Translations under genes and position numbers: made by a program
Part shown: piece by piece, positions 1 to 64,000 of the stretch
Layout of the letters: each line of letters starts with the position of its first letter
How positions within the stretch are numbered: position 1 is the stretch's first letter
Source of the DNA: Sisyra terminalis
Lineage: Eukaryota; Arthropoda; Insecta; Neuroptera; Sisyridae
Direction of reading: 5' to 3'
Length of the DNA: 64,000 nucleotides
NCBI GenBank assembly: GCA_958496175.1
Contig: OY292277.1
Coordinates: forward strand, 43,287,050-43,351,049
The notes under the pieces: model-generated
The model's database searches: none
The model's input: only the letters and a program-made list of their open reading frames with translations
What the model was told of the DNA's origin: nothing

Positions 1-235
1 GTCCAAACGACATTTTAATGCCTAGTTTCTTTCCAGATTTCTAATGTAGTCCAGTGTTTTAAAGAATGTAGATAAAATCACATTTAAATTAGTGTATGAT
101 GGTAGTGGTGGTTTTCGAGAACTGGAGTAATGGAATAATTCTATAGTTCCGGCTACAATAACATAAAAACTTAGTTCCTACTCTTCAAAAACTTTCCAGA
201 TCTTCGAATTTTCAGAATTTTCGAAAATTCGAGCC

Positions 236-255
236 GGAGCTCGAATTCGAGCTCC
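236..255. repeat. Perfect 20-bp palindrome
   Basis: GGAGCTCGAATTCGAGCTCC reads identically on both strands. It sits in a run of TTCGAA/GAGCTC-like words from about 200 to 270, so it may be the core of a decayed inverted repeat. No gene lies next to it. Confidence 0.8.
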
Positions 256-1285
256 GACTCTCTAGTCTTAGTTATAACACTATAGAGTGAGTTTAAAATT
301 GGAGCAGGAGTTATAGTCAAACATTGACTTCTGATCGGAATCTATACTAATTTCAACCAACTCCTCAACTCTGGTACCAATTACTGTATTGAATATTGAA
401 AAATATAGTTTTGATAAATTCAATTGTCAGATAATATTTTATCTCCATTTCTAGTTATCCATAAAAAAAAAATTACAAAGAGTTATCAAAAAATACATTC
501 TTAAACATGTAATGGTAACAAAGAGTGAACGATAAAAAAATCCTTTTCGTTTATAAAAAATAAGATAAGAAGATATAAACAGGAAGAAGAATAAAAAGAA
601 AATATTTTTCTTTAGAAATCTGCTAATAAAAGATGATTTTTTTATCACTAGCTAATGCGGAAAAATGCAATATAGCCTTATGGAAATTTTTTATATTCTT
701 CCATAAACTTGCAGTTATATATGTTATAATTGCAAATGGTAAATTTTTTACTAAAACCATTTGGTTTCACTAAAAAAACTATCAAAGAAAAATTGCGAAA
801 ATAATAATTTTTCATGTTTTTTTTTTTTAAATTTTTAGTTTGATATGTAAATTTATCAAAAATTGTGCTCTTCAATTCTCTGATTACAATAATATATAGT
901 GTTGAAAAAGTATCGTAGAATAAATTTGAATATATTACGATCCTAGTCGTACGCAAATTAGATTTGTGCAAATGAAGTTTGCAACTTTTACATATTATGA
1001 TGAAAAGCATTAATTTTCCAGTTAGTTATTTCTTGCATTTAACATTTTATTTCATTTATTTTTAATTACACAGCAGAATAATTGAATTTTCAAGGAAACT
1101 TTTTAAGTAAATAATCATTCATTATATTTCGTCTGATTGAAGATTTGAAGGCATTGGTAACGTCGTAAAACATTATGTACTTACCGTAATAGTTAATAAT
1201 TTTGGGGTTTTAATTTATTATCCTTTGCTTTGTTTTTAGTAAATGATTTTCTTTAATATAAATTAATTTATTGTAAAGGTAATAT

Positions 1286-1306
1286 GCCGCATTCTAAGAA
1301 TGCGGC
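1286..1306. repeat. 21-nt near-perfect palindrome
   Basis: Ten-base arms GCCGCATTCT and AGAATGCGGC flank a single A. The local base composition is less AT-rich than the surroundings. It is too tightly folded for an RNA hairpin loop, so a DNA palindrome or binding site is more likely than a terminator. Function is unknown. Confidence 0.7.
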
Positions 1307-1648
1307 TGGTTTGTGTATTGAGGGGGCCTTAATAAATAAGGATGATGCCCTTCCACATAGTTTCATTGGGGGACCTAATAGGTAAGGTGAGATCCAAAAG
1401 TTCTAAATCCATACTGAAAAAAAAAGAAAATGATATGTGTAATAATATATTTTCTCTACAATTATACATTTCCGGTATTAATTTTCCAAGTAAATTTTAG
1501 TATCACAATTGTTTTGAATGGTATTATTGCTTTAAGTAGTAAAACAAATTTATTAAATGAAATATGATGAAAAAAGAAAGGGGTAGTTGAGTATTATCTT
1601 AATTGAATTATAAGGGGTTTATTATGAAAACGTAGGGCTGAAGAGGTT

Positions 1649-1780
1649 ACTCTGTAAAAAAAGACAATTAAAGGCATTTTAAATGTTCAAAAATCCATTA
1701 GAAGTCATTTAAAGTTATTAAAGGCATTTTAAAAGTAGATAATGATTTAAAATGTCTCTAAATGTCTTTTTATACAGGGT
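1649..1780. mobile_element. Short MITE-like inverted-repeat element
   Basis: The ends ACTCTGTAAAAAAAGACA and TCTTTTTATACAGGGT are imperfect inverted repeats. Complementarity continues inward for about 36 bp through a GGCATTTTAAAT-type motif. There is no coding capacity. I cannot see a convincing target-site duplication, so the exact ends are uncertain. Confidence 0.45.
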
Positions 1781-1927
1781 ATAGAAGGTTAAGCTGGGAA
1801 TACATTGCTGTGTCGACAACATTGGGTCTAATGAGTTTCAAGAACAAACTATTCTATCCTGGATCACTAAATCTAGAAAAATTTCATTGGTTCGCATTGG
1901 TTTATGATGTCTTTTTGGATTTATATG

Positions 1928-1935
1928 TATAAAAG
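1928..1935 (+). promoter_or_regulatory. Candidate TATA box
   Basis: TATAAAAG is followed about 35 bases downstream by TCAATC, which resembles an insect initiator. No open frame follows, and a MITE interrupts the region at 2089. It could be the promoter of an old element or of a gene whose exons lie elsewhere. The evidence is the motif alone. Confidence 0.25.
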
Positions 1936-2088
1936 TAGCTTCAGGAGAACTGGGCAGAACACTCAATCATTTGCGAACAGTTCAGAACAGTTGGAGGCCA
2001 AGTGCATTCAAGTTTCACTTCAGTTCAAGCTTAGTTTAGTAAAGGATATTTCAAATTTTGTTCCTTAACTTCATCTCATTATACTTTG

Positions 2089-2311
2089 GGCTCAAGTGTA
2101 CTTTAGCACACCCACAATCTGGCAACGTTGCATTTTCGACTTTGTTTTTAATTTAATTCGCGATTAAATCGGTCCATATTGAAAATTTAGCCACAAAAGA
2201 GATAATTATAACATTTGAATTGAATTAACAATAATATCGCGAATTAAATTAAAAACAAAGTCGAAAATGTAACGTTGCCAGATTGTGGGTGTGCTAAAGT
2301 ACACTTGAGCC
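2089..2311. mobile_element. MITE with 8-bp TSD (family A, copy 1)
   Basis: The 223-bp element begins GGCTCAAGTGTACTTTAG and ends in the inverted repeat CTAAAGTACACTTGAGCC. The arms are about 75 bp and include a GTTGCATTTTCGACTTTG block. It is flanked by the perfect 8-bp duplication ATACTTTG (2081-2088 and 2312-2319). An 8-bp duplication with long terminal inverted repeats fits hAT-like or P-like transposition. There is no transposase, so it is non-autonomous. A second copy with its own duplication lies at 47784-48007. Confidence 0.9.
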
Positions 2312-2555
2312 ATACTTTGTCTTCAATTGTTTATTCTACTGGTCAAACTGATCTTTATTGATCCATATGGTAAAAAATAATTGTTATTCAGACTTAATGG
2401 ACATTAAATTTTGTCCATTTTTTCATTTTCTATCAATCGCGATTCAACAAACTTTTTATTGGTGATCCAATTATCATAGATCTAGTGAAAATGATTTGAA
2501 ATGATAAAAGATAAGGGAGGATATTTGATTGATTTGAAATCAACAACGGTTTAAA

Positions 2556-2718
2556 AGCCTACGTGACGGCTTTAAAATTGGCTCCAAATTTGGTTTTGGA
2601 TTCGATTCTCATATCGAGCAAATTTTCAATATTTCTCGATTACGGATTTTTATTAACCCTAGAGTCGTTAAAGACCTTAGTAGTTATAAAGCGACGGTAA
2701 ATAACCAATCAAAAAAAA
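2556..2718 (+). mobile_element. tRNA-derived SINE, copy 1
   Basis: The head is decayed and the box-B-like GGATTCGATTCTC is kept. The family tail follows: TTTCTCGATTACGG, CCCTAGAGTCGTTAAAG, ACCTTAGTAGTTATAAAGCG, ending in GGTAAATAACCAAT and an A run. It has no coding potential. Confidence 0.75.
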
Positions 2719-2834
2719 ATTAAAACAGGTTTCTGGGTATTACTTACACTAAATCGGAAAAATGGTGTAGAAAATAAGGAGTTATGGGGATAAAAATAGG
2801 TTACAATAGGGTACTCTGGAGTGCTATTTTATTG

Positions 2835-2990
2835 ACGGATGGTTCTAGGATGTGCTCTAGATTTTGGGTTCGATTCTCGATTGGGATGGAGCTAATTTTC
2901 GATATTTCTCGACTACGGATTTTCACTAACCCTAGAGTCGTTAAAGATCTTAGTAGTTATAAAGCGATGGTAAATAACCATTGAAAAAAA
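2835..2990 (+). mobile_element. tRNA-derived SINE, copy 2
   Basis: This copy keeps GGGTTCGATTCTCG, close to the RNA polymerase III box B consensus, and the tail CCCTAGAGTCGTTAAAG. It is the second unit of the local tandem duplication. The box A region GATGGTTCTAGGATG is only weakly conserved. Confidence 0.75.
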
Positions 2991-4257
2991 TATTTAAAAC
3001 AGGTATACTGGATATTGCTTAAGCCGTATCGGAAAAATGGTCTAGATTCTAGAAGAATGAAAGTTAAGAAAATGATGGTGGGATTTGAAGGATAAATACT
3101 AATAGTACAATGAATAGAAACTGGAGGTAAATAAATGAAGATTAACAATTGCAACAGAAAGAAATAATTGAAAGTAAATGTGGAAAATATTTTTCGAATC
3201 CTAAAAAAATCACTTTCTGTGTTACTTCGCACATTTATATTCAAAAAATTTGTGTGCGAAAAATTGATTTTCCCAAACGATGAAAATATTAGAGGGAAAA
3301 ACGTGGTTATATAGATATGTTTCGATTTTTGGTATTTTGAAAAATTTTGTGAAAATACATAATAAGGAAACTTTTTTTTCTTAAATGCCTTTTTTTATTA
3401 AATTATTTTGTTGGGGAAAGGTTCTGTTAAGTTTTCTGTAATTTTTCATTTTGTTTTATTACTAAACAATAGTTTAATAACATTTTACTGTACCAATGAC
3501 TGAATAATTAATTTTTCGTAATTAATGAATTACTACTAAACTATTTTGTCACAAACGAAATGGTTTCTTTTTCAAACCTCTACGTACGATTTCCCATCAA
3601 TTGGCAAACATTTTTTTGGAAAGTTCAAAGTTTAAAATTTTGTTGGGTAATCAGTATAGGGCGAAGAGATGTCAAGTATTAGGATATAAATAATAATTTA
3701 ACTATATAAGTTTATTACAATGTACTATTCAAAATAAAAATATTTGTTTCTGGACCATTGATTTTTTTGCGGTCCAAAAAAAATTATTTCATAAATCCCT
3801 TTTTTTCCAAATTTTAGGGATGAGGGGTAGATTCTATTAAGTTTTCTTTATGCTTTACTTTTGGATAAATGTTTTTTAAATTTTCCTGCATTGTTATTAT
3901 ATGTCGCTAAAACCTCTATTTTCTTATCATTTTACTATATCAACGACTGAATAATTAATTTTTCGTAATAAATGAATTACTACTAAACTATTTTGTCACA
4001 AACGAAATGGTTTCTTTCACAAACATCTACGAACGATTTCTCATCGATTGGCAAAAAAAAATTTGGAAAATTATAAATTTAAAATTTGTTGCTTAATCGG
4101 TATAGGATGAAGAGATGTCAAGTATTAGGATGTAAACAATAATTTAACTATATAAATCGATAAATTTGTTGTGTCCAAACTTTACATAATATTATTTATT
4201 TTTTTAGCAGGAAAGTGGACTTAAAGGATGTAAATCCATATACTAATAATTAATTTA

Positions 4258-4292
4258 GCGACGTTTCGGTCCTTTATTTGACCTTCATCAGG
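4258..4292 (-). ncRNA. Hammerhead ribozyme motif, left arm of element 1
   Basis: On the minus strand the core is CUGAUGA, then stem II GGUC/GACC around an AAAUAAAG loop, then GAA, then palindromic ACGU and C as the predicted cleavage nucleotide. The closing base pairs of stem I next to the core are weak in this copy, so activity is doubtful. Confidence 0.65.
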
Positions 4293-4601
4293 TTTCTTAA
4301 TATAAAGTAAATAATATACAGCGACATAGATTATAATTTTTTATATCACACACATACCTACATTAAAATTTTTTTATCTTAAAATTTTTATATTATTTTT
4401 TTTCATAATAAATTAGGTAAAAACGTGTTAATTAAAATCATTTTAAGAGCAACGATCTGCATATGCATATGGCTTATATACTGCACAATTAAATTCAGAT
4501 CCGAAATTAACACCTTGCATAGATTTTTTTTAATGAATGTGTGTGATATAGACAAAAATGTTGTTGTGTTTGAGATGTATATTATGTACTTTATATTAAG
4601 A

Positions 4602-4640
4602 AGCCTGATGAAGGTCAAATAAAGGACCGAAACGTCGCTG
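4602..4640 (+). ncRNA. Hammerhead ribozyme motif, right arm of element 1
   Basis: CUGAUGA is at 4605-4611. Stem II is GGUC/GACC, GAA is followed by palindromic ACGU at 4632-4635, and predicted cleavage falls after C4636. Stem I starts with three pairs (GCU with AGC). The four-base stem III implies pairing between two molecules, as known for minimal hammerheads in retroelements. Confidence 0.75.
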
Positions 4641-4902
4641 AATTAATTATTAGTATATGGGTTTACATCGTTTAAGTCCACTTTCCTGCTAAAAAAATAA
4701 ATAATATTAACTATATAAATGCTTATTACAATGTACAATTCAAATTAAAAATATGTGTTTCTAGGATCATTGATTTTTTTGCGATCCTCCTAAAGTTAAG
4801 CATTAATTGCTAGGTTCTAGTTAGATTTAAATTTTGACACCCCTGTCATACAGGATGAGGTAACATACTTGAACTTTAAAAATAGATAATAACGGAAGTT
4901 AA

Positions 4903-5836
4903 GGGGTTATATACAGTTAGCGTTTTCTAAAAATCTATTTTTTTTATTTTTTTTCTTAATGTACATACATTTAAGAATACATACAGAAAATTTCATATCG
5001 TTCCGGTGAATATTTTCGAAGTTACATGCAGGCCCCGCTCTAGCAAATTTGCCGCCCTGGGCAAGATGAAAAAATGCCGCCCCTTCAGGGTTGCAAAAAC
5101 AAAGTTTTAATATCACAAAATTTTTAATTTTTTGGAAAAATATTTTTTTAACTAAAAACTAATTTTTTCACATTTTTGTTCATATTGTATATCAAATATG
5201 ACAAAATGCCACCCCTGAAATTTTCATCCCCGGGCGACCGCCCGGGTTGCCCACCCCTAAAACGGGGGCTGGTTACACGCAAATTTGAAAAGACGTTTTT
5301 ATCCTATGTAAAGTGCTTTTCAAACTTTAAACGCGTTTTTCTCAAAATGGTGTTTTCAAAGTTGGTGCTTTCCAAACACGAGCTTCTTAAATATATTTCT
5401 TAGTTATTAATCGAAGATTTTTTCTCGCCGATAAATATTACTTCTTTTATATACAATTTAAGGTCGAAATTTTGGTCAAAAATCGATTTTTTTTTTTGAG
5501 AAACCGCCATTCAGTCAAACAAAAATTATTTTGCTTATTCCTTCGATTAATTACTAGATTTAACATTACTTTAACGATATCTGTTTGGGTTTTTAAATTC
5601 AGAGGATCCAGTTCAGAGATATAATGGTCACCGCAAAACGTCTTTTTTGAGAGGACCTTCCGGAGATCAGCTGTAGCTCCTTTCCAAATAAATAATTTTA
5701 CTAATACTAAGTCTTAAAATACAGTTAAAAGATATCATAATATGTGTACAAGTTTTTAGATCAATAAATATAAAAGTTTTCTCTGAAAAATTTCTGGAAA
5801 ATCGCTTTTTTAGGCCTTCTAACTGTATATAACTCC
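4903..5836. mobile_element. TTAA-flanked MITE
   Basis: The termini GGGGTTATATACAGTTAG and CTAACTGTATATAACTCC are an 18-bp inverted repeat with one mismatch. TTAA lies directly outside both ends (4899-4902 and 5837-5840). A TTAA target fits piggyBac-type insertion. No transposase is visible. A hAT-like element is nested inside at 5029-5271. Confidence 0.8.
5029..5271. mobile_element. hAT-like MITE nested in the TTAA element
   Basis: It begins CAGGCCCCGCTCTAG and ends CTAAAACGGGGGCTG, an imperfect CAG...CTG inverted repeat. The flanks GTTACATG (5021-5028) and GTTACACG (5272-5279) form an 8-bp duplication with one mismatch. The interior is GC-rich (GCCGCCCTGGGC, CCCGGGCGACC) and contrasts with its surroundings. 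It is younger than the element it interrupts. Confidence 0.8.
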
Positions 5837-5860
5837 TTAAAAAAAGTTTTTTTCGTAAAT

Positions 5861-7500
5861 TTGTCTGGTGACTTCTGGATCAATTGTATCAAAACACTTG
5901 TAGTACGTAAATACAGTTTGTTGGCGAATTTGCTACTGCGAGTGATAAACTATAGCTATGTACATATAATGTTCCTGTATATGTACGTAAATATAGATAT
6001 AGAAATCGTCAATGTAGCCGAGCATGACGATGATAGCGGTGGGAGTTTGGTCACATGTGATCAAGGCGCTAACGGAGCACCCTCGCATCAAAAACAGTAG
6101 CGACATAGCACAAACCGACTGATGAACTTTTTCTTTCGCCTCATTATCTCGACCGGTCGACCACTCGACAGTTTCAAAATTTTCTCCATATCCTAACCAT
6201 ACAGCTAACTAATTTTCCCAACAGTTTTCACTTGGGTTTCAGTTATGTTTTCCGTTTTGTTCGGTTCGTGTCTCAAAGCATATAAATCAAATTATCTAAA
6301 AACAACAATTCAATCGCCAGTTTAATTTGTCTCATTAAACTAATTAATAAAAATGCTGCTATCAGTACGTTAACATGCCGTTCTATCTTCTGATTTTATC
6401 ATAACATTTGATATCGTTATCTCCAAAAAGTAAAAAAAAAAACACAAATTATTTACGTTGTTAACATTGAAGAGTTGAAAAAATATTTCAATCATAAAGT
6501 GAGCAAAAAATTATTTATCTGGTAAGTTTGTAAAAAAATTATTATTTCATATTGTTTCTCCTAAAAATTTTTTTTCAAAATATTCAACTCATACACTAAT
6601 AACAATTGAATATCAACAATAAGCAACTTACAAACAATTGAAGTTTGTACAAAAAATAGTTAGTCATAGCTGATGGTTTTGAGTTTAGCAAAGCAAATGC
6701 TTAATTAAACTTTCATGAAATTCTCATGAAATATCATAATTTTTATCCTTTAAATTTTTATAAAAATTCAAAACGACCTATAACGGTATTTTTTTTTCTT
6801 TGAAAAGAACATTACTTGGGTTAATGATGTTGGGTATAATTTCTGAACCATATAAATATTTCTATACAATAATTTATAATTTTGCTAAAATTCAAAAAGG
6901 ATCTTTGAAAGTGATAACTTATAGTACAATTCGTCTATTTTATAACTCTTTATTATTTTTGAAACTAAAATAATAGACATTAAATGATTTTTTTTATAAG
7001 TTTCCCGTTTTTGAATAGTGTTTTTTTTTTGTTAATGATTTTATCACTAATAATTATTAGTTATTGTTATGCATAGTGTTGGTGTCGGGTATTTTTTGAT
7101 TGATTTATTATTTATTGTATAGTTCCTAAATAAATAAGTATATAATAGTATCCTGTAAATAATTCCCTTACTATGTCTCAAACTTGAGATTAGCAAATTT
7201 TTGAAGTTCTAAATCAAAAATTTTTCAAAAAAAAATGTTTTCAATAAATTATAAATAATAGATTTTCAAAAATCTTTCAAATTTGGAATGAAAAGTAAAG
7301 AATATATTTTAAAATATATTTTTTTGGTGTCCCATAAAAGAAAATCATTCCTTTATACCTTTACGGACAGTCGATATATGAATGCATCAGTAATTATTCA
7401 AGAAAGCTCTCATAAATTTTTTATTATTGGCAATACTATCAATTATTTCACATATTTAAGTCATCTTACACCTGGTATCGGCCACAAAATTTGAAAATTA
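5861..7500. other. AT-rich stretch with one candidate promoter
   Basis: Apart from the candidate promoter and first exon near 6.24-6.36 kb, listed separately, I see only AT-rich sequence and short frames without recognisable domains. The stretch 6020-6300 is less AT-rich than its neighbours. Confidence 0.5.
6239..6368 (+). promoter_or_regulatory. Candidate initiator promoter and short first exon
   Basis: TCAGTT at 6239 matches the insect initiator, and GGTTCG lies about 23 bases downstream, near the usual downstream-element position. The first ATG (6353) follows AATTAATAAAA and reads Met-Leu-Leu-Ser before GTACGT, a plausible splice donor at 6365. No matching second exon is recognised, so this rests on signals alone. 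Confidence 0.2.
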
Positions 7501-7514
7501 TTTGAAGATTACAT

Positions 7515-8030
7515 TTTCAGTCGTCGTTCCCTCACATTGAATAAAAATAGAGCCATTTACTATATCTTAATAATAATTGCACAGTAAAGTAGGTTGTCAG
7601 GGACAGTAAACTTACACAAAAGTTCAGAAGTAACAAAAGGTTATATACCAAGATTTTTTAAATTATACTTTATTTCGTCATTCCCTCATTTCAAATTGAA
7701 ACGAGGGAATGACGATTATGAGGTAATGGCTTTTAAATTAGTCGAACTTGATGTTTTTTTTATTTTTTTGCTTATATAATCCTTAAATTTACTGTCTTTC
7801 CTGTTTAAAGATGAGAACATCATTCATATGTAACAAAAGTTTATGTACCAAATTTTTTTAAGTTATACTTAATTTCGCCATTCCCGTAATTCAAATAGAA
7901 ATGAGGGAATTACGATTTATGAGGTAATGGCTTTTAAACTAGACAAACTTGACTATTTATTAATTCTTTGCTAATTTAATCCTTAAATTCACTGTTTTTT
8001 TCTGTTTAAAGATGAGGACATCATTCATAG
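7515..8030 (+). repeat. Two-and-a-half-copy tandem duplication
   Basis: Units of about 200 bp start with GTAACAAAAGGTTATAT near 7630 and GTAACAAAAGTTTATGT near 7831. Both contain GAGGTAATGGCTTTTAAA and CTGTTTAAAGATGAG. A partial third unit lies at 7515-7610. An internal inverted repeat, GTCATTCCCTC with GAGGGAATGAC, lies at 7678-7713. No gene. Confidence 0.75.
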
Positions 8031-8440
8031 TGACTTTAGTGAAAATTATTGTTAAAGTACAATGCAGAGATACTAATAGTTCATTTTTCCGGTGCAGGAT
8101 AACAAATTACACTTTACAAAGGAGTATAATATTTACGTAACAATAATATTGTAAGGGCTCAAAATTTTTGCTCTTTATCAAACAATAACAGACACGATTC
8201 AATGACGGTATGGCCTATAAAACCAATTCCTTACTTTCAAAATGATAAATCATTCTTATAATTCGTCTAAAGTTAATTTATTTTGGAGATCACTATAATG
8301 ATTAAATCTAGTTACACAAATACTACAAAAAATAAAAAAAAAACAAATTTTTATAAATTTTTTTCTACCTAATTTCGGAATTTAATGAGAATCACCCTTA
8401 TACCAATATTCCCTATGAGGGTTAAAACAAGTGAATGATT

Positions 8441-8780
8441 TTTTTTGTTAATGATTTTATCACTAGTTCAACATTCATTGACTCGCTTATTTTGAAAGTG
8501 GCGTAAGTCCATTTCATGATGGCCTATATGGTGATTCTTCTTCTTGTAACTAGAACCAAGTATGTTAATTATTTAGCTGCTAAGTTTTGACAAATTACTG
8601 ATTTCATTTTAGTTGGTAACAAAAACGCCAATTATTCCCTCCTCCTTAGTATCTTATGTTCCTATGGTTAAAAATGATAATACTATACGGATTGTTCTTG
8701 AAATGGACTTAACTCACTTTCAAAATAAACGGCGCAATTATTGTTATGCATAGCGTCGCTATCGGGTATCAAGTGAATGA
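8441..8780. mobile_element. Inverted-repeat insertion with a related empty site upstream
   Basis: Arms TTATTTTGAAAGTGGCGTAA and its near-complement before CAAAATAAACGGC bracket 8486-8735. The flanking text GTTAATGATTTTATCACTA and ATTGTTATGCATAGCGTCG also occurs, uninterrupted, at about 7030-7090. That suggests the interior was inserted in this copy or deleted in the other. Confidence 0.5.
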
Positions 8781-8914
8781 TGTATGATAATAATTTTAAA
8801 AAGTTTAACCAAAAATTAATCTTAAATTGAGCACCGAATTTTCATTTGGTAAACTATGGCATTTTTCTTAATATTTAGCATTTTAAAAATATATATGAAT
8901 ATATTATTATTGAT

Positions 8915-8990
8915 GGCCGATTTTTACTAACCCTAGAGTCACTAAAAGACCTTAGTAGTTATAAAGTGACCATAAATAACAATCCAAAAA
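8915..8990 (+). mobile_element. SINE tail fragment
   Basis: This is a 5'-truncated copy of the local SINE. It contains CCCTAGAGTCACTAAAAG, ACCTTAGTAGTTATAAAGTG and a terminal A run. The tRNA-like head is missing. Confidence 0.7.
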
Positions 8991-8999
8991 AAAAAAAAC

Positions 9000-10890
9000 A
9001 AATTATGTTTATGGGAGCTTTAACAATTGGCTATTCAAAAACAATTAATGTTTACTTATTGAAAATAAGTCGTAATTAACTACGGTTTTACAGCTAAGTA
9101 AATTGAAAAAGAGGAAAAAATTCAAAGAATTTTTTATTGTGTAATTTACACTGAAAATATTATGTATTATTATTTATGGAGGCAAAAACAATCGATTATC
9201 AGTAGAAAATGAAACATAAACAATTGGAGTTTGTTGATAAGCCTCAGCTAACATTGTTTTAGTATAAATGTGTTGAGGTGAAGGACAATTTTAGTATGAT
9301 GTTTAATTTGGCAAAAAAAATCATTTTACAGAGCTTTTTAAAATGCTTTTTATTATACAAAAATTAAACTTTGTTATCTTTATTAGTTAGTAGGTACTTC
9401 AATTATAAAATAAAAAATTGATCAACGGTAATAAACATAGAAAAACATAGAAAAACAACGAAAGTATATTGATTTAATCATAGCCAACTTTAAATTTTGT
9501 TTGGCAAAAAAAAATTGAAGTTTTGTTTAGGCTGAAATCTTAGTACTTAATATTGAATTGAGGTAAAAAAAAATATTTTACAAGAAACAATGATTTTATT
9601 ATATCTAATTATAAGTTTAAAACTTTAATGATTTTCAAGATATTTGATATATGGACAGGATAACAGATGAATTTATTACAAAGACAACAATGTTTTGATC
9701 CAATTTCTTTCGTATTTTCCTATACTTTTACAAATATTTTATACCAGGACGAATATCAGGGACAATAATATGTGAAGTAAAAGTAAAGTTGTAAGGAATT
9801 TTCCTGTTAAACAGTTTAGTTTTCACCAATATGCTTTCGAGTAATTTATTTTTCGAGCGATTTATATTCGAAAAATTTACCTACTGATTCTTATATAGTT
9901 ACTATATATGGTGTTTATCCCAAAACATATTCACTATATCAAACAATTAAAGTTTGCTGATAAGTAAGTAATTACCAATGTTTTGCGAATCAAACAATTG
10001 ATTGTAATTAGTATGATATATAAGTACACTTTTTACTTAAAAAATTATAACAATTATTTGTTTTAATGTGCATCTACGTGCATTTGTACAAGTTCATTTT
10101 AATCTTTAAAATTATCTTATGATTAATTTTCAAAAAAATCAAATATTTATTTACTTATAATAGTTGCAACATTCGATTATTAGTATAAACCAAAGCATAA
10201 ACAATTGAAGTTTGTTGATTAAATCATAGCCTACGTATTTAAATTTTGCAAGCAATACTAAATTCTCTTAAATCACTTGACTTAAAACAAAGCAATATGA
10301 TACAAAATTAAAAAAAATTGACATTTTTTTTTTTATAAGTGCTGTCTATATCTTAAGTCCATATACTTAGATATTTAGTACCTATCTTGCATCTAATTAT
10401 CACAAAACGATTGTGGAAACCTTGTAGAAAATCCTTGTCAGGTATTGTATATTATTCCTTTATTAATTTTTCAAATAAAATATCGATATTTGTTTATTTT
10501 GAAATTTATTATGTTAAAAATTCAAATATTGCCCGATTTTTCAATGAAGAAATATTATCTATTTGTTAAATTATTAAGAAATTAAAGTAAAGAATTGAAA
10601 ATTTGGTAAAATAACTTCTTTATTTATTCAAATGTAGGTACAAGCAAAATATCAATTTGTTTTGAGAAATAAAATTCTGGCTATTTTAGATGAGCTTTTC
10701 TAGTTCCCGAGGGCTAATTGTTTATTAAAAAAAAAGAGTTAAATTGTTATTTTATACATGATTATCTAAACCAAAGGATGAGTTCGAATTATGGTAGAAT
10801 TTTTTTGGTTTTAAGTATACTGTATCCATCTTTCTTTGTAATTGTTCTTATAAATGTCCTTATAACTTATTTTTTTTTTGATTTCCATTT
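9000..10890. other. AT-rich stretch, nothing recognised
   Basis: Only short frames without domains. The phrase CAATTGAAGTTTGTTGAT recurs with changes near 9225, 9948 and 10205, a weak dispersed repeat. I support no gene or element here. Confidence 0.5.
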
Positions 10891-10906
10891 CAAGTCTAAA
10901 ACGATG

Positions 10907-11056
10907 TATAATGTGAAGGATATATCAGGATATAGTAGACCAAATAAGTTAGCAGGAATAACACCAACGAAACGTTGCAATTGAAATAAAGGAAGTAAAA
11001 CATTGCTAACTTATTTGGTCTACTACATCCTGATATATCCTTCACAATATCTTTGA
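10907..11056. repeat. Hairpin element with arms of about 45 bp
   Basis: GGATATATCAGGATATAGTA followed by GACCAAATAAGTTAGCA pairs with TGCTAACTTATTTGGTC and TACTACATCCTGATATATCC across a 45-base spacer. The spacer holds CGAAACGTTGCA, a word also seen in the hammerhead elements, but no CUGANGA core is present. It is probably a small foldback repeat. Confidence 0.65.
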
Positions 11057-11379
11057 TGTTATAAAAATACTTATAAACTCTTCTACTATAAATTTTTAAA
11101 CTATAACTGTTCTTTTGTTTTGCTTTGAAATAAGCTTTTGTTATTTTCATTTTTTCCAACCTTATCATAGCAGTGATTTTTTTTTTTCGTGTAGTTTTTC
11201 AATGCAATTTTCCGCGCATTTTTTTACACTTTTGTAATATCTTATTGAAAAGTTAGTTTTGTTATTGTAACGAAAAATGCATTTGACAACAAAAAACAAT
11301 ATATAACTTGAGAAATGGATAAACTATAGTAGTTACTACTTATGAAGTTTTAATAATTTAACAAATAAACAAAAAAAAT

Positions 11380-11520
11380 GTGAGCCGTCACGGGACGCCT
11401 AGTCTGCGCATGGCAACGCGTCGCCATATTGTACACACTACTACTACTACATGTAGACTGTATATCTATATTATATCGCCACGGAAACGATCCGGTTTAC
11501 CCTGCGCTTATAGATGTTTC
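11380..11520. other. Locally GC-richer island, function unknown
   Basis: GAGCCGTCACGGGACGCC, GCATGGCAACGCGTCGCC and GGAAACGATCCGG stand out against the AT-rich surroundings. It could be a promoter or conserved element. There is no adjoining exon I can support. Confidence 0.3.
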
Positions 11521-11859
11521 ACATCAAAAAGCTAACATTTTCAAAAGTAATAATCAATTTATGGACAATTGAAATTGATTGAAGATTTAATGGGCTAAAG
11601 TTATGTAATGCAAAACCCTTTTAATCAAAAAATTGGCAAACGATATAGACTGAGTAAAATGCGATAAAAAAATCCAAAAAAGTTCCATTTTTTATCGAAC
11701 TAAAATCTTTAGCTATAAAATGTACTACTAACTAATGTCTCATTTTTGCCGTTATTTATATTGATGGGTTCTTTGAATTTATTTCTGGACATAAAACAAT
11801 AACACCATTTATTTTAATACAAACACGTTTCCCTACATCTTTAATTATTTATTTTTAAT

Positions 11860-12140
11860 AATTGGTTTAACGGTTACAACTGTTAAACTTATTCGTAATC
11901 GTTTCGTAATTTATACTTGTCGTAACTTTCTTTGATATTGATCTGGCGACGGTCGATCGCCTTATTTATATACTCAATTGCAGATTCTGGAAGATTCGAG
12001 ACTGTTCCAGACACTTTTCGTAGTTTCGAATGTTTTCTATCTCTTTCTACTCCACATTAGCATCTCAAGGAAAGTGTTCTGGAACTTCTTCCATCTCTCT
12101 TCAATCTAATTGTTAGAACCGCAACAATAATGAAATTATA
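11860..12140 (+). repeat. LTR-like dispersed repeat, copy 1
   Basis: It shares an ordered set of blocks with 54020-54360: GACGGTCGATCGCCTTATTT, TTCTGGAAG, TTCGAATG, TTTCTATCTCTTTCTAC and AATTGTTA. A TTATTTATATA word could be a promoter TATA. Two diverged copies with internal promoter-like sequence suggest a solo LTR, but I cannot fix TG/CA ends or a duplication. Confidence 0.4.
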
Positions 12141-13750
12141 ATTGAACGGTGAATTGAAAATATCAAAGCTCGACCTCTACTAAAAGTCCCAATGCAAAAA
12201 TTTCAATATAACTTTTGTTTCAATGATACATATGATACATATTTTCAAGATATATACATACGATATGTATACAAATTTTGATGTCAGAAGACTTACAACG
12301 AAGAGATCGATTGAAAACTTGTAATAAAATTTATTAACGCCATCGCAATATTTACATATTTGCATTACTCCTATACATTTCATATTGGATTTCAAAATAA
12401 ATAAAAAGCCAAAAGAATTCTACCTTAAACTTCAATTTAATCTACCTGTACAAATCAATATTGCAAAGAACTTGAAACCCATGGCCATTCGTAAGGTCCA
12501 ATTCTTATCTTACATACATCTTTATTTAATTTTTTTTTAAATTATTCTCAAAAGTATATAAATAGATGTGCATCAAAGTCACCAACGACATTGATAACTA
12601 TCTTCCTACTCTTAATTAACGTTGTTAATTATTTTTACAAACATATATTTAAAAAAAATATCAATTACAACTATCGAAAAAACATATAAATCCTTCAAAA
12701 TTGTTTTAGACATGTAAAACTTGCAATCGTTCAATTATATGTTTTTTTTTGCAAAAATATTAATCACGTTTTAATACATACACTATCGTTGTCCATGTGA
12801 GGACTATGACGTAAATAAAACCACCCTTAGGGAAATTAATTACTAAAAAAAACATGTACAAAAACAATTAGCTAATTTCCAAAGCGTTTTTATTTACGTA
12901 GACAATATTTACATTTAAAACTGTTTAAAAAAAAACTTTCACTAAAAAATTAGTAATCTGATACACCCATGAAATATAAATGTTAAATCAACACTTTTTT
13001 CTATTAAAATTGATTATAATTTGGCTCGAAAAAAATAAATGGAAAGAATTGGGGTCTTACAAATATTTATTTAATGTTTTTCTTCAATAATTACTACAGT
13101 GAATGGTTGACAATTACACATATTACCGCAATCAGAACACTCATAACGAATTTAGAACATTTGCATTTATTAAAAAAATTAAATTACTATTAATAATTTT
13201 ATAACTTTATACACTTGACGTGATAATGACTACTCTCGATTTTCGTTTTTTAAAAGCTATTAAAGTTTACATTGACTGGTTTTTAAATAATTTAATTAGC
13301 GAAGGCTAAATTTGCAACAAGATTAAATATTGTTTGCATCATCTGATTTTTAAGATTCATCAAAGATTATTGATTTTTTTTTCAATTAAGGGGTTACATG
13401 CAAGGGGTTACTTTCATGCAATTATCAACAAAAATTACCCTAAATTTTTTTTCATTGGTTTCACCATTTCTGAGAAGAAGCGGTTCAAAAATTTACTTTA
13501 GTTGCATTCTTCATAATAAGCATAACTACGCCACCAATGTACATCATTGGACGCATAACTAAAGTAATGCAACCAAAGTATTTTTTTTTTGTGAACTATT
13601 ACGTAATTTGCACCAGTTCAGCGATGTGTCGCTATTTCATGGTGGTGATAGCAGGCAATTGATCTTTAGCGGCGTTTAAGTAGCTGGAGGAGTCGAACTT
13701 TATTCCTCTGTCTTTTTTATTTTTTTATTTTTTGATTGTTCTTGACCTTG
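12141..13750. other. AT-rich stretch without a recognisable gene
   Basis: Short frames only. GTATATAAATAG at 12555 resembles a TATA box but no transcript model follows. The last 150 bases are probably the 3' end of the LINE that reads leftward from 14.56 kb. Confidence 0.5.
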
Positions 13751-13753
13751 TGG

Positions 13754-14565
13754 TCAAGCAACTGTTATTTCTTGGAGCTCTTGAGGGACTTTCCGTTTCA
13801 GCTTTCTTTGATTTATAGTTTCCCTCAAGCCTAGTTCTACTGCACTAGAACAATTTTCCAGACCGTTAAGGAAATTCCTTGTAAGTTGGATTAGGTAGTT
13901 TTTTATGCATAGGACGTTCATTTCGTGATAAATTTGGTTATTTCTCACATACCATGGAGCTTTAGTGATGATTTTCAAGACTCAATTTTGGAACACCTGT
14001 AGGTCATTGTGATTTTTCTTTGAGGATGGAAGCCAAACTGCGCAAGAGTATGTGAGAAATGGTCTAATAACTGATTTGTATATCATCATTGAACATTCCA
14101 TACTTAGACGAGACTTTCTGTTGATAAGTGGGTATAGTTGGATGAGTCGAATGTTGGCTTCTCTGATTTTACTTTAAATGTGGCTTTGCCAGGTTAATTT
14201 CGAGTTCAGAAGTTTGCCCAGATATTTAACAGGCATTGTTTTCTCACTTCACGGAATTTCTATGTGATCCAGCACGATAGGCTCCAGTTGGTTGGAGAAA
14301 CGTCTTAGAAACAAAATTTTGGCGATGCTTTTAGATGGATTAATATGAATTTTCCTTCTACTGAACCAGGAAGATAGGTGGTTGATAGACTGCTGGAATT
14401 TTTGAATGGCTCTTTGAAGATCATTGTTCAGGTTGATGATGGCGATGTCATCCACGTACATTGAGGTAATACAGTGGTCCAGTGATGGAAAGGCCGCAAC
14501 ATAGAGATTGGACCCAATACTGATCTCTGAGGTACCTTCGAGTGGATAGGTTTTTCCTCTGATAA
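13754..14565 (-). pseudogene. Jockey-like LINE reverse transcriptase remnant
   Basis: Reading leftward on the minus strand, a diverged PQRSVLGP block (PQGSVLGP in the family) leads, after a frameshift near 14500, to MYVDDIAII, the catalytic YxDD motif of reverse transcriptase. It then runs in one frame through VKYLGKLLNSKLTW, SVIRPFLTYSCAVW and the C-terminal APWYVRNNQI motif. Three in-frame stops interrupt it, near 14237, 14180 and 13982. The APWYVRN block is typical of jockey-clade LINEs. The 5' half (endonuclease, ORF1) is absent, as expected from 5' truncation. It is not functional. Confidence 0.9.
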
Positions 14566-14569
14566 CTGA

Positions 14570-15310
14570 TAAAATAAATTTTGAATCCCTTTTTCTCAGA
14601 AATGGTGAAAGTTATAAAAATAATGTTATGGCAATTTTTGTAGATAATTGCATGCTCTATAATTTAAATATAGAAACTATAACTATAACTTTATCATTTC
14701 TGTGCTGTAGTTTGAAGTAATCTATAGTCTTTAGGTCATCGTATAATGTAATATATTAGGAGTTGTTTGATGAATTAATTTCTCTTCTTTTGGTATACTC
14801 TTCACTTCTTCATACATATATTGATCTTTTTTCCGATTTTAAAATGGCAAATGAAGATTTAAACATGCTTCTTTTAATTACCATATCGACCAGTGATCCA
14901 GTTTGTGATCTGGTACCCATAATAGTTTTAGTAATTTTGATTTTCTTGTAATGCTTAGTACTGTTTCTGATGTTAAAAATAATTTCTACCTTTTCACTAT
15001 TCTTAACACTTTAATGCATTTGAAAAAAATTAAAAGAAAATTCTGAAATCCTGTCACTATTTCGACCATAGTTCTATAAATATCAGCACAAAAAATATTA
15101 CGAAAATTAGTTTTATTTTATTGACTAATTGGAATCATTAGATCTTTTAGGTCGCAGTATTGTTTGTAATAATACTCTTATAATAAGAATTCATAATATC
15201 ACTTACACAAAATATGAATTTTTTGCAAACCATAGGTATCACTAATTATGGATGAAGTGAGCAAAGAATTGCGGAATATGTCAAAGCTAATTTATTTAAA
15301 AATACATTAT
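14570..15310. other. AT-rich stretch, nothing recognised
   Basis: Only short frames without domain similarity. I see no repeat with defined ends. Confidence 0.5.
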
Positions 15311-15317
15311 ATTCATA

Positions 15318-15422
15318 ATTTTCCAGATATTCTAATAGTTCTAAATTCATAAATCATAAAAATCTGTTTAGCTATTTTGTAGTTATAAATAGTCTAACTA
15401 ACACGACTTTGTTATATATATA

Positions 15423-15471
<49 letters not shown>

Positions 15472-16582
15472 CAGGGCCAAAAAAATCGACTATTTTTTTT
15501 TTTTAAAAGTATATCGAAAATATTGTTCAAGGTGACAAAAAAAAAAGTTGGGAAGGTTTGAGCCCTTAATATTAATATTAAGAGGTGTAATTTCGATTTT
15601 TAATTTGTGCTTTCATTTTTGCGTCAATGCTGTCAAACTATCCAGGTAAAAAAAATCACTTGCACATATATTTATAGAAAATTAAATTCCTTACAAAGAA
15701 CGTCTCTTTGAAAATTTTTGCCAGACATGCGCGTTTCCGAATAATCAAGCTTTCAACATTGATATAATTCTTAGATTTATCTTCTTTATTTTGGAATTTT
15801 GTAACAAACGAACAAATAAATTTATAGAAATAAACATTATAGATTCTTAAAGCAAATTTAATGCTCTATAAAAAAGGTCTCTTAACGTTTTTTCATAAAG
15901 TCACTCTTTCAAAATTGGTTCAACAACGAAAAAAACAATAATTTAATTTTTCCTTCAACTTTAATTGTGAATAACTTTTGAAAAAATAATTTTATGTAAA
16001 AACGTTAAGATACCTATTTTGTAGAGTATTAAATTTACTTCAAGAATCTATATTGTTTATTTCTATATATTTATTTGTTCGTTAGTTATAAAATTCCAAA
16101 ATAAAGAAGATAAATCTAAGAGTTATATCAATGTTTAAAGCTTGATTATTCGGAAACGGCGTGTCTAGCGAAAATTTTTATAGAAACGTTTTTTGTAGGA
16201 AATTTAATTTTCTATAAATATATATGTATAAATGAATGTTTTTACCTTGATAGTTTGGCAGTATTGACGCAAAAATGAAAGCACAGATAAAAAATCGAAA
16301 TTAAAGATGATAGATCTCTTAATATTAATATTAAGGGCTCAAACCTTCCCGAAATTTTTTTTTGTCACCTTGAACAATATTTTCGATATACTTTTCAAAA
16401 AAAAAAATAGTCGATTTTTTTGGTCCTGTTTAATATATATATATATATATATATAACAAAGTCGAGTTAGTTAGACTATTTATAACTACAAAATAGCTAA
16501 ACAGATTTTTATGATTTATGAATTTTTGGATTCGTCAACGCCTAAATTAACAGAATAACAATTTGAATATCTGGAAAATTAA
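15318..16582. repeat. 1.27-kb imperfect palindrome with internal (TA)n tracts
   Basis: The left arm starts AATTTTCCAGATATTC and the right arm ends GAATATCTGGAAAATT. Arms of about 600 bp meet near 15940. Inside each arm lie a TA run, the word CCAAAAAAATCGACTATTTT or its complement, and CTTAATATTAATATTAAG. Complementarity continues outside the TA runs, so this is an inverted duplication of an element plus flank, not just a terminal inverted repeat. Related ends occur at 16590-16630, 24230-24360 and 30220-30360. Confidence 0.75.
15414..15467. repeat. (TA)n microsatellite
   Basis: Almost pure TA dinucleotides immediately outside a TTAAACAGGGCC element end. The same family sits in TA runs at 16430, 24230 and 30331, which suggests insertion into TA targets. 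Confidence 0.9.
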
Positions 16583-16639
16583 TATTGGAAAAAAAATAGT
16601 CGATTTTTTTGGCTCAATCTAATATATATAGATAGATAT

Positions 16640-17700
16640 ACCATAAAACTTATACAAAAAAAACTCAGATTATTATTCGCGTGACTCAACTCATTTAACG
16701 GAACAGTATTGAAAATTTATATTAAATAGCGATTTTACATAACTAAGTACAAAAGGATAATTATAGTTCATTCAATGTTTTGTAAGAGAACAGTAATTGT
16801 GCAGTCACTTATATTTTCTTTTCAAATTGATAGGAAAAGAATTTCGGTTAGTTATGATAAGAAATTAATCAGAGAAACCATAAATTCTTGGCGGATTTGT
16901 GTTGAAAATTTAATCAAAAATTACTAATTATTTTTCTCGGAAGTTTTATCGTTGTGAATTTCGATTTTTCCTGTGTGCAATTAATTGGGTTTTGTGCGAT
17001 TAAAATGTGTGGACCTTGATGGATGTTTGTTCGTTTTAAATTGTTTATTAATGAAGCGCTGATGAAATGATACGATCGCAAGTTGGGAAAACTATATAGA
17101 GGTTTTCCAAACTCCAATTTTATGATTGTTGTTTGACGATAGAAATAATAAATTTTCAGTGGATCGTTTCTTTGATCTGGTGGCGAACACTAATCATCTC
17201 GATAGGTTTTCGTCTTGTTTTCTCTTTCGCTCCCACGTGTTGCTAGCACTTCTGTTTTGTCTCACTCACACATAAGATCATCAATTATCCAATTCAAATG
17301 ACGAGGGAAATCGGAAGTGCGATGACAACAAATGTACAGGTCACCGGATATTTAATAATGTTTGTGTATGCGTTAATTGGATAATTTATTGACTAATTGA
17401 TTGGTGCTTTTTCGATGCAAGTTTACAAATGAAACAAGTGGTTATTGACAAAAAATTTTTGCCATTTTTTTATTATTATTATTTGTTTTTTATGTTTGCA
17501 GATTGGACGAGATCGTCACGGGGTGAGAGTCCAACAAATTTGGAACTGATATGTGACTGTTCAGTAAAATATGAATTTTAGTGAATGAATAACTGTTGAA
17601 AATAATTGTGATACCAAGTTTTGTGACAAAAAAACCAAGTTTTGCATAAAGAAAACCAGAAGAATCATCTTCAACGTTTTTCTTCTTGAGCTGTGAGGTA
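16640..17700. other. No recognisable gene; one less AT-rich patch
   Basis: The patch at about 17160-17350 (CTGGTGGCGAACAC, CTCCCACGTGTTGC) is less AT-rich and might contain a regulatory or exonic segment. No open frame with splice sites or a domain supports a gene. Confidence 0.4.
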
Positions 17701-17790
17701 AGGTGCTGCATTAATAAGTTTTCCCCTTGAAATTTCTAAGTATAAAATAAGTGTAAAAAATATTTTCACATAAGAAAAATTCAAGCAAAA

Positions 17791-17912
17791 GTGGTCTAGA
17801 GGACTAAGGGACTAGACTGGGAGGTTTTGATTTACGAATTTTTATAAACACTAGAGTCACTAAAGACTTTAGCAATTATAAAGCGACGGTAAATAACAAT
17901 TGAAAAAAAATC
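17791..17912 (+). mobile_element. tRNA-derived SINE, internally deleted copy
   Basis: It retains GTGGTCTAGAGG from the head and the tail CACTAGAGTCACTAAAG, AGCAATTATAAAGCGACGG and GGTAAATAACAATTG. The box B segment is lost. Confidence 0.7.
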
Positions 17913-18075
17913 CGGAATTTAAGTTCCAAACTTTTGAACTACCACTCCTTTTACAAGGAAAAAAATCGACCTCCTTTGTACAACAGTTCATTATACTCAT
18001 TAATAAGCTTTTCCCTTGAAATTTTTAAGTACAAAATAAGTTTAAAAAATATTTTCACTTAAAAAAATTTAAGCA

Positions 18076-18218
18076 AACGTGGTCTAGGTAGGTTTTGGGT
18101 TCGATTTTTGTATCAAGCAAATTTACGATATTTCTTGATTTACAGATTTTTATTAACCCTAGAGTCACTAAAGACTTTAGCAGTTATAAAACGACGGTAA
18201 ATAACAATTGAAAAAAAA
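18076..18218 (+). mobile_element. tRNA-derived SINE copy
   Basis: GTGGTCTAGG and box-B-like GGGTTCGATTTTTG are followed by the tail CCCTAGAGTCACTAAAG, AGCAGTTATAAAACGACGG and an A run. It lies in the second unit of the tandem duplication. Confidence 0.75.
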
Positions 18219-18309
18219 ATCTGAAACCTAAGTTCCCAACTTTTGAACTACCACTCCTTTTACAAGGAAAAAAATTGACCCCCTTTGTACAACAGTTCGT
18301 TATACTCAA

Positions 18310-19150
18310 AGCTATCGTTAACCTAATGGAAGTATATTGGGGACTTAAGAATAATTGGACTTTTTTGACTTTTACAGAGGACCATTTTGTTTAAACAGGT
18401 TTAGGGGACAACAATAAATAAGAGGGTCCTGAATTTACTAATTTTCTTAAAAGAAGGCTACAATACCATAAGTCTTTCTTAATGCCTCCTTACCCTTTTA
18501 TCAGTGTACTCTATTTAATCCTCTTAAAAAGTTTAGTGAGACTTAAGACATCATAAATCATTTCTTTGCAATTCACCGTTTATATTGACCTCCCCCACAA
18601 AATTTATTTCCTATTTTTCCTCATTTTGACCTTATAGCATCTTCATTTCTTATTCCTCTGAATACTTCCATGACCTTTTTTTGATTTATTTCAAAATATT
18701 TCTATTTGGTTATTGCTACTTTCTTTTCTACTCTTTGTTCAGCAATTTGTTATAGTACCTATTTCCTCCATTTGATCCCAAAATGATCATTATTTGAAAT
18801 ATTATTCTAAGCCATTTGAATCTCAGTTTCTTTGACCAGAAAAAAGAATTAAACTAAACTATTGGTCCAAGTTTTTTCATAAAAATTATAGGTCAATCTA
18901 CTAGATTAAATTTTGCCACATACCAGCATTCTCCCTTCAGAAATGGTTGAAAATTAAGGGTTCGTATTAGTTTGTATCGATGTTTTATATCGTTTAATAT
19001 TTTCTGTCATATGGGAGGAGGGGGGGATTCAAGCTGTTTCCCAAAAACAAAATTAACGTTCAAAAATTTGTCAATAATTAAATAAGAACAGAGTTATCCC
19101 AAACGGATCATGTCAAGTATTTGGGAATGAACCTGGATAAAACAAAAACA
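18310..19150. other. AT-rich stretch, nothing recognised
   Basis: No frame with a domain and no bounded repeat. Pyrimidine-rich patches occur near 18480-18780. Confidence 0.5.
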
Positions 19151-19250
19151 AAATTTGTAAATAAAAGAAAAAAAAAATAAATAAGAAGACAATTCAGGTT
19201 GTTGAAGATCGATTTTTTTTATTTAATGTTTTTGAATTCAAATTAAAATT

Positions 19251-19287
19251 AGCTACGTTTCGTTACGTATCGTAACTTCATCAGGCT
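19251..19287 (-). ncRNA. Hammerhead motif, left arm of element 2
   Basis: Minus strand: CUGAUGA, stem II GUUAC/GUAAC with a GAUAC loop, GAA, palindromic ACGU, then A as predicted cleavage nucleotide. Stem I begins GCU with AGC, so three pairs are intact next to the core. Confidence 0.75.
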
Positions 19288-19360
19288 TCTTGAATCACAA
19301 CGAATATTTTAGTTTTTTGTGATTTTAAAAAAAACTAAAATATTTTTTGTAATTCAGGAC

Positions 19361-19396
19361 GCCTGATGAAGTAACAATACGTTACGAAACGTAGCT
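19361..19396 (+). ncRNA. Hammerhead motif, right arm of element 2
   Basis: CUGAUGA at 19363-19369 and stem II GUAAC/GUUAC with an AAUAC loop. The other arm has GUUAC/GUAAC, so a base pair has switched while pairing is kept. Palindromic ACGU is at 19389-19392 and the predicted cleavage nucleotide is A19393. Confidence 0.75.
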
Positions 19397-19916
19397 ACTT
19401 TGAATTTGAATTCAAAAACATTAAATAAAAAAACCGATCTTAAACACCCTGAATTGTCTTCTTATGTAATAAAAAGCTGAAATCTGAATTTTGTCATCTA
19501 TTTATCAAAAATCTTAGATCTTCTTTTACTGATTGAAAAAATGATCAAAAACTGTAATAAAATAATTCAGGATATCAAAATCTAATACTTAAGAACTTTT
19601 AAGGATATCCTTGAGTCCTTTCCTCGTAAAAAAAAATATTTTACACTAAAAAGCTTTGATTTATCAAAAATTTGGTGAAAAAATGATTCCAACAAAAATT
19701 AAGCCTCTGATCAAGTTCAAGAAAAAAAGGTCCTTAGGAAAATATTGATTTTTCTAACCAATTTTTCTAAACGGCAGAAATATCAACAAATATCAAGCTT
19801 TTTAATGGGTTTTCCGGCGGTATCGGTATTGTTTTGGAAAAACATTCGAAAAATTTGTTTCCTTTGGTTCATATCAACAATATGATACTTAACACGCCTT
19901 ATACTATGTATTAGAA

Positions 19917-20097
19917 CAGGGGTGTTCAAATTAATTTTGTGGAGACCCAGATTTAATAATTTTATTTCTGCAGAGGGCCAAAGGAAATGTCCAATATTAA
20001 AGCAATAGTAATACTTATACATTGATGGCTAAAATTTTAACGGCATAAAATAATTAATTCGTGGGTCAGATGAAGAATTTTTGCGGGTCGTACACTG
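19917..20097. mobile_element. hAT-like MITE remnant
   Basis: It starts CAGGGGTGTTCAAATT and ends GGGTCGTACACTG, short imperfect CAG...CTG-type ends. Fragments such as GGAGACCCAG and GAGGGCCAAAGG resemble the interiors of such elements. No clear 8-bp duplication remains. Confidence 0.45.
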
Positions 20098-20099
20098 AT

Positions 20100-21610
20100 T
20101 TTTTTTTTATAAAAATTACAATAGTAATATCGTACTTTATGCTGTACAATATAACAGTGGAGGACCTGAACTAACGTTTTATGCTTTTTTATAATGTCAC
20201 ATAGTAAAATTCATTTGATGTAGATTGCAACTTGAAACAGTAAATAACCCTATTAATTTTCATAAATTTTACTATATAAAAATAAGATTTTTTTTTCCGT
20301 GTCTTGTACTAAATAATGACTTTTTAAATCATTAAAAGTATTTTTAATGTACTTATACAGTAGTTTCGCTTGGTTAAAAGGCGAAAATTTTGGAATGGCG
20401 ATATTTGATGATAACAAAACTTGACTGTATACATTTTTTTATAGTAAACCTTTTTTAAACCTTTGAAGCAATAAAGCAAATCATGCCAGAATAAAATCAA
20501 ATTACTTTAACAATGATGACAGTTTATGGATAAAATTAACATCAAATTGAATAATTTATGTGGAAATTTAACAAAAATATCCATTTTTTGCACAAATCAG
20601 GTTATTCTTGTGAGTTATTGTGAGGAATTTTTTGTGAAACCGTTTCGGTTTCTTTGCTTTAACGAACGAAATGGTGCAATGCACTTTGCCAATACAAAAA
20701 AAGCTAATTTGCATTCGAGTGCAAAAATAATTAAGAAACATTTTCAAAATAATTATTCTTTGATATAATATTTGTTACGAGAAATTGAAAGTTTTTTTTT
20801 TTTGTGCAATTTTTCGAAAATAATAAACATAAACTTATAGGTAGAAGTAGTTTTTTGTGGAGGGGGACATATTGGCAAAGGCAATAATTTCATCAAGAAC
20901 GCTTGTGATAAGAAAAAAATGCATTAATTATAAATGCTCTTGAATGTGAATACAAAGAAGGTTATCAGGTGTAGAATTTTTCAAGTTCATTCGATACATA
21001 AAATTTCAATAGCAAAAAATCCGATTGTATGGGTGCCATTGTTGCGATTACCTCGTGAGGAAACTAACATAAAAGTTTAACTACTTTCCAGTGATTTTCT
21101 CTAAAATATATTTTGCTTCACCAATGAATCTATCTGGAAAAATTTATAATAATATTCATTAATCAATTGTGCAATGTGCAAGTGGTGGAGCATCCAAACT
21201 ATTTGATTAATTTCACGTAAGTCGATTTTTATTCAATTTAGTGCATTTGCATTGTTGACATTATAACATCTAATTTTAAAATTGACTCAATTTTCCAAAC
21301 GGAAGTTCTTATGTGGTATTTATTACCTTTTGTTTAAGAGTATAAATTATGGTTTTATTTAATTGGCATAGGAAATAGGTCAACTTTTATTTTTCTGTAA
21401 TATTTTTGCATGTTTTTACGTATTTTTTTATGACTTTATATTGAGTTAGAAATTAACTTTTTATTCACCTATTTCTTCAATAATTAATTTTTTATTCAAA
21501 TTTTATTAGAAATGGTCTTATTAGTTTTCATACATTAGTTAGAAATTAAAAAAAAATATTTATTGGTTTTGTTCGATGTGTAGTGAAATTTATAGGTGAA
21601 TGAAAGAATG
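20100..21610. other. AT-rich stretch, nothing recognised
   Basis: The longest frame here (20526-20768, plus) has no domain, no signal peptide and compositional bias only. I do not call it a gene. Confidence 0.5.
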
Positions 21611-21631
21611 AGAACATGACAAAACAGAACT

Positions 21632-22016
21632 AAGAATAAAAATTTCCTAAATGTGACATGTTCTGTTTTGTCATACAATTAATTAAATATTACTGTTATT
21701 TGAACTAAATTTATTTACTGCTATTGTATCCTATTATATATACTAAATTTGATACCCATCCCGATATTCAATTGAGCTGAAATTTTCATAAATTTATCCG
21801 TTGAAAAACCACTCCTTAAACAACTAGGAATAGAAATTTCCTAAATTTGACATGTTCTGTTTTGAAATACAAGTAATTAAACTACTGTTATTTGAACCAA
21901 ATTTATTTACTGCTATTATATCCTATTATATATACTAAATTTGATCCCTATCCTGATGTTCAATTGAGCTTAAATTTTTCATAAATTTATCAATTGAAAA
22001 ACCACTCCTTAATGTA
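21632..22016 (+). repeat. Two-copy tandem duplication, period about 194 bp
   Basis: AATTTCCTAAATGTGACATG at 21641 and AATTTCCTAAATTTGACATG at 21835 start matching units. Both run through TTTATTTACTGCTATT and GAAAAACCACTCCTTAA. The preceding ACATGACAAAACAGAAC is also an inverted copy of a block within the unit. Confidence 0.85.
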
Positions 22017-23400
22017 ACCTAAAGAAGTGCATGCTATTGTTGAAGGATGTACCTATAATTTCGTCTTAATTTATAGTAATATTTTCATGGTCAAATAGTT
22101 GAATTGATTATCGTAGATTTTTAGGTAAGGAGTCATTCATAAACTATATAAGCTACTTTATGGGATAGAGGGATCAAAATCTTCTTTTTTTCTGGAGTTC
22201 CGTACAAAACGGATAATATTGTAATCATTTTTAATCTTATTAAAAAAGGAAAGGGAATTCAAAAATTTTAAAACTTGTCTTTTGTTATTTATGGATGGCC
22301 CCTACTTTATGACAAATGGATGTTTTTATGACAGTTGAAGGTTAAGCTTATGTGGGTCAACTAATTTTGTTTCTTGGTACTGCAAAAATAAATGAAAAGC
22401 CAATTTTTGACAATTTCAATATTGAAAACCTCAAACTTTACGTTTGGTGAAAAAATAAATACCAAATAAAAAAATATGAACATTAAATACTTGTGCTAAG
22501 TTTGACATTAAAGATTCCTACATAAGAAGTCGATTTTATAGCGATGAATTTCCCGATGGTTTCGTCGCTATTTTCGATAAAAGGATTGAAAAAATTTACA
22601 CTTTTGTCAAATTTTTATATTTTGGGTTTAACCAGATTTACAGTTTTCTTCGATGATATGGAACAGTGTTTCTTAACCATTTTCTTAACTTATTGCAATA
22701 GGTTTCCGCACTCTATTGAAAAATTTGTTTAGGTTTTTTTGTTTAGAAAAATATATCGTTTGCAAAATTTATTATTATCAATTTCATAATTTATATTGTT
22801 AGGGGTTTTTCTCGCACCCCAAAAACACTTTTCCGCACCCCTAGAGGAGATTAAGAGTACCGCAGATTAAGAAGATACTGATTTAAAGAAAAAGAAAATT
22901 TGTCAAATTTTGTCATTTGAAACCCGATTTCCTCACGTAGGATGAAAAAAAGCACTAAAAATGCAAACTAATTTAGACCGTTAACTACCAATCCCTATTG
23001 GGATGAGAGGGAATGCTAGCTGATAGATTTATGGAGTACAATAGTCAATTGTACAATGTTAGAATAGTCTTTTGGATCTTAAACTATCAAAAATCACTCC
23101 TTAAATTTACGGTATACTTCGGAATTTTAATAAATTTCAGCCAGTACATAATATTATGTTTACGAAATTTGAACTATCGATAAACTTTAATGATTCTTTT
23201 TCAATGGGTGGGAGAGAAATGAAGAGTTTGGAAAATAAAAATCAGTAATTCAGAATATTACCATGTCACTATACCTTTCCCACAATTGTACCTTTCGATT
23301 AATGTGGCTACTTTTTCGATAAATTCGAAGAGTTTGGTGAAAAGGAAAACATTCGAGTGGGAAAATATGTTACGAGAATTTATATGGAGAAAATACATCA
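22017..23400. other. AT-rich stretch, nothing recognised
   Basis: No frame or bounded repeat I can support. AGGGGTTTTTCTCGCACCCC near 22800 is a locally GC-rich, partly self-complementary patch. Confidence 0.45.
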
Positions 23401-23670
23401 ATGTAAAGCCGGGTGACCAGACACTTGTTCACTAGAAAAATCCCTACACAAAATTTCCCCATAGAAAGTTGCTCACAAGCATTATTGCTCACACGAAAGT
23501 TGCCCTCATAGAAATTTACTCATACATAGAATATAGAAAATTCCTTACATAGAAACTAATGCACAATGATATATCCTTACATGGACATTAATCCACAGGA
23601 AAAAAAAAATTTAATTTATTGTTATTTTACTATTAGTAAAGTAATAGTATTGTTAGTATAACGATAATAA

Positions 23671-23745
23671 AATTGAATTAATAAAAAAATAATGAATTAA
23701 ATTAAAGACAAAGTAGAAGCTGAAGCGTTGCCAGATATTGACGTC
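23671..23745 (+). mobile_element. Decayed half-copy of MITE family A
   Basis: AATTGAATTAATAAAA, TGAATTAAATTAAAGACAAAG and GCGTTGCCAGAT follow in the same order as the right half of the element at 2089-2311, with changes. The outer end is lost. Confidence 0.5.
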
Positions 23746-24159
23746 AATATAAGGGACATGAATCCTTTTTTTAAGGTTTAAAACTTAAAAAAATAATTTA
23801 TCTTTCCAAATACGTTGAAAACGTATTGCCATACTAATATTAAAAAAAAATTATTTAAATAACCAACTAATACCCGCGACTTCGTTTACGTAACGTCGAT
23901 GTTGGTTACATTTTCTTTTTAGATTTACTATTTGTAGTGGTGTAAGGAAATTTTTATTTTTCTTTTCTTTTACGAAAAACGTAATATTGCGTCAGCTTTA
24001 ACAGCACTATTATTAAATTTAAATTACAATTGTTGATTAATCCTACATTATCTCATACAAACTTAATCACCCCTTTTCATTCTTTTTGGGTAGAAATTTT
24101 CAAAAAAAAAAACCTTTTTTTGTTAATATTTTCTTATTGGGATATCGCAGGGTCAATTT

Positions 24160-24228
24160 ACAACAATTTAGTAATAAAAAAAATGTTACTGTGAGATTTG
24201 AACCCATGGCCCTTAATTACAGCGTTAT
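24160..24228 (-). mobile_element. tRNA-like SINE fragment
   Basis: On the minus strand, AACGCTGTAATTAAGGGCC is followed by ATGGGTTCAAATCTCACAG, which contains a box-B-like GGTTCAAATC, then an A/T-rich tail. It has no complete cloverleaf, so it is a SINE head fragment and not a tRNA gene. Confidence 0.45.
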
Positions 24229-24356
24229 AGCGATATATATATATATATAATTTAGGGTGACTTTTTTTTTTGACTTTTTTTTTTTGGTCCCATCGTGAAA
24301 TTTTGTTGGAAATACCAAAAAAAAAAATTCTCTGAAAGTTTGAGCCCTTAATATTA

Positions 24357-24964
24357 ATTTTAAGTCCTCGACCAAGACGTGTAAAGATTTCCCATTGAAA
24401 ATACACGGAAACTCTGATTTTTTATTTTTAAATTTCTATATCTCAGCGGCATTTCATGGGATCGCTTTTACCGAAGATGGTTTTTTCTCAGAATTAAACG
24501 CTCTACAAAAGTGCCCATTGCGATAAAGTCGTAACTCACACCGGTGAGGTAGTACGGGCCACTGAACCTGATTTTTCCATAAAATTCGGTTTTTTTTTTG
24601 CATTTATCTCGTAAAAAACAAGAGCTACGGAAAACTTATAAATGAAAAACTTTTAGAGAATTTGATTTTCTTCAAAAAAGTTCGTGTAGACCAAATCGCG
24701 AAGATCAATATTAAACGAGATATTAAGCCTTGAGTTTTATGGAAAAATCAGGTTCAGTGGCCCGTACTACCTCACCGGTGTGAGTTACGACTTTGTCGTA
24801 ATGGGCACTTTTGTAGAGCGTTTAATTCTGAGAAAAAACCATCTTCGGTAAAAGCGATTCCATGAAATGCCGCTGAGATATAGAAATTTAAAAATAAAAA
24901 ATCAGAGTTTCCGTGTATTTTCAATGGGAAATCTTTACACGGCTTGGTCGAGGACTTAAAATTC
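24357..24964. repeat. Foldback repeat with arms of about 235 bp
   Basis: The left arm (24357-24592) and right arm (24728-24964) are near-perfect inverted copies. They share TTTTAAGTCCTCGACCAAG, ACCGGTGAGGTAGTACGGGC and TTTTGTAGAGCGTTTAATTC with their complements. A TA run and GAGCCCTTAATATTAA precede the left arm, linking it to the family at 15.4, 16.6 and 30.3 kb. Open frames within the arms are by-products of the repeat. Confidence 0.85.
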
Positions 24965-25049
24965 ACGCCAGATTAATTTACAGATGGCAGACTTTTTTCG
25001 TACTTCTTGACACTTATTGTTATATTTTGGACAATTTACGCAATATTTT

Positions 25050-25210
25050 TATAAAGTATAGCCTATAAGTTATTATGATGTATCAGCTATATTATTGCTA
25101 AGTTTCATTAAAATCCTTTCAGTTGTTTTTACGTGAAGGAGTAACAAAGATCCATACATCCATCGATTCTTACAAACTTTCGCGTTTATACAATTAGTAA
25201 AGATAAATAA
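25050..25210 (+). mobile_element. 3' part of a widespread insect repeat
   Basis: GTTTCATTAAAATCCTTTCA, ACGTGAAGGAGTAACAAAG, CATCCATCGATTCTTAC and TTTCGCGTTTATACAATTAG match, from memory, the end of a non-autonomous repeat common in insect genomes. The matching 5' end, TACCCGCGACTTCG, is at about 23871. Whether it is Helitron-derived or LINE-derived I cannot tell. Confidence 0.5.
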
Positions 25211-25400
25211 AATAAATATTTTTTGCTGTAAGTTAATTTCCAAGTGAGAATATATCATAGTGCTATAATTTCTGAGTGAGGAATTTTCAATGTGGCCAAC
25301 TTTCGAATGAGCAACAATGCTAGTGCGCAACTTTTTGTGGACAATTTTCGTGTGAGGAATTTTCTAGTGGGCAACTATCATAGAACTGTAAAACCATTCA

Positions 25401-28240
25401 GCAAAATGAACTAAAACCCAACGATTAGATACTACAAGATCTGCACAACAATGAAGAAAAAGTTGGTTACCATTATTCCAGAAGGCATTATTGCCCGCAT
25501 CCAATAGGGCACAGCCCTAATAAAACGGGGAAGAAAATAAAATACCTACATCTAGATGGTGAAAAAGATATAAATATTTGAATTTTAAAATTAGTAATTT
25601 AATTACAAGTTTTGAATACAAATCACAATTTTTTATCGTTCTGGGGGCCTTCCCTAAGAGTTTCCCTACTAAAGGAACTATTCCGGGAAGTATTCGAGCT
25701 CCTTAATTCCACTTTATATGTAAAGAATAGTTGGTGTAATTAAATTGAGGAGCCAATTATATATTTTCAACAGAAAAATATACGAAGACTGCATTTGATG
25801 TTTTGCTGATATTGATGTTGACTTATTTGACTTCAACGCAATACTATTTTGTGTTGTTTTTCCTTTTGGGTTGAAAAAAAAACGAAACACGCAATTTACA
25901 AAATGAAATTATAAAAAAATTGATACTTTAATCCATAAAAAAATGTTTGATAATTTTTTTCTCAATGTCTTATCTTTCTTTGCAAATTCAATTGGTTTTG
26001 AAGTAATCAATTGAAACGCTTGAAAAATTGGATCATAAAAATACACTTGAGACACAATAAATTGTATATGTATCACTTATAATATAGATATATATGGCGA
26101 AAAAACATTTTTATTTAAAATACCAAAACATTCAACTTGAAACTCTGAAAACTTTTTCATCATTTTTGTGTTCATAGATTCTTTTCAATAGGAACCCCAT
26201 TATCTATTTTCATATTTGACCTTCAAATATATTTCTCGGAAAATTTTTTATATTTATATCAAATGAACACATAAAAAGTTTTTCTTTATTCGCTTATTAA
26301 AAAAAAAAAATATTATAAAAATTACTTAAAAAAATATTTTCTGTGAGGAAATCAAACCTCTTCAACCATATTATTCATTTCATTGAATTTGCACTTTTTG
26401 AAATTAACCTTTTGTATTGTTTTCCCTCCTTCTTGACGTCTGCTTGAAATCTTTTGTGTTTTTTCCACCCTTACGGAGCTTTAATGATAAACGAGAGCTT
26501 TTAAGTAAGACTTTTGTTCTCCTTATGCATACTTGCGAAAAAAATGAGAAGCAAGTAATACACTTACTAGTAAGTATTGAGCTTTAAGTCATGTTTGACA
26601 AATTGAAATGTACTAACAAATAAAATTTCAAATAATTTTTTTAGACAATTTCAAGCCTCAAGAATGCATCGATAGAGGGGGTTGACATATTGGCATATAA
26701 ACAAAAGAAGAATCTAATGGTACATTCTTGAACATCCCATATAATTGATAGTTTTATGAATTCCATGATTTTTGTAAGGCCCTTTAAAACCTTGAGATTT
26801 CCTAAGAGCATGCTTAACGTTAGCTAGGACCTGCATTCAATGCGATTCCGCAGTATTTTTTGTTTAAATGACAATAGAAAATCAATGCTGTTCGCGAATT
26901 GTACTTTTCTTCAGAGTCTATTTTTCTGGGCTTTAATAATTTGCATAACAAAAGCATTCAACCGAACAAATTGCCGATTGGTTATTTCAATAGAACAAAT
27001 GAAAAACTAAAAAAACAAAGAAATTCAATGCAATTGTTTTTATTTTTATAAAATTCAATTTTCATTAAAAAAAATAAAACTTTTCAAATATTTTCCACCA
27101 CAAAAATATACATATATGAAGAGTCCCCATATCCTCATTAAAATAACATCCCTTGTTGGTACTAGTTTTTAAAATTAATATTTGTTCAACACCACTCATT
27201 TCCATCACGGCATCAAGGTAAAAGAGAAAGTAGCGTGGAAATGTGTATATAAAAATGCCTATAGAGAAAAGCATGCAACTACTCTAAATAAATAATGATT
27301 CCCATTTTTCCACATGCCTTTGCACCTAAAGCTCCATCCCCTAAGTTTCCACTTGCGGAAAATTGGAAAAGAGAGCTTGGAAAAAATAAATTTTCTACTA
27401 TGGTCTCTGGTCGCATAATTTTTCTCTTTTACTACTCATTTTTTTTCGATGAAAATTTTTAAAGATGAAATTTGTACGAAGTGTTTTTCATTTGTGATAT
27501 ATGTTTATTATGTTAAATAATTAATTCCAGGTGTATGGTAATTCTATGCATATATGTGAGGGGTGAAGTAAGTGTTTGATGATAAAGTAAATGTGATGGA
27601 AGTCATTTTAATTAAAAGGCAATTTTTCTTCATATATACATTTTTTTTAAATGTTTGAAGGTGAAAATTAATTGATTTAATTAACATTTTTTAGATGAAG
27701 TTGTAAAAGTTTTTGAAAATCAATTTTGCATTTTTCTTTTCGTTTTACATATTCAACCATTTTAATGAATATAAAGAAGTTATAGTATGAATTAAAAGTT
27801 ATGAATTTCTCTTAAATTATTTGTGAAATACATGGATTCTCTGGAAAATTATACGATCCTGGTTTTTTTAGTTTCTATTTCATTGCATATATAAAGACAT
27901 AGTGAATAGTATAAAGGAAATTTATTCTTGGTTTTTGAATTTTGGGCAATGGACCATCCTAATCTTCAGAAAAGGACACTTTAGAAGGAAGAGTTCAACC
28001 ACGCGGGAAACTGAACTTATTAAAAAGCGAAATACAGAAAAAATTAATAGTTTTTATCAGGTCTTTATCTAGGATTTAATTATTTTTGCTATTTCTCAGT
28101 TCTTAGTGATTAATTCTAAGCGAAAAAAGCTCCCATAATTTAATTTTTATTTTTGTGTTTAGTTTTAAAAACTAAAATATTTTTAGTGATGTTTGTAGTA
28201 GAATATAAATGTCCACAGTGTAATATAAAACATTTTCCCA
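25401..28240. other. AT-rich stretch, nothing recognised
   Basis: Several short frames occur on both strands, none with a recognisable domain, and I see no bounded repeat. TTTTTTCATCATTTTTGTG-like simple sequence is common. Confidence 0.5.
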
Positions 28241-28241
28241 G

Positions 28242-28298
28242 TACGGGTTTTTATTAACTCTAGAGCCGCTAAAACTTTGGCAGTTATAAAGCGACTAT
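28242..28298 (+). mobile_element. SINE tail fragment
   Basis: ACTCTAGAGCCGCTAAAAC and GGCAGTTATAAAGCGAC match the tail of the local SINE. Head and terminal A run are absent. Confidence 0.6.
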
Positions 28299-28721
28299 CT
28301 TACTACTAATGTTTTTCTACAAAGGCATTGGACTGTTAACAATCAAAATGCTGTGTAAATTTTCAGAACTATCAGAATAGAGAGTGAGAAAATCTGAATT
28401 CTGACAAACTTCTACTGGAAGATAACGCTAAAATGAAAATTGAAGAAATGGTATTAGAAGAAATCATGATTTAAAGATATATAAGATAAGGATATGTTTT
28501 ACTTACTATATTCTCAATGGCTATCTTCTATGAAGTTCTGGAAAATATCGAATTTGGAGTAATATCGGATTTGGAGAAATATAGAATTTACCCATTTATC
28601 AATGGGAACATTTTCAATAAGATCAGATATGCCATTACCACCGTTGTGTTGCTCGAATTATTGTGTTGCGCAGAATTTGCAGAGGCTAATGAATCGTATA
28701 CTTCCATGGTTTGTAAATTAC

Positions 28722-28853
28722 ACAGGTTGCTCCATTAGAAAAAAAAATGACGTCATACGAAGAATTTTGAAATTGATAAGTCTGAAGATATGTACGAATT
28801 TCTTCTGGATACGTCACGTATCCATCACGTAGCCACCATGAGGCCACCTGTGT
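28722..28853. mobile_element. MITE of family B, copy 1
   Basis: TACACAGGTTGCTCCATTAG at the left and GAGGCCACCTGTGTATTTTA at the right form an imperfect terminal inverted repeat. A longer copy with the same ends lies at 53295-53537 inside the transporter intron. No coding capacity. Confidence 0.65.
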
Positions 28854-29283
28854 ATTTTATAAATCTTGGTATACTTCGGTATAGCGAAAACTATGTCCAC
28901 TTTATAACTACGAGAAAAACTAAGACCATTGCATTTGCTAAGACATCTGTACAGGTTCATCTGGTTAGAGGCCATTCATTAATTACGTAGGAGTATTGAA
29001 GAGGAGGAGGTTGAGAAAATCTCTATATATTCTTATGTTTGGGGGGAGGGGTGAAACTTATTTTTACGTAATACTTTGTAAATAAAAATTCAAAATTAAG
29101 AATTTAATTCCATTTACGATTCCGAATGGTTTTCTTCATTTTATACTGTACGATGTTATTTAAACCCTATTTAAAAATCAACTTTGATTTTTTTGCCGAA
29201 TTTCAATAGTTACACTATTAATAGAATGTATAAAGTATATTGTGGCCTTATTAACGTAATATAATTTAGAAAACTAAACTATA

Positions 29284-29400
29284 AATATAAATTTGAACAA
29301 AAGTTCAAACAAATATATTATTGACCTATTGTTCAGATATGTATTTCGATTGCCAAGCAATCTTCCTCAGAGGTCATCAAGTAGTATTGGGATTGCTCCA
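29284..29400 (-). ncRNA. Decayed hammerhead arm, relic
   Basis: One arm of the 43.4-kb family: AATTTGAACAAAAGTTCAAA, then on the minus strand CUGAGGA (N7 is G, allowed in the hammerhead core), stem II GAUUGC/GCAAUC and GAA. The stem III palindrome has decayed to AUACAUAU and the first stem I pair is lost, so it is probably inactive. Confidence 0.55.
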
Positions 29401-29621
29401 AAGCTGCTATGTAATGAGTCATTAAGTAATCACTAAATGAAATTTGTTTATTGCATATTGAAAAAAAGCTACTAATTAACATTTTTAATGTTGTCTTCTT
29501 TGAAGAACGACAACATGGCTGAATAATCCATTCGGTCTGGACGAAGATTAATGATTTATATTAATTTAGCTTTCACTGTATGATTTATTTTTTAAGACTA
29601 ACTTAAAATTAGTTAAAGTTA

Positions 29622-30040
29622 TTCAAGGTCAAAGTTGAACTAAAGAGAAATTTTAATATTTTTTCAATTTTTTGACACAACCATCAATTTTATGAGAAAA
29701 TTTTATAGGACATTTTTTGTAGAGCACTTTTTTTCTATAACTTATCTCTATAAAAGTTTTTGATATTTTTTACAGGTCCTAAATTATTTGCATTAAACTG
29801 AAAATTCCCTGAATTATTATATTTTTAATATAAACATTATTTTTTTTATTTTAATTAAATAACTTAGGACCTGTGAAAAATATCAAAAACTTTTAAAGAC
29901 ATAAGTTATAGAAAAAAAAGTGCTCTACAAAAAATGTCCTATAAAATTTTCTCATAAAATTGATGGTTGCGTCAAAAAATTTAAAAAATATTAAAATTTC
30001 TCTTTAGTTCAACTTTGACCTCGAATAACTTTTCAAGGAA
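29622..30040. repeat. Foldback repeat with arms of about 180 bp
   Basis: Arms TCAAGGTCAAAGTTGAACTA...TTTTTACAGGTCCTAA and TTAGGACCTGTGAAAAA...TAGTTCAACTTTGACCTCGA are close inverted copies around a 50-base spacer. It lies next to the CTTAATATTAATATTAAG and (TA)n end at 30220-30360, so it belongs to the TA-associated family. Confidence 0.8.
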
Positions 30041-30330
30041 TAAATATATCTAAAACTTGTGTAAGAGACCTTTTTTGTAGATCGTTCAATTTTCTACAAG
30101 AATATACCTTAGTCATTCCGAAATATTGTCACCAACGTGAGCTATAAAATTCCAAAGTGCAAGAGAATATTGTTCCCATGTTATTTAAATGGAAAATTGA
30201 AATTTGCGATGCGGTACCTCTTAATATTAATATTAAGAGCTTAAACTTTCACAGGATTTTTTTTTGTTAATCTCAACTATATTTTCGATATAATTAAGAA
30301 AAAAAAATCATCATTTTTTTTGAATCAGTC

Positions 30331-30358
30331 TAATATATATATATATATATATATATAT
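30331..30358. repeat. (TA)n microsatellite
   Basis: Pure TA run directly after CAGTCTAATA, the same junction as at 16430 and 24230. Confidence 0.85.
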
Positions 30359-30892
30359 TCGATTATTGTTTTATGCAAAGTATTATCGTTTGAAGATTTA
30401 ATAATTTCTATTTACCCTTTTTATAAAATCAGTTGTAATTCTAATATTCATATTGCAAAAACTGAATAGTGGGTCTAATAATAATATAGTTTTAGTCTCA
30501 GTCTTACAGCAGCACAATATTATAATTTGATTTATTATTTGTTAAATTTTTTTTTATTCACTTTAAACTGTAAGTTTAAGTATAACTGATACTTTTTTAA
30601 AATTTATTATTTAGAAGAACGAAGTAGAATCTTACGTAGGAAAGGAGATAGGAAGTTTGAGAAATTTTATGTATCATAATGGGGAAATTTTATGTATTAC
30701 AATATACAGATATTTAAATTTTTTGTGATTTAAATAGATACAATGTTTGTTGTTCCTTTACATTTTTACGATTCTTTATACTTAAACCGTTATTAATTAT
30801 AAGTTACCAATGATTTTTTATGATAATTACTCTTTATAATTAAACTAGAAAATAAAAGAAACACTTGTGGTTTATTTATTTTTTTAAAACTC

Positions 30893-30980
30893 TTACTACC
30901 GGTATTAAAACCGGTATTCCGGTATTAAAATCTTAAAATACCGAATACCGTTATTGAACTTTTGGACCGGTATTGCAATA
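30893..30980. repeat. ACCGGTATT repeat cluster
   Basis: ACCGGTATT or its variants occur at least five times in 90 bases, in both orientations. This is probably the end of a decayed DNA transposon. No interior or second end is seen. Confidence 0.5.
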
Positions 30981-31584
30981 TCCAATCACAGTAGTTAAAG
31001 TTTACATTTTTTAAAATTAAATTCTCTTATGCTTGTAAATAGAAGTCATAACGTAAAATTTTATATTTTTTTACTTCAAAATCAACAAATTTTCTCTGTT
31101 ATTTAACTATTTTACAATATAACTTTCTTAACTCAAAGTTTTAATTTGGTCCCTTGCAAAAAAACACATGTTTCTATGTATGATCGGATTTATTTTTCTA
31201 GGATAATAACTGGAATTTGTTTAAGAAATTTTTGCTTTCGTAAATCGAAAATTTTTAATTTTATCTCTATAGCTTGAAGGAATATCTCTCCAATTCAAAT
31301 ATACCTATAGTTTGTTCCTTTGCATTGCGCCAAAATAACTTATACTTAACATTAAAAGGCCTATTTATATAGATTTCAACTTTAATCTGCATTTGTTCAG
31401 AAAAAATAAGTTTTCCTCAAATATTTGAATATAAAAATCGCAATAAAACATTCTAATTGGATGAAATCGAAAGCCAAATAACACTGATCAACAAAATTTT
31501 GTAACAAGAAAAGTAAGCAGTAATTTCGAAATATCTACCTAACCTCTCCACAAAATCATATGTATATTAATTTGAGTAGGTCTA

Positions 31585-32440
31585 GTTTCCGTGATATTTT
31601 GTAACAATGTCTGTGGTGTTATGAATATTTTGGGAATACAATACAAAATTGAAGAGTGGCGTTTATTTATTGATGCTTCAAAAACAAGCTTAAAGGCAGT
31701 TTTGTTACAATGGTAATAATCTTCCCTCTGTACCGGAAGGTTAAAGTGCTAACATGAAAGAATCCTATGAAACAATGAAATTTCTTTTAGAAAAGATTAA
31801 ATATGACGAACATAAATGGAAAATTTGCGGAGATTTAAAAGTTGTTGCCCTTTTATTAGGATCGCTACTTGGGTATACACAATTTTGTTGTTTTCTTTGT
31901 GAATGGAACAGTAGGGATAGGGAAAATCATTACGTTAAAAAAAACTTTGTGAAAGCGATGGATAAAAATGGCGCTGGATTTCAATACCTAAAAGAAAAAT
32001 TCCCTAAAACCAGTGACGCTAAGATTAAAGAAGGTGTGTTTGTAGGTCCTCAAATCAGGCAAGTGATAAAAGATGATATACTTAAAAAACAACTCGATGG
32101 TCCAGAAAAACCAGCTTGGAAAGCACTTATAAAAATCACTGAAAATTTTCTTGGAAATCACCGATCAAATAACTATAAAACTATTATCGAGGAACTTTTA
32201 TAGAATTATAAAGCATTAGGCTGCAATATGTCCTTAGAAATACATTTTTTACATTCACATTTAGAGTTTTTTCCCCCAAACTTGGGTGCCGTTAGTGATG
32301 AACACGGGGAAAGATTCCACTAAGACGTTTTAACCATAGAAAAACGATACCAGAGAAAATGGAGTCCAACTATGCTGGCAGATTATTGCTGGGGATTACA
32401 GAAGGACATTATTGACGGCAAATATAGGAGAAAATCATAA
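31585..32440 (+). pseudogene. Broken copy of an arthropod repeat-family protein
   Basis: The first frame reads EEWRLFIDASKTSLKAVLL. After a one-base shift near 31702 the second frame gives NGNNLPSVPEG, ICGDLKVVALLLGSLLGYTQ, CCFLCEWNSRDRENHY, KIKEGVFVGPQIRQV and then AVSDEHGERFH and MLADYCWGLQ. Stops interrupt at 31742, 32201 and 32321. About 40 residues normally between the CxxC block and KNFVKA are missing. I recall this as a high-copy family of uncharacterised arthropod proteins, probably carried by a mobile element. Its function is unknown, and this copy is dead. Confidence 0.8.
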
Positions 32441-32449
32441 GAAAGTACT

Positions 32450-33510
32450 TATATGAATATTATAACATTGATAAAAATTTAATTTTTGTTGAAATAATTT
32501 GTAATTTAAGGAAAGTAAAAAAAATCATACAACAATAAAACTATTCGTATCTAAAAGTTTAGACTACTAATTCTACTCTACTTGACCTTATTCCTAACAG
32601 AATCAGCCAAAATTTTTCTTGTTACACAAAAAAAAAGTTTTTTTGTTGATCAGTGTAATTAAACAATCTACAGTTTACAAAAATTTTGATTTTGATAAAC
32701 CTATTTTTTTAATAAATAATTAATCATCAAATGTAGTACCTATTCAGAATATTTTTGGTTGAGAAATTACTATGAATTCCAAGCACTTAGCAATAATTGA
32801 AATGAATACTTTTTTCAAGTGACAAATCAGTGAGTCGGAGACCTTTAGTCAATAATATCAAATGGTAATATGATTGTTTATGACTCCACTGGCCCACATT
32901 GTACAAATGTATTAAACAATAGATATATATTAAGAGAATAAAGTAGTTAAGAGAGGCCAGAAGCCAAGGAGTTGTACAACATAATCCAATTAAGTGATTT
33001 ATTTTTCAACTTTCCTCCTGCATAATTGCGTCAAACACCATTTCCAACATTTCTTTTTCAAGTGCAAGATATTGATGCTAATTTATTGTGACACGGTATC
33101 CTTTTAAAATGAAAAGGGGATTGTTGGCGGATTTGATTTTCTCGAAAATTGAAATTTCTGTAGAGTTTTCGTTTTAAGTTTTGTGAAATGAGTCGATTAA
33201 CTTGTGGAAATAGAACTTTTTGTCGCCGATCGAAATTGTCGAGGAATTGTCAAAAAATTGGTGAGTGTTTTTGGACCAAAATAATATTTTTTGATTAATA
33301 ATAAAAATTTTTAGTTTAGGTTTCTCAAATTTGCTTCACTCCCCTTCCCATCGTAGTGCATTCATCACCTTAAATATACTTTTTTATTTGGTTATCAATT
33401 CCTACTATGAAACAACAACTTTAATGCAATTTTGGAATATTGAAACATGACTTACGGTTGATATTCCGTCAAAAATTTTAATACGTATTAAAGTATTAGA
33501 GGGACCGGAA
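32450..33510. other. Mostly AT-rich; one candidate exon
   Basis: Nothing recognisable except a possible first exon at 33188-33260, listed separately. Confidence 0.4.
33188..33260 (+). CDS. Candidate short first exon (weak)
   Basis: An ATG-led frame of 24 codons, rich in Cys, Arg and Ser (starts MSRLTCGNRTFCRRSK), runs into GTGAGT, a strong splice donor at 33261. The 100 bases upstream are somewhat less AT-rich than the surroundings. I find no following exon and no similarity, so this may be chance. Confidence 0.15.
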
Positions 33511-33512
33511 AG

Positions 33513-33910
33513 TAATACCGTTTCTGATTTTATAGACATTCAATTGCCATTTATTGGTTTATAAGTTATTTTATAGTCGTACTAAAGACATTTTCATGTT
33601 AGAATAACTTGTCAACTCATAAAAATATTAATTATTCTGAAATTTATACTAAAATGATTCGATATATGTTCGAAGGAATACAACATTGGTATTGATATCT
33701 TTTCGAGTAAAGTAATACCTGGTAATACCGTTTCTGATTTTATAGATATTCAGTTGCCATTTATTGGTTTATAAGTTATTTCATAGTCGTACTAAAGACA
33801 TTTTCTGGTTAGAGTAGCTTGTTAATTCATAAAAATATTCATTATTCTGAAATTTATATTGAAATGAATAGTTAATGTCCGAAGGAATACACATTTGGTA
33901 TTATAATCTT
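33513..33910 (+). repeat. Two-copy tandem duplication, period 210 bp
   Basis: TAATACCGTTTCTGATTTT at 33513 and 33723 start matching units. Both contain TTGCCATTTATTGGTTTATA, AGTCGTACTAAAGACATTTT and CGAAGGAATACA. Confidence 0.85.
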
Positions 33911-34233
33911 TTCGAGTTTTACATGGGAGTACAGCAAAGTTGCTACCAAAACGTTGTCAATATTTATCCAAGTGCATTAGTTCAAAACCGATTAGAGGTT
34001 TTGAACGCCCCTGACAAAACAAATTTTGGCGCCTTTTTATATAACAATATACAAATTTGCTACAAAGTAAACGAAAAATAGTGATGTCAAAAATAAGATG
34101 TCAAGGGAGGAAATGGTACCAAATTTATGTCAAGTAATCGAAGAATTGTCAAAAATTCCTAAATAATTTTATTTATTTTTAGTAGGATAGTGGACAAGAA
34201 AGGATGTAGATCCATGTACTAATTATTAATTGT

Positions 34234-34271
34234 GCGACATGTTTCGGTCTTTTATTAGACCTTCATCAGGC
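34234..34271 (-). ncRNA. Hammerhead motif, left arm of element 3
   Basis: Minus strand: GC then CUGAUGA, stem II GGUC/GACC around UAAUAAAA, GAA, then the six-base palindrome ACAUGU, C and GC. Two stem I pairs adjoin the core. Confidence 0.75.
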
Positions 34272-34408
34272 TTCTAAAATCATACAAACACATGTATTAC
34301 AGAATCCTTCAAACATTACTAATTGTTAATTGTTATTTAACTAAGGTAATTTAATAATTAGTAATGTTTGAAGGATTCTGTAATACATGTGTTTGTATGA
34401 TTTTAGAA

Positions 34409-34446
34409 GCCTGATGAAGGTCTAATAAAAGACCGAAACATGTCGC
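34409..34446 (+). ncRNA. Hammerhead motif, right arm of element 3
   Basis: CUGAUGA at 34411-34417, stem II GGUC/GACC, palindromic stem III ACAUGU at 34438-34443, predicted cleavage after C34444 and GC/GC at the base of stem I. The palindrome is two bases longer than in element 1 but still self-complementary. Confidence 0.78.
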
Positions 34447-34854
34447 AAAATTAATAATTAGTACATGGATCTACATCCTTTCTTGTCCACTATCCTACTA
34501 AAAATAAATAAAAGTATGTAAATATGGACACAACCAATTTATTGATTCCTAAATAATCTTGGTCGACTAACCAAGTACCCAAAAGTTCTCTACTGTCAAT
34601 AGAGAAAACTTTATTCTGCAACGATACTGCAAGATTCTTCTGCAAAAGAAACGCCCTGGGAAAATTGCTAAACTTAGGGGGGGGTGATATTGTCATACCT
34701 ACTATAATCGTCCAAAGTTGTCTCATCAGATTTTGATTAATTTTAATTCGATTAAATTCGATTCCATTGCTTAAACATTTTTTAAATAATAAAAAAATTA
34801 AACTGAATGGATATTTTTTTTATAATTTGTGTTGTTTCGCAATTTGTCCCAATC

Positions 34855-35088
34855 TTTCGTAATCTGTATCGATTGCACCATCAATTTGAAGACGATATTA
34901 GCCAATTAATGAGAATCGTAAGCTATTTATTTGAACTTTAAGGTGAGAAATGTTCCATATTACCAAATTGTAATCAAAATTGCACCCCTCGTTTTGATAC
35001 ACAACTAGATAGCTTACAATTCTCAAAAAATTAGCTAATATCGCCTAAATATCGATGTTGTAATTGGTACGAAAATTCAGTTCATAAT
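34855..35088. mobile_element. MITE of family C, copy 1
   Basis: TTGCACCATCAATTTGAAG... and ...ATATCGATGTTGTAATTGG are inverted-repeat ends. Inside are GCCAATTAATGAGAATCGTA and GATAGCTTACAATTCTC. Two further copies lie in the arms of the large palindrome (about 43920-44120 and 44600-44810). Confidence 0.65.
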
Positions 35089-35103
35089 TTTTTTTTACTA
35101 TTA

Positions 35104-36017
35104 GGGGAACCTGGGGCGGAACGGGGTACCTAAACTTTAATTACAATTTACGAGAAGTTTAAAGAAACAATCTCATTGTTTTGTAATTTATATATTTATT
35201 TAACTCATTCTTTACAAATAAAAAAAGGTTTTATTGATTTAAATTAATAATTGATATTAAAAATTTAGGTTTCAAAAATAAATGGAAATTTCCCATTCTG
35301 CCCCATTCTCTGGGGCACAATGGGAAATGAGTCTGGGGCGCAATAGGATACTTGTTATTGGCTTAGTTCACAGATGAAGATACTGCCATCATCGTGTTTA
35401 GCCCAGCACATGCCAAATGTGCCCATTTTTGACAAATACTGCAGGAACACCAGCTTTAATTAGATTTGGAGTTTAAATCCTCACAGTATAAGCAGATTAC
35501 CTCTGCATCTTCCAACCTTTCTTATATATGGACTGTCGGCTAGTTTTCCTTATATATGTACGCACTATCTACTGATAAAATAAAAATGTCTATCTGAATG
35601 GGAAATACTATCTGAATGGTATATCCCATTCCGTCCCACCCATTGTGCCCTAAAGCACCTTCCACAGAAGCACGACTATTATGGCAGGATAAATTGGTTA
35701 TATTTGAATTATTACTGGGCTTTTAGTTAGTCAACAGTATATTTTAACAAAGATGCCATGTTAATATTCAAACAAAAAATAGAACATAGGATAATTACCT
35801 TAGAGTTACTTTGCAAAAATTAGAATTCGGAAACGTTTATTTCGACTTTTGATAAAAATAAAAACAACTGCACTCTTTACTGGCGATAGCCACTTTTTAT
35901 AATGCAGCACAGTTAATTGAACATTGAGTATGATTTTTACGCGTTTTTGTCACCTGTAACAAGCGCTAATTCCATTTCCCATCCCACCCCGGTACCCCAT
36001 TCCGCCACGTGTTCCCA
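35104..36017 (-). mobile_element. Deleted pogo/Tigger-like DNA transposon
   Basis: The ends GGGGAACCTGGGGCGGAACG and CATTCCGCCACGTGTTCCCA are an imperfect inverted repeat that continues into GGGTACC, flanked by TA on both sides. At 35362-35516 the minus strand encodes AEVICLYCEDLNSKSN, WCSCSICQKWAHLACAGLN and DDGSIFICEL, with one stop and one frameshift. This Cys/His pattern is the zinc-finger tail known from pogo/Tigger transposases. The catalytic domain is lost. Confidence 0.65.
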
Positions 36018-36019
36018 TA

Positions 36020-38100
36020 CATAAATTACATAAAATATTACATAAATATTTTTATTCGACCTAATATGCTGGAGTAACCATAAGTGTTGATATTTCTATC
36101 TTTAACTTCGGTTTTGTCCAAATTTTCCGGATTCATGACTTTAAGCTCTGACTTCTCAACCTTGATGAAACCACTTCAATTTTTCTTTCACCATTTTTCC
36201 GGTATCTGTCTTAATATTTTCTTGCTTTTCTTCACCATGTTTCATGGATCACTTCACTCCTTCTAACATAAATTTTCCGAATACTTTTCCACCTCATTTC
36301 CGTCTTCTCTTTTGGTTCATGTGGTGGATGACTTCCGCTAAAATTTTAGTACATATATTCATTTATATATTTGTAAATGAAAAAAATATAAATTATAGGC
36401 AAGAAAATGTATGTTTAATGTTTATTGATACCATAATTCAAAGTCATAAAAATTGGTCTACCCAAATACTAAACGAAATATTTTCTCTCGTGGAAGTATA
36501 AAAATAAATGTTTCAATAAAAAAAAAAAATAGAGGAAAAACGAAATGAAAACTATACAAAATATTAAAATAACATAAGAAACGCGTGGAAAAGGAAACGC
36601 TCTAGGTACATGTGCCAATTGTGTTCTTTCTTTGTCCATTTTTTTGCTACTAAAATGTGGTTTCAATTTTAAAATCGAAAATTTTTCACACAGAAAAAAA
36701 GCTATGGCATTGAAAATTAATATATCTACCGCACCGTAGGAAACCTTTTTTTTTTGCTTTACTTAATTTTATAGATATCGAGGAATTTTTGCTTTAATTT
36801 CAGTAATCCATTTTTTATTCGTCATATAAATTTTTTTTAATAAAAATAAAATTTCCGTGTTTTATTTAAACCAATCATGCTTAAAGTTCTTTATAATTTT
36901 TATTAGTACGGATAAATGGTCTACGTGTCTTCTTTGTATTTCCTTTTTTTTGGTCCAATTTTTATATCCATTTTTATAGATATAAAAGACTTGGAAATTA
37001 AATTTTATCTTTAGTTTTATTTGTGAATTTTACTGTTGCAATTTATACTTCATAGAGTTGTTAATATTTTAATGTGATCAATTTGCATACAGGAATTATT
37101 TTCTTTCTTTTTTGGTTGCAATTAGTTTTGTGATTTAAAATTTTTTTTTGTTGCTTTATTAAAATTATTGGTTTAGTTCAATCTTGGTCAAGGTAACTGG
37201 CAATTATACCATCAAGGTCGTTAAAAGGCCTAAGAACACTGACCCATTCTTTTACATCTAAGCAGGGTTTGAATATTTATGGATATTTTGCATGGAACAA
37301 TTTCTAAATTTGAACCTTAAATATCCAAACAATTTTTTTTCCTTTTCACATAATGTGATTATTTTGAATGTTAGTTTTTATTTTTAGAACTTAAATTATC
37401 CAACACGGGAACTGATTTTAATATGCATTTAATTAAGCGTTTGGCAAGATATGTATAACATTGAATCAAATTAAAACTTTGATCTTATACATTCGAAAAA
37501 AAAAGCAAATTTAAAATTTTTTTTTCAATGTTAAAACCATAAATTTATTTGTCGTTTATTCAATTAAACATATGCCTTATTTTGTGGTTCAATACACTGT
37601 CATTATCACGTATGGTTTACACTAATTTATGCAAAAATTTTGGGGAATTTCCACCAAAAGAAAAAGTTTCCAATGCAAGAATTCTACCCAAGATTAATAT
37701 CAAGTTCTTTCTTCTTTTCAATGTTATAAAAAAGCAAAGCTTAGTAAGATTTTTTTAAAGGGGGCAAAAGGGCAAAATGGTTTTAGACAAATTGTTCGAA
37801 AAAAAATTGTCTGAAATCAATTGTTCGAAATTCAACAAAAAATAGTTTTAAGACCGATATTTTCCCAAATAAATAGTGACATTTGTGTTCCAGACAAAAT
37901 TTTAACCGGAGAATAGGGAAAACATGTATAGTTTCACCTAGGAATTATAGTGATGTGGCTAGGATAAATAGTAGGATATATCTAACAGATAAATCTTTAT
38001 CTATTACATAGCTATGTTAAGGAATTCTTCCGTGTAAAATAGCCAGTTATTTAAGCATTTTTTTAGGATTTCTTTTTGAGGATCAATAGAAATTTGGAAA
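36020..38100. other. AT-rich stretch, nothing recognised
   Basis: Several short frames, none convincing. A patch near 37200 (GGTCGTTAAAAGGCC, CTAAGCAGGG) vaguely recalls 5S-type sequence but not closely enough to call. Confidence 0.45.
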
Positions 38101-38272
38101 AGATATAACTTTGTTTATAAAATACATAAAATTTATTGTGGTTTTATCTATGTAATATATTTTACAAAAGTTAATAATAAACATAAATGTGAACAAATGT
38201 TTAAGCAAATATATTATTGACGTATTGCTGTACTGTTAAAAATACTTTACCATTATATTCTAGACTATTTAA

Positions 38273-38469
38273 AGCAGGCCATTCACGCTCCGACTTGCAG
38301 TACAACTAGTCGAACTACTAGTTGGATCTTCTAGTTAAATCACCTAAATGATCCGTCTAGTCTGACTAGAAGTCCAACTTCCAACAATACCATTCACGGT
38401 CCGACTTTAGATCCAACTTCGAAAGTCGGACTACAAGTTGGACTGCAAGTTGGAGCGTGAATGGCGTGC
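38273..38469. mobile_element. TTAA-flanked MITE of 197 bp
   Basis: CCATTCACGCTCCGACTTGC near the left end and GCAAGTTGGAGCGTGAATGG near the right end are inverted repeats. TTAA flanks both ends (38269-38272 and 38470-38473). The interior consists of repeated CCAACTTG/CCGACTT words. It is consistent with a piggyBac-type non-autonomous element. Confidence 0.8.
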
Positions 38470-38590
38470 TTAAGAAAGCAGTTTATGAAAAATTATTTTT
38501 TTTAACCCGCCACACGGGAAAACTCTCTTAAGGATAAAGCCTATATATTCATGAGTGAAAATACCGACCCTTAAGGTGATATCACCAATT

Positions 38591-38828
38591 CAGTGGCGGA
38601 CTTACAAATTTGCCGCCAGTAGGCAATTCAATTTTTGCCGCCCCTACTGACCTCTGAAACTTGATACCCTATTTCGTGATCATATTAATTACATTTATTC
38701 TATCATTGGAATCGTAACTTGTGCTCTATCACCATTACTACATACTTATGCTGTGATTAGCAAATTTTTAGACCAAATTTGCCACTCTAAACTTCAGTTT
38801 ACTCAGCAAACTGGTAAATCCGCCACTG
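38591..38828. mobile_element. hAT-like MITE
   Basis: It starts CAGTGGCGGACTTACAAATT and ends GGTAAATCCGCCACTG, giving CAGTGGCGGA inverted ends typical of hAT elements. The flanks CACCAATT and TACCTATT match at six of eight positions, a decayed 8-bp duplication. Confidence 0.75.
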
Positions 38829-39022
38829 TACCTATTTGTGGAAAAATTTGAGCATAATAAAACTATGATCAAAATACATTTTTATTCACATAAAATCCTA
38901 TTAGCTGAATAATGTAAGCTTAACTGCACTAATGGACATTATTTTGTATTTTTTTTTTAATAAGAAGACAATTCAGGTTGTTTACGATCGGTTTTTTTAT
39001 TTAATATTTTTACTATTCAATT

Positions 39023-39058
39023 AGCTACGTTTCGTTACGTATCGTAACTTCATCAGGT
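39023..39058 (-). ncRNA. Hammerhead motif, left arm of element 4
   Basis: Minus strand: CUGAUGA, stem II GUUAC/GUAAC, GAA, ACGU palindrome, A. The base of stem I has one good pair and a mismatch. Confidence 0.68.
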
Positions 39059-39507
39059 TTCTATAAAAAATTAAAATAACTACAAAATATGTCAATCATA
39101 CATAAATTTCAGAACTATAATAATATACATATAATATAGATAATATAAAATATTTGTAATTAAATAATAATAACTAACTCAAAATTACAAAATATGACAA
39201 ATATTTTAAGAGATATTGTTATAAATAATTAAATATATAATAATAAAATTAATTAATAAAATACAATTGATTCACAAAAATAAAATATTTTCAATTTAAA
39301 TTCAATAAATAAATAAAAATTTAAAAATTACACACTCTACCCATACAAATTACACGTAAATTCAGTGCCGTCTAATGAGCCCAACTAACGTCCAACCGCA
39401 CGTTATTCAAACATAGGTCCACCAATTTAAACTTTTTGTACACTATTTTTTTTTAAATTTATAAAGCAAATTAGAATAATTTTGTAATTATTTTAATTTT
39501 TTATAGA

Positions 39508-39544
39508 AGTCTGATGAAGTTACGATACGTAACGAAACGTAGCT
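39508..39544 (+). ncRNA. Hammerhead motif, right arm of element 4
   Basis: CUGAUGA at 39511-39517, stem II GUUAC/GUAAC, palindromic ACGU at 39537-39540, predicted cleavage after A39541. Stem I opens with a G-U pair, then C-G and U-A. Confidence 0.72.
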
Positions 39545-39659
39545 AATTGAATAGTAAAAATATTAAATAAAAAAACCGATCTTAAACAACCTGAATTTTC
39601 TTCTTATTTAAAAAAATAAAAGCTGAGATCTGAATTTTATCATCTATTATTTTGTATGT

Positions 39660-40600
39660 AAATAGTTTGTTAATGCAAAATTATGCGTAGTAAAAAATTG
39701 AACCAAATATAATTTAATTGTTACACCCTTTTTTAATGAGAATTCAATAATAGCAATTATATCAAACCACAAAATTGTAAAGACCTTCTACAAAGATCAA
39801 TGGAATGATTCATAGTGGTTAGATTTTGGTTTTGAATTGAAATTAGATTAAATTGAATGATTTAGTATTAGGCAAATTTATTTATGGAAAGACGAAAATG
39901 ATGCAATAATAACTATCTAATGAAAAATTTAGTAGTAAAAAATTATAGGAAAGATTATATGTACAACTATAGGTACTTATGTATCTAACCCATTAAAATT
40001 TTTCTTTGAATATTTTAATTTTTATCGTTCTTACAAAATTGGCATTGAATTACTAATCAAGTATAAGTTGCATACTTAGTTTTAGCTTTGCAAAACTTCC
40101 TGCGTATTTAAGCTTTTTTTTCAAACTTTTTGTAAATCATTAAAGTTCTTAACTATAAAGATTAACAACAAATTCTTCATAAATTTGGGGTCAAAAGTTG
40201 AAAAATATGCTGGGAATGTTATACTAAAATTTGAAGATTTAGTTATCGAATATTGAAAAGTATTGATAAAAATTTAGTTGCAATTTTTCCAAACCGAAAA
40301 CGAAAACTTATCATAGCGAAAACTAAGTATAATAAAACTTGCATAATATTTGCAATTTTCTTAATGATACATATATTGAATGGGATTTTCTTGATTTTTC
40401 TTAGAAGTTATGATAAATTTTTGGAAAAATCCAACTCAGGTTTTTTTTATCATACTTTCCTTTAAATAAACGTTTTTTTCAAAGCATTTAAGATTTAATC
40501 CTTCGTTGTGTAGTTGTGCTTGATCTTTTGTATGTTTGTCTCCAATTTAAATCGAAAAGAAAAAAATGAAAGATGATAGTATGAAAATTGTTGACAAAAA
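39660..40600. other. AT-rich stretch, nothing recognised
   Basis: No supported gene or bounded repeat. Confidence 0.5.
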
Positions 40601-40639
40601 CTCCAACTACCAATCAAATAAGATTTTTTCTGCTTTCTT

Positions 40640-40830
40640 TGAACAGTTATACTGTTTAGGCAGTATATAAAATATATTGTGGTCCTATGTGGTGTCCTAT
40701 ATGTAGTCCTATATATTGTGGTATATAAAATATTTATGTAGTATTATTTAAAGTATACCAAAGTATATTGTGGTCCAATTTAAGTAGTATTATTTAAAGT
40801 ATACTACATAAATTGGATCAAAAACTACAA
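40640..40830. repeat. Internally repeated segment related to the foldback flanks
   Basis: TATATAAAATAT and TATATTGTGGTCC, and GTAGTATTATTTAAAGTATAC, each occur more than once with changes. The same words recur at 41150-41200, 43760-43830 and 44890-44960, so this is part of the same element family. Confidence 0.6.
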
Positions 40831-40899
40831 TCGGAAAAACAATAGTTTATTTTATGGATAATAATATATATGTCTTTGAGATTCAATTAAAAAATTACT

Positions 40900-40948
40900 T
40901 TATTACGACGCGTTTCGACAGTTTTCGACTGTCATCATCAGGTAATAA
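40900..40948 (-). ncRNA. Best-preserved hammerhead ribozyme motif
   Basis: Minus strand: stem I UUAUUAC, CUGAUGA, U, stem II GACAG/CUGUC with a UCGAAAA loop, GAA, palindromic stem III ACGCGU (40908-40913), C, then GUAAUAA, which pairs perfectly with the first strand. All three helices and every core position are intact. No second arm is visible nearby. It is adjacent to an AAT repeat at 40946. Confidence 0.85.
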
Positions 40949-41078
40949 TAATAATAATAATAATAATAATTTTGTCAATTTTAAACAAATTTAATATATA
41001 TTATTATTAACAAATAATATATATTATTATCCATTAATTTATTGTGATTCGGAAGTAAATAAAATACTTATCAATGTT

Positions 41079-41268
41079 AAAGTTTATTTTATATTTCCAG
41101 AATTTATTTCTGAAGTTGGTAGTTGGACTGTTTATGCAATATATAAAATATATTGTGATCCAATTTATGTAGTATACTTTAAATAATACTACATAAATTG
41201 GATCACAATATATTTCATAAACAGTCCAACTACCAACTTCAGAAATAAATTCTGGAAATATAAAATAA
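41079..41268. repeat. Near-perfect hairpin with arms of about 90 bp
   Basis: ATATTTCCAGAATTTATTTC and AAGTTGGTAGTTGGACTG pair with the reverse-complement blocks at the right. The arms meet at AGTATACTTTAAATAATACT. It contains the TATTGTGATCCAATTTATGT flank words of the hammerhead family. Confidence 0.85.
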
Positions 41269-41289
41269 CCTATCTACTTTTCGATTGTA

Positions 41290-42700
41290 ATTTTTTTATT
41301 GTTTTCCTCATAAATTTCATTTAAATTAATTTTATGCATAGTTTTTGTTATTTGACAAATGAAATTTTCCATTGTAAGACAAATGAACCTACTTACACGC
41401 ATGCGTGGCCACTTTAATTATTTAACAATGAAAACAAAGTAACTATTTTTCTTACATGTGAAAATGTTATTTATTTTTCTATAAATCTTTTTCACACAAT
41501 ACCACAATCAATAACGATTTATCTTCTTAGAAATAATTGATTTCCTCTATCAAATTATCAATCATCCCTCTGTCTTATTTCTTCTTTTCCCAAAAAGGAA
41601 AGATTTATCAAAAAAAAAAAAAAATAATAATAAAATCCCAATGACGCTTTTTGATGTTAAACCACTCTGATACAATGCATTCCAGTTAGCAAGAATACAA
41701 TTTACGTAAATGGAAATACATTAATATAAAGTTACATTGGCAAATATTTTTCTTTTTTTTTTTTAGTCTATACCAATGAAATCACGATATTATTTACTTA
41801 GATTTACACTCATATATTCCCATACATTATCCGATATATTCATGCCAATGAATGGTAACATTCGAGTAACACTTGAATGGTCAAAGCAAGTAAATCTCCT
41901 CAATAATGTATCAACGAATAGTAAAACCACAAGTTAAATCTTCAATTAGAGCCTAATTTTATGTTTGATTTATCGAAACATTCAATATTGGTGTAAAACA
42001 TATTTACGAATAATGAAAATAATATTCTGTATGAAAATTGATCAATAGCTGATGCATAGAATAAATAATTGTGAATAAATAGTGGTAATTGTAAAAGGGG
42101 GACATTCACATATAATACTCACATTATTATGTTTGACAATAAAATTTATTAAAATTTTCTTGAATGTGAAAGTATGTGTTTTCTTTGGGCATACATGTAG
42201 GCTCATCTTCGTTTCGGATATTTTCATGTTGACCAGAAAGTGAATTTTATTCGTCTTTTGAACGTGCACGTGTGAATTTATATAACAGTACCTTATAATC
42301 GGTGATCGAAAATAATTGATCAAAGTTATAAAAGAGATTGTTTGTGCATCGTATTACTTGATTGTGGTGAATGGAAACGAGATTCTTAACAATGGATCGA
42401 TATAAAAGTAGGTACATTTTCAATTATGGTCTTCCAAGACCTTTTTTTTATACAAATTTTCATAATGTTAATCATTTTTCCGGAGAAAAGATACTTCTAT
42501 TTGATGCCTTGAAAACATTTGGATTTTGATAGTTGATAAAGTAATAATTGATATTGAAACTTTTTTAGATGATTGAGCAACTCTAGGCTTAGGCATTTGA
42601 CCAATTTAATCTTTTTCCCATGAATATTCGAATTATTTTCTTATATATCTATTTTTAATTTTTAATTTCCTTCAATAATATAAAGGATTATTGTAAAATT
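41290..42700. other. AT-rich stretch, nothing recognised
   Basis: No frame with domain evidence and no bounded repeat. Confidence 0.5.
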
Positions 42701-42723
42701 TCAGATCCTCGATGATAATAGAT

Positions 42724-43287
42724 TGATAAAATATTCAGAGGACTAGGATCACAAATAATCGGTTAAAACTTTATTTATTACATGCGATGTTTTGGCTCCT
42801 TTATTGAGCCTTCCTCAGGCGTTGGTAAAAAATCGTTTTAACTTTGTCAATAATTATCGTTGTCATAATTTATTTTTGTAGTCACGGTACTGTTGGTAAA
42901 AACAGTAATAAAACTTCCAAGACGTAAAAAATTTTTCAACAAAAAATAAATAATTTTTCGATAAAAATAATAATTAAAAAATTAATAGTCTCAGAACCGC
43001 TGTGAGACTACGCAATGATGAGCGGCTGAGTTTAAAAGTAGTGTAAATTTTTAACTAAATTTTTTAATTTAAATTTTATTATTATTTTTGTTTTATTATT
43101 TATTATTGTTTTTACCAACTGTACCGTGTCTACAAAAATGAATTATGACAACGATAATTATTAACAAAGTTAAAACGATTTTTTACGAACCCCTAAGGAA
43201 GGCTCAATAAAGGAGCCGAAACGTCGTATGTAATAAATAAAGTTTTAACCGATTATTTTTGATCGTAGTCCTCTGAATATTTTATCA
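42724..43287. mobile_element. Foldback element 5 with decayed hammerheads
   Basis: The arms begin TGATAAAATATTCAGAGGAC and end with its complement near 43287. The left arm (minus, 42784-42820) has CUGAGGA and stem II GGCUC/GAGCC but AAA in place of GAA. The right arm (plus, 43191-43228) has CUAAGGA, a broken core, with ACGU and C kept. Both are probably inactive. I could not find a target duplication. Confidence 0.7.
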
Positions 43288-43483
43288 CTATAAGGGATAG
43301 TAATAAAAAAAAGTAATTAAGAAAATATTTCAAAAATTTCATTTCTATTGATAAAATGCATTAAAAATAATAATATACAAATTTAATATAATAATATATA
43401 AACTCAATATAATAATATATAAAAATCATACCACCAACATAAATTTGAAAAAAGTTCAAACAAAAATATTCGTGACTTATTGC

Positions 43484-43524
43484 CCAGATACGTATTTCGA
43501 TTGCCAAGCAATCTTCATCAGTGG
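43484..43524 (-). ncRNA. Hammerhead motif, left arm of element 6
   Basis: Minus strand: CCA, CUGAUGA, stem II GAUUGC/GCAAUC with a UUG loop, GAA, the eight-base palindrome AUACGUAU, C, UGG. Stem I begins with three pairs (CCA with UGG). Confidence 0.8.
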
Positions 43525-43605
43525 TCATCAAGTAGTTTGGATCACTCCGTAACTGCTTTGTGATGATTCACGTTCAGTTACGGAGTGATCCAAACTACTT
43601 GATGA

Positions 43606-43646
43606 CCACTGATGAAGATTGCTTGGCAATCGAAATACGTATCTGG
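43606..43646 (+). ncRNA. Hammerhead motif, right arm of element 6
   Basis: CCA 43606-43608, CUGAUGA 43609-43615, six-pair stem II GAUUGC/GCAAUC, palindromic stem III AUACGUAU at 43635-43642, predicted cleavage after C43643, UGG 43644-43646. It is intact at all core positions. Confidence 0.82.
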
Positions 43647-45094
43647 GCAATACGTCACGAATATTTTTGTTTGAACTTTTGTTCAAATTTATGTTGGTGG
43701 TATGATTTTTATATATTATTATATTGAGTTTATATATTATTATATTAAATTTGTATAGTATTATGTTAAATTATACTACATAAATTGGATTGCAATATAT
43801 TTTGTATATTGTATACACAGTATTACTGTTCAAAATCAGCGAAAAAATCTTATTTTATGATTATTATATTGATGATCCATTAAAAAGATAAAAAATAAAT
43901 TTATGAACTGAATCTTCATACCGTTTACACCATCAATATTAAGGTGATATTAGCCAATTAACGAAAACCGTAAGCTAATTACTTGTGTATCAAAGCTAGG
44001 GGTGTAATTTTGTTTACAATTTGGTTATACGGATTATCCTTCTCTTTGATGTACAACTAGATAGCTTACGATTCTCCTTAATTGGCTAATTTCACTTTAA
44101 TATCGATGGTACCATCGGTACAAAGATTAAGTTCATAAATTTATTTGTTACCTTTTTAGTGCATTTTATCACTATTGAGGTTTTTGAAGTCTTTCTTTAA
44201 ATTTTTTAAAATTTTTATCCTTAATTAACATTGCTGGTATTCTTATCCATGGTTATTATACATTAATGATTCTCATTTTCTGGATACTTAATATTCGATG
44301 TTTTTATTAAATTTTTCGTACAACGTTTCGCCACTTTCGCAGTACTGAAGAAGTTCGCCACTTTTTAGTACCTGAGGAAGTTGCGAAAGTGGGGAAACGT
44401 TATACGAAAAATTTAATAAAAACATCGAATATTAAGTATTCAGAAAATGAGAATCATTAATGTATAATAACCATGGATAAGAATACCAGCAATGTTAATT
44501 AAGGATAAAAATTTAAAAAAATTTAAAGAAAGACTTCAAAAACCTCAATAGTGATAAAATGCACTAAAAAGGTAACAAATAAATTTATGAACTTAATCTT
44601 TGTACCGATGGTACCATCGATATTAAAGTGAAATTAGCCAATTAAGGAGAATCGTAAGCTATCTAGTTGTACATCAAAGAGAAGGGTAATCCGTATAACC
44701 AAATTGTAAACAAAATTACACCCCTAGCTTTGATACACAAGTAATTAGCTTACGGTTTTCGTTAATTGGCAAATATCACCTTAATATTGATGGTGTAAAC
44801 GGTATGAAGATTCAGTTCATAAATTTATTTTTTATCTTTTTAATGGATCATCAATATAATAATCATAAAATAAGATTTTTTCGCTGATTTTGAACAGTAA
44901 TACTGTGTATACAATATACAAAATATATTGCAATCCAATTTATGTAGTATAATTTAACATAATACTATACAAATTTAATATAATAATATATAAACTCAAT
45001 ATAATAATATATAAAAATCATACCACCAACATAAATTTGAACAAAAGTTCAAACAAAAATATTCGTGACGTATTGCCCAGATACGTATTTCGAT
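43629..45094. repeat. 1.47-kb palindrome with arms of about 712 bp
   Basis: The left arm (43629-44340) and right arm (44381-45094) are nearly identical inverted copies. Each contains half of element 6, a copy of MITE family C, and at the centre CGTATAACGTTTCC or its relative. The right arm stops inside the hammerhead stem II (after ATACGTATTTCGAT). At 44372 a CUGAGGA, a wobble-paired stem II GUUGC/GUGGG and GAAACGU give a degenerate hammerhead at the centre. Confidence 0.85.
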
Positions 45095-45163
45095 CCTTTT
45101 TAATCCTTAATATTATTGAAAGAACTAATGTTGAACACAACCTTTGAGAATTGAGTACCTATT

Positions 45164-45590
45164 TCAGGATTTTATTTGCTCATTATGAGTCGATTCTGCT
45201 CTTCGATGTAGTGTTTTGCGTATTGGTATTTCTATAGCCGGTTCTGGACCTATTAATGGCATAGGACCTATGCCATAGGTACTTGGGCTTGCTTTTCCAA
45301 GCCCGCCTACATCTTCATTACCTTTGGTGCCCGAGTGCCCTGGCACCCAAGCAAGTGTTACTTTGTTGAATGTCGCCAACTGGATGAAGAGTATTTTGCA
45401 TTCCCTGACCAATTTGGAATTTTTCGGCGTTTTTTTGAGCTTTAATTGCGATTTGGTTATCCGAAAAGATTCTTATGATTTTATTATGCATTTTTATTAT
45501 GAATTGTAGGCATATGATGATGGCATAGTCTTTTACTTAGAATACTTTAGAAATTTTCCCTACGCTTACGACTGTTGGGTTTTTCTTGGA
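45164..45590 (-). pseudogene. LINE RNase H domain remnant
   Basis: Reading leftward: VGKISKVF, stop, VKDYAIIICLQF, then IIRIFSDNQIAIKA with the SDxQxAIKA motif. After a frameshift comes KNSKLVRECKILFIQL, VTLAWVPGHSGTKGNED and GPEPAIEIP. WVPGHSGxxGNE is the conserved catalytic block of LINE-encoded RNase H. At least one stop and one frameshift make it non-functional. No reverse transcriptase adjoins it. Confidence 0.85.
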
Positions 45591-45599
45591 TTTTTCCCC

Positions 45600-47420
45600 A
45601 AATTACAGCGCCTACTCAATCGTGTATTTTTGATCCTTCAAGGAACCATACTATGTCATCTGGATTTCCTTTATTTTTCTTCTGCTAATCGTTTTTTGAC
45701 CTATTAAGGCTTCGAAAGACATTTCGAAAAATATATTTGGGTTTCATGTATTCTTACATTATCCGGAAGTTTAGATGATCAATTACATTAATGTAAAATC
45801 TTTTCAATTCCGGAATTTTATTCTACGAGAAAATAAAACAAAGAATTTTTGTCTACATCAAATTTCCATGTGGCTAACTTAAATAGATAACAAAGCAAAC
45901 AAGTATTCAATAGTTTTGAATTCTTCATTGATTAACTGCTACACCATAATTGTTTTTCTTCTTATAAATTTTAAAATAGCGACAAAATTGTATTTAATAT
46001 AATTCAGTTGATTTTACAGTTATCTTTTTTTTTTTTTTTGATAAACAAATATGAAGCAATTTTCAATTAAAGATGCTTGAAATAAATAATTCCATGTAAA
46101 TTCATGAACTGTAGGTACATCGGATTAAGCTCACTTTTCTTCATAAAAAAAGCGCTTTAGAAATGTCATGTAAAGCGCATGCGCTAATGTCAATTCTGAT
46201 TTCATATTGTTTATGAAAAGCCCATAAGGGTTCCATTGCACGTATGCATAGAATCCTAAAAATAATATTGAATTTCTCAATGGCTTTATTAAACAACGGT
46301 TGTTGAAAACTCAAATCAAAACAAATGGCTCATAAAGATTTTGAAGTCACTAAAATAATGATATTTATAGACCAATTATCATAAATTTACGACCTTCATA
46401 AAACCGAAATAAATTCAAGCATATTTTACACAATATTTTATAGATAGGCATATAAAACATAGTACAGGCATATTATCAATTATACGATTAATTATCTTTT
46501 CGGTTAATGCACTATATCGCATGTGTATATCATTATTTTGCGATTCACTCGAATCATTTCGATAGTTTCTGGCACAGAACTTCAATCTGAAAATATACGT
46601 ACAATGTCACAAATTCACAGGTATCTGGCAATTGACGGTTTTCAAGGAAATGATATGAATTTTTCGAATATTTTCGGAATCGGTGCCAAGTCTACACAAA
46701 CAAAAGAACATTGTTTACAATAAATCGATATTGTTTTGGTCTGAAAAGCCCAGGGGTACACATTGCCGGCTTTCATCGTTGCACACTTTTCCTCATTTTC
46801 TTCAGAACTTTATCGTTTAGTTCAAACATAAACAATTGCAGCGCAAAGAAAAAAATGGGTCACGTCCCCAATTGACTTAAATCTGATCAGCTGATTCCAC
46901 CTTGAAAATCAACAAGCGAGAAATTAGTTCAACTAATTAAGTTTTTATTTTAAAAATAAACTATTCCTATACGTAAACTTTCCATTCGATAGGTATATGT
47001 TATGGGATCTTTTCAAAAAATCTTCACCCAAATATTATTTACTCGACGCAGTAGATTCTATTATACATTTTTTTTTATTTATTTCACAATTAATTTAGGT
47101 AGCAAATGGATTTTTATTTAGATTGATGATTTGGGAAAGGAACGATGTCAGAGTCTATTAGTGGCTGCTTTTATATTTCTTTTGTCTGGATAATTTAACT
47201 GTCAGAATTTTCAAGGCAAAACAGCCATAAATTATGCTACACGTAGCTTTTGAATACAAAGAAAAATTAGGCTAGTAGAAGATTTTCAGCTGATTTTATA
47301 TCAGCTAAGATTTATATCAGCGTTTCTAAAACGGTACCATCTGCGTATTAGAGATTACACGGTTTTATTTTGTCCTACAAAAGGAAAAGAATAATATATG
47401 TATACCACTTGAAAACAATA
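45600..47420. other. No recognisable gene
   Basis: AT-rich with short frames on both strands. The patch 46720-46920 is a little less AT-rich but shows no splice-bounded frame. Confidence 0.45.
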
Positions 47421-47426
47421 GCGTAG

Positions 47427-47642
47427 CGTTATGGGTGCCGAGGGGTCCATGGCTCCGACATATTGACACTGATAATTCCATGCTAAAATTTTGCTTTAAT
47501 AAAGCAAAAAAAGTACTTTTTTAATAGTTAAGGAATATAAAGGTACTTGATTTTTTATCAATTTCTTTGACTAATGATGAAAATAAGGGAGCGGCGAATT
47601 TCTGATTGGCTCCGGGCGGCACAATCATACCCTACGGCACTT
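47427..47642. mobile_element. hAT-like MITE remnant
   Basis: AATAGCGTAGCGTTATGGGT and ATCATACCCTACGGCACTT are imperfect inverted ends, with GGCTCCGGGCGGC near the right end. The interior is AT-rich and non-coding. Target duplication not resolved. Confidence 0.55.
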
Positions 47643-47783
47643 AAAACATTTAACATTTAACCAAACTCAATTCAAATCGTCTTCTAAGGGTGGAAAAATA
47701 GGAGATGATTGATTTTAAATTAAATTTATTACCTCAACCGTTAAAAATAGGTGCGTCGATTCGAAAAATTTTGGAACAAAAAT

Positions 47784-48007
47784 GGTTCATTTGTACTTTA
47801 GCACACCCACAATCTGACAATGTTGCATTTTCGACTTTGTTTTTAATTTAATTCGCGATTAAATCGGCCCATAATGAAAATTTAGCACAAAAGAGAGAAT
47901 TATACCATGTTAGAATTGAATTAACAAAAATATCGCGAATTAAATTAAAAACAAAGTCGAAAATGCAACGTTGCCAGATTGTGGGTGTGCTAAAGTACAC
48001 TTGAGCC
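47784..48007. mobile_element. MITE with 8-bp TSD (family A, copy 2)
   Basis: This 224-bp element is closely similar to the one at 2089-2311, differing mainly in the first bases (GGTTCATTTGTACTTTAG). It is flanked by the perfect 8-bp duplication ACAAAAAT (47776-47783 and 48008-48015). The two independent duplications fix the element ends exactly. Confidence 0.92.
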
Positions 48008-48019
48008 ACAAAAATTTTA

Positions 48020-49160
48020 AGGCCTTTAAGGACTTATCAACAGTAAATAAAAAAAAAAATCTAAACATTTTTCCACCCTCGGAAAATCACGGAAAACCGG
48101 GTGATAGAATTTTCGTCATCAAGAGCGTTTATTAAAGGTTCTCGAAAGTTTCTTTGGGATAACAGGGTTCTGTCTTTTATTTTAAAATACTTCCTTAGTA
48201 AAAAATTTCGACAATTTTTCGGAGCAAGTTATTGGGATGATCCATAATGGATTGAATATACCGATGATATTTCGCATAATATCTTGAACACATTCAATTT
48301 ACAGGTTTAAATGTAGAGTAACCATGGAGCATCTGTAATTAACCTTAGGATTCAACTTTACACATTCTAAAGTCCTTCGTATTAACGATTTGGAAGTGGA
48401 TTACTAAACAAAACTTCCATATTACTAGATGGGTCTTATTGCTGTTACATAGAGTATTCTTTAGAGGGAATTTCATAGAGAAAATTGCATAGAAATTAAT
48501 TTACTCATAAAGTTTTTAAAGCATACCTGCGATGGCAAATTTGTACAACTATCTTTTAGATGTATACTTCCTCCAAAATGTCCGAAACTTGGGACACGCC
48601 TGAGCCCCTGGGAGCAAAGAAATTCAAAAACACCCCTATTAAGGGGACCACTATAATACATTGAAAGTATCTGCTTAGGATTACAATAAATGATGGTATA
48701 TTTGTTGTACTTGTTTTAAATTTTCTGGTAGGGTAGTTTAGATTTTTCATGAAAAAAATGGTCACCCGTAGTATCTATCCCCAAAAACCGGTTACCAAAT
48801 AGTTTTTTTTTATACATACACTCTTTGGTTGCAGGATTTTCACCAGCTCCATGTACTTTGATTAAACTAGTGTACTGTAGTGAAAAATTAGTACATAGTA
48901 ATAAAACAAAGAATAAATTAATAATGATGTTAAGTAATAATTTAACATTAGTCTATAAATTATGTTTTAGTTTTTGATTATTCATTGTATGATAAAGTTC
49001 TGATATTAAGAAATGCACTGGTTTTCATCATTATAAGAAACACTATTTGATTAATTTTGAAAATATAAAATAAAACAAATCTTTTTATTGTACAATTTTA
49101 ATTTTATTGCCATAATCAAGAAAATGTAGGACACAATTGGTTGCATTACTCTTTAAACAT
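48020..49160. other. No recognisable gene; upstream region of the small secreted-protein gene
   Basis: Short minus-strand frames at 48473-48765 show no domain. The last part is the probable promoter region of the gene at 49221. Confidence 0.45.
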
Positions 49161-49164
49161 TGTG

Positions 49165-49172
49165 TATAAAAG
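49165..49172 (+). promoter_or_regulatory. TATA box of the small secreted-protein gene
   Basis: TATAAAAG lies 56 bases before the ATG at 49221, a usual spacing for a short 5' leader with the start site near 49195. Confidence 0.6.
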
Positions 49173-49220
49173 CTAAACATTTTGTTAAAAAAAAAAACAG
49201 AAATTTTAAAGTTTTTCAAA

Positions 49221-49265
49221 ATGTTTTCCATCATCGTACTCTGTGGGCTACTATCTGTTTATTCA
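49221..49265 (+). CDS. Small secreted protein, exon 1 (signal peptide)
   Basis: ATG 49221 follows TTTTTCAAA and encodes MFSIIVLCGLLSVYS, a hydrophobic signal sequence. It ends exactly at GTGAGA, a splice donor. The 59-bp intron (49266-49324) ends TTTTATTTTAG. The join is in phase 0 and continues ANAAPP, giving a likely signal-peptidase site after ANA. TATA box, Kozak-like context, short intron and signal peptide together make this a convincing expressed gene. I do not recognise the family. Confidence 0.75.
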
Positions 49266-49324
49266 GTGAGAATTCTAAACATTTGATTTTTGGTAAAGTT
49301 AGAAAGAAAAACTTTTTATTTTAG

Positions 49325-49708
49325 GCTAACGCTGCACCTCCTCAGCGTTTTGATTTTGTTTTAATACCACCAACCGGATCCGCACCATCCCGAGTAATTG
49401 TGAAACCATCTAGATTTACGTTTGGCGAAAAAAATGAGGAGAATACGGAATCAACGCATGATTCAACGGCTTCAGTAACGTTACCACTTTTATCGCGTTT
49501 GATTTCGGAATTCAATAATGTACATCAACCTAATGAGGATTCGAATGTGATCCATGCTCATCTGCAACCATATACTCAGTTGGCTAAAATTAATCATCAA
49601 GTTCAACATCTGGTGGCTGAAAACCAGGCGAATGAGCAGAAAAATGAGGTTCTACAGAAAATAAATGAATTGGAAGCGCTTGTACTTGATCTTCAAGTTC
49701 AAAAATAA
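49325..49708 (+). CDS. Small secreted protein, exon 2
   Basis: It continues the same frame for 127 codons, giving a 142-residue precursor and a mature protein of about 124. The N-terminal part has RFDFVLIPPTGSAPSR and VIVKPSRFTFGEKN, followed by a Ser/Thr-rich stretch. The last 45 residues (LAKINHQVQHLV, ENQANEQKNEVLQKINELE) have leucine and valine at heptad spacing, suggesting a coiled coil. There are no cysteines in the mature part. The stop TAA overlaps an AATAAA signal (49704-49709). Function unknown. Small secreted proteins of this type in insects may be structural or accessory, but nothing here decides it. Confidence 0.75.
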   Translation, partial: ANAAPPQRFDFVLIPPTGSAPSRVIVKPSRFTFGEKNEENTESTHDSTASVTLPLLSRLISEFNNVHQPNEDSNVIHAHLQPYTQLAKINHQVQHLVAENQANEQKNEVLQKINELEALVLDLQVQK

Positions 49709-49709
49709 A

Positions 49710-51480
49710 TAGACATATTAAAAGAATAGTATTGTTTGGTTTACATTCCTTTATCTTCTTACCTTTTCATTTTCTATAATACCTACTTATAAGGAAATTC
49801 TGAGTTAGACTTTTCTTTTCTTTAAGGGAACTCTTCCATCCAACTCTCTATATGTTTGGTGAAATTTTTTAAGTCTATTCATCAGATTCATCAGGTCTTT
49901 CAACAGATATAACATTCAATATGACCTTTTTTCCACTCAAAATGTGACCCTTCTAGTTAGCATTTTTTTTTTCATCACATTAATGATATGATGATCAGTT
50001 TTTTTCTGTTGATTTTCCACTTTCAATTTACGTTTGTGATTCGATCTATCTCTTAAATTTTTTCTACATAATCCTCCGCATGGCAATTCGAAACAATTAA
50101 GGCTCTTTCTTTCATATTTCCTGAGGATCCATATTCCTGATTCATTAGTGTTTTACTTTACAACTAGAAATCCTTAGGAATTCTATAATTTCAGTTCCTA
50201 TTTCCAATCAAAAGATTCTTAAATTGCTAGTGACCTCGATTGTAAAGAATTCTTTGATTTCACTGGTGCTTTATCCATTTTTTGATGGCAATGTTCTTCT
50301 AATACTCAAATTGGAGCAAATTTCTAGTTACTTTTTTCTTCATGCTGATTTCAAGAAGCCCTGGATTTTTGATTGCACTGTATATCCATTTGATATTCCT
50401 CATCTAGTAATATTAGTTATAGTTCCTAATTTCTTAGCTAAAAATTAATATATACATATAACCATAAAGAAAAAGCAGTAAGTTATAATTCCTTATGGAA
50501 AGTTCAGTTTCTCAAGTTCCTTAACAAAGGACCTGCGGATATATTTGCATAATATCTTTTAAAAGTAGAACTTCCGCTTGGTTTTTGCAAATATTGATGA
50601 TACTGAGATTTAAATAATGGTACCTAATTAATGTGATACACATTTTTTATAGTTTACCAAAACGAAGCTTGAGATTTGGGAAAATTGGAGAAGTTTAAGT
50701 GTTGATATTTTTAGTCTTCTTCAATTAACTGAGTTACTGATTTCAACTTTCTTTTTTATCTGGCAAAAATTAGAAACCTGAAGATGTTAGAGTACTCCAA
50801 TAGTGTAGTACTTTCTTAAAAATAAAGATTTTTTAATAGTAATTTAGCCCTTGAATATTGGGCTCTTGAGTCCTTAATAGTTTCAATACCTATACCATTG
50901 AAATTTTGCAATCCATTTTTTTTGGAATTTATCTCATTTATTTACTGTGCTTTTGTTCCTCATTCTCATTCTTCAGGAGGCATGGAGATTAGAGTAATTT
51001 CTTTATTGTGTCTAAAGTCTCAGAATTGAATTATGCTTTTTTTCATGAATGTCTCCAGTAACTCTTGTTCTTCAGATTAACCACCAACCACCACCAAGGA
51101 TTTAAAAATTAAATAGATCACTATCTAAAATTTGAGATAGTGTTTTAACTCCTAATAATTCCTTCAGTTGGTGATAATCATGAACAGGTGATCATTACCT
51201 CTTATTAAACCAGAAGTCCCTAATATTATTATGGTTACTTACTAACGTTACACAACGATTTACCAGTGCTATGATTCTTACGAGGAAAGAGTTGGGAACT
51301 TCTGAAAATGCTTCTGCTATTTGAATAATTCTTTTACGTAACTAAAGTTGAACTCCATAAACCTTTAAATATCTTTCAGAGAATCAAGGATCACCAAGAA
51401 ATTTTGCTTGAAACTTTTACATTTATTTTTGTTTTTGACATCTTTAGTCATTGATTATAATACCAACATTTTTGTTTGCA
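49710..51480. other. Intergenic region, or first intron of the transporter
   Basis: AT-rich with no frame I can support. If the transporter has an upstream 5' exon, this interval or DNA further upstream must contain it, because a splice acceptor (TTTGTTTGCAG) ends at 51481. Confidence 0.45.
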
Positions 51481-51492
51481 GATTATCGCAGC

Positions 51493-52659
51493 ATGAAAAT
51501 GCATCCCTCATCAGTGAAGGAGTTGTCTTCTTCCGGGACGGACACCAAAAAAGAAAAAGATTACGAAGACATCATTTCATACATCATCGGCGATTTCGGC
51601 AAATGGCAACTTCAACTAACGTTCCTCTTATCCCTCTTCAATATTCCTTGTACGTGGCACATATACGCTCCCGTATTTCTCTCCCTGCCACGTGACTACT
51701 GGTGTAGTCGACCCAGCAATTTGGCAGATCTTACTCCACAACAATGGAGAAACGTTTCCCAACCAATCGACCAGTGTTCCATCTACAATGTGGATTGGGG
51801 TAATTATTCAACGGCAGATGTATTATCGGGGAAAGTTAACACCACAAAAGCTGCGTTAGTGAAGTGTACGTCTTGGGAATGGTCTGGAGGAGACGAGGAG
51901 TCTATTGTGTCCCAATGGAATTTGGTGTGTGATCGTAAAGATTTGGTTAACGTTGCTGAGATGATGTTTCTGATCGGTGTGGCGTTTGGAGGGCTTGTTG
52001 GAGGCATTATTTCCGATCATTACGGCCGAAAGCGTACATTAATGGCTTCATTAGTGCTACAAATTATAATCGGAACAGCAATTGCTTTTACACCATGGCT
52101 ATCTCTCTACTTATTTCTACGTATGTCTTTGGGCTTCTTTTCCGTTTCCGTAGTATTCAGTGGATTTGTTTTGGCGTTGGAAATAGTGGGCGGCAAATGG
52201 AGAGCCATCACCGGTATCTCCTACTTGTTTCCCGTTTCAATCGGATACATATCGATTTCGGGAATTGCGTATTTGTTGCGCGATTGGCGCGATTTACAAC
52301 TCGCGATTTCGTTGCCGGGAATTTTAATGTTGGGACTTTACTGGGTGTTACCGGAGTCTCCGCGGTGGTATTTGGCTTTGGGGGAGAAACAGAAGGTGGT
52401 AAATATCATTCAAACGGCGGTTGTGGTGAACAAAAGGAAAATGCCGGAAAATATTGATAAGTTATTGATTGTGCCAGGTTCGACGACAACGCCAGCTAGT
52501 GAAACGAAACAATCTGCCGGTGTTATGGATTTGTTTCGGACAAAACAGATGCGAAAGAATACTTTATTGCTTTTTGTGATTTGGTTCGCGGTGTATTTAG
52601 TGTATTATGGACTAGTGTTAAATATGACCGAACTGGGGGGTAACGTTTATATAAATACG
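51493..52659 (+). CDS. SLC22-type organic cation transporter, exon 1
   Basis: This exon encodes residues 1-389 of a plasma-membrane major-facilitator transporter for organic cations or related small molecules. A splice acceptor ends at 51481 and the first in-frame ATG is 51493 (MKMHPSSVKE). Translation could begin further upstream in an earlier exon. Family features are TM1 with FNIPCTWHIYAPVF, a large extracellular loop with cysteines (YWCS, DQCS, VKCTS, LVCDR) and N-glycosylation sites (NVS, NYS, NTT), the MFS motif SDHYGRKRT after TM2, the helices around LFLRMSLGFF and the SLC22 signature LPESPRWYLA. The exon ends at ACG before GTGAGT (52660), in phase 0. The exact substrate cannot be told. 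Confidence 0.92.
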
Positions 52660-53159
52660 GTGAGTATTTTTGTTAAAATTTCAAGTTTTTCCTTTGTAAA
52701 CCATAGTTCTTTGATTTGCAAGTACCATTTAATAAGAGCGAAGAAACTATTTAAAAAAATCATAAGGGGTCAAAATCATAAATTTTTAGACGTGAAAAGG
52801 TTTAGTCCTCTAGTTTACTCCTTTAGATAATAACTTCTTAACAAGAATTCTCTTAAAATCGCTTTTCCTTAAGACATTTTTCTGGTAATCTTTTGAATCC
52901 GCTTTGAAATCTTATCTATTTCAACTTACCTTTGATTTCTTCTGGTATACCATGATATACATTCTATTCATCTCAAAATCACAATAACAATTAGATGATC
53001 TCTAAAGTCTAGACCTAAAATATGGATTATATGTGATGATCAATTTTCAATATATTTTTTTTCCAAGACATTATTTCTGTCACAACCACATCAAATGAAG
53101 AAGTATAGAAAAGTCCCAAGGAGGAGAAAAATTTGGTTCAAATCTGAATAGTGCAGTAA

Positions 53160-53840
53160 TAGCCAACGATGGGTAATCCTATCTAGGACTAAGCTTAGAT
53201 TGAGGTTAATTAGCCTAAGTAAAGCTCACCAGTTTTGACCCAAGTTTAGTTAACAATAGCATAACTAGGACTAAGTGACCCCAAGGTTTATAAGTTACTC
53301 AGGTTGCCCCATTAGAAAAAAAATTATGTTATTCGAAGGATTCGAAGTATTTCGAAATGTGAATTAGTATGAATATATACGTATTTGATTTTGATATATT
53401 ACGTTCGATTTTGGTATATTACCATTATCATATATTATCATTGATATTTGATTATTACCAATGATAACGACAGCATTATGAATTCGAATTCTTTCTGGAT
53501 ACGTCACTAAACCCTTGAGGCCTTCTGTGTATTTTATAAACCTTGAAGTGACCCTTCTTTGAACCAAGTTTAGGTTACCGTTAGTTAAACGAAGTTAGGT
53601 TGCCCAATATTCACCCAAACTTGCTTTATCATTGGCATGGCCAAGGTTAGGTAACTCTATCCCGGGCCAACCATGGATTGACATTAATTGGCCAATGTTG
53701 GGGTTTTCAGTCTTCGTCCAAGTTTGGCTAATCATTGGCATGACCAAGGTTGCATACCTACTCATAACTCTAGCATAAGTCAAGATAGGTTTACCAAAGT
53801 TGAAGTCCAATTGTTGGCCCTGTGGGTTCTTACATAGGAT
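53160..53840. repeat. Degenerate intronic minisatellite
   Basis: Words such as CCAAGTTTGGCTAATCATTG, GGCATGACCAAGGTT, GACCCAAGTTTAGTTAA and CCAAACTTGCTTTATCATTG recur with a unit of roughly 110 bp and considerable drift. A MITE (53295-53537) interrupts it. Confidence 0.6.
53295..53537. mobile_element. MITE of family B, copy 2
   Basis: CAGGTTGCCCCATTAGAAAA at the left and GAGGCCTTCTGTGTATTTTA at the right correspond to the ends of the 28722 copy. It shares TTCTTTCTGGATACGTCAC with that copy. The interior is AT-rich. Confidence 0.65.
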
Positions 53841-54019
53841 AGTCATCGTCTTGGAAAAAAAGTTCTTTTTGGAATTTGATCATGGATAAAATTTTGCGAA
53901 CAGTTGGTATCAATGAGAGCTTTTAATAGTTCACTTTTCTCGATGGTTTGGTTACCTTCAGTAATTGTAAGCTTGATTCAATTTTAAGTTTTGAATTTCT
54001 TTTGATATTTTAGTTGAAA

Positions 54020-54362
54020 TATTGTTATAGTGTTACGTTTTTACGGTTATATTATTTATCTTGACAGATTCGTTAGGATATTACACATTTAATTATTTAT
54101 TATAACAATTATTTTAATGGTTGTGATTGTTGTAACGGTTTAATTTATTCGTTACTGTTGTGGTGACGGTTGATCGCTTTATTTATACCTATTATATACC
54201 CCTATTTGCTGTGTTCTGGAAGGATCCAAATTGTGGCAGGTATTTCTCGTCGATTCGAATGATTTCTATCTCTTTCTACCCCATATTAACATATTCCTTT
54301 TCTTTTCAATATAATTGTTACAACTTTCGAATGTTCTAAGTCTGTAACAATAGTAACATTGG
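54020..54362 (+). repeat. LTR-like dispersed repeat, copy 2
   Basis: It shares ordered blocks with 11860-12140: GACGGTTGATCGCTTTATTT, TTCTGGAAGG, TTCGAATG and TTTCTATCTCTTTCTAC. It starts near TGTTATAGTG and may end near AGTAACA, a TG...CA pattern, but no flanking duplication is clear. Confidence 0.4.
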
Positions 54363-55400
54363 AGAGAAAATCGTTTTTTGAACTTTGGAAATTTGGACTT
54401 TTCGAATTTGATTTGGCAAATTTGACCTTTTAGGGTTTTGGATAGAATTTTAGGATGGATTCATTAAAAATATTTTTTTCTTAATTTTTATCTTTTTCCA
54501 GTTTCTCCACTCCTAGGTACATCCGTATTCTTCAAAATTTTCGGTTTATCGTCTTTTGATAAGCGACTATTGAAATATCATTTAAATGATCCTATTATCC
54601 CTACTCTTTAAGATATCCAGATTTCTTCAATTTTTTAGTTTTCCGTCTTTCGATAAGCAACAATTGAAATATCATTCAAATGCTCCTATTCTCCTTACTC
54701 TTAATGTAATACCTCCACATCCCCTATGGCCTATATTACCTCCTTCTATAAACATTACATATTGGTTTTTCATCTACTAATCCTGAAGTTCTTTCCCTCT
54801 ACTAAATCTATTCGAATACTCACAAAGTTTTTATTTTCTTTTTTAAATACAAACTCCTAAAAAAATTATCAGAATTTAAAAAAAAGTATTTGGCTACTAT
54901 CCAAATATTTTAGCGGCGGTACATGTACTTAGATATTATAAATTTTTTTGTGCCAGATTTTTGTCTCGTGTATTTTCTTTTTGCAAACAAAAGTAAAAAG
55001 AATTTTAAATTATAAACAAATTTACCGCCCCGGTTAACCAGAGGTAATAAATTTTATTTGTTCAAACTTTTATTTAAAAAAAAAATCGAAAATAAACATA
55101 TTTATTGGCTGTAAATTTGAGAACGATTCCCACGAAAACTATCAGGTTGTAATAAATTGCCATTTTTATTATTTTTTCCTATAATTTGAGCATTTTAGTA
55201 GAAATGAATTGAAATCAAAATAGGTATATGAAAATGGATTAAAGTTCTTATTTTGTATATCTTATATATTTTTTCAGTCTATTTGATTTTTTTGATACTC
55301 TCCAGAACCAAATTTCAAATCTCTATACATTTCCCAATTGTATCCCAGAAGTTCATCCAAATCAATTCGAATACTTTTACTTAAAAGTTTTATTTTTCAG

Positions 55401-55721
55401 ATTCTTTCAGGACTCGTTGAGGTTCCAGCTTTGGCAGCCAGTATTCTATTTCTTCGTGGTGGTCGGAGATGGCCGTTTTGCTTAACACTAGCATTTGCTG
55501 GTGCCGCTTGTTTGGTTGTGATTTTCATTACCGGTGATGATATTCAATGGTTGACGACCAGTTTTGCGATGGTTGGAAAACTTTGCATTAGTTCAAGTAA
55601 CGCAGTTATGCCAGTTTTCACCGCCGAACTCTATCCCACGGTCATCCGAAATTTAGGGGTTGGAGCCAGTAATGTCGCAGCTGGCATTGCTTTGATCCTC
55701 GTCCCTTATTTATGGCTTCTG
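55401..55721 (+). CDS. SLC22-type organic cation transporter, exon 2
   Basis: 107 codons encode the C-terminal half-bundle: ILSGLVEVPALAASILFLRG (TM8), LTLAFAGAACLVVIFITG (TM9), then MVGKLCISSSNAVMPVFTAE and LYPTVIRNLGVGASNVAAGI (TM10-11). ELYPTVIRNxG is a conserved SLC22 block. Acceptor TTTTTCAG ends at 55400 and donor GTAATT starts at 55722, both in phase 0. Confidence 0.92.
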
Positions 55722-55777
55722 GTAATTTTCCACCAAGTACTTAGTCTGTTTATCATTAAATGTTACATATTTTTCAG

Positions 55778-56083
55778 TCGGAAATGAGGTCTTGGGTGCC
55801 AATGCTGGTTTTAGGCGTGTGTGGTATCATTGGCGGATTGTGCGTTTTACCACTCCCGGAAACCGGAAACAGACCGTTGGCTGGAACTTTGGAAGATCAA
55901 CAGCACCAACAGGAAGCCTATCAGAACCACCAGCATCACAACAATCAAAATCGAACAAATCACCATGGATCAATTTCAACTGAAAATAATTCTTGTGCAA
56001 ATAATTTACCGGAAGAAAAACTCCAAGTAGAAACCTTTACTATACAACCAGCTCCAAATAGTTTGACCGATACACGACTTTAA
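55778..56083 (+). CDS. SLC22-type organic cation transporter, exon 3
   Basis: After a 56-bp intron (acceptor TATTTTTCAG ending at 55777) the last exon encodes SEMRSWVPMLVLGVCGIIGG (TM12) and the conserved LPETGNRPL motif. A cytoplasmic tail follows that is unusually rich in His, Gln and Asn (DQQHQQEAYQNHQHHNNQ), ending TDTRL, a possible PDZ-type terminus. Stop TAA is at 56081. Total about 597 residues, within the usual range for the family. AATAAA at 56202 is a likely polyadenylation signal. Confidence 0.9.
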   Translation, partial: SEMRSWVPMLVLGVCGIIGGLCVLPLPETGNRPLAGTLEDQQHQQEAYQNHQHHNNQNRTNHHGSISTENNSCANNLPEEKLQVETFTIQPAPNSLTDTRL

Positions 56084-56201
56084 AAAAAACAAATTGTGAA
56101 ATATTGAATAACCAATTCTGTTAAAAGCTATCGGTGATAGTGAGGACAGATTTGGACAGAAAAAGACAGCGAGGAATTAAGGATATTGGAGCTTTTTTTT
56201 A

Positions 56202-56207
56202 AATAAA
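56202..56207 (+). terminator. Polyadenylation signal of the transporter gene
   Basis: AATAAA lies 119 bases after the stop codon and is the first such signal downstream, giving a short 3' UTR. Confidence 0.6.
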
Positions 56208-56209
56208 CT

Positions 56210-57750
56210 AAACGAATTTATTTTAACTATAAAGTATCGCTTACTTAGCACTTACATTTCATTTTTTTATTTTTAATTATTTTGCCTTGAACAACTTTCA
56301 CAAAGGTCTTAATACTTTGTTTTTTTAATAGATGGTATTAATATTTGTTAAATTATGAGCAAGTTTTTCAATGGTTAAAATGTCTGAATGATTCCAACAT
56401 TCAATTGATCCTTTCGACAATTGATCCCTGACGATGTGCCCTGGTCAATTTAGGGTTTTTTGAACATTTGCCTTCTCAAAGTTATTAAAAATGTATTAAA
56501 CTATATCTCACTATTCTGTATATTCATTTAAAATTACAAGAAAAAACGATCTTTGTTTCTGTCTAACTTTTTGATTTAGAGTAAAAAGTTTTAATTTGAA
56601 ATTTTTTTTTATCACATCGTTGAAATGGCCACTCATCCTGTAATGTAAATGTTTAAATAGAAATTAAAGGAATCATTGAAATTGTTTTATACCTATAAAA
56701 AATCAAATTATGTATTGGATGAATGATTCCATGACAATTAATCTTCTGATAATTCATGAATTGGTTCAAAAATTTGTGAATTTGACAATTTCTAGGATTT
56801 TTGATTGTAAATGCCTTTGACAATTGATCCTCTCAAGTTGATAGCATATTGAAGGATTGTAGAAAACATTGAAGTTTGAGTATAAGATTTTAAGGGTCGA
56901 AAAGTTTCGAAGAAGTCGTAAAGTATCATATTATATTAAAGGCTTGAAAATTGATAACACAATAAAAAATAACATTGTCCTTTTTAATAATTTGTTAAAA
57001 AAATATTGCAATGTTACAAATTACAAATTTATTTAAATTTCTTATAAACTAATCATTAAATTTTGCTTTCCGACTATTATTAAGATACTGATGAAAACAG
57101 GTTATACATATTGTGCTAATATTTAAATAATTCTATAAACTACTTATAAAAATCAATTTATAAAAGATTCACTTGTACAAGGAATCAACTTTTTGGTTGA
57201 TTCACTAATTGTTAAAGGATCAATTGTCAAGGACCAATACAGAATCCGAGCACTATTCTGAATGGATATTACTGAAAGTAGATATTTTTAATTAAGATAG
57301 ACTATACGCATTTATTTAATGGCTAAGTAGTTTTAAATCGGCCAAAAATCTTATCAATTTATACCAATATAAACATTTTCTATTGATAGTTTAGAAGAAA
57401 AAAATTAAAAATATTATATAATAATTTTTAAAGCTACCTACGTTATAAGTAGATATTGTTAATTGATTTTAGAATTATTACTTGTAAACAGTTATAGTTT
57501 TAGAGTAGAACAGATATTTAAACTCTTATACAATGTTTGTAAATTATTGTTGTACTTATAAAATATTAAAAAAAAAATGCCAAATTATATAACAATTAAA
57601 AATAAGTTTTCCAAACTATTATTATGTTTCTTATTGTTGTTGTTTCCAAAAAAACTATCAGGAGTTGTCAGATAGTACAAGTATAATCAACGCATTTTAT
57701 ACTCAAATAGTAGAACGATTTAAGGACCTAAACTTAAAAGAACATAAAAT
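56210..57750. other. AT-rich intergenic stretch, nothing recognised
   Basis: The word ATTGATCC and variants recur (56405, 56428, 56826, 57226), perhaps from a decayed repeat. No gene supported. Confidence 0.45.
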
Positions 57751-57756
57751 TATGTG

Positions 57757-57929
57757 AAGCCTACTGGTAGCCGAGTGGTCTAGGTGATCGCTCCAAAATT
57801 AGTAGGTAATGGGTTCGATCCTCGTATCGTGCAAATTTTCAATATTTCTCGATAACGAATTTAATTAACCCTAGAGTCGCTAAAGGACCTTAGTAGCTAT
57901 AAACCTACGAAAAAAAACAAATAAAAAAA
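57757..57929 (+). mobile_element. tRNA-derived SINE, best-preserved copy
   Basis: GGTAGCCGAGTGGTCTAGG matches a tRNA Ser/Leu-type box A and GGGTTCGATCCTCG matches box B, the two parts of an RNA polymerase III promoter. The tail CCCTAGAGTCGCTAAAGG and CCTTAGTAGCTATAAA and an A-rich end follow. AAAATTATGTG before and AAAATTATATGTG after look like a target duplication. It has no coding potential. Confidence 0.85.
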
Positions 57930-58215
57930 ATTATATGTGTAAATAGTCCTTGCAAAATGATACAATAGAGGGTTCAAGGATGTTTTCAGAAGGTAGTTAT
58001 TAAGTAACAAGTATCTGAGGAAGTCAAAATCTTCGTTGAAATGCTAGTACATGATCCGGCTGCAAAATTAGTACATGAATAATGCAGATAATCAGAATCT
58101 ATTTTTTTAAGTATTTTTAGAAGAGAGGGAATTCATTTTTCCTAAGGTACCAATTAAAAATTTCCCGCAAGTACTAGAAATTAAAATACTGTCAATTGAC
58201 TTTTAGAGAAAAATT

Positions 58216-58627
58216 TCGATTACATCTTATGGAAATAAAACCTACACCACTTCACAACAGTGTAATTAAAAGGTTTTTAAAGTTACAGTTGCCATTGATT
58301 GTTTAGCCGCAACCTTTACGCACCCAGGTATTACTGGGTACCTAATCAATACCTAACATGTTTAAGGCCAGGAAACTTAAATTTGCATTTTACAGGCAAC
58401 TTTATAATATTAAATACAGAAAAAATAGCTTTAATGTAGTACAAATATACACCGGATAAATATACATCATGAACGAAAAGTTTACATGAAATCATACTTG
58501 TTTACACCTAAGTGCGTAGAGGTTGCGGCTAGGTAATCAATGGCAACTGTGACTTTAAAAATCTTTTAAATACACTGTTGTAAAGTGTTGTAAAGTGTTG
58601 TAGGTTTTATTTCTATAAGATGTAAAT
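58216..58627. mobile_element. MITE with terminal inverted repeats of about 110 bp
   Basis: Left ATTACATCTTATGGAAATAA and right TTATTTCTATAAGATGTAAA begin arms that continue through GTTGCCATTGATTGTTTAGC and GCCGCAACCTTTACGCAC to their complements. The right arm contains a local expansion of TAAAGTGTTG. The spacer of about 190 bp is non-coding. Confidence 0.85.
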
Positions 58628-58639
58628 GAAATGTTTTTT

Positions 58640-59770
58640 TCATACCTTGTATTCCTATTGCTGTTGTTTACATTCATTTAGCTAGTATAAAAATTTATTT
58701 ATAGTATAAGTTTGATTAGTACAAAATAATGAGAAGAAAACGATTCATTTAGAATTTTATGGCAACAATAAAACAAATGATTTCAAATATTTAATTGCAA
58801 TAAAAGTTACTAAAATATTTTTAATGGATTTCTCAACACCAATGTGTATAAATAAATTTTAAAAATAAGTTTCTAAAGGTGAAAACTATAAATTATTTTA
58901 GTAAATGGAATTCGTTGTAAAGTTGTTATTTCTATTTATTGAATTGAGTTTTCAAAAAAAAAAAAATATCTCCGAGTAGAAAATATTCAGTCAACCTTAT
59001 TAATTGTAAATGATAAAATAGTTCTGATTTTGTTATCATTGGCGAAGTATAGGTTTTTTGTTGTTCATCAATGTACATCTTCGAAGCTAATTTCAATATT
59101 CATATTTTCCTCGGTAAACTAAATGGTAAATAACTGATGTGTTTTGTATTCATTGTTATTGATAATATTGATTATTATAACAGAATTTACAATAATATTC
59201 ATCAAGGAACTCTCTGTATTCAATTGTTGCATTATTGCGATATTGAAAAGTAAGTTCCGCATGATAAGTACTTTGAAAATTTTGAACTAAATATTCCACT
59301 TTGGTACTGTTGTGAAATTCTCGAACCATAAATACTACCAGCAAACCATTCTATCTATATATTGCCGAAGTATTTGATCGAAAAGGATGTTAATCCTTTT
59401 AGTAGATGTGTTTATATGAAATCGTTTTTTTTTTCTGAAAAATTAGCTTTCCTTATTTCAAATGAAAGTACTTATTTTATTTAAAATGATTATTTGTAGA
59501 AGGCAAAGGAAGGTTTAAAAGGTAAGAAAATATTGATAAATTGTAAGGTAAAAACAACAACAAAAATTCACATATAAACTGTTAATACCTGCTAAATAGA
59601 CCAAATAGGCAGAATAGGCAGAATAGGCGCTGATACCAATAAATATTAATACCAATATTTGCCAACAAACAAAATATGTTCTTTATTGGTTTTGTGACTT
59701 TGCAAAAGTACTATAATTTACTTATATTTACATATTTTACTTAATATTTATTGTAATCTTAAACAATTGG
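58640..59770. other. AT-rich stretch, nothing recognised
   Basis: No supported gene. The right end may already be the 5' part of the Helitron relic. Confidence 0.45.
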
Positions 59771-59774
59771 GCAA

Positions 59775-60116
59775 ATGGCAATCATTTGTCAATATTGTAA
59801 AGCGTTAAAATACAACAATAATTCTACTGGGTTATGTTGTGCTGGTGGAAAAGTAAAATTGCCATAATTGGTCCTACCACCAGATCTATTATGCTCCTTA
59901 GTTTATGGGATAGGTAATGATTTTAAAACCTCCTTGGCCAATATTCAAAAATGTAACAATTGTTTTCAAATGACGCGTTTGGCGCATAAAATGAATATTA
60001 TGTTTAAGGAAGTACTGAAGACAACAGGAACATTCCCATTAAGCTTCCAGTCCTTGACTAATAGCGACCTAAGGATCGAATTGGCCAACAGGACAATACA
60101 ATTTCAAAGGACATAA
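59775..60116 (+). pseudogene. Helitron Rep/helicase N-terminal remnant
   Basis: From ATG 59775 the frame reads CQYCKALKYNNNSTGLCCAG and GKVKLP. After one TAA stop (59865) it continues LVLPPDLLCSLVYG, NDFKTSLANIQKCNNCFQMT. CxxCxALxY...LCCxxGKVxLP...PP..L...F..NI...N.xFxMT is the conserved N-terminal zinc-finger region of Helitron transposases. Similarity stops after FQMT, where the Rep domain should follow, so the copy is deleted and dead. Confidence 0.8.
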
Positions 60117-60119
60117 ATA

Positions 60120-61720
60120 GACTAAAACAAAAAAAAGTTTAGATACATCTACGTATGGCTTTCAACTCATAAATAGGTGAGAATTTAAGGATTTTTTTGT
60201 ATGCATATGAATTTTAATATGTTTAATGTTTTTATAGGTGTAAATCTGAATAAGTAAAATGCAATGTATATTCGTTTAATTGTAAATAATTATTGCTATT
60301 GTTAGTAATTTAATAGTTAAAAATAGAGTAATATTACCGATATCAATTGATTTTCGCAATTCAATTTTAGGTGGTACGAAGTTTACCGGGTCCTCTGATA
60401 TTGTATAAACAAAAAAAATATTTGCATATAACATAATCAAGTTCATATGAATAGTAACGCCGGCAATTTGTAAAACGCTTCATTTTTTAAATGTATTTAA
60501 TAGTATTACCATACACAAAAGAATTTAATGAAACCATAAAATGAAATTTGAAATATGATTCGTTTATAAAAATATTTGAAATATTATTAAATTGTATATA
60601 TACGAAAAATACAAGTATATGCCTATAAAAGTTATATCTTTCATTTTATTGATATGTTCGCTTCGAAAATTGATTGATTCGTAACTTAAAACTGCGTTAA
60701 CAGATATATAATCGAATTGAAATGAACTGATTTTATCCTAACAGCCTATGAAGATTTAAATTTAAACGTGTAGGTCAAATATAGATTTGATTTTTTTTTA
60801 ATTCCTAAATAATAAAATCATATTTATACAATTAAAAATATAAAATTTCAATTATAGATTTGAATTTATTAAAATGAAAATTGGAGTAAGTTTCATTTTT
60901 GTTATGACTTTTGTTAGTATGGGTTCCACACGTTAAGTGCGAAACAATGCAAACAATTCTCTAATTTCAACTGATGATATGAAATAACACAGTTAAAGCT
61001 TGAAGGCCAAAATGAGAGAATGGCAGATGTAAATATGTCGTTTAAGGAATTTGGAACCAGTTTCAGGTATTTATTATTTGTTGTTAATTATAAATACATT
61101 AACACCTCTTTCCGACTCCATAAATTATACCTTTGAGCCGACCTTTTTCACACATTTTGGCCTTCAAGCATTTACAATGTTATTTTATACCACCCGTTGA
61201 GACCAGGTAAAATTCCTTAGAATTTCACACCAACTTAATTTTAAGCCTAAATTAAGCCGGTTTCGGTCACATTATTGATCATTAAAATACAAAGGTCGAT
61301 AATTCGAATGTAAATTTCTGCCTAACTGCATTCTTTCGTACGATTCAAGAACAGGTTTATTGATTTCGATAATATTTTGTTTTCAGGTACATCTTAGAGT
61401 TTCGTCCAAACAAAAAGTATAAGGAAGGTCACAGACAAGTCTAATTAAATAATTGCACCAATATTTTATTCTGATTTCACTTATGGTTCCAATTTAAAGA
61501 TAGCTTTACTGATTTTTTAGAAAACTTGTAATAAAGTTCAACTACTTTTTCTTCGGAAGAAAAGGTTGCCTATTAACGTTTAATTTTTAATAATAAAAGT
61601 AGCATTCAGAAGAAGGACGATTAAAAATAAATAAACGGGCACCCTTTAATTGGATATAAATTGGACCCTTTAATTAAATATCTATGTTCTTTTTTAAGAT
61701 ATCAAAAAATCAGCATACTT
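60120..61720. other. AT-rich stretch, nothing recognised
   Basis: No frame with domain evidence. GGCCAAAATG near 61008 and its complement near 61158 (CATTTTGGCC, with CTTGAAG/CTTCAAG) suggest a small decayed inverted repeat. Confidence 0.4.
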
Positions 61721-61725
61721 GAAAT

Positions 61726-61963
61726 CAGGGGTGGCCAACCCAAATGATATTGCGGGCCACTTCGGAAAAGCATTATAACTTCGTGAGCCACTTTATATCT
61801 CAAATTTTCCATATTAAATTTAGATACACTGTAAACATTTTAATACATTGGTTTTTACCACTTTCATTATAAAATATATACAAGTTTGATGCTCGTCTGA
61901 TGTTCGTGGGTCGAAAAAATTGTCAAGGTGTGCCTTTTGCGGTCCGCGGGTTGGCCACCTCTG
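61726..61963. mobile_element. hAT-like MITE
   Basis: CAGGGGTGGCCAACCCAAAT and CGGGTTGGCCACCTCTG are inverted ends of 15 bp with one mismatch. GCGGGCCACTTCGG and GCGGTCCGCGG lie inside. An 8-bp duplication is not evident. Confidence 0.7.
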
Positions 61964-61994
61964 ACAACTTCTGATTTAAATAAACAATGAATAA

Positions 61995-62433
61995 TCTCTC
62001 TTTTATCTACATATATAAATTAGTTATATTGGTTTGTGTAGATTTCAAAAGCTCAAAAAGTTCTGCATCGATTTAGCTGAAATTTTTTCTCGATATACAA
62101 TCCCCTTCAAAGATTATTTTTATCTATTTCTTGCATCAGTAACATAGCTGCAACCGCAAAAAAATGGCTTTTTCAACGGTCAATGCAATAGCCGCTAATT
62201 GTCAATACTTCATTGTTATAATTGTGCAGCGATTTTTAGAGGTATAGCAAATTTTGTCAAAACGTAATTGATAAATGTATATCTTGAAGGTAAGATTTAA
62301 TTGGTACAGCGAGGGATGCTGCGGGTTGATAAGGGAGGTGATTCTAATAATTCACAAGCTTTTTTTTTCCTAAATTCAATTTATTTATTTACAACCATTG
62401 GGTGGCAGGGCAACGTTTGCCGGGTTCTGCTAG
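61995..62433 (+). mobile_element. Non-autonomous Helitron
   Basis: It begins TCTCTCTTTTATCTAC after an A. It ends with the hairpin GGCAACGTTTGCC (62409-62421), then GGGTTCTG and CTAG followed by T. A 5' TC, a 3' hairpin about 8 bases before CTAG, and insertion between A and T are the defining Helitron ends. GTTTGTGTAGATTTCAAAAG and GATTTAGCTGAAATTTTTTC near the 5' end recall a Helitron family common in insects. Confidence 0.8.
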
Positions 62434-62439
62434 TCTATT

Positions 62440-64000
62440 ACATAAAAGACTTGTACTATCAGTGATACATAAGAAAGTTAAAGCATATATCTCAATCATA
62501 TACCTACGCTTTAACATTTTATGCAAAATTATGGGAAAAAAAATCCTAAACATTTCGAAATTTTATCATTAAATCGAAAAGGTTGTTTGCTTTATGGAAA
62601 ATCTCTAATGAGTAGTGATATGAGAAAGTAGGAAAGATACCTGAATGGTTCACAAACCGTCCCTGACTTAAATATTTACCATTTTATTTACAAGTTGTAT
62701 TTCTTGTTATTGGTGTGATTAGTGTGATCATTTTTTTAAAATTTCTGTATATACTTTGGACACCAACCACTATAAGTAGTTAGTCAACCACTATAAGTCA
62801 TTAAGTAGTTTGTTCTTTTTTCTACTAAAACTTTTTTGTTTTTCTGTCGTAAAGTGTACATAAAGTTCGAAAATTTCAGCAGAAATATGTGCTAATTTTA
62901 GTGAACTTTTCTTGATTTTTCTTCCAGTTTTTTAAAATTTACATAAGTAAAATTTGTGATAGTTTGATGGTTGATTCTTTGAAGTATAAGACTTTAAGTA
63001 AGACAATTAAAATATCTTCGAACAGAAGTTCTATAGTTAAGAGTGTTGAACCCATAGTTGTAGTTGTTATACAAAACAAGTGAACAATAATTATCTATAG
63101 TTTTATACCCAGAACTAACAAATTATAATCGTAACTTTCCAACTACGCAAAATTACTTTCACCACTTTTCTTCATATATTAATAATTTTAATTCAAAAAT
63201 TTTGCCAACAATATGGTTTCTTCTCTAATAAGGGGCCATTCATAAATTAAGTATAGCAAATTTTAAACCAATTGTTAAAAAAAAGTAATAAATATAAGAA
63301 ACTTCTGACCTCTAATTTAATGAACCTACTAATTTCTTTCTTGCTTCTTGGTGATAATTAATATAAAATAGCAATACCCAATTTATTTAAGTGTGCTAAA
63401 AAGATTCAGGGTTACAAATTTTTAAATCAAAACCATACTTTTAATGGTCCCTAATTTTATCTATACTTTTCGTTTTCCTCCTAAACTTCAATTGGATATC
63501 GAATTTGCCTTCTTTTGCAAATAAATAATTTTTTTTTTTTGCTTATTCCGACGTTTTATTTGAGAACAACGCATTTTTACGCAAAGAAATGTAATTTTTG
63601 TATTAATTTTTTTTTCCGTATCAGTAATAAAATATCATTGTTCCTATTGTATGTATATATAAATGTTTTATTTTACTTCTTTCTTTATGTAAATACAATA
63701 ATTGTAAATAGAAAAAGATATAAAATTCGTAAATTTGGTTTAAATAAATAGGTAAACTTGTGTCCATGAGCGTACCCCAATTTTTAGATGAAGGGAGAAG
63801 TATAATTTTTTTTAAAGAAGAATTCTACTCAAATTTTGTTTAGTACTTAAGAAATATTAAAAAAATCCAATTGTAATATTGTCCAGTTGAATCGGGCTAA
63901 ACTTTGAAACTTTTTACCAGTGTAATTCCCCTGTCGTTTAAATATACGTTTTTTAAGAACGTTAAATTTATTAATTCATTCAAATTATAAACACAAATTT
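62440..64000. other. AT-rich stretch, nothing recognised
   Basis: Frames such as 63515-63751 are low-complexity, Phe/Asn-rich translations without domains. No gene or bounded element supported. Confidence 0.5.

Follow-up and report, generated by a model that had tools for sequence, protein, structure and literature searches.

We found that the window, a stretch of 64,000 nucleotides of Sisyra terminalis DNA, contains a series of short elements that are very probably insertions of pseudo-LTRs (pLTRs) of Penelope-like retrotransposons. In the paired elements two pLTR copies lie head to head, with their 5' sides inward and their 3' sides outward. The first-pass annotation had described these as foldback elements; the structures are instead head-to-head Penelope pLTR insertions that have short target duplications and are tailed at one end only.

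We scanned the window with a strict descriptor (CTGANGA, 0-1 nt, a stem II of at least 4 bp, GAAA, a palindrome of 4-8 nt, and H). Eleven motifs fit, compared to a mean of 0.0075 in 400 dinucleotide shuffles, of which 3 had one match and none had more than one, in agreement with the earlier claim of at least eleven motifs sharing the order CUGANGA, stem II, GAA, palindrome, H. The simple pattern CTGANGA..GAAAC was observed 10 times in the window with 0.32 expected, and one form of the motif was present in 8,960 copies in the 376.6 Mb genome, compared to 13 for the same pattern reversed. Stem III of the motif is a palindrome without a loop. All eleven window motifs had an extra nucleotide between CUGANGA and stem II in a scan that also allowed 0 nt. 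This nucleotide, a detail absent from the first-pass annotation, is A in ten motifs and T at 40907-40941. Damaged copies lie at 29344-29370(-), at 43193-43221(+) with a partner at about 42790-42818(-), and at 44372-44398(+). The features are listed here, with the strand where one applies; every motif fits the strict descriptor unless described as damaged.

4144..4157, F1 left target site duplication (TTAACTATATAAAT), exact 14-bp match to 4707-4720
4158..4706, F1, head-to-head Penelope pLTR pair; left copy long (tailed), right copy short
4260..4291 (-), F1 left-arm hammerhead motif; stem II GGUC/GACC, stem III ACGU, H17 = C
4605..4636 (+), F1 right-arm hammerhead motif
4707..4720, F1 right target site duplication, matching the left
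19178..19500, F3 (GUUAC family), ends approximate, target duplication not clear; tail on right copy
19254..19284 (-), F3 left-arm hammerhead motif (GUUAC/GUAAC)
19363..19393 (+), F3 right-arm hammerhead motif (GUAAC/GUUAC)
29257..29433 (-), F5b, a lone, damaged copy from the RT-bearing family; motif 29344-29370, stem III palindrome lost
34155..34167, F2 left target site duplication (ATTCCTAAATAAT), exact match to 34545-34557
34168..34544, F2, head-to-head pair; left copy short, right copy tailed, both arms of unspliced type
34236..34269 (-), F2 left-arm hammerhead motif (stem III ACAUGU)
34411..34444 (+), F2 right-arm hammerhead motif
34545..34557, F2 right target site duplication, matching the left
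38938..38949, F4 left target site duplication (ATTATTTTGTAT)
38950..39645, F4, head-to-head pair; tail on right copy
39026..39056 (-), F4 left-arm hammerhead motif
39511..39541 (+), F4 right-arm hammerhead motif
39646..39657, F4 right target site duplication
40907..40941 (-), F6, single-copy hammerhead motif; GACAG/CUGUC, stem III ACGCGU, inserted U
42790..43221, F7, damaged head-to-head pair (GGCUC/GAGCC), left motif to right motif; left copy tailed, outer ends not fixed
43360..43771, F5, pLTR copies of the RT-bearing family paired head to head; no target duplication fixes the ends
43487..43521 (-), F5 left-arm hammerhead motif (GAUUGC/GCAAUC, stem III AUACGUAU)
43609..43643 (+), F5 right-arm hammerhead motif
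44372..44398 (+), F8, damaged motif centred in a 713-bp palindrome; stem II pairing lost

The three stems vary between families and remain paired, which upholds the first-pass claim of a selected RNA structure and extends it genome-wide. Among 49 distinct stem II cores from 100 of the 8,960 copies, the first four positions were paired in 95.4%, compared to 65.6% after re-pairing (maximum 75.5%). Within F3, stem II of the right arm differs from that of the left by a compensatory change, T-A to A-T. The bases flanking the cleavage position and CUGANGA had been proposed to pair as stem I (UUAUUAC/GUAAUAA in F6), and they do: in 15 family representatives, chosen without regard to stem I, the first three positions were 77.8% paired versus 58.6%, and the observed value was reached in none of 5,000 shuffles. 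The palindromic nature of stem III was borne out as well. The six-base form ACNNGT was found in 2,283 copies genome-wide versus 162 with the reversed pattern, and it was self-complementary in 92 of the 100 copies listed (by eye, G-U allowed), most of which come from few families and are thus not 92 independent cases. The core is fixed, stems I and II covary, stem III is self-complementary and an NUH precedes the predicted cut; this is the layout expected of a Penelope-type minimal hammerhead. On sequence evidence, there is good support for a putative hammerhead-type RNA whose stems are under selection. DNA-binding or coding constraint that imitates a hammerhead core would fit the lack of Rfam matches above threshold, but stems I and II covary independently around a fixed core, stem III is self-complementary, and core mutants of an Anolis ribozyme with the same layout lose cleavage (PMC11167929); we consider such an imitation extremely improbable.

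The canonical type I hammerhead (RF00163), in which stem II follows CUGANGA directly and stem III is looped, was ruled out. In the whole window, no Rfam family was found at its gathering cut-off and no hammerhead covariance model matched at E up to 10; none matched the copy at 4605. The best match to any hammerhead model, Hammerhead_1 at 40901-40947(-), scored 11.2 bits versus a gathering score of 34. The likely reason that the Rfam models miss the motif is its loopless stem III, together with the nucleotide inserted ahead of stem II. The first-pass annotation had named two findings that together would speak against a ribozyme, lack of cleavage and lack of a model hit above threshold; the second is what we found, and this variant seems to lie outside what the models cover. 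Such ribozymes are therefore probably overlooked in routine annotation, and the copies described here form an extensive natural set of covarying sequences for a hammerhead variant missed by the Rfam models.

The connection to Penelope-like elements, previously drawn from the minimal stem III, was strengthened by the RT-bearing relatives in the same genome. A search with a 200-aa Penelope RT bait yielded 823 candidates and 150 scored places. Among the 30 of these places that were examined, 25 had the motif within the examined flank, and one family was the window's own. F5 (43360-43571) was 93.9% identical over 214 bp to the pLTR of the RT-bearing locus L131, and F4 (38952-39478) matched the RT-bearing locus L122 with 91% identity over 542 columns. 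Three loci (L129, L131 and L134) have a direct pLTR-ORF-pLTR order with a ribozyme motif on each side of the ORF, and at some RT loci the ORF between flanking motifs encodes 839 or 853 residues. The RT protein tested matched RVT_1 at 34.7 bits (cut-off 29.6). In the L131 frame, residues 692-729 matched the GIY-YIG domain (PF01541) at 16.1 bits, below the cut-off of 22.6, and GIYEIPC...YVGQT is legible there; a genome search with PF01541 gave a match at one locus only, a locus other than L131. In the window, by eye, no Penelope-type RT was recognised in the 144 open stretches that span 60 codons or more, and the sole ORF of at least 150 aa is that of a transporter. The RT-bearing relatives elsewhere in the genome would supply protein for the non-coding window copies.

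The architecture of the pairs provided further evidence. Same-family neighbours less than 1 kb apart were oriented (-,+) in 22/22, 13/14 and 12/12 cases in three overlapping lists, the last two scored by eye. The exception was one same-subfamily pair, 395 bp apart and oriented (+,-); two RT neighbours in the Penelope-RT search were also not head to head. Exact target duplications of 10-14 bp flanked 30 of 50 pairs, compared to 11 of 148 mismatched controls with at least 10 bp, and a satellite copy at 3470-3775 shows the F1 target without the element. A 3' tail of ~32 nt was present on exactly one arm in 42 of 44 scorable pairs, on both arms in none and on neither in two; the tail patterns matched in 0-2 of 400 random stretches. 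Of the 30 pairs flanked by a duplication, 23 had arms whose lengths differed by 25-37 nt; the difference fell outside this range in seven, including F7, whose duplication is spurious. In two families, GT-AG introns at one position were present in some copies and cleanly absent from others, and the splicing state was the same in both arms of all 40 readable pairs, seven of them unspliced. The one-sided tail and the concordant splicing state within pairs are possibly new. One locus, L025, has a 12-bp duplication, and one of its arms comes from subfamily A and the other from subfamily B, with the split supported 96/96.

These features bear on two other identities. Foldback DNA transposons (MITEs) that carry the motif by chance would have long inverted repeats, as these elements do. 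However, the ends are unequal, with their single tail, the target duplications vary in length, some copies lack introns cleanly, and RT-bearing relatives have the same motif. This origin has next to no probability in our view; it was refuted for F1, F2 and F4, and for F1 and F2 the ends were checked against the target duplications. Animal retrozymes, which consist of tandemly repeated units with type I hammerheads and spread in the form of circular RNA, share with the window elements a small, non-coding, AT-rich, hammerhead-bearing form, and PMC7761336 suggests that Penelope-like elements may mobilise them. Against this reading, and against the likeness to retrozymes raised in the first-pass annotation, no tandem monomers of 150-450 bp were seen among the 100 copies listed, and the 22 same-family neighbours within 1 kb were all inverted; one same-strand, same-family neighbour within 3 kb occurred among those 100 copies, 1.6 kb apart. 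Moreover, stem III is loopless here, whereas most invertebrate type I hammerheads have a stable helix III according to the available text of PMC7761336. We judge a retrozyme origin to be highly unlikely, and the Penelope pLTR reading is the one used below.

Insertion of the poorly understood Penelope elements, and its head-to-head outcome with a one-sided tail, have no settled explanation in the available text of PMC3846280 and PMC11167929. The construction of the paired ends gives clues to this process, and the motif copies in this genome, which number in the thousands and often lie in short, well-preserved pairs, carry markers (tail, intron, subfamily and target duplication) that let counting separate the models. 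The single tail per pair and the shared splicing state suggest that both arms have the same single RNA as template, with perhaps two start sites, each serving one target strand. In this model the RT-endonuclease would bind a Penelope RNA, in many cases after splicing immediately upstream of the ribozyme, and would cut both target strands. Both arms would be copied from this RNA, each cDNA primed by a different target strand: one would begin at the outer site and include the tail, and the other would begin ~32 nt upstream and yield the tail-less end. The second enzyme would displace the first cDNA while following along the same RNA, and the two cDNAs would join at their A/T-rich, partly palindromic 5' ends. 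One start per site would give every head-to-head insertion one tailed and one tail-less end, and a single template would give both arms a common splicing state. To our knowledge, no mechanism that combines one RNA, two starts and two strands is known from another retrotransposon. It is a tentative proposal that two enzyme subunits, each primed by one cut strand, reverse transcribe a single RNA as a pair from two fixed starts ~32 nt apart, and its two-start step has the same probability as the snap-back route described below. The clean loss of the intron from some copies in two families supports a route through RNA, and in the Anolis element both start sites are in use and the purified protein extends both strands (PMC11167929). 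By contrast, that paper found the start site to be no different between the top and bottom strands in vitro, which counts against this model. L025, which used two templates or had one arm converted later, counts against a single template, and the finding that the partner arm was the nearest row in 8 of 31 pairs on a poorly resolved tree does not by itself support one.

No more and no less probable is a snap-back, in which one cDNA runs from the outer (tail) site to the RNA 5' end, folds on its A/T-rich palindromic end and copies itself until the RNA-protein complex blocks it ~32 nt before the end; the Penelope identity is unchanged and only the joining step differs. This route also has a single template for both arms, consistent with the splicing concordance, and fits the head-to-head order. 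Many pairs have palindromic or nearly palindromic centres, and self-priming from such palindromes was proposed in PMC3846280. That proposal favours an antisense template, however, and the seemingly exactly spliced copies in two families mean that sense RNA was copied, at least there. In addition, the tail-less end matches a start site of reverse transcription in the Anolis element (PMC11167929), favouring initiation over premature stop, and L025 shows two templates. A third model, with two RNAs, perhaps joined through the palindromic stem III as a hammerhead dimer and copied from the two cut target strands, is unlikely. The L025 chimera, whose two subfamilies both have stem III ACGU, argues for it, as do the maintenance of a palindromic stem III through its changes and the extension of both strands by the Anolis element (PMC11167929). 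But mixed spliced and unspliced arms occurred in 0 of 40 readable pairs even though seven were unspliced, on a poorly resolved tree the splicing state is scattered (14 changes versus 14.5 with shuffled labels), and there was one clear chimera among 31 pairs on trees or 27 classified (overlapping sets).

Within the single-RNA model, the ribozyme would most likely trim or separate Penelope RNA units, as a dimer or aided by the Penelope protein. Inside a finished head-to-head insertion the predicted ribozyme should be silent because the transcript folds as one long hairpin. Counting against the model, the available text of PMC11167929 reports that ribozyme mutants remained able to insert and that none of the RNA-seq reads ended at the cut site.

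The closest known systems, compared here from the available portions of the papers cited, share parts of this arrangement. PAc, a Poseidon-type Penelope of Anolis carolinensis (PMC11167929), has the same CUGANGA, one inserted nucleotide, stem II, GAA, ACGU and C. Its ribozyme, active with its protein, has an adjacent stem I like the window motif and lies at the ORF start (CUGAGGAUG in PAc, CTGAAGATG in the window relative L111), and PAc likewise has two RT start sites separated by the tail, with both target strands extended. Unlike PAc, the window copies are non-coding head-to-head pairs whose stem III can also be ACAUGU, ACGCGU or AUACGUAU; statistics on head-to-head pairs are not reported in the available text of PMC11167929. 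The minimal hammerheads known from Penelope-like elements (Cervera and de la Pena 2014; Lunse et al. 2017, via PMC7761336 and PMC6155905) similarly lack helix III or the usual loop-loop contacts, may act as dimers and number in the thousands in many animal genomes. Animal non-LTR retrozymes (PMC7229834) are also non-coding with type I hammerheads, but they are tandem repeats, whereas in the window elements the pairs are inverted and have Penelope tails and target duplications. The endonuclease-containing Penelope families of Adineta vaga (PMC3846280, where the word "hammerhead" occurs 0 times) have inverted, mostly head-to-head pLTRs, a 31-bp tail optionally on one inverted pLTR, 8-10 bp target duplications, junction palindromes and retained introns. 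The described A. vaga elements hold an ORF and have very low copy number, whereas the insect genome has thousands of motif copies, short ORF-less pairs, and copies both with and without the intron.

We searched the window with a strict descriptor of the hammerhead motif (CTGANGA followed by 0 or 1 nt, a stem II with 4 bp or more, GAAA, a 4-, 6- or 8-nt palindrome and any base except G). It matched 11 times, whereas 400 dinucleotide shuffles averaged 0.0075 matches and never had more than one; a simpler pattern matched 10 times with 0.32 expected. The motif reported in the first-pass annotation is thus present far above chance. An Rfam search with the whole window, at the gathering cut-off and with E up to 10, gave no useful match; with short stretches, the best Hammerhead_1 score was 11.2 bits against 34 (40901-40947, minus strand), leaving no Rfam family above cut-off, and the copy at 4605 had no Hammerhead_1 match. 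The likely reason is that stem III lacks a loop and that an extra nucleotide lies between CUGANGA and stem II, as it does in 11 of 11 window motifs. Among 124 strict motifs in DNA fetched from the same genome (loci with L-numbers), found by a scan that required the insertion, this nucleotide was A in 120, T in 3 and C in 1; some copies are counted twice because L001-L008 overlap later regions. The RNA of PAc, the Penelope element of Anolis carolinensis, likewise has an inserted nucleotide (CUGAGGA-U-GCCUGC...GUGGGC-GAA-ACGU-C; PMC11167929). At locus L111 (CTGAAGATG) the beginning of the frame overlaps with the ribozyme, as it does in PAc (CUGAGGAUG).

The motif is abundant in the genome (376.6 Mb, 11 contigs). 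The pattern CTGANGAAGN{10,30}GAAACGT occurred 8,960 times (4,462 + 4,498) and its backwards-read form 13 times. A pattern with a six-base stem III, CTGANGAN{12,32}GAAACNNGTH, occurred 2,283 times compared to 162 for its reversal; the two sets of copies overlap. We examined base pairing in the 100 copies listed of the 8,960, the first on contig 1. These contained 49 distinct stem II cores, whose first four positions were paired in 95.4% of cases compared to 65.6% after random re-pairing (maximum 75.5% in 2,000 trials); 11 of the 100 copies had fewer than four contiguous stem II pairs. For stem I, the first three positions paired in 77.8% among 15 family representatives from the fetched DNA, compared to 58.6% after shuffling; none of 5,000 shuffles reached the observed value. 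The representatives were unselected for stem I; they had been selected for stem II and therefore do not test it. Stem III was self-complementary in 92 of 100 listed six-base copies, judged by eye with G-U allowed, although these derive from few families and are not independent. In four loci (L010, L014, L032 and L033) stem III reads ACGUGU and self-pairs only via G-U, and copies of the same family, such as window element F2, have ACAUGU. The ACGUGU copies look like intermediates in a change of stem III.

The motif-bearing elements of the window (F1-F8, including F5b) are ends of Penelope elements. A 200-residue Penelope reverse transcriptase (RT) sequence identified 823 candidate places in the genome. 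We scored 150 of them (best 58% identity, E 2.6e-66), and the motif lay within the fetched flank at 25 of 30 fetched RT loci. L129, L131 and L134 have ribozyme motifs on both flanks of an open frame that measures 839 or 853 residues from stop to stop, in the pLTR-ORF-pLTR order of Penelope. The motif there, GAUUGC/GCAAUC with stem III AUACGUAU, is that of F5, and the F5 segment 43360-43571 is 93.9% identical to the pLTR of this family. Similarly, F4 aligns over 542 columns with 91% identity to L122, an RT-bearing locus with a motif of the GUUAC family, named for its stem II. The L131 frame matched RVT_1 above cut-off and GIY-YIG only below it. A genome search with GIY-YIG (PF01541) matched a single locus, L009, which we take from its cysteine-rich frame to be a host SLX1-like gene. 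Inspection by eye of the 2.9-kb spacer of L030 and the 1.8-kb spacer of L031 revealed no recognizable RT. About two dozen of the 150 scored RT places had equal scores, several with open frames of more than 800 residues; this Penelope family has probably moved recently in this insect.

Close neighbours among arms of one family, the pLTR copies that each carry a motif, usually lie head to head. Among the 100 listed copies, same-family neighbours less than 1 kb apart were all (-,+) (22 of 22), and the remaining three neighbours within this distance belonged to different families; one same-strand, same-family neighbour within 3 kb was 1.6 kb away. In lists read by eye, six-base copies had 12 of 12 such neighbours in (-,+) order, and a second list that included arms of subfamily A had 13, with one (+,-) at 395 bp. 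In this exception, subfamily A copies at G000:C1:63467607 (+) and 63468002 (-) face each other, opposite to the usual order. Neighbours among the 150 scored RT places were (-,+) in six cases (0.8-3.8 kb apart), (+,-) in one (4.5 kb) and (-,-) in one (2.8 kb).

Some window pairs are flanked by target duplications. The one at F1 is as follows.

4144-4157 and 4707-4720, no strand assigned: 14-bp target duplication of F1, TTAACTATATAAAT; the neighbouring satellite unit shows the empty site

F1 is inserted adjoining one unit of a tandem satellite (3470-4155, period about 447 bp). The duplications at F2 and F4 are 13 bp and 12 bp. The 3' end is 32 nt longer on one copy, the left in F1 and the right in F2; we refer to this extension as the tail. 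A duplication proposed for F7 was withdrawn, since its left copy carries the tail.

We extended these observations to pairs from two sources: 24 (-,+) same-family pairs less than 3 kb apart among the listed copies of the 8,960-copy pattern, and 60 regions around subfamily A copies with the partner outside the exact pattern, 27 of which had a partner. The 50 pairs scored were the fetched pairs minus nested or weak ones, plus five window pairs. Excluded from the duplication, splicing and tail counts were L020, L022 and L023 (nested or mispaired); partners at L055, L056 and L080 were dropped for alignment scores below 90. The counts also leave out the F5 pair of the window and F5b, F6 and F8, each of them single or damaged. 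An exact target duplication of at least 10 bp (10-14) was present in 30 of 50 pairs compared to 11 of 148 mismatched controls. Arm lengths differed by 25-37 nt in 23 of these 30 pairs and otherwise in 7. Of the 44 pairs in which both bodies were intact, 42 had exactly one tail (on the left in 20, on the right in 22), two had no tail and no pair had two; in the other six (L018, L027, L030, L093, L105 and L109) one body or the family was not recognized. If the two ends chose freely, half of the pairs would be expected to be alike. The tail search was independent of the duplications, and its patterns matched 0-2 of 400 random window stretches. Solo copies with an intact body had a tail in 10 of 30 cases. 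A stem-loop between body and tail was unsupported (best stems averaging 8.9 within 10 copies compared to 8.3 across families).

Some arms contain introns that end four nucleotides before CUGANGA, and two families have both intron-bearing and exactly joined copies. Their introns are as follows.

L122, 203 nt: GTGAATCAAG^GTATTTATT...TTATAG^AAGC
L032, 61-62 nt: CATATTAAG^GTATTTTAA...TTTTAG^AAGC

We infer that presence or absence reflects splicing and not intron gain. Spliced copies then indicate that copying of a sense, spliced RNA took place on at least one occasion in both families. This argues against antisense RNA as the sole template, an idea linked to self-priming in PMC3846280. Splicing state was readable in 40 of the 45 pairs from these families and unreadable in five; both arms were spliced in 33 and unspliced in 7, and no pair was mixed. 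A tree of 70 arms, itself poorly resolved, had 14 changes of splicing state compared to a shuffled mean of 14.5, and well-supported branches forced at least three changes. Splicing state is scattered and thus not simply a mark of lineage. Concordant splicing favours one RNA as template for both arms, unless the unspliced copies stem from source loci that never splice their RNA. On the tree, 10 of 31 pairs grouped as a clade of just their two arms, and in 8 of 31 the partner was the nearest arm (102 columns; seven further pairs, L073, L079, L093, L094, L096, L105 and L109, lay outside this tree). We regard these figures as uninformative and not as support, since the closest row in a star-like family tends to be a copy that has changed little. 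L025 counts against a single RNA: it has one tail and a clean 12-bp duplication, and its left arm falls in subfamily A and its right arm in B, across a split supported 96/96. This locus calls for either two RNAs or conversion of one of its arms at a later time. No clear A/B chimera was found around the 60 subfamily A copies, 27 with a partner. Compensatory stem II differences between the arms of F3 and of L029 were dropped as proof of two templates; those of L029 fall at CpG sites, and a single case is too few.

How the second arm is made can be framed with PAc, whose protein extends both target strands and whose tail lies between two reverse transcription start sites (PMC11167929). In one model, the Penelope protein would cut both target strands, one cDNA would start at the outer site of an RNA and the other some 32 nt further upstream on that RNA, and the two would be joined at their A/T-rich 5' ends. 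A point against it is that PMC11167929 reports equal start sites for top and bottom strand. About equally likely is a snap-back of the first strand. It has one template and head-to-head order in common with the two-start model, but would need a reason for the second arm to end every time at a position that serves as a start site in the Anolis element. Least certain is what the ribozyme does. Folding of the whole F2 pair transcript gave one hairpin (-267.9 kcal/mol compared to a shuffled mean of -61.3), so the ribozyme should act in direct tandem-unit RNA or with protein help. PMC11167929 reports that single core mutations abolish PAc ribozyme cleavage, which depends on protein in the published assay. 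Against a central role, the same paper describes ribozyme mutants that still insert in vitro and no RNA-seq reads ending at the cut site.

Minimal hammerheads, inverted pLTRs, an optional tail and retained introns of Penelope elements are in print (PMC7761336, PMC6155905, PMC3846280, PMC11167929 and PMC8969392). In the passages of these papers that we consulted, we found no statement that exactly one arm is always tailed or that arms agree in splicing. The elements themselves are of known type, and the part that may be new is the proposed mechanism.

Several arms and spacers had further peculiarities. In L013, L071 and L075, about 10 nt between two ATATTAAA-like repeats are missing from just one of the arms, as might result from slippage of the copying enzyme. 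The L024 spacer, in the middle of a GUUAC-family pair, contains another inverted pair whose motif is that of the L022 family; its position suggests that A/T-rich centres are insertion targets.

Elsewhere in the window, the sole open frame of at least 150 aa from a start codon (51451-52830) encodes a transporter (Pfam Sugar_tr). The best match listed for it, at 63% identity, was an organic cation transporter from the lacewing Chrysoperla carnea, and the host is probably a neuropteran or closely related to one. A 713-bp palindrome (43629-44341 and 44382-45094; 99% complementary, 40-nt centre) holds several older repeats and the outer part of F5; it resembles the product of a recent inverted duplication or, alternatively, of an assembly effect. 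Other long inverted repeats that lack the motif lie at 15343-16525, 24356-24963 and 29615-30032; parts of the first match 29921-30358. By eye, open stretches at 13985-14611 and 45167-45472, both minus strand, resemble remnants of LINE reverse transcriptase and RNase H. Finally, two foldback elements without a hammerhead (2089-2311 and 47783-48008) are 93% identical and are probably MITEs.
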